This document shows, in pieces, positions 1 to 48,028 of a DNA stretch of 48,028 nucleotides (positions are counted from its first letter, which is position 1; every line of letters begins with the position of its first letter). The position numbers were made by a program, and so were the translations under genes. The notes beneath the pieces are model-generated. The model saw only the letters and a program-made list of their open reading frames with translations, made no database searches and was not told the DNA's origin. The DNA is from Bacillota bacterium. GTDB lineage: Bacteria; Bacillota_A; Clostridia; Lachnospirales; WQUN01. The stretch is from contig WQTQ01000234.1 of NCBI GenBank assembly GCA_009786175.1, forward strand, positions 1 through 48,028, given 5' to 3'.

Positions 1-647
1 TCTTTGCCAAGTTCCGTCCAGTTATGACTTTCGATAAACTCGAAACCGCCTTTTGTACCCGGGCCGGTGAAGCCTGTCTGCTTTTCGTTGCCTTCCGACG
101 CCACAGCCTGAATGCCTACGCGGGTGCGGACGCGCCTGTCCTCTGCCCATACGCCGTTTGTGTTTACAATAAGCACATCTTGCGCCACATGAAGGTAATT
201 GCCGGATGTTTGCGTTACCAGCGGGTCATATGCATAAGAGGCATCGGACGCGGCGCGCAAAACGTCAACTATGGCTTTTTTGCCCACTTTCTCCGGTGGG
301 ATAACAACCGTATCCGCGAATTTTTTCATTTCGCTGTTGTCAATTACAATTACGTCCTTGGGCTGCGCGCCGTTTTTAAGGCTGGCTTTAACTGCCTGGG
401 CGGCGTCTTTTGCCAATTTAATTAAGCTGTCACGGGTGGTGGTGTTGGTATAGGCGTACACTGCGCTTGTACCAAAAATAATCCGCAAGCCAAGGCCGGC
501 ATCAATACCCCAGTTAGCTTTCTCTACCTGTCCGTTTAACATGTTAATGGTGTCACGGGCTGTATTTTCTGCAAAAATTTCTGCCATGTCACCCCCTGTG
601 GCCATGGCCGCCGTTAAAACATCGTACACAAGTTGTTTGTCTAGCAA
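1..647 (-). CDS. tldD: TldD-family metalloprotease, N-terminal part (runs off the window)
   Basis: TldD/PmbA-family proteins are cytosolic metalloproteases that work as a TldD-TldE pair and cleave or mature peptides. The 215 residues visible here form the N-terminal domain: an opening helix with the 'GGDMAEIFAE' segment, then 'GLGLRIIFG' and 'AYTNTTTRDSL', which resemble TldD more than PmbA. The catalytic HExxxH lies in the missing C-terminal half, so activity cannot be judged. The start is a TTG at 647. A GGAGG sits 8 bases upstream (656-660) and no better ATG lies near it. The gene is divergent from the AEC permease. Family assignment is firm; TldD rather than TldE is a likely call made by pattern only. 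Confidence 0.82.
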   Translation of the reverse strand, partial: MLDKQLVYDVLTAAMATGGDMAEIFAENTARDTINMLNGQVEKANWGIDAGLGLRIIFGTSAVYAYTNTTTRDSLIKLAKDAAQAVKASLKNGAQPKDVIVIDNSEMKKFADTVVIPPEKVGKKAIVDVLRAASDASYAYDPLVTQTSGNYLHVAQDVLIVNTNGVWAEDRRVRTRVGIQAVASEGNEKQTGFTGPGTKGGFEFIESHNWTELGK

Positions 648-681
648 TTATAAAACCTCCTTGTTCATTATTTTTTTGGAT

Positions 682-710
682 ATTGTACCAGAGCATGGCA
701 ACTTACGCAA
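682..710 (-). promoter_or_regulatory. sigma-A-type promoter of tldD
   Basis: On the minus strand there is TTGCGT (705-710), 17 bases, then TACAAT (682-687), preceded by TGG (extended -10). The predicted start site is about 27 bases upstream of the tldD TTG start. This is a motif match only. Confidence 0.55.
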
Positions 711-729
711 AATTATATGTTTATATTAG

Positions 730-757
730 TTGCCATAAGAAATTTATATGGTAGAAT
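730..757 (+). promoter_or_regulatory. extended -10 promoter of the AEC permease gene
   Basis: TTGCCA (730-735), 16 bases, TAGAAT (752-757) with TGG directly before the -10 box. The expected start site, 6-7 bases downstream, falls on or next to the ATG at 764. That would give a leaderless mRNA. Confidence 0.5.
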
Positions 758-763
758 ACATGT

Positions 764-1690
764 ATGGATGGATTATTTATAGCATTTTCGAATAGCCTGG
801 TTGCTTTGGCAATCTGTATGGCTGTAGGCTACATATGCCGCAAAACAAATATGATAAGCGACACCCATACCGTAGGTATGACAAATTTACTGGTGCGCAT
901 AACTATGCCTGCTACAATGTTTTTATCATTGTACAGAAGTGAATTTTCCCGGGCACTATTGCTGGAATGTCTTGCTACCGTTATAATAACCGGTGTATTT
1001 TTTGTACTTGGCGGATATTTGGGCTTGCTTATTGCTAAAATAATGAAAGCTTCCCCCGAGGAAAGGCAAAATTGGCAATTTGGCGTTGCTTTTGGTAACA
1101 TAGGCTTTATGGGTATACCGATAATTACGGTGGTCTTTGGCTATGAGGGTCTTATATATGTGGCAATGGCACTGACAGCTTTTAATATATTGACATTTAC
1201 CATTGGGATGCGTATGTTTGACAACGCGCCAAGAGATTTTAGTTTTAAAAATATAATTCTACGCAACCCCGCAATCTCCGCAGTTATCGTTGGTTTTACC
1301 TTTTTTGTAACCGGCTGGGCTTTGCCGGACGCAATTGAAGGCGGAATCACCTTAATTGGCGGCATAACAAGCCCAATGTCTATGATTTTGCTTGGGGTTA
1401 TTTTAGCAAGACAAAGTTTGAAAAGTGCTTTTACAGATGTGCGGCTACTGCCGCCAATTGCGGTAAAACTGCTGCTGATCCCGCTTGTCGCTTTCTTCGC
1501 CCTACGCTGGATTATACCCAACCCGCTAATGTTTAGTGTAATAATAACACTTATGGCAATGCCACCCGCAGCACTTACGGCCATTTTTGCAGAGCAGTTT
1601 AATGCGAATGCTTTTACATCTGCAAAATTTGTTGTGGTGGGAACAATATTGTGTATAATAACTGTACCGGTTATCGCACTGTTATTTTAG
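764..1690 (+). CDS. AEC (auxin efflux carrier) family permease
   Basis: This is a 308-residue integral membrane protein of the AEC/PF03547 family, secondary transporters that in bacteria usually carry small organic acids or efflux substrates. It shows about ten hydrophobic segments in two five-helix halves. A central loop contains 'RNPAISAVIVGF', and a helix carries 'GNIGFMGIPIITVVFG', a typical AEC signature. Length matches the family (about 300-320). The start must be ATG 764: a TAG in the same frame at 752-754 closes the frame upstream and no other start codon lies between. No ribosome binding site precedes it, consistent with leaderless initiation. It ends 35 bases before the HD gene, which has its own strong RBS. 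The substrate is unknown. Confidence 0.85.
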   Translation: MDGLFIAFSNSLVALAICMAVGYICRKTNMISDTHTVGMTNLLVRITMPATMFLSLYRSEFSRALLLECLATVIITGVFFVLGGYLGLLIAKIMKASPEERQNWQFGVAFGNIGFMGIPIITVVFGYEGLIYVAMALTAFNILTFTIGMRMFDNAPRDFSFKNIILRNPAISAVIVGFTFFVTGWALPDAIEGGITLIGGITSPMSMILLGVILARQSLKSAFTDVRLLPPIAVKLLLIPLVAFFALRWIIPNPLMFSVIITLMAMPPAALTAIFAEQFNANAFTSAKFVVVGTILCIITVPVIALLF

Positions 1691-1725
1691 AAAGACCGAA
1701 TAATCCAAAAAACAAAGGAGGAAAT

Positions 1726-2733
1726 ATGTACACAACAATATACGCGGAAAACGCGCCGACCATTTTATTGGAACTCGCTGACACCCCCGCCATGAAAAGA
1801 CTGAAAGACATTGGAATGCACTGCGGCTGCGATTATGCCCGGTTTCCAATATACGACAATGTAAAATTGCACTACACGCGGCACATACACAGTATTGGTG
1901 TTGCAAATATTGTATGGCATTTCACAAAAGACATAAAGCAAGCCGTTGCCGGGCTGCTCCACGATATTTCCACACCGGCTTTTGCCCATACAATAGATTT
2001 TTTACAGGGCGATTATATGATTCAAGAGTCTACAGAAGATAAAACGGCCCAATTTATCGAAAATTCCGAGGAAATTATGACACTGTTAAAGCTGCATGAC
2101 ATCAGCCTTGCAGACATTTGTGATTACACGAAGTATCCAATCGCAGATAATAATACGCCAATGCTTTCTGCAGACAGGCTGGAATATACATTGGGCAACG
2201 GGCACATTATGTACAATATGGATTTAGCCGAAATACAGGCAATTTATGACGATTTAACCGTTACCCACAATGAAAATGGTGTTGATGAGTTATGCTTTAA
2301 ATCTTTGCACTATGCAAAAATGTTTACTGAATTATCGCTGAAAAATTCCTATTGGTACGTATCCGACGAAGACCGGTTTGCTATGCAGTACCTGGCGGAT
2401 ATGATTAAGCTTGCAATTATCGGCGGCATATTATCCGTTGACGATTTGTATACGTCTGAGGGTTATGTCATTGAAAAGCTGAAAGGCAACAGCAAAGCTT
2501 CTGAAATATGGGACGCTTATACAAAAATATCCGCGGTGTCAACCGCGGACATTAGAAATCCAGGTGCTTATTCCGTTAACATTCCTGCCAAAAAGCGGTA
2601 CATTAACCCATTGGTATTGGTAGACGGCACACCAAAGCGTATTGCAGATGCAGATGCCGCAATCAAAGAAAAATTTAATGAATTTTTGGCTTTGAGTTTT
2701 GATAAATGGGTGTCTATAGCCCAAACCTCTTGA
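1726..2733 (+). CDS. HD-domain phosphohydrolase
   Basis: This 335-residue soluble protein has an HD metal-dependent phosphohydrolase core of the kind found in dNTP triphosphohydrolases. Metal ligands are visible as H55, the H79-D80 doublet in 'GLLHDIS', H88 in 'AFAHTID' and D150 in 'LSADRLEY'. The pattern resembles SAMHD1/dGTPase-like domains ('HDIGH.PFSH' in the classical form), but the substrate is not predictable. ATG 1726 is chosen because AAAGGAGG lies immediately upstream. A longer reading from 1651 would overlap the AEC gene and has no RBS. Its last 20 bases overlap the 3' end of ligA convergently, so the two transcripts are antisense there. Confidence 0.8.
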   Translation: MYTTIYAENAPTILLELADTPAMKRLKDIGMHCGCDYARFPIYDNVKLHYTRHIHSIGVANIVWHFTKDIKQAVAGLLHDISTPAFAHTIDFLQGDYMIQESTEDKTAQFIENSEEIMTLLKLHDISLADICDYTKYPIADNNTPMLSADRLEYTLGNGHIMYNMDLAEIQAIYDDLTVTHNENGVDELCFKSLHYAKMFTELSLKNSYWYVSDEDRFAMQYLADMIKLAIIGGILSVDDLYTSEGYVIEKLKGNSKASEIWDAYTKISAVSTADIRNPGAYSVNIPAKKRYINPLVLVDGTPKRIADADAAIKEKFNEFLALSFDKWVSIAQTS

Positions 2734-4663
2734 TAAAATCATTTTCCGTTAAAATAGGTACGCCAAGTTCGGCGGCCTTTTTATTTTTGCCGGAAGTGGA
2801 TGTGGCGTCGTTATTTATCAAAAACGAAGTTTTAGCAGATACACTGCCCGACACGCGGCCGCCGTTGGTTTCAATAAATGCCTGCAATGCTTTACGGTTT
2901 GCAAATTGATTAACTTCACCGGTAATTACAAATGCCAGGCCGTTCAACGGCAACTCGGCAGATAGGGCAGGGGTTTGAATGTGCAAAATCTCTAAAGCAT
3001 TATGGTACAGCTCCATATTTTTTTCTTGGGAAAAATACTCGTGCAAGCTATGGGAAATGGCTTCCCCAAAGCCCTTGATTTCCAACAGAGATTCGAGATA
3101 ATCATCACTTTTACATACTTCTGCAATTTGTACCGGGTCGTGCTTAAAATGAGCGCATAAAAGCTTTGCGTTTGCAAGGCCCACATGTAAAATACCCAGC
3201 GCGTAAATAAAATTAGGCAGTGCCACATTTTTACAAGCTTCTATTGCAATAATCAAATTATCGTAAGACTTTTGGCCAAAGCCTTCCATGTTAGTAATTT
3301 CATTTTCATAGGAGGACAGGTAGAACAAATCTGTATAATTACGTATATATCCTTGAGAGAGGAATTTTTCCAATGTCTGCTCGGACAGTCCGGCAATATT
3401 CATCGCGTCGCGGCTTACAAAATGGCATAAGGCTTGTAGTTTTTTAGCATCGCAGCTCGGGTTTGAACAGTATAAAGTTTCCGGGTCGCCGACTATTACC
3501 GCGCTGCCGTCACAGACAGGGCATTTGTCGGGGATTTTTATACCTTCGCCTATGCGGGTCAAATTTTCCGCAACTTGCGGAATAATCATATTCGCTTTAT
3601 ACACGGCAATGCGGTCGCCAACAGAAAGGGCTAAACCGCGCAAAATACTTACATTATGCAAACTGGCACGGCTTACCTGTGTGCCTTCTATGTCCACGGG
3701 CTCAAAAATTGCCACAGGGTTTATTAAGCCGGTTCTGGAAGTGTTCCATTCGATATCCAGCAATGTAGTTTCCGCAATTTCATCCTGCCATTTAAACGCA
3801 AGGCTGTCCCGTGGGAATTTTGACGTTGCGCCCAATGATTCGCTGTACGTAATGTCATCATAGGTTAAAACCAGCCCGTCGGAAGCAATGGGCTCGGTTA
3901 CGACTTTATTTTTAAAATCGTTTAAGGCAGGAATAACCGTGTCGGAGGTTACAAGTTTATACTCTGTAAGGTCAAAACCCTGGCCTGAAAGCCAGGCTAA
4001 CTGTTCAGATTTTAGTGTAAACGCAATTTCTGCCCCGGGCAGCAGTGCGAAAGCATAAAAAAGCACCCGCCGTTTAGCTGCAACCTCATTGCTTAACTGA
4101 CGTACGGTTCCACTGCACAAGTTGCGTGGGTTTTTGTATTTTATCTCTTCTTCGGCATTAATTGCTTCGAAGTCTGCAAAAGGGATTACGGCTTCGCCAC
4201 GGACGGCGAATCTTCCCTTGTATGGCACAAAAAGCGGAATATTGGCAAAAACTTTGGCATTGTGGGTCACATCTTCACCAATTACACCGTTACCACGGGT
4301 TAATGCCTGCTGTAATTCGCCGTTTTCATATTTTATAATTATGGACAGCCCGTCCAATTTCCACGACAAAAGCCCTGTTTGCTCTTGTAAAAAAGCAGCC
4401 AGGGCATTGGGGTCTTTTGTTTTATCCAAAGAAAGCATGGGAGCATCGTGGGGAACTTTTGTTAAACTGCCGACAACTTCATAACCAACTTTTCTTGTAG
4501 GGCTGCCGACCAAAACTATTCCTGTATCAGACTCTAATTTTACAAGCTCGTCATAAAGCTTGTCATACTCGTAGTCAGACATTATTTCGTGGTTTTCGTT
4601 GTAATACGCACGGGCGGCCGCGTTTAAAAGGGCTACTAACTCTTGTATGCGCGTTGTATTCAT
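2714..4663 (-). CDS. ligA: NAD-dependent DNA ligase LigA
   Basis: LigA seals nicks in duplex DNA using NAD+ during replication and repair. Domains in order: the Ia NMN-binding region (about 1-65, with 'ARAYYNENHEIMSDYEYD'), the adenylation domain with catalytic K102 in KLDG and 'VRGEAVIP' near 154, an OB fold, a four-cysteine zinc finger (C381, C384, C399, C404), helix-hairpin-helix repeats (about 415-560) and a C-terminal BRCT domain (about 570-649). At 649 residues it is close to the usual 660-670. The segment 'NPRNLCSGTVRQL' is the Clostridia-type variant of the usual NPRNAAAGSLRQL. The start ATG overlaps the stop of the upstream LCP gene by one base (TAATG), implying translational coupling. 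The pairing is not functionally obvious. Confidence 0.96.
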   Translation of the reverse strand: MNTTRIQELVALLNAAARAYYNENHEIMSDYEYDKLYDELVKLESDTGIVLVGSPTRKVGYEVVGSLTKVPHDAPMLSLDKTKDPNALAAFLQEQTGLLSWKLDGLSIIIKYENGELQQALTRGNGVIGEDVTHNAKVFANIPLFVPYKGRFAVRGEAVIPFADFEAINAEEEIKYKNPRNLCSGTVRQLSNEVAAKRRVLFYAFALLPGAEIAFTLKSEQLAWLSGQGFDLTEYKLVTSDTVIPALNDFKNKVVTEPIASDGLVLTYDDITYSESLGATSKFPRDSLAFKWQDEIAETTLLDIEWNTSRTGLINPVAIFEPVDIEGTQVSRASLHNVSILRGLALSVGDRIAVYKANMIIPQVAENLTRIGEGIKIPDKCPVCDGSAVIVGDPETLYCSNPSCDAKKLQALCHFVSRDAMNIAGLSEQTLEKFLSQGYIRNYTDLFYLSSYENEITNMEGFGQKSYDNLIIAIEACKNVALPNFIYALGILHVGLANAKLLCAHFKHDPVQIAEVCKSDDYLESLLEIKGFGEAISHSLHEYFSQEKNMELYHNALEILHIQTPALSAELPLNGLAFVITGEVNQFANRKALQAFIETNGGRVSGSVSAKTSFLINNDATSTSGKNKKAAELGVPILTENDFIKRFGL

Positions 4664-5772
4664 TACTCAACAATCCTTAGCATTTCTGCAGTAATTTCTT
4701 GCTTAAACGGGTTGATGGTACGGTTTATAAGTTCTAAAACTGCGTCCCGGTCGGGCATTTCATACCAACCTTGCCGCACTGTTCTTGCTATTGGCAAAGT
4801 GTAGGTTGACAACATGGTATCCGCGCGCAGGCCAGGCAGCTGCTCTACAAACCATCCAATTTCCATCGCATCCATGTTAGTATTTACATTTTCTATATAA
4901 ATACGTATAAGTTCCGGAACACGGCTTATTGTACGCGGTGACAAAAGTTCTTGCATTGCGGCAGAAATAATTTGCTGATGACTTTCTACCCGTTGGAAAT
5001 CTGTGTAATTACGGAAATGGGGGCAGCCTTCGTTAAACTGGCGGAACCTTGCAAAATGCAGTGCCTGCTGCCCATTGAGAGTACGGCGTCCACCGGCAAG
5101 GTCTATGTGTAAATTTTGATAAGGGTCATTGTACACCAAGCGGAACGGTACGGTAACTTCAACACCGCCTAGGGCATCTATTAAGCGGACAAATGCTCGC
5201 TGATTTATACCCACGTATAAGTCCGGACGGAACCCTATCAGTGTTGATACATCTGTTTTTATTTGCTCTACTCCGCCAGCATGCCCACCGCCGTTGGCGC
5301 GCCCGGCAGCATACGAAGCTACAAGCTTGCGCCGCCCGTTTGAACGCTGTACATCGACGCGCGTATCCCTTGGAAGGCTGATTAAATAAGCATTGCCTGT
5401 TTCGCCGTCAAAGGCAGCAACCATTATGGCATCTACATTATTGCCGTCATCCAACCCGTAAAATAAGAAAGTAAAAAAATTTGGACGCCTTTGAAAAATT
5501 ACCGTTTCGTATTCACGCAAATAGTCAGACGGCAGTTCGCCATATTCAGTTGGTATGTCGCCTACCCCCGGGGCAGACGGTAATAGTTGGTTTATTACCG
5601 GTGCCCTGGGAACAGGACGGGTTATTTCAACAAACTCGGGTATTTCCGGTGGGCGTATTGACATGCGCAGTGCAGCATACGCGCCGCCTACAACAGCTAA
5701 AATTAGAAAGCAAGTTATGGTAAATGACATTACAAATTTACGAAATGATCGACTTCTATAAGAACCGGACAC
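4663..5772 (-). CDS. LCP-family (LytR-CpsA-Psr) cell-wall polymer ligase
   Basis: LCP proteins transfer undecaprenyl-linked teichoic acids or capsular polymers onto peptidoglycan at the outer face of the membrane. The protein has 369 residues: a basic N-terminus, one membrane anchor (about 14-34), a Pro-rich stalk, then the LCP catalytic domain. Visible LCP motifs are 'GNAYLISLPRDTRVDV', the basic/glycine segment after it, 'LIDALGGVEVTVP' and 'GQQALHFARFRQF...RVESHQQII'. Start: GTG at 5772, 8 bases after GAGGAG (5781-5786). An ATG two bases earlier is in the wrong frame. It is the first gene of a two-gene unit with ligA. Confidence 0.92.
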   Translation of the reverse strand: MSGSYRSRSFRKFVMSFTITCFLILAVVGGAYAALRMSIRPPEIPEFVEITRPVPRAPVINQLLPSAPGVGDIPTEYGELPSDYLREYETVIFQRRPNFFTFLFYGLDDGNNVDAIMVAAFDGETGNAYLISLPRDTRVDVQRSNGRRKLVASYAAGRANGGGHAGGVEQIKTDVSTLIGFRPDLYVGINQRAFVRLIDALGGVEVTVPFRLVYNDPYQNLHIDLAGGRRTLNGQQALHFARFRQFNEGCPHFRNYTDFQRVESHQQIISAAMQELLSPRTISRVPELIRIYIENVNTNMDAMEIGWFVEQLPGLRADTMLSTYTLPIARTVRQGWYEMPDRDAVLELINRTINPFKQEITAEMLRIVE

Positions 5773-5796
5773 ATTAATAACTCCTCATGAATAGTT

Positions 5797-5825
5797 TTCA
5801 TAATGTATCCATTGTGCCATGTCAA
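5797..5825 (-). promoter_or_regulatory. promoter of the LCP-ligA unit
   Basis: Minus strand: consensus TTGACA (5820-5825), 17 bases, TATGAA (5797-5802). It lies in the 182-base divergent gap with the AI-2E family gene. Confidence 0.55.
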
Positions 5826-5900
5826 TAGAGAAATTTCAACAAGATTTTTCCTACAAGCCTGTTACAAAATATCAAAGAAAATTTAAAGAAAATCAAGCAC

Positions 5901-5929
5901 TTGTAAAGAGTTAGCCATAATGATACTAT
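5901..5929 (+). promoter_or_regulatory. promoter of the AI-2E family permease gene
   Basis: TTGTAA (5901-5906), 17 bases, TACTAT (5924-5929). It sits 26 bases before the GTG start and matches the consensus only moderately. Confidence 0.35.
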
Positions 5930-5954
5930 ATAAACCGCTGGAGGTGTATGCATA

Positions 5955-7181
5955 GTGAACAAATTTTTCAAGTCACGAATGATGAAATCTATGATACCGT
6001 ACTTTATTTTAATACTTGGTGCAATCTTAATTTTTAGATTAACCGCAGAATTTAGGTTTTTTTCTGATATTGTTGCCCGGTTTTGGTTTATAATTTCGCC
6101 ATTTTTAGCAGGTGCCATTGTCGCGTATGTACTCAATTTACCATGCGGTGTATTGCAGAGGCTAATTGAAAGGCTGAAAGACACGCCTGTTCCGCAAAAT
6201 AACCGGCCCCTTAAAGCAACAGTAAATTTTATCGTACGAAAAAGCCGTGCATTTAGCGTTTTCTTGCTTATTATACTTACAATTTTAATTGTCACGCTTA
6301 TCTTAAACATATTAATTCCGGCTGTTATAAACAGTGTTGCTTTGTTTGTGGAAGAAAGCCGAAACTACGAAGTTACAATCAGGGAATGGATTGACAGGGT
6401 AAACCAAAGGGATTTACCGGATTTTATAGCCGAACACATAAATGAAGATGCCATAATTTCATCGCTGTTAGGTTGGGCGGCTAATCTGGATTTTAATGCT
6501 ATGTGGAATAGCGTTATTGCAGGGTTTGGTGGTTTTGCAATGGCTTTATTCCGTGGTTTCCTGGCAATGGTCGCTTCACTTTACTTGCTTGTGGAGAAAG
6601 ATAAGCTAAAAGCATTTGTAATAAGATTAATTTCTGCCCTAACATCTGAATCTACGAATAATACAATTCTTAAATATTCCGGCAAACTGGATTTTAACTT
6701 CCGGCAATATATCTTTGCCCAAACTATCGATGGCATAATTCTGGGGTCCATTATGACAGTAGTATTGTTTGCGTTTGGCTCCCCTTACGCTTTGGTTTTA
6801 GGGCTTATTTTGGGAATAGTGAATTATATTCCGTATTTTGGGTCTATTTTTGGTACGGCCCTTGCACTTCTGGTTGTGGCTTTTACCCAAGGGATGCCAA
6901 CTGCGTTGGTCGCGCTTCCAATTATGTTTGCCATCCAGCAATTTGACGGCAACTTTATACAGCCAAAATTAATGGGCAAAACATTTGCCCTTAGCCCACT
7001 GCTTGTTATCATAAGCGTAACCATCGGTATGAATTATGGCGGCATATTGGGAATGCTGGTTGCCATACCAATTGTCGCAATATTAAAAGATGTGCTTAAC
7101 GGGTACATTGCATACAGAGAAGAAAACAAAGATAAGCCGCAAATATCCGACAACGATTTTATGGATAGAGATATCTGGTAA
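5955..7181 (+). CDS. AI-2E / PerM-type family transporter
   Basis: This 408-residue polytopic membrane protein is of the AI-2E transporter family (PF01594), whose members move autoinducer, act as Na+/H+ antiporters, or have unknown cargo. It has two N-terminal helices, a long extracytoplasmic loop (about 125-180) and a C-terminal bundle. The family hallmark 'LGLILGIVNYIPYFGSIFG' is present, as is 'FDGNFIQPKLMG' near the end. Length is slightly above the usual 350-390 because of the soluble N-terminal loop. The GTG start at 5955 follows GGAGG (5940-5944) by 10 bases. A nearer ATG at 5949 is out of frame. The 3' end overlaps spmB convergently by 23 bases. The name should not be read as proof of AI-2 transport. 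Confidence 0.87.
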   Translation: MNKFFKSRMMKSMIPYFILILGAILIFRLTAEFRFFSDIVARFWFIISPFLAGAIVAYVLNLPCGVLQRLIERLKDTPVPQNNRPLKATVNFIVRKSRAFSVFLLIILTILIVTLILNILIPAVINSVALFVEESRNYEVTIREWIDRVNQRDLPDFIAEHINEDAIISSLLGWAANLDFNAMWNSVIAGFGGFAMALFRGFLAMVASLYLLVEKDKLKAFVIRLISALTSESTNNTILKYSGKLDFNFRQYIFAQTIDGIILGSIMTVVLFAFGSPYALVLGLILGIVNYIPYFGSIFGTALALLVVAFTQGMPTALVALPIMFAIQQFDGNFIQPKLMGKTFALSPLLVIISVTIGMNYGGILGMLVAIPIVAILKDVLNGYIAYREENKDKPQISDNDFMDRDIW

Positions 7182-7689
7182 TCCATAAAGACAGCAATAT
7201 TCCCACAAAATTTGCAAGCAATGCCCCGGCAAGGGTGAATCGTGTTTTTGTTATTTTTATACTCATAAAGTAAATACTCATTGTATAAAACACCGTTTCC
7301 GTGCTGGACATCATTATTGATGTAAACCGTCCTATAAATGAATCCGGGCCGTAATTTTCATACAGGTCTATTAATAACCCCGTAGATGCAGAAGATGACA
7401 CAAGACGCATCAAAGTTAGCGGGACCGTTTCTGTAGGATAACCGAGCCTGTCTGTTAACGGGGATATTAAGCTGCCCAGCAAATCCAATGCACCGGAAGC
7501 CCGCAGCATTCCAACAGCCACCATAAGGCCCACAATTGTTGGGGCAATGGTAAATACAGTATGAAAGCCGTCTTTCGCGCCGGATACAAAATGATCATAC
7601 ACAGGCATTTTTCGGCTGAACGCAAACAACAATATTCCTGCAAATGTTATTGGAATTATCATGTCCGATAAAAATAGTATCCAGCTCAT
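7159..7689 (-). CDS. spmB: Spore maturation protein B
   Basis: SpmB is a membrane protein needed, with SpmA, for spore core dehydration and heat resistance. The 176 residues match SpmB in length. The nucleoside-recognition/Gate-type segments are clear: 'TIVGLMVAVGMLRASGALD' and 'LMRLVSSSASTGLLID'. A membrane segment ('LANFVGILLSLWI') closes the protein. ATG 7689 follows GGAG with a 10-base gap. spmA normally lies directly beside spmB; here the neighbours are a divergent nucleotidyltransferase and a convergent permease, so spmB stands alone. It is the clearest sign in the window of a spore-forming organism. Confidence 0.9.
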   Translation of the reverse strand: MSWILFLSDMIIPITFAGILLFAFSRKMPVYDHFVSGAKDGFHTVFTIAPTIVGLMVAVGMLRASGALDLLGSLISPLTDRLGYPTETVPLTLMRLVSSSASTGLLIDLYENYGPDSFIGRFTSIMMSSTETVFYTMSIYFMSIKITKTRFTLAGALLANFVGILLSLWITRYLYP

Positions 7690-7736
7690 GTGGCATCAAC
7701 TCCTTTGTATATGATTATTCGCGGAGGAATTATAAA

Positions 7737-8126
7737 ATGCAAACTAAGAATATTAGTGCGGAATTGACATATCCGATACTTACAATTGGAATTTTGAAAG
7801 AAATAATTAAAGACGGCGTAAATCTTTCCCCGCATATTCATCGTGTAGGGCTTATTGGCAGTTATGCGCGTGGAGATTATCATGACAACAGTGACATTGA
7901 CTTGCTTTTAGATGTGCCTGATGTGAATTATAATGAAACAATGTTTGAATTCGGACATTTTGTTGAGCATGTATTGGATTATCAATTTAATAAAAAACTC
8001 AACATTGTTAGGTATACCACCGCACTAAACTATGCAGCCGCTGCACCAAAGGCAAAAAGGTTTTGGTATTATCAAGAAGGATACAAAAAAATGCTACAGG
8101 ATGTGGTGTGGTTATATGAAAGATAG
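7737..8126 (+). CDS. MNT-type nucleotidyltransferase domain protein
   Basis: This 129-residue protein has the Pol-beta nucleotidyltransferase signature 'GSYARG' (41-46) followed by 'NSDIDLLLD', which gives the metal-binding aspartates D53 and D55. That is the minimal MNT fold seen in antitoxin-type proteins that AMPylate HEPN toxins. The C-terminal part, with 'YYQEGYKKMLQDVVWLYER', is probably helical. No HEPN gene is adjacent, because the next gene is convergent, so a toxin-antitoxin role is not supported here. ATG 7737 is chosen for CGGAGG 10 bases upstream. The 5' gap to divergent spmB is only 47 bases. A palindromic repeat follows and may stop transcription. Confidence 0.75.
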   Translation: MQTKNISAELTYPILTIGILKEIIKDGVNLSPHIHRVGLIGSYARGDYHDNSDIDLLLDVPDVNYNETMFEFGHFVEHVLDYQFNKKLNIVRYTTALNYAAAAPKAKRFWYYQEGYKKMLQDVVWLYER

Positions 8127-8134
8127 AATAACAC

Positions 8135-8175
8135 TACCCCCTGATATCGCATTCACAATGTGATATCAGGGGGTA
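8135..8175. repeat. dispersed palindromic repeat, copy 1 (long form)
   Basis: Two 19-base arms starting TACCCCCTGATATC enclose a CAC loop. The only non-Watson-Crick position is one G-T pair (G-U in RNA). It lies between convergent genes and is followed on the plus strand by TAGTTTTT, so this copy could work as an intrinsic terminator for the nucleotidyltransferase gene. It is the only copy with a T-run. Confidence 0.9.
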
Positions 8176-8200
8176 GTTTTTGAATTTCGAATTATATTGT

Positions 8201-9067
8201 TTAATTCAGCCCCAAAGCGGCCAATCTTTCCCGGAGGAAATCTGCGGCCATGCGGATGTCCGCTTCGGGTGTGTCTCCAACTTCTCTTTCGATGGTAAGG
8301 AAGCCATTAAAGCCGATTTCGTTAAGGGCGCGCAAGTAATCGTCCCATTTTACGCCACCTTTGCCCAGGGGAACTTCTTCCCATTTTAGTGGGTTGGCAG
8401 ACAGTTGCAGACCGTCTTTGGCATGGGTATGGACAATATATTTGCCCAATGTGTGTACGCCTTTTACAGGGTCGTCTGCCACAACCATAACCAGGTTTGC
8501 AGGGTCGTAGTTAACCCTTACGCCGCCTGCGCCAAGGCTGTCTAGGAATTCCAGTAAAACTTGTGCTGTTTCCGGGCCGGTTTCTACGGCAAAGGCAGAA
8601 CCGATAGAGTCCGCGTAAAGTGCCAGCTCGCGGCAGGCTTTGCGCATTACTTCTTTTTTGGCGTTTTCTTCTGTGGGGACTACGCCGATGTGGGTTGTTA
8701 CCACATCGCATTCAAGCATTTTCGCCAAGTCCATGATACGTTTAGAGCGTTCTACCCGATCTTTGTTATCTTCCTCGTTTTCAAAGCCGTGGCCGCCCAA
8801 GTCGCCACAGATGGCGGAAAATACCATGCCGTGGCTTTTTACAAGGTCAAGCCATTCTTTTACAAGGGCAGGGGTCATGTTTTCCGGTGCCAGTTCGCCA
8901 AAAGACGCATAAGCTTGTATACCCTTTGCACCGACGCTTGCGGCCATCGGTACTGTCATTTTTAGCGGGCTGTCCAAACTGCGTTTCGCGCCTTGATGGT
9001 CTTGAGGTACTCTAAGAGCGGGGTCGCTTAGAAAACTTTCCAGCATCGCGCCTATTTTCATTGCCAT
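8201..9067 (-). CDS. Sugar phosphate isomerase/epimerase (xylose isomerase-like TIM barrel)
   Basis: This 288-residue cytosolic protein is of the AP-endonuclease-2/xylose-isomerase-like TIM barrel family (PF01261). Such enzymes isomerise or epimerise keto-sugars, or dehydrate inositol derivatives. Likely metal ligands and barrel strands are visible in 'VVTTHIGVVPTEE', 'FAVETGPETAQVL', 'VRVNYDPANLVM', 'YIVHTHAKDG' and 'FLTIEREVGD'. These are the Glu, Asp, His and Glu positions of the family, in order. ATG 9067 follows TAGGAGG. It is the last gene of an eight-gene operon, 17 bases after a Gfo/Idh gene. The pairing suggests sequential oxidation and isomerisation of a sugar or polyol. The exact substrate is unknown. 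Confidence 0.88.
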   Translation of the reverse strand: MAMKIGAMLESFLSDPALRVPQDHQGAKRSLDSPLKMTVPMAASVGAKGIQAYASFGELAPENMTPALVKEWLDLVKSHGMVFSAICGDLGGHGFENEEDNKDRVERSKRIMDLAKMLECDVVTTHIGVVPTEENAKKEVMRKACRELALYADSIGSAFAVETGPETAQVLLEFLDSLGAGGVRVNYDPANLVMVVADDPVKGVHTLGKYIVHTHAKDGLQLSANPLKWEEVPLGKGGVKWDDYLRALNEIGFNGFLTIEREVGDTPEADIRMAADFLRERLAALGLN

Positions 9068-9084
9068 GTTATTTCCTCCTAAAA

Positions 9085-10137
9085 TTAAGATAACGGAATT
9101 TCTTTATGCTGCTCTGCAGAATCGTAAATTGCCTGCATTAGCTGAGCGGTTACAATGTTAGTGTCAATATGTGATGCCAATTTTTCGCCTGTTTTTATGC
9201 AATTTACAAATGCGTCAATTTCGTTTTGAAAATGGTCGCGGGTTTCAATTTCGGGCTTTTCTGTTACCAGCTTGCCGTCTGCTGTGGAGTAGAATGTAAA
9301 GCCACCGCCATATTGAAGACGGATGCCGCCTTTATCACCGATAAAATCAATATACTGCTCGCCTGTGCCAATATTTTCTGCCCAGGCACCGTTAATGGTA
9401 ATGGTAGGCCCATTGGTGCGGATCATGGCGGTTACGGAATCGTCAACGTCATAAATGCCGTCCAAGGTTGGCGGCCCTGCCCACATAGACTCAAAAACAT
9501 AATTTGGTATATCTTTGCCCAAAACACAAAATGCTTCGGCAGAAACGGTGTTAACTTTAGGGTCGCCACAGCAATACATAACGATGTCTAAGTAATGGAC
9601 ACCCCAGTCAATTAGCGCGCCGCCGCCGGCAATTGCCTTTGTGGTAAATGCACCGCCAAGCCCGGGAATAGAGCGATGGGCGCGGAAACTTGCGTATACG
9701 CGGTACACATCACCAAGTTTGCCTTCGTCGATGTATTTTTTGATAAGGTTAACATTGTCGTTAAACCTATTTACAACGCCTATGTTAAGTGTCATGTCTG
9801 TTTCATTTTGCACTTTTTTCATTTCAAGTGCTTCCGCATAGGTGCGTGCTGCAGGTTTTTCGCATAAAACATGCTTGCCTGCGCGCATTGCGGCAATAGA
9901 AATTTCTGCATGTACATTATTTGGCGTACATACGGAAATTGCTGTAACTTCCGGGTCTGCCAAAACTTCTTTATAATTGGTAACGGCAGTGCCGCAGCCG
10001 TATTCTTTTACTGCTTTCTCTGCCCTTTCGGGAATAATGTCACAAAAATACTTAATTTCTACATCCGGATTATTCATGTACGATGGGATGTGCGCCGCGT
10101 TGGCGATTGTTCCGCATCCGATAATTGCAACCTTCAT
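9085..10137 (-). CDS. Gfo/Idh/MocA family NAD(P)-dependent oxidoreductase
   Basis: This 350-residue oxidoreductase has an N-terminal Rossmann fold ('KVAIIGCGTIANAAHIP', residues 2-18) and the family EKP motif ('GKHVLCEKPAARTYAEA'). The C-terminal alpha/beta domain carries 'GGGALIDWGVHYLDIVMYC', with the D and H typical of the catalytic triad. The family oxidises or reduces sugars, inositols and their derivatives. ATG 10137 is preferred over an upstream start at 10158 because AAGGAGGG lies between them. The gap to the preceding gene, a divergent member of the same superfamily, is 10 bases. The two may act as partners or on successive steps. Confidence 0.9.
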   Translation of the reverse strand: MKVAIIGCGTIANAAHIPSYMNNPDVEIKYFCDIIPERAEKAVKEYGCGTAVTNYKEVLADPEVTAISVCTPNNVHAEISIAAMRAGKHVLCEKPAARTYAEALEMKKVQNETDMTLNIGVVNRFNDNVNLIKKYIDEGKLGDVYRVYASFRAHRSIPGLGGAFTTKAIAGGGALIDWGVHYLDIVMYCCGDPKVNTVSAEAFCVLGKDIPNYVFESMWAGPPTLDGIYDVDDSVTAMIRTNGPTITINGAWAENIGTGEQYIDFIGDKGGIRLQYGGGFTFYSTADGKLVTEKPEIETRDHFQNEIDAFVNCIKTGEKLASHIDTNIVTAQLMQAIYDSAEQHKEIPLS

Positions 10138-10147
10138 AATACCCTCC

Positions 10148-10981
10148 TTATACCGCAACCCAGAGCCCCGGGGCTTTTTCTGCTTTTAGTGCGGCTTCTA
10201 TTACCGCTATGCCTGTGATTGTTTCCTCGTGTGTAACCGATGCGTTGCCTGTTTTAAAGAAATTAACCATATCCGCAGCAAAGTTTTTTGCATAGGTGTC
10301 GCCGGTAATTAATGTTTTTGCGGAACCGTCTTTGAAAACAACGGCCATTCCGAAGGGGCAGCCCCAAGCATGGTGTGAAACAATAGCCCTACGCCCGTCA
10401 TTAAACTCGCAAACATATGATTGATATTGCTCGGTACCGGTAAACATAACCCTTGTCATGCCTGTCCCCATCAAGTAAATAATCGGTTCAATTTGATGAA
10501 CGCTGTATGTTTCTATACGGCCTGCACCAAAGCTTACTGCATTTACAACCGTGTCTCTGCCAACATCCAAATATTCTTGCGCAAAACGCAAACCGGATGC
10601 AGAATAGCAAGGGGTACCGCTTTCTTTTGCCCAACTGAAAATACGCTGTGCAATTTCCTTTGTCTCTGCAAAAGTTTTGTCTACATACACGGGCTTGCCG
10701 CTTTTTAGGGGAACCCTGCAAAGCTCTTCGTGATGTTCTGGGTTATCCGGAGACAATACAACAATTGCGTCGCTTTTTTCAACCAATTCTTCGATAGAAT
10801 TAATACGCTGAACGTTAAATTTTGCGCACCATTCATCTGTGGTCATTCCTCCGTTTGGGTGGTCAATCATTGCGTAAGCATACGCAAGTTCAATTTCGCC
10901 GCCGGATGCTTCATCAAGCCACGCAGGGAAATTATTTGCGTGCCACTCATCCAAAAAATAATCGACAAAACCAATTTTCAT
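10148..10981 (-). CDS. Divergent Gfo/Idh/MocA-like protein
   Basis: This 277-residue protein is shorter than a normal Gfo/Idh member (about 330-370). The N-terminus ('MKIGFVDYFLDEWHANNFP') lacks the GxGxxG dinucleotide loop. The following part resembles the family ('SDAIVVLSPDNPEHHEELCRVPLKSGKPVYVDKTFAET', with a DKT in place of EKP). The second domain is abbreviated but contains 'YSVHQIEPIIYLMG', matching the His of the C-terminal domain. It may bind NAD poorly, or act as a non-oxidising partner of the gene downstream. ATG 10981 follows GAGGAG. A 46-base gap precedes it, the largest inside this operon, with a weak GCAAAT/ATTTGC inverted repeat. Confidence 0.75.
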   Translation of the reverse strand: MKIGFVDYFLDEWHANNFPAWLDEASGGEIELAYAYAMIDHPNGGMTTDEWCAKFNVQRINSIEELVEKSDAIVVLSPDNPEHHEELCRVPLKSGKPVYVDKTFAETKEIAQRIFSWAKESGTPCYSASGLRFAQEYLDVGRDTVVNAVSFGAGRIETYSVHQIEPIIYLMGTGMTRVMFTGTEQYQSYVCEFNDGRRAIVSHHAWGCPFGMAVVFKDGSAKTLITGDTYAKNFAADMVNFFKTGNASVTHEETITGIAVIEAALKAEKAPGLWVAV

Positions 10982-11027
10982 TAATTTTGCTCCTCTCGTT
11001 TTTATCATTTATCTTTAATGCAAATGA

Positions 11028-12110
11028 TTAATATTTGCCAAGTTCAAGGCCTTTTTCAATAAAATATTTCAATGTTTCGTACTCTACTTCCGGTGGGATA
11101 GAATGATCACTGTGCAGGCAATACCCGTAATTTTGCTTCAATATTGGAATTTTTGCTTCAAGCTCCCGGTCGATGGCGGCCCTGTCGTTTGCGCACAAGA
11201 ACCGGACATCCATACCGCCCATAAGACTTAGAACTTCTCCGTATTGTTTAAAAATGCGAATAGGATCCATACCCGCCTTTATTTCTATGGCTTGCAAGCA
11301 GTCTACACCGGCTTTTACAATGCCCGGGAGCAGGGGCTCGATGAACCCGCAGATGTGCATGATAACCGGTATATTGCGATGGTGGGCAAAATCGACCGTG
11401 CGTTTATGAGCTGGGTAGATAAGCTCGTTATACATATCCGGGGACATAAACGGACGGTTTTTAAAGCCCATATCTTCATAGTACCAAATACCGTCCGGCG
11501 GGCCTTCTTTGGCGAATAAAATTTCTTGCAACTGTAACGTCAAGTCGGAATAAACCTGCACCATGTCACGTATCCAGTCCGGGTCAAGTGCCATGCCCAT
11601 CAGCATGTATTCATGCCCGCACACTGGGTGCATTTGCTCAAATACATTAACACCGCACCAGCAGAAAAATTTGTTCCCTTCTTTCGCTTTTGCCTTTGCT
11701 TCACGGTATGCGGCAAAATTTATACGCCGTTCGTCTATGTTAATTAATTTTTCGCGTATTTCATTCCATTGGCTGCGTTCCTTCACTACATAGTCTACAT
11801 TTTCCGGTGTGGCACTTTTGCCTTTAAACCAGCGTAAAATCGCGCCGTTTCCGTTTTTTACAAGACGCGTTTTTTCTGTTTCTTCCACTATTTCGTCTTT
11901 GAAATCCAAGTCTGCAACACAGTTAAACACCCAAGACTCTACAATGTCCAGGTTAAAGTGACTTCTTACGTCTTCACCCGGTTTCAGGTGCCCTTGCGCA
12001 GTATATGCAGCCTGAGTTTCGCCCCAGAATGTCTCGTAACAGCCGATACGGTCTGCGGGTTCCCGTTTTAACATGCGCCTGATACGCTCGTGACTTGTTA
12101 ATTGCGACAT
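11028..12110 (-). CDS. Uroporphyrinogen decarboxylase (URO-D) family protein, probable methyltransferase type
   Basis: This 360-residue TIM barrel is of the URO-D/CmuA/MtbA superfamily. The heme-pathway HemE is unlikely because no porphyrin genes are near and the N-terminus ('TSHERIRRMLKREPADRIGCYETFW') is the form seen in corrinoid-dependent methyltransferase relatives. The barrel centre shows 'VIMHICGFIEPLLPGIVKAGVDCLQAIEIKAGMD' and a C-terminal 'LHSDHSIPPEVEYE'. The 'H.CG' is the usual substrate or zinc site region. No corrinoid protein or reactivase is adjacent. ATG 12110 is chosen for AAGGAGG upstream. Its presence with isomerase and Gfo/Idh genes suggests demethylation or decarboxylation of a sugar-derived or methoxylated compound; that is inference. 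Confidence 0.82.
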   Translation of the reverse strand: MSQLTSHERIRRMLKREPADRIGCYETFWGETQAAYTAQGHLKPGEDVRSHFNLDIVESWVFNCVADLDFKDEIVEETEKTRLVKNGNGAILRWFKGKSATPENVDYVVKERSQWNEIREKLINIDERRINFAAYREAKAKAKEGNKFFCWCGVNVFEQMHPVCGHEYMLMGMALDPDWIRDMVQVYSDLTLQLQEILFAKEGPPDGIWYYEDMGFKNRPFMSPDMYNELIYPAHKRTVDFAHHRNIPVIMHICGFIEPLLPGIVKAGVDCLQAIEIKAGMDPIRIFKQYGEVLSLMGGMDVRFLCANDRAAIDRELEAKIPILKQNYGYCLHSDHSIPPEVEYETLKYFIEKGLELGKY

Positions 12111-12127
12111 AAAAACAGCCTCCTTTT

Positions 12128-13171
12128 TTAATTTACATCCCACTCATAAATATTAATAAACCGCTGACCTTCCTTGTATAGGTCACTCCACTCCGGCAGG
12201 CGGACCATTTTGCCTACGTGCCGTGTGCCCAATTTTTCGCATACCCGCCGGGACGGAATATTTGTATAGTTGTTGGTGATAAGAAGTTTTGTCATTTTGT
12301 GGGCCTTTGCAATGGGCAGCAAAAGTTTGCAGGCCTCTACGGCGTAACTGTTGCCCCGGTGTTCTTCGTTCACGTTGTAACCAACTTGCCCGCCATAGTA
12401 CAAATTATCGTTTTTGGGCCCGCCGCCGTAACCTATACGAAGGCCGGTTTCGCCTATTTTTTCATTATTTTTGCATATGGCAAATGTATATGCAGGTACC
12501 CAATTCTTTTCCGGGTTAGCAGGGCTTTTTTCTATACAGACGAGATAAATACTACCGTTTGAAAGAGTAGGGATGCTAACAAAGTCGTTAAACTCGAAGG
12601 GTAGAGAATTGTAGTAAGCAATTTCCTTTTCTACTTCCCATTCGCTTTTTAGGATTGCGAAAAATGCTTCATCGGTATATCTTCGTTCTGCTTGCTTTTT
12701 TGCAGGATGGGCATCAAAATACAAACCCTCGCGTCGCATACCAAGCTTTTCCATAAGCCTGCACGAAGCAGCATTTTCGGCATCGGTGCTAGAAATAATT
12801 CTGCGGATATTTAGTTCATCAAAACCTAACTCCAGCACTCGTTTTCCCATTTCCGTACCGTAGCCAAGGTTCCAGTAATCGAGGTGTAAAATCCAGCTTA
12901 TTTCTGCCAGGTCGTCACCTATCTTTTTAAGACCGCAATAGCCAATTAATGCACCGGATTCTTTTAACACAACAGCGTACCTATAAGTTTTGCACGGTAC
13001 CTCTTCTGCCAGCTTGATTGATGAGTCAATAAACTCCATTGTTTCGTTTTCTGTATTAGGCCCACGCATATAAAGTACGTTTTCCGGGCAGCTTGCAAAA
13101 CTGTGCACAGCAGTAAAGTCATCTGCACTAAACTTTCTTAAAATAAGCCGTTCGGTTTCAAGTATTTTCAT
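12128..13171 (-). CDS. Tandem GNAT N-acetyltransferase (two domains)
   Basis: The 347 residues hold two GNAT folds. Domain 1 (about 1-165) is RimJ/RimL-like: 'ETERLILRKFSADDF', 'EISWILHLDYWNLGYGTEMGKRVLELGF', 'DAENAASCRLMEKLGMRREG'. Domain 2 (about 180-347) is more divergent: 'GQVGYNVNEEHRGNSYAVEACKLL' and 'NNYTNIPSRRVCEKLG'. Both keep the acetyl-CoA beta-bulge/helix region ('LGYG' and 'RGNS'). RimJ-type enzymes acetylate protein N-termini or small molecules; the target here is unknown. It lies 12 bases after the HIT gene in the tdh operon. A single GNAT is about 170 residues, so this is a genuine duplication or fusion. Confidence 0.88.
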   Translation of the reverse strand: MKILETERLILRKFSADDFTAVHSFASCPENVLYMRGPNTENETMEFIDSSIKLAEEVPCKTYRYAVVLKESGALIGYCGLKKIGDDLAEISWILHLDYWNLGYGTEMGKRVLELGFDELNIRRIISSTDAENAASCRLMEKLGMRREGLYFDAHPAKKQAERRYTDEAFFAILKSEWEVEKEIAYYNSLPFEFNDFVSIPTLSNGSIYLVCIEKSPANPEKNWVPAYTFAICKNNEKIGETGLRIGYGGGPKNDNLYYGGQVGYNVNEEHRGNSYAVEACKLLLPIAKAHKMTKLLITNNYTNIPSRRVCEKLGTRHVGKMVRLPEWSDLYKEGQRFINIYEWDVN

Positions 13172-13183
13172 TGGCGTACTTCC

Positions 13184-13585
13184 TTAATGTAATTTTTTTA
13201 GCATATCGTCAAACTTCTCCCTTAACTCCGGGCAGGTTTTCCAGTTTACATTCTGCCCGTCGCCATACGACCGGGGTACAATATGCACATGCAAATGAAC
13301 GATAACCTGCTGCCCTTCTTCCCCGGCGCTGTGGAGAATTTGCAAATTTTCCAGCCCCAGTTTTACTTTATACAGGTCAACCACTTTTTTTGCCGTAGCC
13401 ATCACCTGTAAAAATGTTTCGTTTGGGATATCCAAAATGTTTACATAGTGGGCCTTTGGTATAACCAGCGTATGAAATTCTGTCGCCGGGAATATATCTA
13501 AAAAGGCAAGTGTGTGCTCGTCTTCGTAGACTTTATAGGCATCGGCTTCACCGTTTGCTATTTTGCAAAAAATACAGTTTTCCAT
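13184..13585 (-). CDS. HIT-family nucleotide hydrolase
   Basis: This 133-residue protein has the HIT motif 'HLHVHIVPR' near residue 100 and the N-terminal 'CIFCKI' of bacterial Hint-like proteins. These hydrolyse nucleoside phosphoramidates or acyl-adenylates. Length is normal. ATG 13585 follows AGAAAGGA. The longer reading from 13648 would run into the end of kbl and lacks an RBS. The gene lies 16 bases after the GNAT-kbl gene. Confidence 0.92.
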   Translation of the reverse strand: MENCIFCKIANGEADAYKVYEDEHTLAFLDIFPATEFHTLVIPKAHYVNILDIPNETFLQVMATAKKVVDLYKVKLGLENLQILHSAGEEGQQVIVHLHVHIVPRSYGDGQNVNWKTCPELREKFDDMLKKLH

Positions 13586-13601
13586 AATTCGTATCCTTTC
13601 T

Positions 13602-15269
13602 CTACAGCCCCAACTCCTGCTTACACTCTGAAAATGCCTGAATAGCAATATTCAACTGCTCTTTTGTATGGGCGGCGGAAACCTGGCACCTTACCCGTGC
13701 GCGGCCTTTGGGCACAACAGGAAAGAAGAAGCCAATGGCGTAAACGCCTTTTTCCAGCAATTTTTCCGCCATTTTTTGTGCCATTAATTCGTCATACAAC
13801 ATAACGGGCACGATGGGGTGTACCCCGTCCACAATTGACAGGCCAATATTTTTTATGCCTTGGCGGAAATGGGCTGTATTTTCTTCCAAGCGTTTTTTAT
13901 AGTCTTCGGATTCAGTAACAAGTTCCAACACCTTTAAACTGCCGGAGGCGATAATGGGGGAGAGGGTGTTGGAGAATAAATATGTCCGGGAACGTTGGCG
14001 CAGTATGTCAATTATGGCTTTTTTGCCGCTGGTGTACCCGCCGGAGGAACCCCCCAACGCCTTGCCCAACGTACCTGTAAGAACGTCCACTCTGTCCATT
14101 ACATTGCAATACTCGTGGCTGCCCCTAAGGTTTTGGCCGATAACACCAACACCGTGGCTGTCGTCTACAATTACAATGGCGTCGTATTTATCCGCCAAGT
14201 CGCATATTGCGGGCAGGTTGGCAATTGTGCCGTCCATGGAAAACACGCCGTCGCAGACAATTGCTTTTATGCGGGCATCTTTTGCAGCTACAAGCTGGGC
14301 CTCTAAATCTGCCATGTCGTTATTCTTGTATCGGTACCTGTCGGCTTTACACAAACGTACGCCGTCAATAATACTGGCGTGGTTCAATTCATCACTGATA
14401 ATGGCATCCTGTACCGTTAACAAGGTTTCAAACAGCCCGCCATTTGCGTCGTAGCAAGATGAATATAAAATCGTATCTTCCGTAGAAAGGAATTCGCTTA
14501 GCTTTGCTTCCAGGTTTTTGTGCAGTTCCTGTGTCCCGCAAATAAAACGCACGGAAGAAAGCCCATAACCCCACTTGTCTATGCCCTGTTTCGCGGCTTC
14601 TTTTATTTCCGCGTTGTTGGCAAGGCCAAGGTAGTTATTGGAACACATGTTTATCAATTGGGATTTTTGCGTAGTGTCAATCATAGAAGATTGGGGCGTT
14701 GTAATAACGCGCTCGGTTTTCCACAATCCGGATTGCTTTATTTCATCTGTAACTTGCTGCCAGTGGTTGTATGCAGTTTTCATAAAATGTCTCCGTTTCT
14801 GATTATTTTTTTCATAGTAAACAATGTCCATACCCTGTTTAATATTCTTTTCGGTACCCGTCAACTTGTAACCCATTTTTTCGTAAAGGTAACGTAATTT
14901 TGGCTCTTGTTTTATGGTATCCAAAGTCCATGTAGCTGCATTTGGGTATAGTTTTTCCACTTGTACCATTGCGGCTTGGGCATAACCATTGCCTTGAAAG
15001 ACCGGTAAAATGAACATTTGAGACAGCCTGACGGTATACTCATCCACACGGTAAACACGCAGATATCCGATGGCTTCATCGTTTATATAGATAAAGTACT
15101 GGTCTACACTGTCAAAATCAAACCGTGCCTTAACTCTATCTATTGTTTCGGCCCCGGGGTTTGTGTCGTAGTCTTTATACTTTTCCAGCAAATCTTTAAA
15201 GCCAGCAATCTGAATTTCATGTATTTTTTTGCTGTCTTCAACGGTTGCTTTTCTCAAATGCAATGCCAT
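13602..15269 (-). CDS. kbl: GNAT acetyltransferase fused to glycine C-acetyltransferase (2-amino-3-ketobutyrate CoA ligase)
   Basis: The 555 residues form one open frame. Residues 1-155 are a GNAT domain ('[19 protein letters not shown]', '[17 protein letters not shown]'). Residues 163-555 are a full-length Kbl (393 residues), a PLP enzyme that cleaves 2-amino-3-ketobutyrate with CoA into glycine and acetyl-CoA. In Kbl numbering the PLP lysine is K241 ('[10 protein letters not shown]'), and D208 and H210 of 'VDDSHGVG' line the cofactor site. The gene follows tdh by 4 bases, so the pair converts threonine to glycine. An ATG at 14783 (residue 163) has its own GGAG 7 bases upstream, so both the fusion and free Kbl may be made. 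The GNAT target is unknown. Confidence 0.93.
14781..14794 (-). promoter_or_regulatory. internal ribosome binding site and ATG for stand-alone Kbl
   Basis: Minus strand: GGAG (14791-14794), 7 bases, ATG (14781-14783), in frame with the fusion. Initiation here would give a Kbl of 393 residues, close to free-standing Kbl proteins (about 390-400). Confidence 0.6.
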
Positions 15270-15273
15270 TTGT

Positions 15274-16323
15274 CTATTCTCCCCAGTTCAAAATCACCTT
15301 ACCGGATTTTCCGCTTTTCATCAGCTCAAAAGCTTCCGCATACTCTGTGTACGGGAAATGATGGGTGATTACTTTGGCAATTTCTTTTTCCAACCCGGAT
15401 TGCAAAAGGGCAGTCATCCTATACCATGTGTCAAACATCTGCCGTCCGTATATGCCCTTTAATGTAAGGCTGTTGAAAATTACTTTATCCCAATTAATTT
15501 GTACGTCTTTCGGCAGTATTCCCAAAATTGCTATTTTGCCACCGTTGGCCATAACATCTACCATACCGGAAAATGCCTGACCGCTGCCGGACATCTCCAA
15601 GCCTACGTCAAAGCCTTCCTTTATTAGGTCTAGGCTTGCCATTGCATCTTCAAGAGTTTGATGGCGTACATCAACTGTGGCGGTGGCCCCAAGCTCTTTT
15701 GCAAGTTCCAGCCGCTGGGGGTTAATGTCGGAAACAACAATACTTCTTGCCCCGGCCCGTTTTAAGATTGGCACAGACATTAGCCCGATAGGCCCTGCGC
15801 CCGTAACCAGCACATCTTCGCCCAGCACATTAAATGAAAGGGCAGTATGAGTGGCGTTGCCCAGTGGATCTGATATGCTGTGGATATTTTCCGAAATATT
15901 GGGGTCGCAAATCCACAAATTACTTGCGGGGAAAGCGATATATTGAGCAAATACCCCGTCCATGTTAACACCTATGCCAACCGTTTGGCGGCAAAGGTGT
16001 GGGTAGCCCGTTATACAGTGGCGGCACTTGCCGCAAACAATGTGCCCTTCGCCCGTTACAAGTTGGCCAACTTTTACATTGGCAACGTACATGCCGGTTT
16101 CTACAACTTCCCCAACAAATTCATGCCCCATTATTTGCGGCGTAACAATGTTTTTCTGCGCCCAATCATCCCAGTTGTAAATGTGAATGTCTGTACCGCA
16201 TATGGCGGTTTTTTTTACTTTTATAAGCACCTCGTGGTGCTTAATAGTGGGATAAGGTACGTCTTCCAGCGTAAGGCCGTTTGGAGCGTTTACTTTTTTT
16301 ACAATAGCTTTTGTAGTTTTCAT
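15274..16323 (-). CDS. tdh: L-threonine 3-dehydrogenase
   Basis: Tdh is a zinc-dependent medium-chain dehydrogenase that oxidises threonine to 2-amino-3-ketobutyrate with NAD+. The 349 residues fit. The catalytic zinc site C42 ('[13 protein letters not shown]') and H67-E68 ('GHEFVGEV') are present. So are the structural zinc cysteines C97, C100, C103 and C111, and the 'GAGPIGLM' nucleotide loop. '[12 protein letters not shown]' is typical of Tdh and separates it from sorbitol and alcohol dehydrogenases. Start ATG 16323 follows CCGGAGAG. It is the first gene of the eight-gene operon reaching to 8201, with kbl next. No strong promoter was recognised between it and the palindromic repeat upstream. 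Confidence 0.94.
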
Positions 16324-16365
16324 AATGCAACTCTCCGGATAAGATATTTTTGTGAACCATGGGTT

Positions 16366-16386
16366 TACCCCCTGATATCAGGGGGT
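16366..16386. repeat. dispersed palindromic repeat, copy 2 (collapsed form)
   Basis: A perfect 20-bp palindrome, ACCCCCTGATATCAGGGGGT (16367-16386), with no loop. It lies between the transposase remnant and tdh. No T-run follows on either strand. Confidence 0.9.
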
Positions 16387-16409
16387 GGTAATGCTAATTT
16401 TTCTGCTTT

Positions 16410-16895
16410 TCATACCCGTCTATTACGCGGCTTAGGCACTTCAACAAATGTTGCGTCTACCAAGGTGCCTTCACGCTTTACTACCCCGTTTGCAGTAAGC
16501 AGCTCATTAAACAAGTCAAACAATTCCCGCATTCCTTCTTTGCCCATTTTTTGCTTGAACAACCATATCGTACTCGCGTCCGGTGATTTTTCGCCCAATT
16601 CCATATTTAAAAAACGCTGAAAACTCAGACGGTCATTTACAAGATATTCTACTCTGCTGTCCGACAAATTGTTCAGGTGTTGTAACAGAGTTATTTTAAA
16701 CAGCTTAAGTTCATCTATAGGCGGCCTGCCGCCTTTAGAATTGGTTCCTTTCCGAATACGCTTGTGGATTGGCTCGCGGAATACTTCCCAATCGATTGCC
16801 TCATTTAGCTTTTGAAGCGGGTCGCCAAGTTTTGTCAGTCTTTCAAGCTGTACATCCGCTCCGTACATCATCAATTGCTTGCTCATACACATCAC
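16410..16895 (-). pseudogene. IS5-type transposase remnant (N-terminal part only)
   Basis: 161 residues remain of a DDE transposase of the IS5/IS1182 type. The DUF772-like N-terminal domain is present ('KLFKITLLQHLNNLSDSRVEYLVND', 'FLNMELGEKSPDASTIWLFK'), as is the start of the catalytic domain with the first aspartate in 'LVDATFVEVPKPRNRR'. The frame then stops. A complete enzyme has about 320-340 residues, so the part carrying the second Asp and the Glu is missing and this copy cannot transpose. The break lies within about 25 bases of the copy-2 palindrome. The 5' end overlaps the 3' end of the phospholipase-like gene in another frame. No terminal inverted repeats were found. Confidence 0.85.
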
Positions 16896-17553
16896 CTATT
16901 ATTTTTATACAAAACGCCGCCGCGTCGTTAATAAACTCAAGGGTTTGCTGGTAAGTAACAAAAAAACAACTGCTTGTATCAACGGTTCCATCCGCGTTGG
17001 CATAAAATGCGGAAAGCAAGCTGTCACGGCCTGCAAGTAATTCTTCCGCTGTCACCAGCCCCGGCATATCCTGCGGGGCAGAGTTTCGCAACAGCCTTTC
17101 AATTTCGCTGCCTTTATAAAATTCATTGTATATCCGCAAATCAATAGTGCGCAAATCTTTGTAGTATTCGCTTGCGTAGCCTTTCGCGGCTTCTTCCGGG
17201 TGGTTAGTAACAAAGTTCTCCCATATGCTAATGTGGTTATAAATATCCGTAAGTACATGTACTGCATAGCCTGCAGCCAGCGGGTTGCCGGGGTTGGTAC
17301 GCAAAAAAGACCTGACACAGTTTTTCCAGCCGTCAACGTCAGTAACTCTGCCCCATCTTTCTTCGCTAACCGGGCAAAGGTGGGTAATCTTTTTTGCAGG
17401 ACCAATATTGGACTGTGTCGCGTTTAAAAATTCTGCACGGAAATGAACCGCGTCCGGCGCAATTGACCCCAGCATAAAAAGTTCGGGGGCAGGTGAAGGG
17501 AGTGTTTCAAGAACTTTGTATGCCACACATAAGTGTGTAAGTGGAAATGCCAT
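16843..17553 (-). CDS. Zinc-dependent phospholipase C-like protein (PF00882 type)
   Basis: This 236-residue protein is of the zinc-dependent phospholipase C/S1-P1 nuclease-like family, common in Clostridia without a signal peptide. The N-terminus 'MAFPLTHLCVAYKVLE' and 'FMLGSIAPDAVHFR' give the family's His and Asp ligands. 'AAGYAVHVLTDIYNHISIWENF' provides a further H..D..H set. The last dozen residues are read through sequence that also encodes the start of the transposase, so the natural C-terminus was probably replaced when the IS inserted. The core looks intact. The gene follows mreB by 5 bases and is likely cotranscribed with smpB-mreB. Its substrate is unknown. Confidence 0.8.
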   Translation of the reverse strand: MAFPLTHLCVAYKVLETLPSPAPELFMLGSIAPDAVHFRAEFLNATQSNIGPAKKITHLCPVSEERWGRVTDVDGWKNCVRSFLRTNPGNPLAAGYAVHVLTDIYNHISIWENFVTNHPEEAAKGYASEYYKDLRTIDLRIYNEFYKGSEIERLLRNSAPQDMPGLVTAEELLAGRDSLLSAFYANADGTVDTSSCFFVTYQQTLEFINDAAAFCIKIIGDVYEQAIDDVRSGCTA

Positions 17554-17558
17554 CCTGT

Positions 17559-18575
17559 TTACCTTGTGGGGGTGTAATCTGTCGTGTTTACTCTGCCCAA
17601 CGATACGTACTCGATAAATTTACCCGTTCCTACAGCAACACACGAAATGGCATCTTCGGCAATAATTGTATTAATGCCGGTCCGCTGGCTGATAAGCCTG
17701 TTTAAACCGTAAAGAAGACTTCCTCCGCCGGTCATAACTATTCCGCGGTCAAAAATATCCGCAGCCAACTCTGGCGGGGTGCGCTCCAAAACCATATGAA
17801 CGGCTTCAACAATATTGGTTACAGATTCGTGCAGTGCCTCTTCCATTTCTTCCGAAGTGACAGTTATGGTTTTTGGAAGCCCGGAAACCAAATTGCGGCC
17901 GCGCACATCCATTGTTACACTTGTTGTACGCGGAAACGCGGTACCAATATTTACTTTCAAATCTTCTGCAGAACGTTCGCCAATTAAAATATTATGTTTT
18001 TTTCGCATGTAGCGGATAATCGCTTCATCAAAATTGTCGCCCGCAACTTTAATTGAAGTACTTTCCACGGTGCCGCCCAAGGAAATTACAGCAACATCTG
18101 TTGTACCGCCGCCAATGTCAACAATCATACTGCCGCAAGCGCGCTCTATATCTATTCCGGCACCAATTGCAGCAGCAATAGGTTCCTCAATAACAAAAAC
18201 CTGGCGGGCACCGGCATTTTTGGCCGCTTCCTCTACAGCACGGCGTTCCACACCGGTTACGTTTGACGGCACACAAATAGCTATGCGCGGTTTGCGCAGT
18301 GGCCGCCCAATGGCTTTTCTTATAAAATATTCCAACATTTTTTGGGTTATACGGTAATCGGAAATAACACCTTCCCGCATTGGGCGTATAGCCACAATAT
18401 TGCCCGGTGTACGCCCCAGCATATTGCGGGCCTCTTGGCCAACGGCAAGTATTTCGTCATTTTTATCTTTGTTAATTGCTACTACAGAAGGCTCTTGCAA
18501 CACTGTTCCCTGGCCTTTTACATATACTAAAACAGAGGCTGTTCCCAAATCAATTCCAATGTCTGTACTAAGCAT
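17559..18575 (-). CDS. mreB: Rod-shape determining actin homologue MreB/Mbl
   Basis: MreB-type actins polymerise under the membrane and guide lateral wall synthesis. The 338 residues show the actin-fold phosphate loops 'GIDLGTASVLVYV' (phosphate 1) and 'MIVDIGGGTTDVAVISLGG' (phosphate 2), the adenosine motif 'GIVMTGGGSLLYGL', and the MreB-typical 'RPMREGVISDY'. Length is standard. No mreC or mreD follows, so this may be an Mbl or MreBH-like paralogue rather than the mreBCD copy. Start ATG 18575 has AAGGAG upstream. It lies 19 bases after smpB. Confidence 0.93.
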   Translation of the reverse strand: MLSTDIGIDLGTASVLVYVKGQGTVLQEPSVVAINKDKNDEILAVGQEARNMLGRTPGNIVAIRPMREGVISDYRITQKMLEYFIRKAIGRPLRKPRIAICVPSNVTGVERRAVEEAAKNAGARQVFVIEEPIAAAIGAGIDIERACGSMIVDIGGGTTDVAVISLGGTVESTSIKVAGDNFDEAIIRYMRKKHNILIGERSAEDLKVNIGTAFPRTTSVTMDVRGRNLVSGLPKTITVTSEEMEEALHESVTNIVEAVHMVLERTPPELAADIFDRGIVMTGGGSLLYGLNRLISQRTGINTIIAEDAISCVAVGTGKFIEYVSLGRVNTTDYTPTR

Positions 18576-18594
18576 TATCCTTGCTCCTTTTTAT

Positions 18595-19068
18595 TTAGTT
18601 TCGTCCTGCGAATTCTCTTTGAATCGACCTCTCATGGTCTTTCTTTGCTATTGCTTCCCGTTTGTCGTAAAGTTTTTTACCTTTTGCAAGAGCTATATCA
18701 AGTTTTACATATGAACGAGAAAAATATACCTTTAACGGTACAATAGTAAACCCTTCACGGCTTATTGCCGCACGCAGCTTGTTTATTTCCCTGCGGTGCA
18801 GAAGCAAACGCCGTTTCCGCAGCGGGTCTTTGTTGAATATATTCCCGTGAGAGTAGGGGCTAATGTGCATTCCTTCGATAAATGCAGAATTGCCTTCTAT
18901 GCGAATATAGCTTTCCTTCAAGTTACAACGCCCTTCTCGCAGTGATTTTACTTCGGTCCCTACAAGAGAAACACCGGCTTGAAAAGTTTCTTCTATGAAA
19001 TAATCGTGATATGCTTTTTTGTTTTGTGCAATAAGACGATAAGAATTTTCGGTTTTTCCTTGCGACAT
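18595..19068 (-). CDS. smpB: SsrA-binding protein SmpB
   Basis: SmpB binds tmRNA and brings it to stalled ribosomes for trans-translation. The 157 residues carry the signature 'GVSLVGTEVKSLREGRCNLKESY' and 'HISPYSHGN', and a basic C-terminal tail ('KKLYDKREAIAKKDHERSIQREF') that enters the mRNA channel. Length is normal. It is the first gene of a unit with mreB, just after the terminator of the preceding operon and its own promoter. The ssrA RNA gene is not in the 130-base gap upstream. Confidence 0.96.
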   Translation of the reverse strand: MSQGKTENSYRLIAQNKKAYHDYFIEETFQAGVSLVGTEVKSLREGRCNLKESYIRIEGNSAFIEGMHISPYSHGNIFNKDPLRKRRLLLHRREINKLRAAISREGFTIVPLKVYFSRSYVKLDIALAKGKKLYDKREAIAKKDHERSIQREFAGRN

Positions 19069-19106
19069 AGATAAGACACCCCTTTGTGAATCGCATTAAT
19101 ATGTAC

Positions 19107-19135
19107 AGTATATACGCAAATTGACATAATTGGAA
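19107..19135 (-). promoter_or_regulatory. candidate promoter of smpB-mreB
   Basis: Minus strand: TTCCAA (19130-19135), 17 bases, TATACT (19107-19112). The -10 is good and the -35 weak. It lies between the upstream terminator and smpB, where a promoter is required. Confidence 0.4.
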
Positions 19136-19145
19136 GGGGATTAGG

Positions 19146-19179
19146 AAAAAACTACAAAAGCCGCTGGAATTACAGCGGC
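19146..19179 (-). terminator. intrinsic terminator of the truA...PHP operon
   Basis: Minus strand: GCCGCTG, 6-base loop, CAGCGGC (19160-19179), followed by TTTTGTAGTTTTTT. It is a strong GC stem plus T-run, 18 bases after the PHP gene stop. Confidence 0.85.
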
Positions 19180-19197
19180 CTTTATTAAACAATTCAG

Positions 19198-20133
19198 TTA
19201 CAACCAATATGCATTAGAATTTGCGTCTAAACCTTCCTTATCGCGGCACATCACACGTATATATTTTTCATTTCCGTTAAGGACAAATCCCACTTCGTTC
19301 AAAGCCTCGCCTTTTTCAATATGGCACGTCCTGTCATCCGTATATACGATAACTTGGCATGCATCGGAACATTTAACGTTAAGTACCCCATCTTGGATAA
19401 ATATTTCATAAATTTCGGGGCCTTGGCTGGAATAAAAATCACCTTGCTTTAAGGCGTTAAATATATCGCTGTAACCCAGGCTTGGGCTGTTTATCATAAC
19501 AAAGCCGCCAAAAGAGTCGTTATTGAGGCCCTCTGCAGGATGGCGATTGTGGTTATCGTCTGTGGAAAGGCAAAATATTTTGTTTCCGCAGCGAAGCATT
19601 TCGTCGTAAACCTGGGGGCTGTAACTACAATTCCCGTCGAACACAGCACAGCCATGGTTGTAAATCTCCATCGCGAAGCAACCCTTTAGCTTGCTGTACT
19701 CATCATAGGTCTGCAAAGACCAATAAGGATGGTTGTAGCATACTAGAAAGCCCTCGTCGGCTCTATCCTTGATGTATTGGTTTATCGCATCAATATCGTC
19801 ATAATCCATGCCCATAAGCTGCGGTGTTTCGCAGGCGTTTGGATCCGGCGAGAATAAAATAAAATGATAAACCCGTTTTTTTGAAAACGGCTGACCCGGC
19901 AGGCTTTGCCCAATATCAACTTCGCAAGAGTTTATAGCCAGAAACATGTCATCGTTTAAATATGAATGGTTTACTAACTTGTTATGGTCGGAAAAAGCAA
20001 TAACGCTGTACCCTTTGGCTTTGTACATTTCTTTCGTCTTTTCCGGTGTCCATTCACCGTCAGAAACTGTGGTATGGCAGTGTAAATTTGCTTTGTAAAT
20101 ATTTTTGTCGGCTTTAAACAGAACTTTTTTCAT
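19198..20133 (-). CDS. PHP-domain phosphoesterase
   Basis: This 311-residue protein has a PHP (polymerase and histidinol phosphatase) metal-dependent hydrolase fold. Motifs in order: 'ANLHCHTTVSDGEWTPEK' (HxH plus D), 'IAFSDHNKL', 'CYNHPYWSL' and 'CLSTDDNHNR'. These supply the usual His/Asp ligands of the trinuclear site. The C-terminal about 80 residues ('VLNVKCSDACQVIVYTDDR') look like a small beta domain. Stand-alone PHP proteins hydrolyse phosphate or nucleotide esters. It is the last gene of the operon, 3 bases after the GH5 gene. Confidence 0.85.
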   Translation of the reverse strand: MKKVLFKADKNIYKANLHCHTTVSDGEWTPEKTKEMYKAKGYSVIAFSDHNKLVNHSYLNDDMFLAINSCEVDIGQSLPGQPFSKKRVYHFILFSPDPNACETPQLMGMDYDDIDAINQYIKDRADEGFLVCYNHPYWSLQTYDEYSKLKGCFAMEIYNHGCAVFDGNCSYSPQVYDEMLRCGNKIFCLSTDDNHNRHPAEGLNNDSFGGFVMINSPSLGYSDIFNALKQGDFYSSQGPEIYEIFIQDGVLNVKCSDACQVIVYTDDRTCHIEKGEALNEVGFVLNGNEKYIRVMCRDKEGLDANSNAYWL

Positions 20134-20136
20134 AGC

Positions 20137-21144
20137 CTACACCCTGCAGTTTAGCATCAAATCCAAAAGATCGCGGTCTACATTAAAACCTTTAATTTTT
20201 TCGTATCTTGCACCCTCGCGGCCATGGTCAACTATGCCAAACGGGCCTTTAAAATTCCACATTGCGTATCCCCAGCCAAATTCCTGCCAAACAGACATAA
20301 GGTCTGTTAACCAGCGCACGGCCATATCATTCGGTGTTTTGTTGTAACAGCCAAATTCACCCATATGGATTTTTACGCCTTTTGCCTCTACATCGCGCCA
20401 TTCTTTATATGCTTCCACTAAGGCTTGGCGGTCCCAATACTTATCCCAGATTGTACCCGGATATTCCGGCATTTTCATATCTTCCCAACCGTCTACCCAA
20501 CCTGCCTTGTAGTGGCTTACCTCAAATGGGGTGTAGCCTCTGCCGCTATGGATTGCACCTGTGTCTGCTAACTCTGGAATTGCCAAGTGTCCGCCGCCCA
20601 TTCCGTCCAATACAATTTCCCTGCCGGGGTCAATTGCACGGATTGCGGCTATTGTACTGCGCATTACGCTTGCATGGTTTTCGCGTGTGCAGCTATATTC
20701 GCCAACGCTTGGGGGCTCGTTCAGTAAATCGAAACTCAACTGCCCGTTAGAAATGCCTTTATAACGTTTCGCAAAATATTCCCATAAGAATTTGAAGCCG
20801 TCCTGAGCCTCTTCGTCTGTCCACAGGTTGTGTTTTTCCAAGTCATTTCTGTTAATACAGTAACCCGGCGCACGGTGTATATTTAAGCTCATGTGAAGGC
20901 CGCGCTTAATGCATTCTTCCAGGTATTTATCGATGTATTTTTCAAAAATGCTTTCGTCCGGGTTTTTATAATCAAAGCCCTTTGTCCAAAAGCGGTAGTC
21001 TGTTGGAATACGTACAAAGTTGAAGCCGTATTCTGCAATAAAATCCAGTTCGTCCAGTGCCGGAGCCAGTGGCGGGGTGTCTTCGTTGTACTTGGAAAAC
21101 ATCCACAGGAAATTGAAGCCGTACTTGTTCATGTCTTTATTCAA
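20137..21144 (-). CDS. Glycoside hydrolase family 5-like enzyme (cytoplasmic)
   Basis: The 335 residues form a (beta/alpha)8 GH5-type barrel. The acid/base glutamate is E143 in 'DLLNEPP' and the nucleophile is E263 in 'IHMGEFG'. 'YGFNFVRIPTDYRFW' is the usual N-terminal strand. There is no signal peptide, so it should act on imported oligosaccharides rather than as a secreted cellulase. A TTG start at 21144 is chosen because AAGGAG lies 8 bases upstream, inside tatD. It overlaps the tatD stop by 8 bases. An ATG four codons later (21132) is the alternative. The PHP gene follows by 3 bases. A clan-A relative with another specificity cannot be excluded. Confidence 0.85.
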   Translation of the reverse strand: MNKDMNKYGFNFLWMFSKYNEDTPPLAPALDELDFIAEYGFNFVRIPTDYRFWTKGFDYKNPDESIFEKYIDKYLEECIKRGLHMSLNIHRAPGYCINRNDLEKHNLWTDEEAQDGFKFLWEYFAKRYKGISNGQLSFDLLNEPPSVGEYSCTRENHASVMRSTIAAIRAIDPGREIVLDGMGGGHLAIPELADTGAIHSGRGYTPFEVSHYKAGWVDGWEDMKMPEYPGTIWDKYWDRQALVEAYKEWRDVEAKGVKIHMGEFGCYNKTPNDMAVRWLTDLMSVWQEFGWGYAMWNFKGPFGIVDHGREGARYEKIKGFNVDRDLLDLMLNCRV

Positions 21145-21919
21145 TTGAGCTGCTCCTTTCAAAAAATAAATTTCTGGCATTCTCACTTGTCTGCTTATAC
21201 ACAGTCTCTACACTTACACCTTTAATTTTCGCAATTTCCTCTGCTACATGCACTAAATATTGCGACTCGTTACGCATATTGCGGAATGGGGCAGGCGATA
21301 AATACGGCGCGTCTGTTTCCAGCAAAATACGTTCCAGCGGAGTTGCATCAACAGCAGATTGCAGCAGCCCTGTTTCATCATAGGTAACAACGCCGCCGAC
21401 ACCAATATAAAAACCCATGTCCACATACACTTTTGCCAGGTCGGCGTCACCGGGGAAGCAATGGATTACGCCCTTTCGAACAGAGCTTTCGGCAATAATG
21501 TCAAACACGACCTTGTCTGCTTCACGGGAGTGAATTACGACGGGCAGGCCAACCTCCCGGGCCAGCTTTAACTGCTGCTTAAACCAGTGCCGTTGTACAA
21601 GCTGCGGAGAATACTCGTAAAAAAAGTCCAGCCCTATTTCACCAACGGCCACAACTTTTTCATGAGAGCAAAGGCGTCTTAACTCTTCCAGATGTGCGAA
21701 CGTAAGTGTTTTGCTTTCATGTGGATGGACACCAACCGTGGCATAAACATGCGAAAAATTTTCTGCCAAATTGATAGAAGCTTTGGATGTAGGCAAATCG
21801 CTGCCTATATTTATTATCATGTCCACGCCATAGCCGGGCATGGCATTTAAAAGCTCGTCCCGATCTTTACTAAACCGTTTATTCTCGTAATGGGCGTGGG
21901 AATCAACTATCTTAATCAT
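21137..21919 (-). CDS. tatD: TatD-family metal-dependent deoxyribonuclease
   Basis: TatD proteins are TIM-barrel hydrolases with 3'-5' exonuclease activity in DNA repair. The 260 residues match. Metal ligands appear in order: 'VDSHAHYEN' (H8, H10), 'VAVGEIGLDFFY' (E), 'PVVIHSREAD' (H), 'GVIHCFPGD' (H) and 'LLETDAPYLSP' (D). It overlaps metG by 4 bases, the metG-tatD order found across Firmicutes. Its own 3' end carries the RBS and start of the GH5 gene. Confidence 0.94.
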   Translation of the reverse strand: MIKIVDSHAHYENKRFSKDRDELLNAMPGYGVDMIINIGSDLPTSKASINLAENFSHVYATVGVHPHESKTLTFAHLEELRRLCSHEKVVAVGEIGLDFFYEYSPQLVQRHWFKQQLKLAREVGLPVVIHSREADKVVFDIIAESSVRKGVIHCFPGDADLAKVYVDMGFYIGVGGVVTYDETGLLQSAVDATPLERILLETDAPYLSPAPFRNMRNESQYLVHVAEEIAKIKGVSVETVYKQTSENARNLFFERSSSIE

Positions 21920-23460
21920 ATTTTATCCTTCTCTATACGCGGGAATGCGGCAGGTCCTTTGGTTACATGCAGCTTACGGTCCAGCAAGCCGAACTGCTTG
22001 GCAGACTCCCAAGTTTTTAAGCTTGAGCCTGCAATATTAAGCTGGTCGTAAATTATATCCGGTGTGTTTGGCATTACCGGACCAACAGCAACGGCCAAAA
22101 TCCGCAGAACTTCTGCCAGATTGTACAATACAGTTGCAAGTTCGGTATTTTTGCTTTCATCTTTGGCCAATACCCACGGCGCGGTTTCGTCAATATATTT
22201 ATTAGCACGGCGCACCAGGTTCCATGTTTCGTTCAATGCTTCAGAAAATGCCAACTTGTCCATTTTTTCTTCTACTTTGCCAACCACAGAGGCTGCCATT
22301 TCTTTTAACTCTGCGTCGAAGGCTGTTGGTGATTCCGGCAAGTCCGGCAATGTTCCGCCAAAGTATTTGTCCACCATGCCAATTGTACGTGACAGTAAAT
22401 TGCCTAAATCGTTGGCAAGATCCGCATTATAGCGGGTAATCAGGGCGTCTTGACTAAAATTTCCGTCAGGGCCAAATGTAAATTCGCGCAGTAAAAAGTA
22501 GCGGATTGCGTCCACCCCGTATTGGTTTACCAAAACATGAGGGTCTACAACGTTGCCCAAGGATTTACTCATTTTTTGACCTTCGTATTGCAGCCAGCCG
22601 TGGGCAAAAACCTGCTTAGGCAGCGGCTCCCCAAGTGCCATTAATATGCAAGGCCAAATAATTGAGTGAAACCGTACAATATCTTTACCCATAAGATGCA
22701 AGTCTGCAGGCCAATATTTTTTGTACATCGTGTCATCATCGGACATATAGCCAAGGGCGGTAATGTAGTTTGGCAACGCGTCTACCCAAACATACACAAC
22801 ATGGCCCGGGTCAAAATCCACAGGCACACCCCAAGTGAAAGTGGTACGGGATACGCACAAATCTTCCAAACCCGGTTTTATAAAATTGTTGACCATCTCG
22901 TTGCGGCGGGACAGGGGCATTATAAATTCCGGGTTGGCATCATAGTGGGCCAGCAGTGCGTCCTGATACTTTGACATACGGAAGAAATAGGCCTCTTCGC
23001 TAATTGGGCTTACAGCCCTGCCGCAGTCCGGGCATTTGTTGTTTTCAATCTGACGTTCGGAAAAAAATGTTTCACAGGGGGTGCAATAAAGGCCTTCGTA
23101 ACTGCCTTTGTAAATATCCCCTTGGTCGAACAATTTCTTAAAGATTTTTTTGATACCGGCCATGTGGGCCTCGTTGGTTGTACGTTGGTAAAAATCGTAT
23201 TGGAAATCCATTAGTTTTAGTATGGTAACATGGCGTTCCATCAGGCCGTCTACAAATTCTTGAGGGGTTAGGCCGGCCTCTTTGGCAGAAAGCTCTACTT
23301 TTTGCCCGTGTTCGTCCGCACCAGTAAGAAATTTAACATCGTACCCGCATGCTTTTTTGTAACGTGCCATAACATCAGCCGCTACAGTGGTGTAAATGTG
23401 GCCAATATGCAAGTCGGCGTTAAGGTAATAAATTGGTGTGGTGACGTAGTACGTTTTCAT
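21916..23460 (-). CDS. metG: Methionyl-tRNA synthetase (short form)
   Basis: MetG charges tRNA-Met. Class I motifs: 'LHIGH' (17-21) and 'KMSKS' (296-300). The zinc knuckle is C126, C129, C143 and C146. The anticodon-binding helical domain ends about residue 510. At 514 residues it lacks the C-terminal Trbp111/EMAP-type tRNA-binding domain that most Firmicute MetG proteins carry (about 640-660). The frame ends cleanly at 'FPRIEKDKI', where that linker would begin. No T-box-like leader is visible, and the gene follows upp by 12 bases inside an operon. Confidence 0.96.
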   Translation of the reverse strand: MKTYYVTTPIYYLNADLHIGHIYTTVAADVMARYKKACGYDVKFLTGADEHGQKVELSAKEAGLTPQEFVDGLMERHVTILKLMDFQYDFYQRTTNEAHMAGIKKIFKKLFDQGDIYKGSYEGLYCTPCETFFSERQIENNKCPDCGRAVSPISEEAYFFRMSKYQDALLAHYDANPEFIMPLSRRNEMVNNFIKPGLEDLCVSRTTFTWGVPVDFDPGHVVYVWVDALPNYITALGYMSDDDTMYKKYWPADLHLMGKDIVRFHSIIWPCILMALGEPLPKQVFAHGWLQYEGQKMSKSLGNVVDPHVLVNQYGVDAIRYFLLREFTFGPDGNFSQDALITRYNADLANDLGNLLSRTIGMVDKYFGGTLPDLPESPTAFDAELKEMAASVVGKVEEKMDKLAFSEALNETWNLVRRANKYIDETAPWVLAKDESKNTELATVLYNLAEVLRILAVAVGPVMPNTPDIIYDQLNIAGSSLKTWESAKQFGLLDRKLHVTKGPAAFPRIEKDKI

Positions 23461-23472
23461 TAATAACCTCCG

Positions 23473-24123
23473 TTATCTTGTGCCAAATAATCTGTCCCCG
23501 GCATCACCTAAACCCGGAACAATGTATCCGTGACTATTTAGTTTTTCATCGTAGGCAGCTGTATAAATGTCTACATCCGGGTGGTTTTTAAGTACCTCTT
23601 CAACGCCTTCTGCAACGGCAACAAGGCATAGGAATTTTATATGAACCGCGCCTGCGCTTTTTAAGTATCTGATACTTTGTTCCGCAGTGCGCCCTGTGGC
23701 AAGCATAGGATCCAACAGAAGAATTTCACTGTCTTTAATGTCGGGTGGAAGTTTGCAGTAATACTCTACGGGCTGAAGAGTTTCGGGGTTACGGTAAACG
23801 CCAATGTGTCCGACTTTAGCCGTAGGAATCAAGTTAGAAATGCCTTCTACCATTCCAAGCCCTGCACGTAATATTGGTACAAGTCCAAACTTCCTTGCGC
23901 ATTCCCAGCCTTCGGCAATACCAACGGGAGTTTCAACTGTTTTACCGATAAGCGCAGTTTCGCGTGTAGCTTCATATGCGATAAACGCAGCAATTTCACC
24001 TACAATTTCACGAAATTCTTTGCTCCCGGTCTCTTTGTTCCTGATCATGGTCATTTTGCTGCTTACCAGCGGATGAGCGTTTACGTGCAATCTTTTCTTG
24101 ATAACAGCGTCTAAGCTTTCCAT
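23473..24123 (-). CDS. upp: Uracil phosphoribosyltransferase
   Basis: Upp makes UMP from uracil and PRPP in pyrimidine salvage. The 216 residues show the PRPP loop 'EILLLDPMLATGRTA' and the uracil-binding C-terminus 'YIVPGLGDAGDRLFGT', plus 'VPILRAGLGMVEG'. All are diagnostic. The start ATG overlaps the end of the upstream phosphatase gene by 13 bases, suggesting coupling. The gene order sua5, ywlE-like, upp echoes the Bacillus ywlC-ywlE-upp region. Confidence 0.96.
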   Translation of the reverse strand: MESLDAVIKKRLHVNAHPLVSSKMTMIRNKETGSKEFREIVGEIAAFIAYEATRETALIGKTVETPVGIAEGWECARKFGLVPILRAGLGMVEGISNLIPTAKVGHIGVYRNPETLQPVEYYCKLPPDIKDSEILLLDPMLATGRTAEQSIRYLKSAGAVHIKFLCLVAVAEGVEEVLKNHPDVDIYTAAYDEKLNSHGYIVPGLGDAGDRLFGTR

Positions 24124-24572
24124 AAATCCTCCTTAAGTTTTGTAATTGATTGAACAATCAACTGCTTTATTTGTGCCGCGCATTGGCGGTATGTCTCTAA
24201 ATTTCCGCCATATGGGTCGGAAACGTCACAGCTTTTACCCGCGTATTCACCCAAGGTGAACACTTTTGCCCGGGGGCAGATATTGTTTATGGAATATAAA
24301 TGCCCGGCAGTCATGGTTAAAACTAAACTTGCATTCTGTAAAATTTCCCGGGAAATTTGAGTGGAACGGTGGGGCTGTAAGTCTATGCCTTCGTCACCCA
24401 TTACCTTTACCGCATTCTTACTTGCCGGTGAGCCCGTATCGGCGGCAACCCCAGCGGAAAGCACATTAACAGCTAAGTTATTTTCTTGGAATATTGATGC
24501 TGCAAGGGCGGCAGCCATTGGACTGCGGCAGGTATTTCCTGTGCAAACAAAAACAATGGTAGGATTAGACAT
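24111..24572 (-). CDS. ywlE: Low-molecular-weight phosphatase, probable protein-arginine phosphatase (YwlE type)
   Basis: This 153-residue LMW-PTP fold has the P-loop 'VCTGNTCRSPM' (nucleophile C10, R16) and the general acid D119 in 'SDPYGG'. The Thr at position 14, in CTGNTCRS, is the residue that makes Bacillus YwlE specific for phosphoarginine; tyrosine phosphatases have a bulkier aliphatic residue there. Its place between a Sua5 homologue and upp supports YwlE. If so, it reverses McsB-type arginine phosphorylation that marks proteins for Clp degradation. No mcsB is in the window. Confidence 0.85.
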   Translation of the reverse strand: MSNPTIVFVCTGNTCRSPMAAALAASIFQENNLAVNVLSAGVAADTGSPASKNAVKVMGDEGIDLQPHRSTQISREILQNASLVLTMTAGHLYSINNICPRAKVFTLGEYAGKSCDVSDPYGGNLETYRQCAAQIKQLIVQSITKLKEDLWKA

Positions 24573-24585
24573 TTACCATTCCCCT

Positions 24586-25626
24586 TTAATTCGGACGGTT
24601 GGTAACCGCCCCTACATTTAAAATATTGCCGTCAGCTGCTTTCTTCATCCTATCCATAATTGCCGTGCCAAGGCCGGTTTCGGCAACTGCTTCCGCATAT
24701 ATTGCAGATACATTTAGTTTGTCAAATTGGCGGAAATCTGCAAATAAATTTTGCGCGGCGGTTTCCGGGTTATCGCTTAAAATAATGTATTTTATGTTTG
24801 GAGAGGGATTGCCCGCGATAATATTTTTAACTGCTTCCGTTACATACGCGCCTAATAATTGCTCCGGCCTTGCTTCGCATTCCAGTATTATGTGTGTGGC
24901 CACGGCATGGGAACCCCCTTGAAGTATTGTCATTGGCGCTTTTGGGGCGTAGTGCCTGTACTTCATGCCGGGGGAGCGGGGGGCATCTGTGTGAGCTGCT
25001 TTGTCCGACTGTAATTGCGTAACTTCATGAATCATTTCACGGGTAATTGCCCCGGGGCGCAAAATTACCGGGGTTTGGCCGGTAACGTCAACTACCGTAG
25101 ACTCAAGCCCTACATTTGAAATATTTCCGTCCAATACGATGTCAATTTCCCCTGTTGCAGAAAAGTCGTCGGTGACATGCTTTGCGGAAGTTGGACTTGG
25201 GCGGCCGGATTTATTCGCACTTGGGGCGGCTATGGGGCTGCCCACAGCTTCCAAAAATGCCAGTGCCGCAGGGTGGTTTGGAACCCTGACACCAACTGTA
25301 TTTGTGGAATTTTGCGGGTGCCCGCCAACCCAACTTGGCAGGTGGTACTTCTTTTTCGCAATTAATGTAAGCGGCCCGGGCCAATAAGCCTTAGCCAGTG
25401 CCAGAGCGTATTCCGGCGGCGGTTCCACCAGTTCCAAAAATTGTTCGAGATTTGCCACATGAAGAATAAGCGGATTGTCCACTGGGCGGCCTTTTGCGGA
25501 ATAAACCCGCTTTACGGCAGCGGCATTAAACGCATCCGCCCCTAGGCCATATACCGTTTCTGTAGGGAAAGCCACTATACCGCCGTCTTTGATTATATTT
25601 GCGGCTTTGGAAATGCTGTCAACCAT
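24586..25626 (-). CDS. sua5: L-threonylcarbamoyladenylate synthase (Sua5/YwlC)
   Basis: This enzyme makes threonylcarbamoyl-AMP from threonine, bicarbonate and ATP, the first step of the t6A37 tRNA modification. The 346 residues contain the YrdC domain (1-200: 'IVAFPTETVYGLGADA', 'KGRPVDNPLILHV', 'WPGPLTLI', 'VGVRVPNHP', 'APSANKSGRPSPT') and the C-terminal Sua5 domain (about 225-346). The linker contains 'SPGMKYRHYAPKAP'. Full-length Sua5 form, not short TsaC. ATG 25626 lies 3 bases after the upstream stop and has only a weak RBS, so translation is probably coupled. Confidence 0.95.
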   Translation of the reverse strand: MVDSISKAANIIKDGGIVAFPTETVYGLGADAFNAAAVKRVYSAKGRPVDNPLILHVANLEQFLELVEPPPEYALALAKAYWPGPLTLIAKKKYHLPSWVGGHPQNSTNTVGVRVPNHPAALAFLEAVGSPIAAPSANKSGRPSPTSAKHVTDDFSATGEIDIVLDGNISNVGLESTVVDVTGQTPVILRPGAITREMIHEVTQLQSDKAAHTDAPRSPGMKYRHYAPKAPMTILQGGSHAVATHIILECEARPEQLLGAYVTEAVKNIIAGNPSPNIKYIILSDNPETAAQNLFADFRQFDKLNVSAIYAEAVAETGLGTAIMDRMKKAADGNILNVGAVTNRPN

Positions 25627-25629
25627 AAA

Positions 25630-26133
25630 TTACCCGGCTAAACCACAGCATTTTTTATATTTTTTCCCGCTGCCGCATGGGCAAGGGTCGTTGCGGCCAA
25701 CTTTGGCTTCGTTGCGCACAATGGTATGAGAGCGTTTTTGCTCTAGGTATAGTTCTTTTTGCTCATCTTTCGTGTAAATATTATCCCATTCCGGCAGGTT
25801 GTAAAGGGCGTCCGCCTTATACTCAACCATTTGTTTGTAAAGCCTGTCGAACTCGATGTCTATTGCAATTGCGGTGTCTTCTTCAATTTCATCCACCGGC
25901 GGCAAGTTGTCCACACATTCGTGGATACCGTCAAAAAATGCGGCAGTTTGGGGCAGGGTAAAGCGGAATTTTTCCGCAAGTTCCGCAATTGTGCCTTCGA
26001 TACGGTTGGTTTTTGTTCTTAGAAGATTTACGTACACGGCTTTTTCCTTTGCCAGATAATCGTCCCATACATGTTTTACAGGTTGATTCTGTACGTCAAA
26101 AGCGATGCGTTTCCATGCGTCTATTAATGCCAT
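25630..26133 (-). CDS. SEC-C motif protein
   Basis: This 167-residue protein ends in a SEC-C zinc-binding motif ('[18 protein letters not shown]'), like the C-terminus of SecA. The rest is mainly helical and acidic, with no recognisable enzyme domain. In Firmicutes such proteins often appear as small SEC-C-tagged cytosolic proteins of unknown role, perhaps binding SecB-like or ribosomal partners. The start at 26133 is preferred because AAGGAG is 8 bases upstream. A GTG 9 bases earlier overlaps that RBS. The gene lies between truA and sua5 in an operon of tRNA-related genes. Confidence 0.8.
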
Positions 26134-26167
26134 ATTGAACACTCCTTATGTTTTCATTGTTGGAATT

Positions 26168-26932
26168 TTATCGCACTAACGGCAGTTTGTCCAGAAAATA
26201 CGCGACATTTAATAAAACAAGTCCTTCCGGCGGCATAGTTTTACCGGCACGTTTCCTGTCTTTGGAAGCAATTATCGCCAAAATATCGGTAGATGAAATC
26301 TTACCCATCCCTACATACACCAGCGTTCCCGCGAGTATCCGTACCATATTATACAAAAACGCGTTGCCCGTTACAGTTAAAGTTATAATATTATTTGTAT
26401 GCTTTTCCACACTGCAACAATAAATTTCACGCACTGTTGTTTTCGCACTTGAGCCTGTGGCGCAAAACGCCACAAAATTATGCCGCCCTACGAAAACTTT
26501 AGCGGCTTTTTGCATTTCAGCAACATTAAGGGCTTGAGGAACAAACGCGCTGTACCGAGATAAAAGCGGATTGGGGCAGGGGGCATTGTAAACGCTATAG
26601 GCGTAGGTTTTGTGCTGTGCGTCAAAACGCGGGTTAAAACCCTCCGGTACAGCAATTGCTGCCGTAACAGAAATATCCGGCGGCAAAAGCCCAACAAGTA
26701 CCATGGGAAGTTTATCTAACGGCACACGTAAATCCGGCGCGGTAAAACAAACCCGCTGGCCCTGGGCATGTACACCTGCATCTGTACGGCTTGCGCTGCG
26801 CACTTGAACGGGACGGTTTAGCAATATTGAAAGAGCTTCTTCCAGCTTCTGCTGGACTGCCACGGCATTTTCCTGCCGCTGCCAGCCCGCATAATTTGTT
26901 CCGTCGTAGGCTACAGTTAATAAAATTTGCAT
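26168..26932 (-). CDS. truA: tRNA pseudouridine(38-40) synthase TruA
   Basis: TruA modifies U38-40 in the anticodon arm. The 254 residues hold the catalytic aspartate in 'SRTDAGVHAQGQ', plus 'AYDGTNYAGWQRQ' at the N-terminus and 'FLYNMVRILAGTLVYVG' near the C-terminus, all conserved. Start ATG 26932 follows CAGGAG. It is the first gene of the operon reaching to 19198. Palindromic repeat copy 3 is 28 bases upstream and may lie in the 5' untranslated region. Confidence 0.95.
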   Translation of the reverse strand: MQILLTVAYDGTNYAGWQRQENAVAVQQKLEEALSILLNRPVQVRSASRTDAGVHAQGQRVCFTAPDLRVPLDKLPMVLVGLLPPDISVTAAIAVPEGFNPRFDAQHKTYAYSVYNAPCPNPLLSRYSAFVPQALNVAEMQKAAKVFVGRHNFVAFCATGSSAKTTVREIYCCSVEKHTNNIITLTVTGNAFLYNMVRILAGTLVYVGMGKISSTDILAIIASKDRKRAGKTMPPEGLVLLNVAYFLDKLPLVR

Positions 26933-26959
26933 TTATTCGCTCCTGATTTTTTCGGCTTT

Positions 26960-27001
26960 TACCCCCTGATATCACATTGACAAATGTGATATCAGGGGGT
27001 A
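26960..27001. repeat. dispersed palindromic repeat, copy 3 (long form, perfect)
   Basis: Two perfectly complementary 19-base arms flank a GACA loop, in the gap between divergent truA and the MBOAT gene. No T-run on either side, so it is not a classical terminator here. Confidence 0.92.
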
Positions 27002-27023
27002 TCGCTATTATTTTCATAGGAAT

Positions 27024-27054
27024 TTGTCACAAAATACATTTTATGTGGTATAAT
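27024..27054 (+). promoter_or_regulatory. promoter of the MBOAT operon
   Basis: Perfect TATAAT (27049-27054) with TGG before it (extended -10) and TTGTCA (27024-27029) at a 19-base spacing. The long spacer is offset by the extended -10. The predicted leader is about 75 bases. Confidence 0.6.
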
Positions 27055-27136
27055 TCTGTGGATATATTTTATACTTAATTTTTAACACAACAATATTAAT
27101 CGGGCAAGGCATTTTCTATCACAGGAGTAATTTTGT

Positions 27137-28726
27137 ATGCTGTTCACATCTACAAATTTCTTAATGTTTTTGGCTGTACTGTTTGTATTGTACCAGCTGT
27201 TTCCCCAAAAGCACCGCTGGTTTGTATTACTGGCGGGTTCTATGACCTTTTACGGTTTTGCCGGGCATAGCTTTTTAGTTTATATTTGTGCTACAATTGT
27301 GACAACTTTCTTTTGTACAATACGCATCAAGAGCTTGGTTGCTAAGCGGGATGAATTTGCTGCAAGTACAGATGATAAAGAAGTGAAGAAAGTATTTAGG
27401 TTAAAAACGAAATCTGCATGTAAAAAGTGGTTTATTGCAGGGCTGGTTTTCAATTTTGGTATTTTATCGGTTGTTAAGTACGCCGATTTTGCAATTGGAA
27501 ATACAAATGCGTTGCTGCAATGGGCAGGCAGCGGTACACGTTTTACTTTTATGCACTTCGCTTTACCAATGGGTATTTCATTTTATACCTTTCAAACCAT
27601 GGGGTATTTAATTGATGTTTACCGCGAAAAAGTAAAGCCTGAAACCAACCTGTTTAAACTCGCGCTTTTTACATCCTTCTTCCCGCAAATAATTCAAGGC
27701 CCTATCAGCCGTTTTGGCGAGTTGTCTCAAACACTTTACAATGGCGACCCTTTACGCTGGCATAGCTTTTGGCGCGGGGCGCAGCGGATTTTAATAGGTT
27801 TTTTTAAGAAATTAGTAATTGCCGACAGGCTTTGGCCTGCACTGGAAACACTTACCGCAACCCCTGCAGAATATCGCGGCGCATATTATCTTTTTAGTAT
27901 TGGGCTGTACGCAATTATCCTTTTCTGCGACTTTACCGGCGGTTTGGATATTACAATAGGTATCGCAGAAATGTTTGGCATAAAACTTGCGGAAAACTTC
28001 AAACGTCCGTTTTACGCCAGGTCTATTCAGGAATACTGGCAGCGGTGGCACATAACAATGTACACCTGGTTCAGGGATTATGTTTTTTATCCAATGTCCG
28101 TAGGCAAGTCTATGCTGCGCTTTACAAAATTTGCACGAAGAATATTTGGAGATTTTATAGGCAAGCGTATGCCCCTTCATGTGTCGCTGCAGTTCGTGTG
28201 GTTTTTAACGGGGCTTTGGCACGGGGCCACCTGGAATTTTATTGCCTGGGGTATGGCCAATGGTATTGTTATTGCAATTTCATTAGAGTTTCAGCCGCTG
28301 TACAAAAAGTTTCACACTAAATTTCCGTGGGCAGAAAAATTTTGGGTTTACCGCTGCTTCCAAATATTCCGCACATTTTGGCTTATGAATATGATCCGCT
28401 CCTTTGATATTTATGTTGGGGTAGGGAACACTTTACGCATGATGCTGTCCGTTTTTACAGATTTCGATTTAAGCGGGTTTTTATACAGAGGTGTTTCAGA
28501 TTTAGGACTGGAATATTCGGCCTACATCAGTGCCGGGGCAGGGCTGTTGGTTCTGTTTTGGGTTAGTTACCTTGGCCGCGGCGAAGTTGATTTCCGTGAC
28601 CGTATCGCAACGTACAGCTGGCGCACCGGGTATGTAATATTCGGAATAATTTTGCTTATGGTAATAATTTTAGGGGCGTACGGCATTGGATATGATGCCC
28701 GCCAATTTATTTATAATCAATTTTAA
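27137..28726 (+). CDS. MBOAT-family membrane O-acyltransferase (AlgI/DltB-like)
   Basis: This 529-residue polytopic protein is of the membrane-bound O-acyltransferase family, which moves acyl groups across the membrane to O-acetylate surface polysaccharides. Family marks are 'FALPMGISFYTFQTMGYLIDVYR', 'FFPQIIQGPISRF', 'FCDFTGGLDITIGIAEMFGI', 'RSIQEYWQRWHITMYTWFRDYVFYP', and the catalytic His region 'FLTGLWHGATWNFIAWG'. Eleven or so helices are visible. ATG 27137 follows AGGAG at about 10 bases. It is first in a plus-strand operon. The next two genes (SGNH-like, lipoprotein) are probable partners, as in the alg and pat O-acetylation systems. Confidence 0.93.
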   Translation: MLFTSTNFLMFLAVLFVLYQLFPQKHRWFVLLAGSMTFYGFAGHSFLVYICATIVTTFFCTIRIKSLVAKRDEFAASTDDKEVKKVFRLKTKSACKKWFIAGLVFNFGILSVVKYADFAIGNTNALLQWAGSGTRFTFMHFALPMGISFYTFQTMGYLIDVYREKVKPETNLFKLALFTSFFPQIIQGPISRFGELSQTLYNGDPLRWHSFWRGAQRILIGFFKKLVIADRLWPALETLTATPAEYRGAYYLFSIGLYAIILFCDFTGGLDITIGIAEMFGIKLAENFKRPFYARSIQEYWQRWHITMYTWFRDYVFYPMSVGKSMLRFTKFARRIFGDFIGKRMPLHVSLQFVWFLTGLWHGATWNFIAWGMANGIVIAISLEFQPLYKKFHTKFPWAEKFWVYRCFQIFRTFWLMNMIRSFDIYVGVGNTLRMMLSVFTDFDLSGFLYRGVSDLGLEYSAYISAGAGLLVLFWVSYLGRGEVDFRDRIATYSWRTGYVIFGIILLMVIILGAYGIGYDARQFIYNQF

Positions 28727-28737
28727 CGGTGGAGATT

Positions 28738-29844
28738 ATGAGACGGGAAAGAATTAAAAGATGTGCAACAGCTGCTTTCGTGTTTGCTTTGGTATTTTTA
28801 TTTTTGCAACGGCTTCTTGTACCAAAGTATGCCACAGAGTTGTTTCACGGGAACATGATTAGCGAATACTACGCATCCGCTAAAGATCATAACATTATTT
28901 TTATTGGGGATTGCGAAGTTTTTGCTACATTTTCACCTGTTGTATTATGGGAAGAGTTTGGCGTTACGTCTTTTGTGCGGGGCAGTGCCCAGCAGCTGGT
29001 TTGGCAGTCTTACTATTTGTTGGAAGAAACCTTGCGGTTAGAGCGTCCGGATGTTATTGTATTTAGTGTACTTGCCATGCAGTACGGTGAACCGCAAAGC
29101 GAAGCGTATAACCGGCTTACACTTGGCGGAATGCGATGGTCACGGTCAAAAATCCGGGCTATTCAGGCTTCCCGTACAGAGGAAGAAGATTTTCTGTCAT
29201 ACGTTTTCCCGCTGCTGCGGTTTAAAGACAGGTGGCAAGAAATAGGTACAGAGGATTTCCGTTACTTTTTCCGCAGGCCGCAAGTTACTGTTAACGGGTT
29301 TATGATAAACAGCGGAATCAGGCCGCCGTCAGATTTCAGCCCACCGCCTTTGCGCAGGGCAAATTACGACTTTGGCGAAAAAGCTGTTTACTACTTACAA
29401 CGCATCACAAATCTTGCGGCGTATAACGACATTCCGCTGGTTCTTGTTAAAGCTCCCACGCTGTACCCCCACTGGCCTGTACAGTGGAACGAGCAAATAG
29501 TTAACTTTGCGGAAAAAAATAACTTGCTTTATGTCAACCTATTAGAATATATTTATGACATAGGACTGGACTTTTCTAAACACACATTCGATTATGGGTA
29601 TACATTAAACGTATTTGGCGCAGAAAAAACTACCAGATTTTTTGGTGAAATATTGGTGAATGAGTTTGACTTGCATAATATCAGAAAAGAGTTTGAAAGA
29701 CCTGAGGGCTGCGTATTCCCCATTATATTAACGCCGCAATATGTGAGATGGGCAGAGACAACTGAACTTTACCACCGCGTAATTGCCCGGCAGCTTGCAG
29801 AAATTGAAAGATATGGAACTATACAGAACTTTAGGGCTGAATAA
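28738..29844 (+). CDS. Membrane-anchored SGNH-like partner of the MBOAT acyltransferase
   Basis: The 368 residues begin with one N-terminal membrane anchor (about 9-27); the rest is extracytoplasmic. Architecture and position match the AlgJ/AlgX/DUF1574-like partners of MBOAT acyltransferases. The SGNH block-I position reads 'FIGDCEVFATFSP', so the usual nucleophile Ser (GDS) is Cys. Block III-like 'VLVKAPTLYPHW' and a late 'FDYGYTLNVFGAEK', where 'D..H.N..G' is expected, suggest an altered or inactive site. It may bind or present the polysaccharide, or act as a Cys-dependent transferase. ATG 28738 is picked for the overlapping GGTGGAG; spacing is short and a GTG at 28729 is the alternative. 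Confidence 0.75.
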   Translation: MRRERIKRCATAAFVFALVFLFLQRLLVPKYATELFHGNMISEYYASAKDHNIIFIGDCEVFATFSPVVLWEEFGVTSFVRGSAQQLVWQSYYLLEETLRLERPDVIVFSVLAMQYGEPQSEAYNRLTLGGMRWSRSKIRAIQASRTEEEDFLSYVFPLLRFKDRWQEIGTEDFRYFFRRPQVTVNGFMINSGIRPPSDFSPPPLRRANYDFGEKAVYYLQRITNLAAYNDIPLVLVKAPTLYPHWPVQWNEQIVNFAEKNNLLYVNLLEYIYDIGLDFSKHTFDYGYTLNVFGAEKTTRFFGEILVNEFDLHNIRKEFERPEGCVFPIILTPQYVRWAETTELYHRVIARQLAEIERYGTIQNFRAE

Positions 29845-29855
29845 AGGAGAACAAA

Positions 29856-30413
29856 ATGAACAAAATTTTAATGTGTTTGCTGGGCGGGGTAATAATATTT
29901 TTGTTAGCCGCCTGCGGTTCTGACAACGATACAGTAAATACAAACACTACAATTAATCACGTAGATGAATCCCCCACAGAAAACCCTACGGCAGAGGAAG
30001 CCTTGGGTAACAGTGAAGAATTCGATTTTTTCTTTCGTGAAACTGTAATTTCGCTAAACCAAAACATGGCAGAAGTGCTGGATGTATTGGGCGAGCCAAT
30101 TGGTATCCGTCAAACTCCGTCTTGTGCCTTCGAGGGATACGACCGTATTTTTGGTTTTGGTGCTATAAACATTCATACCTACCCTATTGGCGACGATGAT
30201 TTTATTCAGGTTATCAATTTTAGAGATGACAGCGTTACTACCCGCAACGGCATTCGTTTGGGTGACAGCTGGAATAAAGTTGTTGATACTTATGGCAGCG
30301 ACTATGAACAAGATTTTAATATACGAACCTTTACAAGAGGAAGAACAATGTTGTCGTTTTTTGTTGAAAATGATATAGTTGTTGAAATAACATATTCATT
30401 AATTATGAATTAA
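29856..30413 (+). CDS. Putative lipoprotein of the acyltransferase cluster
   Basis: The 185 residues include a lipoprotein signal ('IIFLLAAC', lipid cysteine C20) and a Thr/Asn/Glu-rich linker. A C-terminal domain (about 60-185) carries 'AEVLDVLGEPIGI' and 'NGIRLGDSWNKVVDTYGSDY'. Two such 'G..w..V...yG' segments resemble the small BamE/SmpA-like or PASTA-unrelated 'chain-of-DVxxxYG' lipoprotein domains of Firmicutes. The precise family is uncertain. It starts 11 bases after the SGNH gene behind AAAGGAG, so it is probably part of the same unit. Confidence 0.65.
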   Translation: MNKILMCLLGGVIIFLLAACGSDNDTVNTNTTINHVDESPTENPTAEEALGNSEEFDFFFRETVISLNQNMAEVLDVLGEPIGIRQTPSCAFEGYDRIFGFGAINIHTYPIGDDDFIQVINFRDDSVTTRNGIRLGDSWNKVVDTYGSDYEQDFNIRTFTRGRTMLSFFVENDIVVEITYSLIMN

Positions 30414-30434
30414 AATAAAAAAGGAGAAATTACA

Positions 30435-31661
30435 ATGAATGAAACAGGTTTGAAGAAGTACGCGGAATTATTAGTACGCGCAGGCGGAAATGTGCAAAAA
30501 GGGCAGCTTGTAGTAATCAGCTGTTCGGTAGACAACGCACCATTTGGGCGTTTGGTTCGTGATGCCGCCTACGACGCAGGCGCGTCAGAAGTTCGCATAG
30601 ACTGGTCGGACGAAACATCCGGCCGTGCGCTGTATTTACGCGGCGCAGATGAAGTTTTCGATGAGTTTCCTCAGTGGCGTGTTCAAAAGTATAAGGAACA
30701 GGATGACAAAGGTGCGGTTTATCTGCATATTCTTTCATCTGACCCGGATAATCTTGCGGGTGTAGACCCTAACAGACTTCGCCGTTTCTCTAAAGTCGCA
30801 AACCAAGCAACAAAGGAACACTCTACTTTAACTATGAGTGGCGCTTTACGCTGGTCTATTGTAGCAACCCCATCCCCCAAATGGGCAGCAAAGGTTTTTC
30901 CAGATTTGCCGGAAGCCGAAGCAACCGAACGCCTATGGGAATACATTTTAAAAGCAGCCCGCGCAGATGGCGAAAACGCAGTTGCGGATTGGGAAATTCA
31001 TGACAAAAATTTTATTAAACGTGTAGATTATCTTAACAAGCAGCAATTTGCCGCTCTTCGGTTTACCACGGGAATAGGTACAGATCTTACACTTGGGCTG
31101 GTTAAAGACCATGTATGGGCCGGTGGCAGTGAAGTTGCAAAAGACGGCGTATCATTTTTCCCCAATATCCCAACAGAAGAGATTTTCACCATGCCTCACC
31201 GGGAAAAAGCAGAAGGCAGAGTAGTTGCGTCTATGCCGCTTTCTTACCAGAGCAACCTAATTGAAGGCTTTGAAATGACATTTAAAGACGGTAAAGTTGT
31301 AAGCTATAAAGCCGACAAAGGGCAGGAAATTTTGAAAAACATAGTTGAAATGGACGACGGCGCAGCTCGCTTGGGCGAGGTGGCAATTGTGGCAAATTCT
31401 TCACCAATCGGCCAAATGAATACATTGTTTTATAACACATTGTTTGATGAAAATGCATCTGCACATCTGGCGTTGGGTAAAGCGTACCCTAAAAACATGG
31501 CCGGCGGCAATGAACTGACACTGGAAGAACGGGTTGCCAAGGGCGGAAACGATTCCCTTATCCATGTAGATTTTATGTTTGGCACAGCAGACATGCGCAT
31601 TGTTGGCATAAAGGAAGACGGCACGGAAGAAGTATTTTTTGATAAAGGCGAGTTTGTATAA
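30435..31661 (+). CDS. M29-family aminopeptidase (AmpS/PepS type)
   Basis: This 408-residue cytosolic metallo-aminopeptidase of family M29 removes N-terminal residues from peptides using two metal ions. Visible family segments are 'GALRWSIVATPSPKWAAKVFPD', 'FTTGIGTDLTLGL', 'FPNIPTEEIFTMPHREKAEGRV' (metal-binding Glu and His) and 'IHVDFMFGTADMRIVG' near the end (His, Asp). Length matches AmpS (about 410). ATG 30435 follows AAAAAGGAG. It is flanked by the acyltransferase cluster and alaS with short gaps. No regulatory feature seen. Confidence 0.93.
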   Translation: MNETGLKKYAELLVRAGGNVQKGQLVVISCSVDNAPFGRLVRDAAYDAGASEVRIDWSDETSGRALYLRGADEVFDEFPQWRVQKYKEQDDKGAVYLHILSSDPDNLAGVDPNRLRRFSKVANQATKEHSTLTMSGALRWSIVATPSPKWAAKVFPDLPEAEATERLWEYILKAARADGENAVADWEIHDKNFIKRVDYLNKQQFAALRFTTGIGTDLTLGLVKDHVWAGGSEVAKDGVSFFPNIPTEEIFTMPHREKAEGRVVASMPLSYQSNLIEGFEMTFKDGKVVSYKADKGQEILKNIVEMDDGAARLGEVAIVANSSPIGQMNTLFYNTLFDENASAHLALGKAYPKNMAGGNELTLEERVAKGGNDSLIHVDFMFGTADMRIVGIKEDGTEEVFFDKGEFV

Positions 31662-31685
31662 TAATAATTTAGAGGTGATGTTTAT

Positions 31686-34334
31686 ATGCAATTTCTTACA
31701 GTCAATCAAATCCGAGATAAATTCTTGGATTTTTTTGTGGGAAAAGGGCACTTTTTATTGCCAAGTTTTCCGCTTGTGCCGCAGGGTGATAAGAGCTCAC
31801 TCTTTATAATGGCAGGTATGGCCCCCATGAAGCCATACTTCACCGGACAGGAAAAGCCTCCGTCTAGCAGGGTGACAACATGTCAAAAATGTATTCGCAC
31901 TGTTGATATTGACGAGGTAGGAAAAAAAGCCCGGTACGGCTCATTTTTTGAAATGTTGGGCAATTTTTCGTTCGGTGATTATTTTAAAAATGAAGTAATC
32001 CCCTGGGCGTGGGAATTTTTGATTAATGAGTTACAACTCCCCGTAGAAAAATTATTTATTTCCGTATACGAAGAAGATGACGAAGCTTATGCAATTTGGC
32101 GTGATGTCGTTGGTATCCCGGAAGAAAAGATTTTCCGCTTCGGTAAAGATGAAAATTTTTGGGGTCTTGGTATAGGCCCTTGCGGCCCCTGTTCCGAAAT
32201 TCACTTTGACCGCGGCGCGGACCGTGGCTGTGGCAAGCCTGACTGTGTACTTGGCTGTGATTGCGACCGCTACATGGAAATTTGGAACTTGGTATTTATC
32301 CAGTTCGAGCAGCTTGAAGACGGCAGCTACATTCCCCTTAAAAATACCGGGATAGACACCGGCATGGGGCTGGAGCGTATGGCCATTGTAATGCAAGACG
32401 TGGATTCCATTTCTGATATTGACAATATAAAGGGCCTATGTACAAAAGTTTTAGAATTGGCAAAAATTAGTACGCCAACTAAAGAGCAAAGGGTATCTGT
32501 TAACATTATTGCAGACCATGTGCGCAGCGTTGTATTTTTAGCCTCGGATGGGGTTTTGCCGTCAAATGAGGGCAGGGGATATGTATTGCGCCGCTTGCTT
32601 CGCCGTGCTGTTAGGCATGGAAAATCGTTAGGGTTAGAACAGTTTGTTAACCAAATTGCGCAGGCCTCCATCGACACATACGGTCATGGGTATCCTAGTT
32701 TAGTAGAAAAATCCAGTCATATTTTACAGGTGCTTGGCAACGAAGAAAGCCAGTTTCTAAAAACTCTGGATACAGGTATGACCCTTTTACAAAAACACGT
32801 TGACGCATTGAAATCTGCCGGACAAAGCTCTTTAAGCGGTTCGGAAGCATTCAAGCTGTACGACACTTTCGGCTTCCCGCCGGATCTGACCCGCGAATTA
32901 TTAGAAGACGCAGGCCTTACCTGGGACGAAGAAGGCTTCCAGGCAGAAATGCAGGCGCAAAAAGAGCGCGCCCGCGCTGCCCGCGGTACATCCACCTACA
33001 TGGGTGCGGACGAAACGGTTTACAACATGCTGCCGCCAAACTTGCCTACGGAATTTTGCGGGTACGACCATACTGCTTGCACAACAAAAATTATCGCGCT
33101 AATAGCGGATAATGAAGTTGCGCAGGAAGCAAAAGCAGGCCAGGAAGTGTCTATTGTGCTAAGCAGCACGCCATTTTATGCCACAGGCGGCGGACAAAAA
33201 GGCGATTCCGGCAAACTTACACTTGACGGTGCGCTTATAGAAATTTCCGATTGCATAACCGTAACCGGTAACAACACTGTCCACTTGGGCAAAGTAATGG
33301 AAGGCACTGTAAAAATTGGCGATACAGTTTCTGTTACAATTGACGAAAACCGCCGCCGTAACATCATGTGCAACCATTCCGCTACGCATCTTTTACAAAA
33401 AGCGTTACGGGAAGTTGTGGGCGACCATGTAGAGCAAGCCGGTTCGGAAGTAAGTGCAGACCGCCTGCGTTTTGACTTTACGCATTTTTCTGCCCTTTCA
33501 GCGGAAGAAAAGGATAAAATTGAAACCTTGGTAAACGAGCAAATATGGGCAAACCACCCTGTAGAAATTGTTATTACAACCCCCGACGATGCCCGTCAAC
33601 AAGGTGCGACCGCACTGTTTGGCGAAAAATACGGCGACACGGTGCGCATGGTAAAAATGGGCGGCTTTAGTGTGGAGTTGTGCGGCGGTACCCATGTGGC
33701 CAACACCCAGCAAATTGGCATGTTTAAACTGCTTTCCGAAAACGGAATAGCTTCCGGCGTACGCCGCATAGAGGCAATTACCGGCTACACTGCCCTGCAG
33801 TATTTCCGCGAAACAGCCGCAACTCTATTAGATGTAGCGGATATCTGCAAAGCGAAGCCGGGAGAGCTAACCGGCAAAATCGAAAACCTTTTGGCAGAAA
33901 ACAAAGAGCTAAAAAAAGAGCTGGCAAAAGCCCAAGCGGCGGAATCCGGCAAGGAGCAAGGCCAAGTTGTAGAAAATTTACTCAAAAATGCTGAAGCTGT
34001 AAACGGCTTTACCATAGTAACCGCAAAACTTGAGAACTACGACATTGAGGCCTTACGCACCCTTTGTGATAAGCTAAAAGCGGAAATGAAATCCGGCTGC
34101 TTACTGCTTTGCGGCGTAAACACCGACGGCGCGGCGCAATTTTTGGCAAGTGCCACAGACGACGCCGTTAAGGCAGGCATACACGCAGGCAACATCGTAA
34201 AAGAAGCGGCTGCTTTATGCGGCGGCGGCGGCGGCGGTCGTCCAAATCATGCCCAGGCCGGCGGTAAGGACGCATCCAAAGCAGATGAGGCACTTGCAGG
34301 AGCATTAGCGAAAATGAAGGAAGTACTGGGCTAA
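31686..34334 (+). CDS. alaS: Alanyl-tRNA synthetase
   Basis: AlaS charges tRNA-Ala and edits Ser/Gly mischarging. The 882 residues are typical. Domains: class II catalytic core (1-240: 'YGSFFEMLGNFSFGDYF', 'GPCGPCSEIHFDRG', 'GIDTGMGLERMA'), tRNA-recognition helices (about 240-460), and an editing domain with 'NHSATHLL' (HxxxH) and 'CGGTHV'. A coiled coil (about 730-770) and the C-Ala domain end in a glycine-rich 'GGGGGGRPNHAQAGG' stretch, as in the family. The 24-base gap before ATG 31686 contains GAGGTGAT. No T-box-like leader is visible; AlaS is read through from upstream genes. Confidence 0.97.
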   Translation: MQFLTVNQIRDKFLDFFVGKGHFLLPSFPLVPQGDKSSLFIMAGMAPMKPYFTGQEKPPSSRVTTCQKCIRTVDIDEVGKKARYGSFFEMLGNFSFGDYFKNEVIPWAWEFLINELQLPVEKLFISVYEEDDEAYAIWRDVVGIPEEKIFRFGKDENFWGLGIGPCGPCSEIHFDRGADRGCGKPDCVLGCDCDRYMEIWNLVFIQFEQLEDGSYIPLKNTGIDTGMGLERMAIVMQDVDSISDIDNIKGLCTKVLELAKISTPTKEQRVSVNIIADHVRSVVFLASDGVLPSNEGRGYVLRRLLRRAVRHGKSLGLEQFVNQIAQASIDTYGHGYPSLVEKSSHILQVLGNEESQFLKTLDTGMTLLQKHVDALKSAGQSSLSGSEAFKLYDTFGFPPDLTRELLEDAGLTWDEEGFQAEMQAQKERARAARGTSTYMGADETVYNMLPPNLPTEFCGYDHTACTTKIIALIADNEVAQEAKAGQEVSIVLSSTPFYATGGGQKGDSGKLTLDGALIEISDCITVTGNNTVHLGKVMEGTVKIGDTVSVTIDENRRRNIMCNHSATHLLQKALREVVGDHVEQAGSEVSADRLRFDFTHFSALSAEEKDKIETLVNEQIWANHPVEIVITTPDDARQQGATALFGEKYGDTVRMVKMGGFSVELCGGTHVANTQQIGMFKLLSENGIASGVRRIEAITGYTALQYFRETAATLLDVADICKAKPGELTGKIENLLAENKELKKELAKAQAAESGKEQGQVVENLLKNAEAVNGFTIVTAKLENYDIEALRTLCDKLKAEMKSGCLLLCGVNTDGAAQFLASATDDAVKAGIHAGNIVKEAAALCGGGGGGRPNHAQAGGKDASKADEALAGALAKMKEVLG

Positions 34335-34361
34335 GATTTTCAAATTCAGGAGGTTTCCAAA

Positions 34362-36251
34362 ATGGAAAAAGGCAATCTATCAATTCACAGCGAAAACATT
34401 TTACCAATTATCAAAAAATGGCTCTATTCGGACATGGACATCTTCGCGCGGGAACTTGTTTCCAATAGTGTGGATGCCATAACAAAATTGAAAAAACTCG
34501 TTGACATGGGCGAAGCAAGTGTCCATTCCCACGAGCAGTACGCCGTTCACGTATGGGTAGACAAAGAGAACAAGCAGCTTATTTTCGAGGATAACGGCAT
34601 AGGTATGACCGCCGACGAAGTTAAGGAATATATTACGCAAATAGCCTTTTCCGGTGCGTCTGCTTTCTTGGAAAAATACAAGGACCAAACAGATTCCGCC
34701 GGGGAAATTATAGGCCACTTTGGGTTAGGCTTTTACTCGTCATTTATGGTAAGCGACAAGGTGCAAATTGACACGCTTTCCTACCAAGAGGGCGCAGCAG
34801 CCGCAAAATGGGAATGCGAAGGCGGCATAGAGTACACAATGGAGGCCAGCGGCAAAACCACACGCGGCACAAAAATTACCCTTCATGTAAGCCAAAGCGG
34901 CGAAGAATTTCTTGACGTTTATAAGCTTCGCGCCATATTGATAAAATACTGCGGCTTTGTTCCGGTTCCCGTTTTCATAGAGGAATTGAAGGAGGAAGTT
35001 GTTGAGGAAGTAATCGAAGGCGAAGAAGCCCCGGAACCAAAAGAGCCAACTCCAATTAACGACACTTCGCCCTTATGGCTGAAAACCGCCAACGAGTGTA
35101 CAGATGAAGAGTATAAAGCCTTCTACCACAAAGTTTTTACAGACTTTAACAAGCCGCTTTTCTGGATTCACCTAAACATGGATTATCCGTTCCGTTTAAA
35201 GGGTATCCTGTACTTCCCAAAACTGAAGCACGACCTGGAATACATGGAAGGCCAAGTAAAGCTTTTCAATAACCAGGTATTTGTTGCGGACAACATCAAG
35301 GAAGTTATCCCGGAATATTTGCTGCTGCTAAAAGGCGTAATAGATTGCCCGGACTTGCCTCTAAACGTATCCCGCAGCTTTTTACAAAATGATGCAACAG
35401 TAAAAAAAATGTCCGGCTATATTTCACGTAAAGTAGCGGATAAGCTGAACGGCTTGTTCAAAAAAGAGCGTGAAACCTACAACGGTTACTGGGACGACAT
35501 TGCTCCGTTTATCAAGTACGGCTGCATAAAAGAGCGTGATCTGTACGAAAAAATCAAGGGCAGTGTACTTTACAAAACTGTTAGCGGCAAACACGTAACC
35601 CTTACGGAATTTACAGACGAACACGCCGATAAAACAGGCAAGACGGTTTTCTATGTAACCAACGAGCAGTTGCAATCCCAATATATTCAAATGTTTAAAG
35701 ACCAAGGGCTGGACGCGGTTCTGCTAAGCACGAACCTGGACGCGCCGTTCATCAGCTATTTGGAAACTTATGAGCCGGAGATCAAGTTCAACCGTATAGA
35801 CGCAGACATCACCGACGCGCTGAAAAATGAATCCGACGAAGATAATGCCCAGCCGGAAGGATTGGAGGCTGCAATTCGCGAAATTTTGCACAACGAAAAA
35901 CTGAAAGTACAAGTTGAGCCGCTAAAATCCGCAGAAATATCTTCCGTTATTTTGCTTTCTGAACAATCCCGCCGTATGCAGGAAATGAGCAAAATGTTTG
36001 GCGGCGGCCAACTGCCGCCCGGTATGTTTGAGGAAGAGTTAACGCTGGTATTAAACAGCAATAACAGCCTGGTGAAAAATTTGCTTACAATCCAAAATGA
36101 CGAAAGCCGTAAGCCCGATGTAGAGCTTATTTCTCAGCAGTTATACGACCTTGCAATGCTTAGTCACAAACCCCTTTCACCAGAGCAAATGACGCAGTTT
36201 ATCCAGCGCAGCAACCGGATATTAGAAATGGCAACTTCTGATGAAAATTGA
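34362..36251 (+). CDS. htpG: Chaperone HtpG (Hsp90)
   Basis: HtpG is a dimeric ATP-dependent chaperone of the cytosol. The 629 residues match. The GHKL ATPase shows 'IFARELVSNSVDAITKL' (catalytic Glu, Asn), 'IFEDNGIGMT' (DxGxG) and 'IIGHFGLGFYSSFMV' (lid). The middle domain has 'LPLNVSRSFLQND' with the gamma-phosphate Arg. An acidic insert (about 205-230: Glu-rich with 'PEPKEP') precedes the middle domain. A C-terminal dimerisation domain completes it. ATG 34362 follows CAGGAGG. Its last 11 bases overlap the next lipoprotein gene in a different frame. Confidence 0.96.
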   Translation: MEKGNLSIHSENILPIIKKWLYSDMDIFARELVSNSVDAITKLKKLVDMGEASVHSHEQYAVHVWVDKENKQLIFEDNGIGMTADEVKEYITQIAFSGASAFLEKYKDQTDSAGEIIGHFGLGFYSSFMVSDKVQIDTLSYQEGAAAAKWECEGGIEYTMEASGKTTRGTKITLHVSQSGEEFLDVYKLRAILIKYCGFVPVPVFIEELKEEVVEEVIEGEEAPEPKEPTPINDTSPLWLKTANECTDEEYKAFYHKVFTDFNKPLFWIHLNMDYPFRLKGILYFPKLKHDLEYMEGQVKLFNNQVFVADNIKEVIPEYLLLLKGVIDCPDLPLNVSRSFLQNDATVKKMSGYISRKVADKLNGLFKKERETYNGYWDDIAPFIKYGCIKERDLYEKIKGSVLYKTVSGKHVTLTEFTDEHADKTGKTVFYVTNEQLQSQYIQMFKDQGLDAVLLSTNLDAPFISYLETYEPEIKFNRIDADITDALKNESDEDNAQPEGLEAAIREILHNEKLKVQVEPLKSAEISSVILLSEQSRRMQEMSKMFGGGQLPPGMFEEELTLVLNSNNSLVKNLLTIQNDESRKPDVELISQQLYDLAMLSHKPLSPEQMTQFIQRSNRILEMATSDEN

Positions 36252-36597
36252 TTTACGCAAAATCGCTCCGTTGTTAATAATGCTGTTAATCGTCGTAACC
36301 TTTACCGGTTGTAACGGAGACGATTCGGCTGTCCAAGATTACCTAACCCCCAGCCAAATGATGCCCGACCCTATGTCCTTTTCCGGAGATGTTTCGATTC
36401 GTGGCACCGTCGGCGACTATGGCAGGTTTAATTTTTCTTTGTACGACGATGCGGGCGAGTTTGAGATCCCCATAGATTACAGGGGAAGCCAGGCATTACC
36501 GGCCATGGGCACAGTTATAATTGCCACCGGCCAAATGAACTACAGAAGCTGCTGCGGCCCCCATTTAATCGCTACACGTTTCGAGGTGGCCGATTAA
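36241..36597 (+). CDS. Small lipoprotein of an ABC export cluster
   Basis: 118 residues: a signal peptide with lipobox 'FTGC' (lipid cysteine C24) and a compact beta-rich domain. Its 'SIRGTVGDYGRFNFSLYD' and 'GTVIIATGQMNYRSCCGPHL' segments look like an OB fold. The adjacent cysteines in 'RSCCGPH' are unusual for an extracytoplasmic protein outside a redox or metal site. The start overlaps htpG by 11 bases; its stop overlaps the permease start by one base (TAATG), so lipoprotein, permease and ATPase are coupled. It probably serves as the substrate-binding or accessory part of that transporter. The family is not named with confidence. Confidence 0.7.
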   Translation: MKIDLRKIAPLLIMLLIVVTFTGCNGDDSAVQDYLTPSQMMPDPMSFSGDVSIRGTVGDYGRFNFSLYDDAGEFEIPIDYRGSQALPAMGTVIIATGQMNYRSCCGPHLIATRFEVAD

Positions 36598-37760
36598 TGA
36601 ATATATTTAAACTTGTGTCGCGGAATATGTTCCGTCGCCCCGGGCGTTTTATATTCACTTTGTTGGGCATAACCATTGGCATGGCCTCATTTGTGGCACT
36701 GTTGTCTATGGGGGATAACCTGCGTGATGAAGTAACCCTTCAGGCAGATGCCCTTGGAGCCCATTTGATTGTTATGTCCAGAACAAACTGTCCTTTTGTT
36801 ATGATGTCGGTACTGACGGGCGACCAGATGCCCGAAGCCATTCCCCGGGAAGTTGTGCATCAAATAGCCGCACTTGACGGGGTTACGGCGGCTGTACCTT
36901 ATTTAACAATTGGCGCATCTATTCAGGAAACACTGGTTACCCTTACCGGGATTTTGCCGTGGGAAATGAAGGAGCATAGGAATTGGACCGTACAATCCGG
37001 CGCGTATTTTTCAAACTATGACGAAAGCGTTGTTATAGGCGCGGGCGTTGCAAACAGGTTTAACCTGGAAGTAGGGGATACGTTGACTTTCCGTGGCGTA
37101 AACTTCCCAATTGCCGCGGTTTTAAACAATACTTCCAGTAACGATGATGCCACGGTTTTTATGCCGCTTAACGTTATACAGCATATTTATGGTTTGGGCG
37201 ATTATGTATCCTTTATTGCCGTAACTGTAGACGATGTAACAAGGGTCCAATATTACGCGGCCACTATTTTGGATTTTGCCAATGTAACCGTTGCAACAGA
37301 TGACGAACTTCTTGGGTCGGTTTTAGTAATTTTAGGCTCTGTTAACGTAACTCTGCAGCTTATTGCCGGGGTTGCGTTAATTGCCGCGGCATTTGGCATA
37401 ATTAACACGATGATGACTGCCATTTACGAACGCCGCCGGGAAATTGGCATTTTGCGGGCCATGGGCAGCAAGAGCAGGGCAATTTTTCAGATATTTGTAA
37501 TGGAATCCGGTTTGTACGGCCTGTTTGGCGGGCTGTCAGGCCTTGTAGCCGGGTTTGTAATTTCAAGGTTCGCGGCACCAATTATACAGCAAAATCAGTT
37601 TGTGGACGTACTTGGCGCGCCGGAAACAGCAGTGACTCTGTCGGTTTCACTCGTGCTAATTGTCCTTGGGATTTCCATTTTGATTTCAATAGTTTCCGGT
37701 TTATATCCTGCGTGGAAGGCTTCAAGATTAACGCCAATGGAGGCCATAAGAAATGTGTGA
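36597..37760 (+). CDS. ABC transporter permease, FtsX/MacB type
   Basis: The 387 residues hold four transmembrane helices: one at about 15-37 and three in the C-terminal half, separated by a large extracytoplasmic MacB_PCD-like domain (about 40-250). The FtsX-type signature 'YERRREIGILRAMGSKSRAIFQIFVMESGLYGLFGG' and the end 'LYPAWKASRLTPMEAIRNV' are clear. The periplasmic part begins with 'SRTNCPFVMMSVLTGD', a Cys-Pro placement found in a subset of these permeases. It works with the ATPase encoded next (8-base overlap) and the lipoprotein before it, as an ATP-driven mechanotransmission or export system. The cargo is unknown. Confidence 0.9.
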   Translation: MNIFKLVSRNMFRRPGRFIFTLLGITIGMASFVALLSMGDNLRDEVTLQADALGAHLIVMSRTNCPFVMMSVLTGDQMPEAIPREVVHQIAALDGVTAAVPYLTIGASIQETLVTLTGILPWEMKEHRNWTVQSGAYFSNYDESVVIGAGVANRFNLEVGDTLTFRGVNFPIAAVLNNTSSNDDATVFMPLNVIQHIYGLGDYVSFIAVTVDDVTRVQYYAATILDFANVTVATDDELLGSVLVILGSVNVTLQLIAGVALIAAAFGIINTMMTAIYERRREIGILRAMGSKSRAIFQIFVMESGLYGLFGGLSGLVAGFVISRFAAPIIQQNQFVDVLGAPETAVTLSVSLVLIVLGISILISIVSGLYPAWKASRLTPMEAIRNV

Positions 37761-38445
37761 TTGGGTAATTAAAACGGAAAACCTGGAGAAAATTTACGGT
37801 TCCGGTAAGAAAGCGAAAACACATGCGCTAAGGGGCGTTAGCCTGGAAATACCACGGGGTTCACTATGCTGTATAGTGGGGCCTTCCGGCCATGGGAAAA
37901 GTACGCTGCTACAGTTAATCGGCGGCTTAGACAAACCCACCAAAGGCAGCGTAATAATAGACAACACAGATATTTCACGGCTAAGTGACAACAAACTTTC
38001 TGAAATTAGGGGCGAAAAAATAGGCTTTGTATTCCAATCGTTTAACCTGTTGGACAACCTTACAGCCCTTGAAAATATTCAAACTGCCATGATGTTTGCC
38101 CCGGGTAAGCCCCACGGTGGTGATACAAAAAAGCGGGCACTTGAGTTACTGGACATTGTTGGCCTGCGGAACAAGGCAGACTCTAAGCCAAGCGAGCTTT
38201 CCGGCGGGCAGGTTCAGCGGGTTGCCGTTGCCAGAGCATTGGCCAATGACCCGCCAATATTGCTTATGGACGAGCCTACCGGTAACTTAGATTCAACTTC
38301 CGAACAAGAGGTGCTGGAGTATATTTTAGGCGTCCACAAAACAGGAAAAACAATTGTTATCGTCACCCATAATAGGGAACTTGCCAAACACGCGGAAATC
38401 ATAATAGAAATCCGTGACGGGTTAAAGGTTGCAAACGAGGAGTAA
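37753..38445 (+). CDS. ABC transporter ATP-binding protein, LolD/MacB type
   Basis: A 230-residue ATPase with Walker A 'GPSGHGKST' (43-51), Q-loop Q95 ('VFQSFNLL'), signature LSGGQ (149-153), Walker B 'ILLMDEP' (169-175) and H-loop His in 'IVTHNREL'. It is the type that drives MacB/FtsX permeases. The ATG overlaps the permease stop by 8 bases. The Walker A has His in place of the usual Ser or Cys (GxSGxGKS), which is within family variation. Confidence 0.95.
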   Translation: MCDWVIKTENLEKIYGSGKKAKTHALRGVSLEIPRGSLCCIVGPSGHGKSTLLQLIGGLDKPTKGSVIIDNTDISRLSDNKLSEIRGEKIGFVFQSFNLLDNLTALENIQTAMMFAPGKPHGGDTKKRALELLDIVGLRNKADSKPSELSGGQVQRVAVARALANDPPILLMDEPTGNLDSTSEQEVLEYILGVHKTGKTIVIVTHNRELAKHAEIIIEIRDGLKVANEE

Positions 38446-38452
38446 AACTTCA

Positions 38453-39364
38453 ATGGATTTTAAGTTAACAAACACGCAAATAAATAACTTCGTCGAATGC
38501 TGGGGTAATAAATTTTACCAAAAAGTATTAGACGATATAAAAACGTACTCGGAAAAATGGAAGCTCACGGACATTACGTTTCACGAATATTACTCGATTA
38601 ACGCCATATTTTTCTGCAAATCCAAGATATACGGCGATTGCGTGTTAAAACTGGGCGGCAACGATCAAGATACAGAGTTTGTAGGCGAGTACAATGTCTT
38701 GCGTGAATATGACGGCAGAAAGTATGTAAAAGTGTATGAGTGTGACATCCACATAGCAAGCCGAAAGAAAGCCATGCTTATCGAACGCTGCATCCCCGGT
38801 ATAATGCTGAGTAAAGAGCCCTCTCTTGAAAAAAGGCTGGAGGTTTTTTCCCGGTTGTACAGCGGGCTGCATATAAAGCCCGGCAACCCGGAAATATACC
38901 CTTCATACACAAAATGGATTTGCGATACAGCAAAAAAATGCACCAACACCACCCGTGATTTAAAAGGGCTGGATGCGCATATGAAAAACGCGGAAAAAAT
39001 CTATCTTGAAATATGTGAAAAATACAACCGGCAAATGCTGCTGCACATAGACATATTTGGCGCGAATATTGTTAGCGTTAACGACGGATACAAGCTTATC
39101 GACCCGAAAGGCGTCACAGGCGACCCGATATTTGAAACCGGGCAGTTTATTTTTGCAGAGTGCTGCGAAGACAGCCTGCAGCCCGAAAACGCGGAAATTA
39201 TGTTTAACTACCTTGAGAAAAGCATAGGCATTCCTAATGAAATTTTACGGCAGTGTTTCTATATCGAAACAATAAGATTCCTGTGCTACGAAGGGGTAAT
39301 ACCCGACGGCGTGTCGGATTGGGATGTGGAAAGGGCTAATTTTGCATACGGGCTTACCCCCTGA
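38453..39364 (+). CDS. APH(6)/hydroxyurea-type aminoglycoside phosphotransferase-like kinase
   Basis: The 303 residues form a eukaryotic-like kinase fold of the APH_6_hur/APH family. The catalytic loop is 'LHIDIFGANIV' (HxDxxxxN) and the metal aspartate lies in 'LIDPKGVTGDPIFE'. The N-lobe includes 'CVLKLGG', with the ATP-anchoring Lys, and a Glu in 'EFVGEYNVL'. Relatives phosphorylate streptomycin or small metabolites; resistance is possible but untested. ATG 38453 is chosen for GAGGAG 10 bases upstream. The gene lies 7 bases after the ABC ATPase gene. Its last residues and TGA stop are supplied by the palindromic repeat that overlaps its 3' end, so the original C-terminus may have been altered. 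Confidence 0.78.
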   Translation: MDFKLTNTQINNFVECWGNKFYQKVLDDIKTYSEKWKLTDITFHEYYSINAIFFCKSKIYGDCVLKLGGNDQDTEFVGEYNVLREYDGRKYVKVYECDIHIASRKKAMLIERCIPGIMLSKEPSLEKRLEVFSRLYSGLHIKPGNPEIYPSYTKWICDTAKKCTNTTRDLKGLDAHMKNAEKIYLEICEKYNRQMLLHIDIFGANIVSVNDGYKLIDPKGVTGDPIFETGQFIFAECCEDSLQPENAEIMFNYLEKSIGIPNEILRQCFYIETIRFLCYEGVIPDGVSDWDVERANFAYGLTP

Positions 39365-39376
39365 TATCAGGGGGTA
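39355..39376. repeat. dispersed palindromic repeat, copy 4 (collapsed form)
   Basis: A perfect 22-bp palindrome built on CCCCCTGATATCAGGGGG with TA at both ends. The TGA (39362-39364) is the stop codon of the kinase gene. It lies between convergent genes, 15 bases before the tadA stop. Confidence 0.92.
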
Positions 39377-39390
39377 GCGGGGGAAGAATT

Positions 39391-39849
39391 TCACCCACGA
39401 AACCGCGTAAAAAAATCCGACATTAACACCGCGCATTCTTCTTCGCGTACACCTTCAATTACTTCCACTCTATGGTTAAAGCGCGGCTCGTTTAAAATGT
39501 CCAAAATGGACCCGGCGCAACCGGCTTTGGGGCTTTTTGCCCCGTAAACTACCGTTGGTATCCTTGCCTGGACTATGGCCCCTGCGCACATGGGGCATGG
39601 TTCCAGGGTTACATACAAAGTGCAGTCTTCCAGCCGCCAGTCGCCAATGGCCTGGCAGGCTTGGTCTATCGCCATAATTTCCGCGTGGTACAGCACATTT
39701 TTACGGGCGGCCCTCTCGTTTGCGGCAGAGCCTATTACTTGCCCGTTGTGTACAATTACACAGCCGATTGGTACTTCGCCATTGTCAAAAGCTCTGCGCG
39801 CTTCCGCCAGAGCTTTTGACATGAAATGACTATGACCGTTGTGCGCCAT
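39391..39849 (-). CDS. tadA: tRNA(Arg) adenosine-34 deaminase TadA
   Basis: TadA converts A34 to inosine in tRNA-Arg(ACG). The 152 residues include the zinc/catalytic motif H55-A-E57 and 'PCPMCAGA' (C85, C88), plus '[17 protein letters not shown]'. All are typical of TadA rather than cytidine or guanine deaminases. The ATG overlaps the end of guaB by 20 bases. The RBS is weak, so coupling to guaB is likely. Confidence 0.94.
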
Positions 39850-41332
39850 AGGTATCTTTTAAATATACGTCATGGGCACCGCCTTCAATTAGGCTGGACG
39901 GAGATATGCGTGTAAGCCGCGCTTTCTTTTGGAAATCGCTGACTTCTATCGCGCCGCAGTTACACATTGTGGCTTTTATTTTGCTTAAGGTAATATTCAG
40001 GTTATCACGCAAGCTGCCGGCGTAAGGTACGTATGCATCTACGCCTTCTTCAAATGACAATACTCCACCGCCTTCATAACGCTGCCAGTTGCGGGCACGT
40101 TCCGTGCCTTCGCCCCAGTACTCTTTCATGTAGTTGCCGCCAACCATTACGCGGTTTGTGGGGCTCTCGTCAAAGCGGGCAAAGTAGCGGCCTTGCATAC
40201 AGAAATCCGCGCCCATTGCCAAGGCAATCGTAACGTGATAATCATGAACTATGCCGCCGTCAGAGCAAATTGGCACATAAATGCCTGTTTCTTCAAAGTA
40301 TTCGTCCCGGGCGGCGGCCACTTCTATTAACGCGGTAGCTTGCCCGCGGCCAATGCCCTTAGCTTCACGGGTAATGCATATTGCGCCGCCGCCTATACCA
40401 ACTTTTACAAAGTCTGCGCCGCATTTTGCCAAGTGGCGGAAGCCTTCCCGGCAAACAACATTGCCCGCGCCAATTTTTACGGTGTCGCCATATTTTTCCC
40501 GGACAAAATCCAGGGTTGCTTTTTGCCAATCGTTAAAACCTTCGGAGGAGTCTATACACAGCACGTCCGCACCGGCTTCAACCAACGCGGGAATGCGCTC
40601 TGCGTAGTCATGTGTATTTACGCCCGCGCCCACAACGTAACGTTTCTCGCTGTCCATAAGTGCCAGCTTGTTTTCCTTATCGGCGGTGTAATCTTTACGG
40701 AAAACAAAAGACACCAAGCAGCCATTTTTGTCAATAACGGGAAGGGCATTTAATTTATTATCCCAGATAATATTATTGCAGTCGTGCAGGGTGGCCCCTT
40801 CGTCTGCATACACTAATTTTTCTACAGGAACCATAAATGTCGAAACTAAGGTTTCCGGCGGCATCCTGGTTACGCGATAATCTTTGTTTGTTACAAGGCC
40901 GACTAAACGTCCCCTTGCGGTGCCGTCTTCTGTTACGGCAACAGTTGAATGGCCGGTTTTTTCTTTAAGTGCCAAAATGTCTGCAAGTGTTTGATTGGGG
41001 CGTACATTAGACTCGCTGGTTACAAACCCCGCTTTGTGGTTTTTTACACGGCGTATCATTGCCGCCTGGCTTTCTATTGACTGGGATACAAAAATAAAAG
41101 AAATTCCGCCTTCTTTAGCCAATGCAATTGCCATCTTGTCGTCAGACACAGACTGCATTATGGCCGAAACCAGCGGAATATTTAAAGAAAGTGATGGCTC
41201 TTCCCCCTGTGCATACTTTACAAGGGGTACCTTTAGGGATACATTTGATGGAATGCACTCCTTTGTGGAATGCCCCGGAACCAGCAGATACTCATTAAAT
41301 GTGTGTGATTCCTGGTCGTAAAAAAATGCCAT
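39830..41332 (-). CDS. guaB: Inosine-5'-monophosphate dehydrogenase
   Basis: GuaB oxidises IMP to XMP with NAD+, the committing step to GMP. The 500 residues hold the catalytic barrel interrupted by a CBS pair (about 110-220). The catalytic loop reads '[20 protein letters not shown]', with catalytic C319 where the usual form is 'GIGPGSICTTR'. '[21 protein letters not shown]' and '[12 protein letters not shown]' belong to this Clostridia-type subfamily. Start ATG 41332 follows TAAGGAGG. It forms a unit with tadA and has a strong promoter 31 bases upstream. Confidence 0.94.
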
Positions 41333-41362
41333 TGTTATCGCCTCCTTAGTTTATTGTTGTCC

Positions 41363-41391
41363 ATTATACGAACAAGCCGGGGAAAGGTCAA
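41363..41391 (-). promoter_or_regulatory. strong promoter of guaB-tadA
   Basis: Minus strand: TTGACC (41386-41391), exactly 17 bases, TATAAT (41363-41368). The leader is only about 24 bases, so no purine riboswitch fits between promoter and guaB. Confidence 0.8.
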
Positions 41392-41408
41392 ACTTTTTCC
41401 AAAAACTA

Positions 41409-41437
41409 TTGCAAATACGCAAAAATGAATCTACACT
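41409..41437 (+). promoter_or_regulatory. promoter of the GH116 gene
   Basis: TTGCAA (41409-41414), 17 bases, TACACT (41432-41437). The -35 boxes of the two divergent promoters are 17 bases apart. Confidence 0.55.
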
Positions 41438-41469
41438 GGATACAAAATTAAACTTTGGAGCTGAGACAA

Positions 41470-43902
41470 ATGAAAACTTACGACCGTACCGCAACTGCCG
41501 CAAAGTTCTTACTTGGCGGCATTGGAACAGGCAATATTTCCTTAGACCAAAACGCGCGACTATGCGATTTCGAGCTTTGGAACAAGCCCAACAAAGGCTT
41601 TAGAAGCCCTTATACCTTTTTTGCCGTAAGAACAGAATCCCAAGACGGTGAAGTAAAGGCAAAGGCTTTAGAGTCTCAACTTGCGCCCCCGTTTGACAAT
41701 TCTCACGGGGCTCATACTTGGGAACTGGGCGGGCTGCCCCGTTTCCGCAACTCGGAAATGCGCGGCCAATATCCTTTCGTAAATTACAAGCTTACAGACA
41801 GTCATATGCCTGTTGAAGCCAAGTTGGAAGCTTTTACGCCCCTTATCCCCCTGGCCACAGATGATTCATCTTTGCCGGTGGCGGTGCTGCGGTATTCCAT
41901 AAAAAATATCACAAACGGGCCTTTGACCGTAAGCGTGGCAGGCTCTATGTCAAACCTTTGCGGTATAAAAGGTTTTGACGCATGGACAAAACCCCTTTAC
42001 AAAGATAAGGGCATAAACAAATATGTAGAAAACAGAAAGCTCCGGGGCATTCATTTCTCTGCCGAAAATAAAACAGAAGCGGATTTGGACTATTTTGAAA
42101 TGGCTATGGTGACCACGGAAAAGCAAGGCGTAACATATTTAGATTACTGGAACGAAGAAGCCTGGTGGGATGGCTTACAAGATTTTTGGACAGATTTTAC
42201 CCATGACGGCGAACTTACACTTGGACGTAAACTGCCGGGTATCGGCAACAAGGTGCATACGGCGGATATTTCCATGGGCTCTGTATGCGTGAAAAAGGAA
42301 ATTGCCGCCGGGGAAGAGACTGCATTCGACTTTATCATAAGCTGGTACCACCCAAACAGAGTAAAGTCGTGGCACCAAAACCCGCCCGCGCCAAAAGCTT
42401 CCGCTTCCTGCTGCGGCGATACCGGCTGCTGCCCACCAGAAGACAAATCCTACATTATCCGCAATTACTACGCAAAATTTGGGCCGCCGCTGCGCACCGC
42501 AGAGTACCTGATTGACAACATAGAATGGCTGGAAGGGCAAAGCCGCAGTTTTTCCAACGCCCTTATGGGCGGAACTATGCCCGAATATGCCCTTGACGCA
42601 GTGCTTTCCAACGTTACCGTAATACGCAGCAACACCTGTTTTCGGGTGGAAGACGGCACATTTTTTGGATGGGAAGGCTGTTTCGACTCCGGAGGCTGCT
42701 GTGACGGCAACTGCAGCCATGTGTGGAACTATACCCAAACAATGGCATATCTTTTCCCGGACCTGGAACGCTCTATGCGGGAGACGGAATTTTTGTATGA
42801 AACCGAAGAAGACGGCAGGCAAAGCTTCCGCGCGCTCAACTACTTGCATGGCCACGGACACCATTCCATGCCCCCTGCCACAGACGGGCAGCTTGGCACA
42901 ATCATCCGCCTGTACCGGGATTGGAAACTGTGCGGCAACGACGTATTCTTAAAAAAACTGTGGCCAACGGCCAAACTGGCCCTGGAGTACGCCTTCACCC
43001 ACTGGGACATTGACGGCGACGGCCTTATGGAGGGCGAGCAGCACAACACCTACGATATAGAATTTTTTGGCGTAAGCAGTATGCTTAATTCCATATTTTT
43101 CGCAGCCCTTCGCGCAGGGGAAGAAATGGCCCGCTACCTAGGCGATACCGAAAGCGCGGATAAATACGCGGAAATTATGACAAAAGGGTCTAAAAAATTG
43201 GACGAGCTTACCTTTAACGGGGAATTTTATGTACAAAAATTGGACAACGTAAACGACTATAAATACCAGTACGGCCAGGGCTGCCTTGCGGACCAATTAC
43301 TTGGCCAGCAGCTTGCCCACGCATGTGGCCTTGGTTATGTGCTGGATAAAAACAACGTAAAATCTGCGGTGCATTCCATTTTCAAGTACAACTTTATTGA
43401 AGATTTCAGCGACTTTGCCAACGTGCAGCGTCTGTTCGCCCTTAACCAAAATAAAGGGCTTTTGCTGTGCAGCTGGCCAAACGGCGGCCGCCCCATAATT
43501 CCGTTTGTATACAGCGACGAGGTGTGGACAGGAATTGAATACCAAGTGGCGTCCCACCTAATTTATGAGGGCCTGGTTGACGAAGGGCTAAAAATTGTAG
43601 AAGCCTGCCGCGCCCGTCACGATGGCATTGAGCGCAACCCTTGGAATGAAGTTGAATGCGGGCACCATTATGCCAGGTCGCTGGCAAGCTATGGGGTATT
43701 GCTGGCACTTACCGGGTTTAACTGCGACGCCGTAAATAAGACGTTGAAGTTTAACCCGGCAATTAACCAAGACAATTTCAGCGGGTTCTTCTGCTGCCCA
43801 AGCGGCTGGGGCATTTACTACCAGGAAAGAGCAGGGGACGGCACCTTGAATAAGAGAATAGAGACATTGTATGGGGATTTGAGCGGGTATGAGGTAGTCT
43901 AA
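41470..43902 (+). CDS. GH116-family beta-glycosidase (non-lysosomal glucosylceramidase-like)
   Basis: The 810 residues comprise an N-terminal beta-sandwich domain (about 1-350) and a C-terminal (alpha/alpha)6 DUF608 domain. GH116 enzymes cleave beta-glucosides or beta-xylosides and include human GBA2. By alignment of motifs with GBA2 (E527, D677), the likely nucleophile is E402 in 'FFGWEGC' and the acid/base D529 in 'GEQHNTYDIEFFG'; this is pattern-based. 'NCSHVWNYTQTMAYLFPDLERSMR' is the typical block after the nucleophile. A Cys-rich loop (C314, C315, C320, C321) is odd and may bind a metal. No signal peptide, so probably intracellular. ATG 41470 lies 9 bases after GGAG. A large inverted repeat follows. 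Confidence 0.9.
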   Translation: MKTYDRTATAAKFLLGGIGTGNISLDQNARLCDFELWNKPNKGFRSPYTFFAVRTESQDGEVKAKALESQLAPPFDNSHGAHTWELGGLPRFRNSEMRGQYPFVNYKLTDSHMPVEAKLEAFTPLIPLATDDSSLPVAVLRYSIKNITNGPLTVSVAGSMSNLCGIKGFDAWTKPLYKDKGINKYVENRKLRGIHFSAENKTEADLDYFEMAMVTTEKQGVTYLDYWNEEAWWDGLQDFWTDFTHDGELTLGRKLPGIGNKVHTADISMGSVCVKKEIAAGEETAFDFIISWYHPNRVKSWHQNPPAPKASASCCGDTGCCPPEDKSYIIRNYYAKFGPPLRTAEYLIDNIEWLEGQSRSFSNALMGGTMPEYALDAVLSNVTVIRSNTCFRVEDGTFFGWEGCFDSGGCCDGNCSHVWNYTQTMAYLFPDLERSMRETEFLYETEEDGRQSFRALNYLHGHGHHSMPPATDGQLGTIIRLYRDWKLCGNDVFLKKLWPTAKLALEYAFTHWDIDGDGLMEGEQHNTYDIEFFGVSSMLNSIFFAALRAGEEMARYLGDTESADKYAEIMTKGSKKLDELTFNGEFYVQKLDNVNDYKYQYGQGCLADQLLGQQLAHACGLGYVLDKNNVKSAVHSIFKYNFIEDFSDFANVQRLFALNQNKGLLLCSWPNGGRPIIPFVYSDEVWTGIEYQVASHLIYEGLVDEGLKIVEACRARHDGIERNPWNEVECGHHYARSLASYGVLLALTGFNCDAVNKTLKFNPAINQDNFSGFFCCPSGWGIYYQERAGDGTLNKRIETLYGDLSGYEVV

Positions 43903-43911
43903 AACATTTTA

Positions 43912-43986
43912 CTCACAGAGGTACAGAGAACACGGAGAAAACCGGTGATAATCATCATTTCTCTGTGAACTCTGTGCCTCTGTGAG
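43912..43986. repeat. long imperfect inverted repeat, CACAGAG-rich
   Basis: Two 29-base arms (43912-43940 and 43958-43986) starting CTCACAGAGG flank a 17-base loop. In RNA, 25 positions pair by Watson-Crick, two are G-U, and AA/AA makes one 2x2 internal loop. It lies between the convergent GH116 and CPBP genes. The CACAGAG wording recalls repeats noted in many environmental bacteria, from memory only. No T-run follows. Confidence 0.88.
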
Positions 43987-44093
43987 AGAATTATTTTAAC
44001 TTTCACTTTTCCGAAACAAAAACATGACACGCCATTCAGCGCAGAACTTGATTTTCAAAAGGGAACATTGAGAGTAGATACCATGTGATATAG

Positions 44094-44807
44094 TTATTCT
44101 GATTGCTTTCCCGGGCGCGAAAACATAGCCGGTAAGTTCACAAAAAAATGTAACACCATCGGAAGAATCAAGCTGCCCGAAGCTAGAAACAATGACATGA
44201 GAAGCATTCCAATTACTCCCGTTTCAATTATACCTTCCAACCCTTGGTATATGTGTGCCAAACCAAAAACTACGCCAGTAATTAATATGACAAGAAAAAT
44301 TGAATTTCCGGGAAAAACAGCTTGTAGAAGAAACGCCGTAAATCCCCGGAACATCATTTCTTCACACATTGCCGAACTAAAATTAAGCAGGAGGAACATT
44401 TTTCTTTCTTTTGCCGTTTCCGGAAGTACCTGCTCTGTTACGGAATCTGTAACCGGTTTTTCTTTACTTTTCTTTTTTACCAGCGATGAAACGAGAGCCC
44501 ATATGAAATAGATAAGCACCAACCCGCACACAACAAGGGTTATGGTTGTAAACCAAACATTATTGTGCAAGCTTACCGGCCTAAATCCAAGGTCTGCAAA
44601 GCTTATGTTACCGACAAAAGACATAACTAAAACGGCTAATGCCGTCCCCCAAAGATACACAATTGCCCGAATATAGCCCTTATGCCTTACTTTTTCCGTA
44701 TCTATAACATCATTGGGCCTGTTTTTAGTTTTTTTCAAACGCAAATCATTGTATACGCATGTTACAATAATGCTAAGCACAAATAATGCCAGAAACGTGA
44801 TGTACAT
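44094..44807 (-). CDS. CPBP-family intramembrane glutamic protease
   Basis: This 237-residue polytopic membrane protein is of the CAAX protease/bacteriocin-processing (CPBP, Abi) family. The motif set is complete: EE at 149-150 with R154 ('CEEMMFRG'), H185 ('FGLAHIYQG') and H220/N224 ('LHFFVN'). Six or so helices are visible, with an acidic/basic cytosolic loop (about 110-135). Such proteins process bacteriocins or confer immunity, or act in protein secretion control. No bacteriocin gene is in the window. It starts 15 bases after the XRE regulator gene, behind GGAGG, and is probably controlled by it. Confidence 0.9.
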   Translation of the reverse strand: MYITFLALFVLSIIVTCVYNDLRLKKTKNRPNDVIDTEKVRHKGYIRAIVYLWGTALAVLVMSFVGNISFADLGFRPVSLHNNVWFTTITLVVCGLVLIYFIWALVSSLVKKKSKEKPVTDSVTEQVLPETAKERKMFLLLNFSSAMCEEMMFRGFTAFLLQAVFPGNSIFLVILITGVVFGLAHIYQGLEGIIETGVIGMLLMSLFLASGSLILPMVLHFFVNLPAMFSRPGKQSE

Positions 44808-44822
44808 TGTTCGTCCTCCAAT

Positions 44823-45596
44823 TTAAGGTTCGTTTTCAACAAACTCGATAAATTTTTTCACAATCCGCTTGTAACGAGGGTTGTCATTTAATACTTCAAA
44901 AGAGGAAAACCCATACAGGTCAAGGAGCATACCGGCCTTGACTGCCTGTTCGTTGATTACCGACGCATCAGCTTCATGACGGTTTAACCATTTGCTAACA
45001 TCGGTAAAGAAGTCATCCCCTTTGATTGTAAACGGAAAAAACTTAGTGGTGCAAAAATCCAAGTATTTTTCGAGAAGTTCAAGGGCATTTTCCAAATCCC
45101 CATGCTTACAATACATATCCGCGCCAATTAAGTATGCTTTTGCCATAATGTCCGGGTCTAATTTGCCAATATTGAACAAGCGAACCAGTCCCATTACCCT
45201 GTTATACGCTGTCTGAGCCGCATCGAAATCATCATCAAGCAGGTATACATACTCCACCAGCAATTCAGCCAAATGCAGTAAAAAATTATGTATATCGCAT
45301 TGATACACTTCTTTAGCTTTCACTTTGTTTCCCGCAAGCACAAACGCCTGTGCAATCAAACTGCCTTCATTAAGTGGCCGTGCGCTTATAGACTCACCCA
45401 ACAACGCAAAAACATCATTTACGTTAAAAAATGCCGCCAAGCGCGGCAACAGGGTAATGTCGGGGTAGCTTTGTTTTTTCTCCCATTTAGATACGGCGGC
45501 TTTCGACACACCCATGTGTTCGGCTAATTCTAATTGGGTAATACCCTTATCGCCCCGTTTTTTAATGATAATGTCCGCAATTTGTAATTTGTTCAC
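44823..45596 (-). CDS. XRE-family transcriptional regulator with TPR-like C-terminus
   Basis: The 257 residues open with a helix-turn-helix (about 7-60: 'GITQLELAEHMGVSKAAVSKWEKKQSYPD'), of the Xre/SinR type. A helical C-terminal region of repeat-like segments (about 75-250) follows, probably TPR-like as in Rgg or PlcR-related regulators that sense peptides; the ligand is unknown. ATG 45596 has GGAGG upstream. The promoter contains a 17-bp perfect palindrome overlapping its -35 box, a likely autoregulatory operator. It forms a pair with the CPBP protease downstream. Confidence 0.85.
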   Translation of the reverse strand: MNKLQIADIIIKKRGDKGITQLELAEHMGVSKAAVSKWEKKQSYPDITLLPRLAAFFNVNDVFALLGESISARPLNEGSLIAQAFVLAGNKVKAKEVYQCDIHNFLLHLAELLVEYVYLLDDDFDAAQTAYNRVMGLVRLFNIGKLDPDIMAKAYLIGADMYCKHGDLENALELLEKYLDFCTTKFFPFTIKGDDFFTDVSKWLNRHEADASVINEQAVKAGMLLDLYGFSSFEVLNDNPRYKRIVKKFIEFVENEP

Positions 45597-45648
45597 ATCA
45601 AAACCTCCATAAAAATTTTACAATGAAGTGCTTTTTATTGGCAAGGGA

Positions 45649-45679
45649 ATTATAGTTTACTTCAGGCAACAAAAGTCAA
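45649..45679 (-). promoter_or_regulatory. promoter of the XRE-CPBP unit
   Basis: Minus strand: TTGACT (45674-45679), 19-base spacing, perfect TATAAT (45649-45654). The long spacer may need activation or lower basal strength. Confidence 0.5.
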
Positions 45680-45691
45680 CCATAGGTTGAC
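45675..45691. promoter_or_regulatory. operator-like palindrome
   Basis: GTCAACC-ATA-GGTTGAC, a perfect 7+7 inverted repeat with 3-base centre, covering the minus-strand -35 box of the XRE regulator gene. Confidence 0.65.
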
Positions 45692-45707
45692 AGTTCCTGA
45701 ATTACAC

Positions 45708-45748
45708 TACCCCCTGATATCATGTTAGCAATATGATATCAGGGGGTA
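45708..45748. repeat. dispersed palindromic repeat, copy 5 (long form)
   Basis: 19-base arms around an AGC loop, with one G-T (G-U) position. The inner part differs from copies 1 and 3, yet pairing is kept. It lies between vanW and the XRE promoter. Confidence 0.9.
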
Positions 45749-45752
45749 AATT

Positions 45753-46397
45753 TTACACCGCGCTTATGGCAACTCTTATTTTCCCGTTATTTACAGCGGC
45801 GTTAATTATAATGGGGTAGGGCTTTTCGTTTTTAAACTTGAAGTCTATGCCGCCATAGCTTGTAGCGGCCTCTTCGCCGGATTTTGCGTATTCTACAGGG
45901 CGGGAATGGTCGTGACGCTCTAAAATGGTCATGCCTGCTTCTTCTGCGGCGTTAAACAGGGTTGTAGAAACTTGACATACGCCGCCGCCTACACCCTTGG
46001 TTTTTTCACCATCTACAAAAATTGTACTTTTCTTGTAACCGCGCTTTTCGTTGGTTGGGCCCACGGTTTTATTGTAGGAAAAAACCGCGCCGGGCTGCAC
46101 AATGTGGCCATCAATAGCTTCTGCCGCGCGCATAATATTTGTATTTCGGTTTTTTTCGTTTTCGCTGAACTCTGTTTCGTGAACGGCGAGGGATCTGGCT
46201 CTTGTTTGCCGGGCGGGTTCCGGCTGCGAAGGCAGTGGGTTTACTCGTTGCCTTGGTGTAGCCGTTGGCCCGCTGCTTGCTGATGTTTCCACAATGCCGG
46301 GTGCTGCTGCGGGCTCGGTAACAACCCTGCCGCACCCGGAAACGGATATAACCATAACCGCCGGTACAAGCAGGTATAAAAATCTATAAAAATACAT
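45753..46397 (-). CDS. VanW-family lipoprotein
   Basis: This 214-residue protein has a lipoprotein signal (lipobox 'SVSGC', C22), a Pro/Thr-rich linker and the VanW domain (PF04294): 'IDGHIVQPGAVFSYNKTVGPTNEKRGYKKS' and 'GGGVCQVSTTLFNAAEEAGMTILERHDHSRPVEYA'. VanW-type proteins are cell-envelope factors of unknown biochemical role, often fused to G5 or L,D-transpeptidase modules; this one has VanW alone. RBS AAAGGATG. The stop lies 5 bases from palindrome copy 5. Confidence 0.9.
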   Translation of the reverse strand: MYFYRFLYLLVPAVMVISVSGCGRVVTEPAAAPGIVETSASSGPTATPRQRVNPLPSQPEPARQTRARSLAVHETEFSENEKNRNTNIMRAAEAIDGHIVQPGAVFSYNKTVGPTNEKRGYKKSTIFVDGEKTKGVGGGVCQVSTTLFNAAEEAGMTILERHDHSRPVEYAKSGEEAATSYGGIDFKFKNEKPYPIIINAAVNNGKIRVAISAV

Positions 46398-46418
46398 AAT
46401 AAGATCATCCTTTACTTT

Positions 46419-46439
46419 TACGGCCCATAAGTTGCCGTA
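46419..46439. other. short inverted repeat upstream of vanW
   Basis: TACGGC, 9-base loop, GCCGTA. It lies in the 80-base gap between the GNAT-Sel1 gene and vanW. Function unknown; no T-run and no clear promoter boxes nearby. It could be chance. Confidence 0.3.
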
Positions 46440-46477
46440 GAAATTTGATAACCTTATTATGCATTTATTTTGTAGTT

Positions 46478-47662
46478 TTAATCGTCATTTTTTATTCGCT
46501 CTATTAATGCAAGCATTTTTGCCGCTTCGCCTTCTCCTTCACCGCCGCCAACTTCAAGAGCTTTTTTGTACCACTTTTCCGCTAAACTGTAATCCGGCTT
46601 GCCGTCAAAACCGCAATAATAATGGAAGCCCAAAGCATTTCTTGCCCAAAGTACTTCCGGGTATTGCTGCAGGTAGAATGAATTGGCAGGCTCTGCCGCT
46701 AATGTCCACCACTTTACCGCTTCCTCTATATCTGGCTCTACACCATTGCCGTGCTTGTAGGCAAACCCTACTTGATACTGCGCGACAGGCATACCTTGTT
46801 CTGCCGCTTTTATAAACCATTTTGTCATTGTTGTGTTGCACTGTGGTACGTTTGTGCCTTCGGCGTAATGCCACGCCAGGCAAATTTGAGCGTCTGCATG
46901 CCCCAGTTCCGCAGATTTTGTAAGCAATTTTATAGAAAGTTCGCTGTTCTCCTCCACTACTTCGCCACCACCGTAATAACCGGCCAGATAGAACAGTGCC
47001 TCCGGGTGGTCTTGTTCCGCCGCCAATGCAAGCCATTTCAATGCCTGTGTAAAATCTTGTTTATCGTGATAATATTCGCCCAAATAAAATTGGCAATCGG
47101 CGTCCCCTTGTTCGGCCCTCGCAATTTTTTTCGCAAGAAAATTGTGCTTGCCGCTCATTATTTTGTGTATATTTTCCCAGCGTTTTGGCATGGTTTCATC
47201 GGCAGTTAAATCCGGCAGAAAGCCCAAATCTAAGTATATTTTTATGGCCGGGAATATGAAATCCTTTGTTTTAAGTTCCGCCTTTGTAAACCCGGCGTCC
47301 CTTATACGGCGTAGAACCGCCGCCGTAATTTCGTACCCAAGCTTTTTGCCGGAATAATCCGGGTCTACTGCAATGGAATACACAACGCCGCAGCCGTTGG
47401 GGTTCTCGTTGTCGCACAAAGCCGTGCCTATGGCCACAAATTTGTCGGCTCCGTCTGTAATTACAAAAACCCCATCCTCTACATAGCCCGCCGCGCTTGC
47501 ATTATCGTTGTCAAATGAATTTTCAAACCCAAAGGCCTTGTGGAACAATTCCTCCCATTTCTGTTTTTCATTGGGCCGTATAAGCCTTAGCTGAAAGCCA
47601 TCCGGGATATTTGCCACGGGGATGTTGGCCATGTCCGGCCTTTCCATTCTTAGTAACGACAT
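46478..47662 (-). CDS. GNAT acetyltransferase fused to Sel1-like repeats
   Basis: 394 residues. The N-terminal half (about 20-165) is a GNAT fold ('GCGVVYSIAVDPDYSGKKLGYEITAAVLRRI', 'AIKIYLDLGFLPD'). From about 185 it has Sel1-type TPR-like repeats of about 36 residues ('GDADCQFYLGEYYHDKQDFTQALKWLALAAEQ', 'HADAQICLAWHYAEG', 'PVAQYQVGFAYKHG', 'RNALGFHYYCG'). Sel1 repeats mediate protein contacts, so the acetyltransferase may be tethered to a partner. The fusion is in one frame with no internal RBS seen. ATG 47662 follows AAAGGAGG. Confidence 0.88.
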   Translation of the reverse strand: MSLLRMERPDMANIPVANIPDGFQLRLIRPNEKQKWEELFHKAFGFENSFDNDNASAAGYVEDGVFVITDGADKFVAIGTALCDNENPNGCGVVYSIAVDPDYSGKKLGYEITAAVLRRIRDAGFTKAELKTKDFIFPAIKIYLDLGFLPDLTADETMPKRWENIHKIMSGKHNFLAKKIARAEQGDADCQFYLGEYYHDKQDFTQALKWLALAAEQDHPEALFYLAGYYGGGEVVEENSELSIKLLTKSAELGHADAQICLAWHYAEGTNVPQCNTTMTKWFIKAAEQGMPVAQYQVGFAYKHGNGVEPDIEEAVKWWTLAAEPANSFYLQQYPEVLWARNALGFHYYCGFDGKPDYSLAEKWYKKALEVGGGEGEGEAAKMLALIERIKNDD

Positions 47663-47683
47663 GTGAAACCTCCTTTGTACGGC

Positions 47684-48028
47684 TTATTTTTTGCCAATTT
47701 TCAGCGAAATTACCATACCGGCCACAAAAGCAATGGCCGCAAACACAACCAGAGCAGGCGTTATTGCATCGTGGCTTTGATATGTTGCATCGTCGCTGAA
47801 AAGAGCAAAAATTGTACCAAAAATTAAGCCTATTATCGCAAAATACGTGATGCCGTGGTACTTTTCCAGCAAAAACGCGATTATCCGCGACGTAAGAAGC
47901 ACACCCACAACCAACCCTAACCCAATTGGCACAACAACCATCAAAATTGGCGGCAAAAGGGAAAAATCGAAAGGGGTCATCAAGTACTCGCGTATCAAAT
48001 TTAACGTATGAATTGCCACATGAAAAAT
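47684..48028 (-). CDS. DUF368 family membrane protein, C-terminal part (runs off the window)
   Basis: The reading frame stays open to the window edge, so the gene is probably cut at its 5' side; a GTG at 48019 lacks a visible RBS. The 115 residues carry about three helices and the segment 'VVGVLLTSRIIAFLLEKYHGITYFAIIGLIFGTI', like the C-terminus of DUF368 polyprenyl-phosphate/undecaprenyl-phosphate flippase-type membrane proteins. The N-terminal part is missing. It lies 21 bases before the GNAT-Sel1 gene. Confidence 0.7.
   Translation of the reverse strand: MFHVAIHTLNLIREYLMTPFDFSLLPPILMVVVPIGLGLVVGVLLTSRIIAFLLEKYHGITYFAIIGLIFGTIFALFSDDATYQSHDAITPALVVFAAIAFVAGMVISLKIGKK

Follow-up and report, generated by a model that had tools for sequence, protein, structure and literature searches.

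Dispersed intergenic palindromes in a 48-kb stretch of bacterial DNA: a possible REP-like hairpin family

Among MITEs, those with a TA target include Correia and RUP, and a preference for Y-TA-R targets is known for some IS5 and IS630 elements. REP palindromes carry, by definition, GTAG (or CGTC) as a tag at one of their ends, and the repeats are tied to RAYT transposases as well as to these tags (excerpts of PMC3733652 and PMC2817692). In the excerpted text of PMC3733652 most REPs are reported past the ends of ORFs, where the neighbouring genes converge or run in the same direction, and stop codons are often supplied by them.

Here we describe a family of palindromes present in five copies in a 48-kb stretch of DNA (the window) and in 33 arms in the 2.9-Mb genome of Defluviitaleaceae bacterium Lab288P1bin22 (G001). 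Of the known systems, REP elements come nearest as a working model. The likeness to REPs and BIMEs lies in palindromes of 20–40 bp, in their position downstream of ORFs and in the supply of a stop codon (for the REP side, excerpt of PMC3733652). On the other hand, the window arms carry no fixed GTAG/CGTC tag, no RAYT was found in G001 and five of its kin, and in the long forms a frozen core encloses an inner stem that varies. Because RAYT is absent from G001 and there is no fixed GTAG tag, we call the family REP-like, and by the tests made it is not REP.

Form and placement of the five palindromes

The window carries five palindromes of 22 bp or 41–42 bp (Table 1), at the places where a sequence-only reading had put them. 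According to that reading all five share 18 identical bases. This is true of 16368–16385 and 39357–39374, the two occurrences of the contiguous 18-mer CCCCCTGATATCAGGGGG in the window (a count of two is reached in 0 of 100 shuffles, so that its recurrence is indeed beyond chance), but not of the three long forms, in which the arms are split as TACCCCCTGATATC, 13–14 nt and GATATCAGGGGGTA (n = 3; 0 of 100 shuffles). Common to all ten arms is the 14-base TACCCCCTGATATC, with base 16387 as the single exception. The coordinates proposed earlier are right for the long copies and for copy 4, which is the full short-form palindrome TACCCCCTGATATCAGGGGGTA (39355–39376), while copy 2 had to be corrected to 16366–16387 and differs from TACCCCCTGATATCAGGGGGTA by one end base. 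In the long forms the inner bases between the split arms pair too, and the fold gives strong hairpins with stems of 19–21 pairs and loops of 3–4 nt.

Table 1. Positions of the palindromes and associated features in the window.
Feature	Position	Strand	Remark	Neighbouring ORFs
Copy 1, long form	8135–8175		stem reaches 8133–8177	convergent, 7644–8126(+) and 8201–9067(-)
Copy 2, short form	16366–16387		one end base changed, TG for TA	truncated DUF772 transposase, 16410–16895(-); threonine dehydrogenase, 15274–16323(-)
Copy 3, long form	26960–27001		sole window copy away from gene ends	divergent, 26168–26932(-) (TruA) and 27137–28726(+) (MBOAT/DltB-like)
Copy 4, short form	39355–39376		overlaps end of ORF 38429–39364(+)	convergent, 38429–39364(+) (APH(6)-like kinase) and 39391–39849(-) (TadA)
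TGA inside copy 4	39362–39364	+	stop codon of ORF 38429–39364	
Copy 5, long form	45708–45748		4 nt beyond end of VanW-like ORF	VanW-like, 45753–46397(-)
Terminator-like hairpin with T-run	45675–45691	-	adjoins copy 5 but separate, 17 nt further on; consensus match	

The limits of the arms are sharp: 14 positions agree in 9–10 of the ten arms, outside them at most 6 of 10 agree, and no flanks beyond the unit are common to the window copies. Nine of the ten arms end in TA, and a pyrimidine precedes the TA in nine of ten; GTAG is present in four of ten, at the 3' foot, and is not fixed. No arm in the window is unpaired. A scan for decay found five perfect pairs and saw no copies with one mismatch, nor with two mismatches both confined to a single arm. 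Each long form contains GATATC twice as a direct repeat, and removal of one GATATC together with all that lies in between yields the short form, letter for letter. Because the short copies are the exact deletion product between these repeats, we infer that they may be slippage products of long copies.

By the mechanical ORF lists, which were made without a gene caller, the intergenic fraction of the window is 3.9%, and all five copies fall there; on the same list, palindromes of these lengths placed at random would all fall between ORFs with a joint probability of about 3e-8, which supports the earlier description of a dispersed family of intergenic palindromes. Strictly, four copies lie wholly between ORFs, and the claim that all are intergenic needs amending for copy 4, which overlaps the final 10 nt of its upstream ORF. 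The nearest gene ends of copies 1 to 5 are at 8, 22, none, 0 and 4 nt. Thus, with respect to the extragenic, downstream position of REPs, 5/5 copies are found between ORFs and for 4/5 a gene end is no more than 22 nt away; at random intergenic positions, one lies within 25 nt in 27% of cases. As in copy 4, stop codons come from the arm for ORFs in three G001 loci (L207, L210 and L217). The homologues of the copy-4 ORF (15 chosen from 116 matches) end between one alignment column earlier and three later. These ends cluster near that of the copy-4 ORF, and therefore the repeat appears to stand near a natural gene end; the comparison neither shows nor excludes an insertion.

Could these hairpins be ordinary intrinsic terminators that are alike in sequence through local duplication? 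GC-rich hairpins at gene ends are what such terminators look like, T-runs are found at copy 1 and at several G001 copies, and strong hairpins are similarly dense in kin genomes that have no family (most of these have roughly 1–2 per 10 kb). However, the core is identical in all copies, and the hairpin is accompanied by a U-tract in one of the five window copies: a T-tract (at least 5 T within 8 nt) adjoins copy 1, on both sides, and since the other four have none, the window copies are not ordinary terminators. In addition, copy 3 lies between divergent genes, no flanking sequence extends the similarity beyond the unit, and the hairpins of most sampled genomes are unrelated to one another in sequence. 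We therefore consider this explanation unlikely. Matches to the terminator consensus in the window number 33 against 28.8 in shuffles, i.e. there is no excess.

Distribution in related genomes and search for a mobilizing enzyme

The 12-mer CCCCCTGATATC has 33 matches in G001 and at most 2 in any other of 392 genomes of the order; it is present at all in 60 of the 392. Only G001 is enriched, with 0–2 matches in each of the others. The 18-mer CCCCCTGATATCAGGGGG occurs in G001 only among 391 genomes of the class. By our own grouping the 33 arms of G001 form 27 loci. Ten of these sit 115–140 nt upstream of a structured RNA, five are near contig ends with flanking sequence alike, and twelve more are elsewhere. 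The second arm is degenerate or missing in some of the G001 copies, at least three arms lacking a partner, and A- and T-runs are carried by many G001 copies, unlike the window copies. A scan of contigs returned at least 120 stretches, and among the matches listed most were unrelated hairpins; of the four genomes followed from it, more than one copy was present only in that of L079 (G001).

The window glycine C-acetyltransferase was compared with 38 genomes of G001's family and gave 82% with G035, 81% with G037 and 79% with G001; the palindrome was not found in G035 or G037, the two genomes with the closest enzyme. All 9 organism-named entries among 120 listed homologues of this enzyme are Defluviitaleaceae, and by this one enzyme the window is probably Defluviitaleaceae, a family from which 67 MAGs of higher-termite guts are described in the excerpt of PMC7024585. 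For the APH(6)-like ORF of the window, the homologues that have a name belong to Oscillospiraceae and Herbinix.

At the gathering score, Rfam has 0 matches to the window, and the 18-mer CCCCCTGATATCAGGGGG had no match in the literature searched; other literature searches gave nothing or unrelated papers. Spread by phages or plasmids was considered and rejected: of 8 viral stretches, none has GATATC in both arms, and the best E-values are 2 and 5.

The only transposase linked to window copies is a truncated one of the DUF772 type (IS5/IS1182-like), a fragment next to copy 2 near which no further arm was found in the window within 3 mismatches. DUF772 has no match in G001, and we rejected a general link of the family to this transposase. 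Y1/RAYT (PF01797) was detected in 0 of 6 genomes (G001 and five kin) by a search that recovered the E. coli positive control, and among the 40 window ORFs (of 47) that Pfam was run on there is no RAYT. The check for a linked transposase or RAYT suggested by the sequence-only reading yielded the DUF772 fragment in the window and neither DUF772 nor Y1/RAYT in G001. The earlier statement that the family is not a named REP, BIME or MITE is borne out by the lack of a fixed GTAG tag and of Y1/RAYT in G001 and five kin. A search for empty sites by synteny, covering 10-kb neighbourhoods and other G001 stretches, gave none; the kin are too distant and few window genes align.

These results bear on the possibility that the family is a minimal REP- or MITE-like mobile element, consisting of two inverted ends with almost no interior, which would be inserted at TA by a transposase acting in trans and would survive mainly between genes. 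The sharp unit limits, the TA ends preceded by a pyrimidine, which resemble a Y-TA-R target, the transposase fragment adjoining copy 2 and the duplication of G001 hairpins along with their flanks are in line with such an origin, and small intergenic inverted-repeat units with TA flanks in the window recall the MITEs with a TA target. However, the window family is nearly without internal sequence and has no partner transposase in the families searched (DUF772 in G001; Y1 in G001 and five kin). Moreover, G001 copies are not generally flanked by TA (several solitary ones are not), the window holds no decayed copies, the inner stem shows compensated variation that the core lacks, and no empty site was found among the compared, too distant kin. 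We regard a mobile element as possible but somewhat doubtful.

Hairpin families of kin and the fixed core

We clustered strong hairpins by common 9-mers in 15 genomes including the window (48 kb for the window and 80–420 kb for each of the kin). In 10 of the 15 sampled genomes no cluster reaches three hairpins. In 419 kb of G032 there are 31 copies of the CAGTTGGTCG hairpin (family A), along with 18 and 9 copies by pattern of two further families. The 80 kb sampled from G024 contain AAATCGCGC..GCGCGATTT 11 times, and in G036 three hairpins cluster, two of them at contig starts. A second G001 cluster, three hairpins with an A-run plus the letters GCC, is taken for chance. The sequence-only reading had projected hundreds of genomic copies for the window family if its spacing is representative; G001 has 33 arms in 2.9 Mb, and the family of one of these other genomes extrapolates to about 155 copies. 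When five family patterns were run against the 15 samples, none was found in the sample of another genome, except that the window and G001 have their pattern in common. The patterns used in counts of copies and pairing required exact arms.

G032 family A has the same total length in 31/31 copies, with 31 perfect pairs and 2 with one mismatch; its arms number 31 paired and 2 single. Doubly changed cells number 29 compared to 13.7 in shuffles (0 of 500 as high; these shuffles ignore relatedness), and the covariation score is 0.149, where shuffling gives 0.068 and slid partners reach no more than 0.065. The 7 pairs that show covariation are not exceptional, as many being found in 109 of 500 shuffles. 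Columns 21/27 are GC in 23 copies, CG in 7 and UA in 1. Part of the constancy of the G032 core is fixed by the search pattern itself. In the five long forms available (three from the window, two from G001), 14 of 19 pairs are invariant and 3 are changed on both sides and still pair; this set of five sequences is small, and in two of these one pair is broken. In both cases, a fixed core lies in a stem whose remaining pairs change in compensation.

At least 5 T within 8 nt on one or both sides is found in 22 of 31 copies of G032 family A (background 6.8% per stretch of 8), a further likeness to intrinsic terminators. This family does not lie close to gene ends (17 distances, from 16 to 516 nt; random median 132), and 9 of its 31 copies are inside crude ORFs; for this reason the gene-end statement is drawn from the window and G001. 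In G024 single arms equal pairs (11 and 11), and in G032 family C they exceed them (15 vs 9). With as many or more singles than pairs, these two families may be of another kind.

A palindromic site on double-stranded DNA, such as an operator or a chromosome-organising site, would also be expected to have perfect dyad symmetry, a fixed core and an intergenic location, and the constant length of G032 family A agrees with it. In the window, however, the half-site spacing is 0 or 13–14 nt, which does not fit a dimer on double-stranded DNA. Symmetric changes at variable stem positions, such as columns 21/27, and the position of 4/5 window copies at gene ends, not promoters, also speak against a duplex site, which we find improbable. 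DNA uptake sequences in inverted pairs, as in Neisseria and Pasteurellaceae, resemble the family in that a short word of fixed sequence stands between genes as inverted pairs. Such words would be frequent singly; the arms are almost never single here, with 0 in the window and 2 vs 31 pairs in G032 family A, and the known words described in the excerpt of PMC2346458 number hundreds to thousands, with intragenic patterns. This explanation is very improbable.

In G032 family A, a constant core with the rest drifting under pairing argues against both a recent copying burst and an old decaying transposon, and argues for a sequence-reading factor plus a hairpin requirement. Our leading reading, which we hold tentatively, is that these dispersed palindromes form a REP-like family, located mostly at gene ends, and would act as RNA hairpins with a core-reading factor. 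Most copies would be transcribed at message ends and work as RNA hairpins that protect or set the message end, with those bearing a U-tract acting as intrinsic terminators. The core would be held fixed by something in the cell that reads its sequence, the rest of the stem would need only to pair, and slippage between the GATATC repeats would turn the long form into the short form. Copy 3, between divergent genes, and the restriction of the U-tract to copy 1 count against this reading.

Since the core differs between genomes, lineages would have their own “word”, and the similar design of unrelated families is a hint of a process by which sequence is read, with a different word from genome to genome. 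In a wider and rather speculative form of this RNA-hairpin reading, some Defluviitaleaceae would use hairpins to label the ends of genes or other positions between them, and a factor specific to the lineage would read the core on RNA or single-stranded DNA. This factor would co-evolve with the core and so give each such genome a “dialect” of dozens to hundreds of hairpins, with the core frozen and the stem drifting in compensating pairs. If true, frozen-core, drifting-stem families private to single genomes within one family of bacteria would be another route to genome-wide hairpin repeats. Such families, with RAYT absent from the one carrier searched (G001), would point to a candidate reader factor, and carrier and non-carrier genomes could be compared to locate it.

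A structured RNA beside ten G001 copies

The RNA downstream of ten G001 copies, which account for all ten RNA matches of that genome, has a multi-branched core of 106 nt. It has no match in Rfam at the gathering score in the 9 G001 loci holding it that were searched, nor in 20 of the 30 that the model search yielded, and a permissive Rfam search with one copy gave weak matches only (best E 0.17); by these searches it is unmatched in Rfam. In the window this structured RNA is absent (best E 2.3). A model built from 13 copies has matches in 21 of the 38 genomes of the family, with at least 1–16 per genome at E 1e-3 or better, these counts being lower bounds from the part of the candidates that was scored, with rough E-values.

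Copies of the hairpin in G001

Defluviitaleaceae bacterium Lab288P1bin22 (G001) carries the hairpin family of the window, and three of its arms, the fixed halves of the palindrome, lie inside 2.7 kb of one locus (L150:2030-2790 and 4637-4674). These arms have about 14 nt of left flank in common (AATTTATTATATGC-like), a sign that the hairpin may have been copied locally together with its flank. A further copy is located between ORFs that by eye resemble a lipoprotein-like binding protein and a permease (L149:6724-8955), within what looks to be a transporter operon. REPs of E. coli are known from such a position.

Hairpin families of related bacteria

Two related genomes, G032 and G024, have dispersed hairpin families that are private and without relation to that of the window (Table). 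In Oscillospiraceae, a distinct hairpin, ACCCCCTGATGTAG..CTACATCAGGGGGT, is frequently found at contig ends among the matches listed, which also include L003, L047, L053, L076 and others. In L020 it immediately precedes ORFs named by eye as IS3-like orfA and orfB.

A structured RNA in multiple copies

A model search of Defluviitaleaceae-type family genomes revealed a multi-branched core of about 106 nt with compensating changes, a structured RNA in multiple copies, in 21 of the 38 genomes (at least 1-16 matches per genome). No Rfam match at gathering score was obtained for nine G001 loci carrying the RNA or for 20 of the 30 loci from the family-wide search. On visual inspection, the core is preceded by a promoter-like stretch and followed by a terminator-like hairpin in most copies. 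The places tabulated are examples from this search, which yielded further ones.

Table. Location of features in the window and in compared loci (L numbers)
Feature	Location	Strand	Remarks
DUF772 (IS5/IS1182-like) transposase, truncated	window 16410-16895	-	N-terminal part only; adjoins copy 2, a short-form palindrome
Imperfect inverted repeat, 41 nt, 80%	window 43900-43998		rich in CACAGAG/CTCTGTG words
G032 hairpin CAGTTGGTCG	L301, L358-L377		31 copies in 419 kb
G032 hairpin TGGTACC	L301, L358-L377		18 copies in 419 kb
G032 hairpin CTGAAACGCC	L301, L358-L377		9 copies in 419 kb
G024 hairpin AAATCGCGC	L398-L401		11 copies in 80 kb
ACCCCCTGATGTAG..CTACATCAGGGGGT hairpin	L020:680-720		Oscillospiraceae
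Structured RNA	L206:149-253	-	model search
Structured RNA	L280:1326-1433		model search
Structured RNA	L281:1445-1550		model search
Structured RNA	L282:1521-1627	-	model search
Structured RNA	L286:1312-1418		model search
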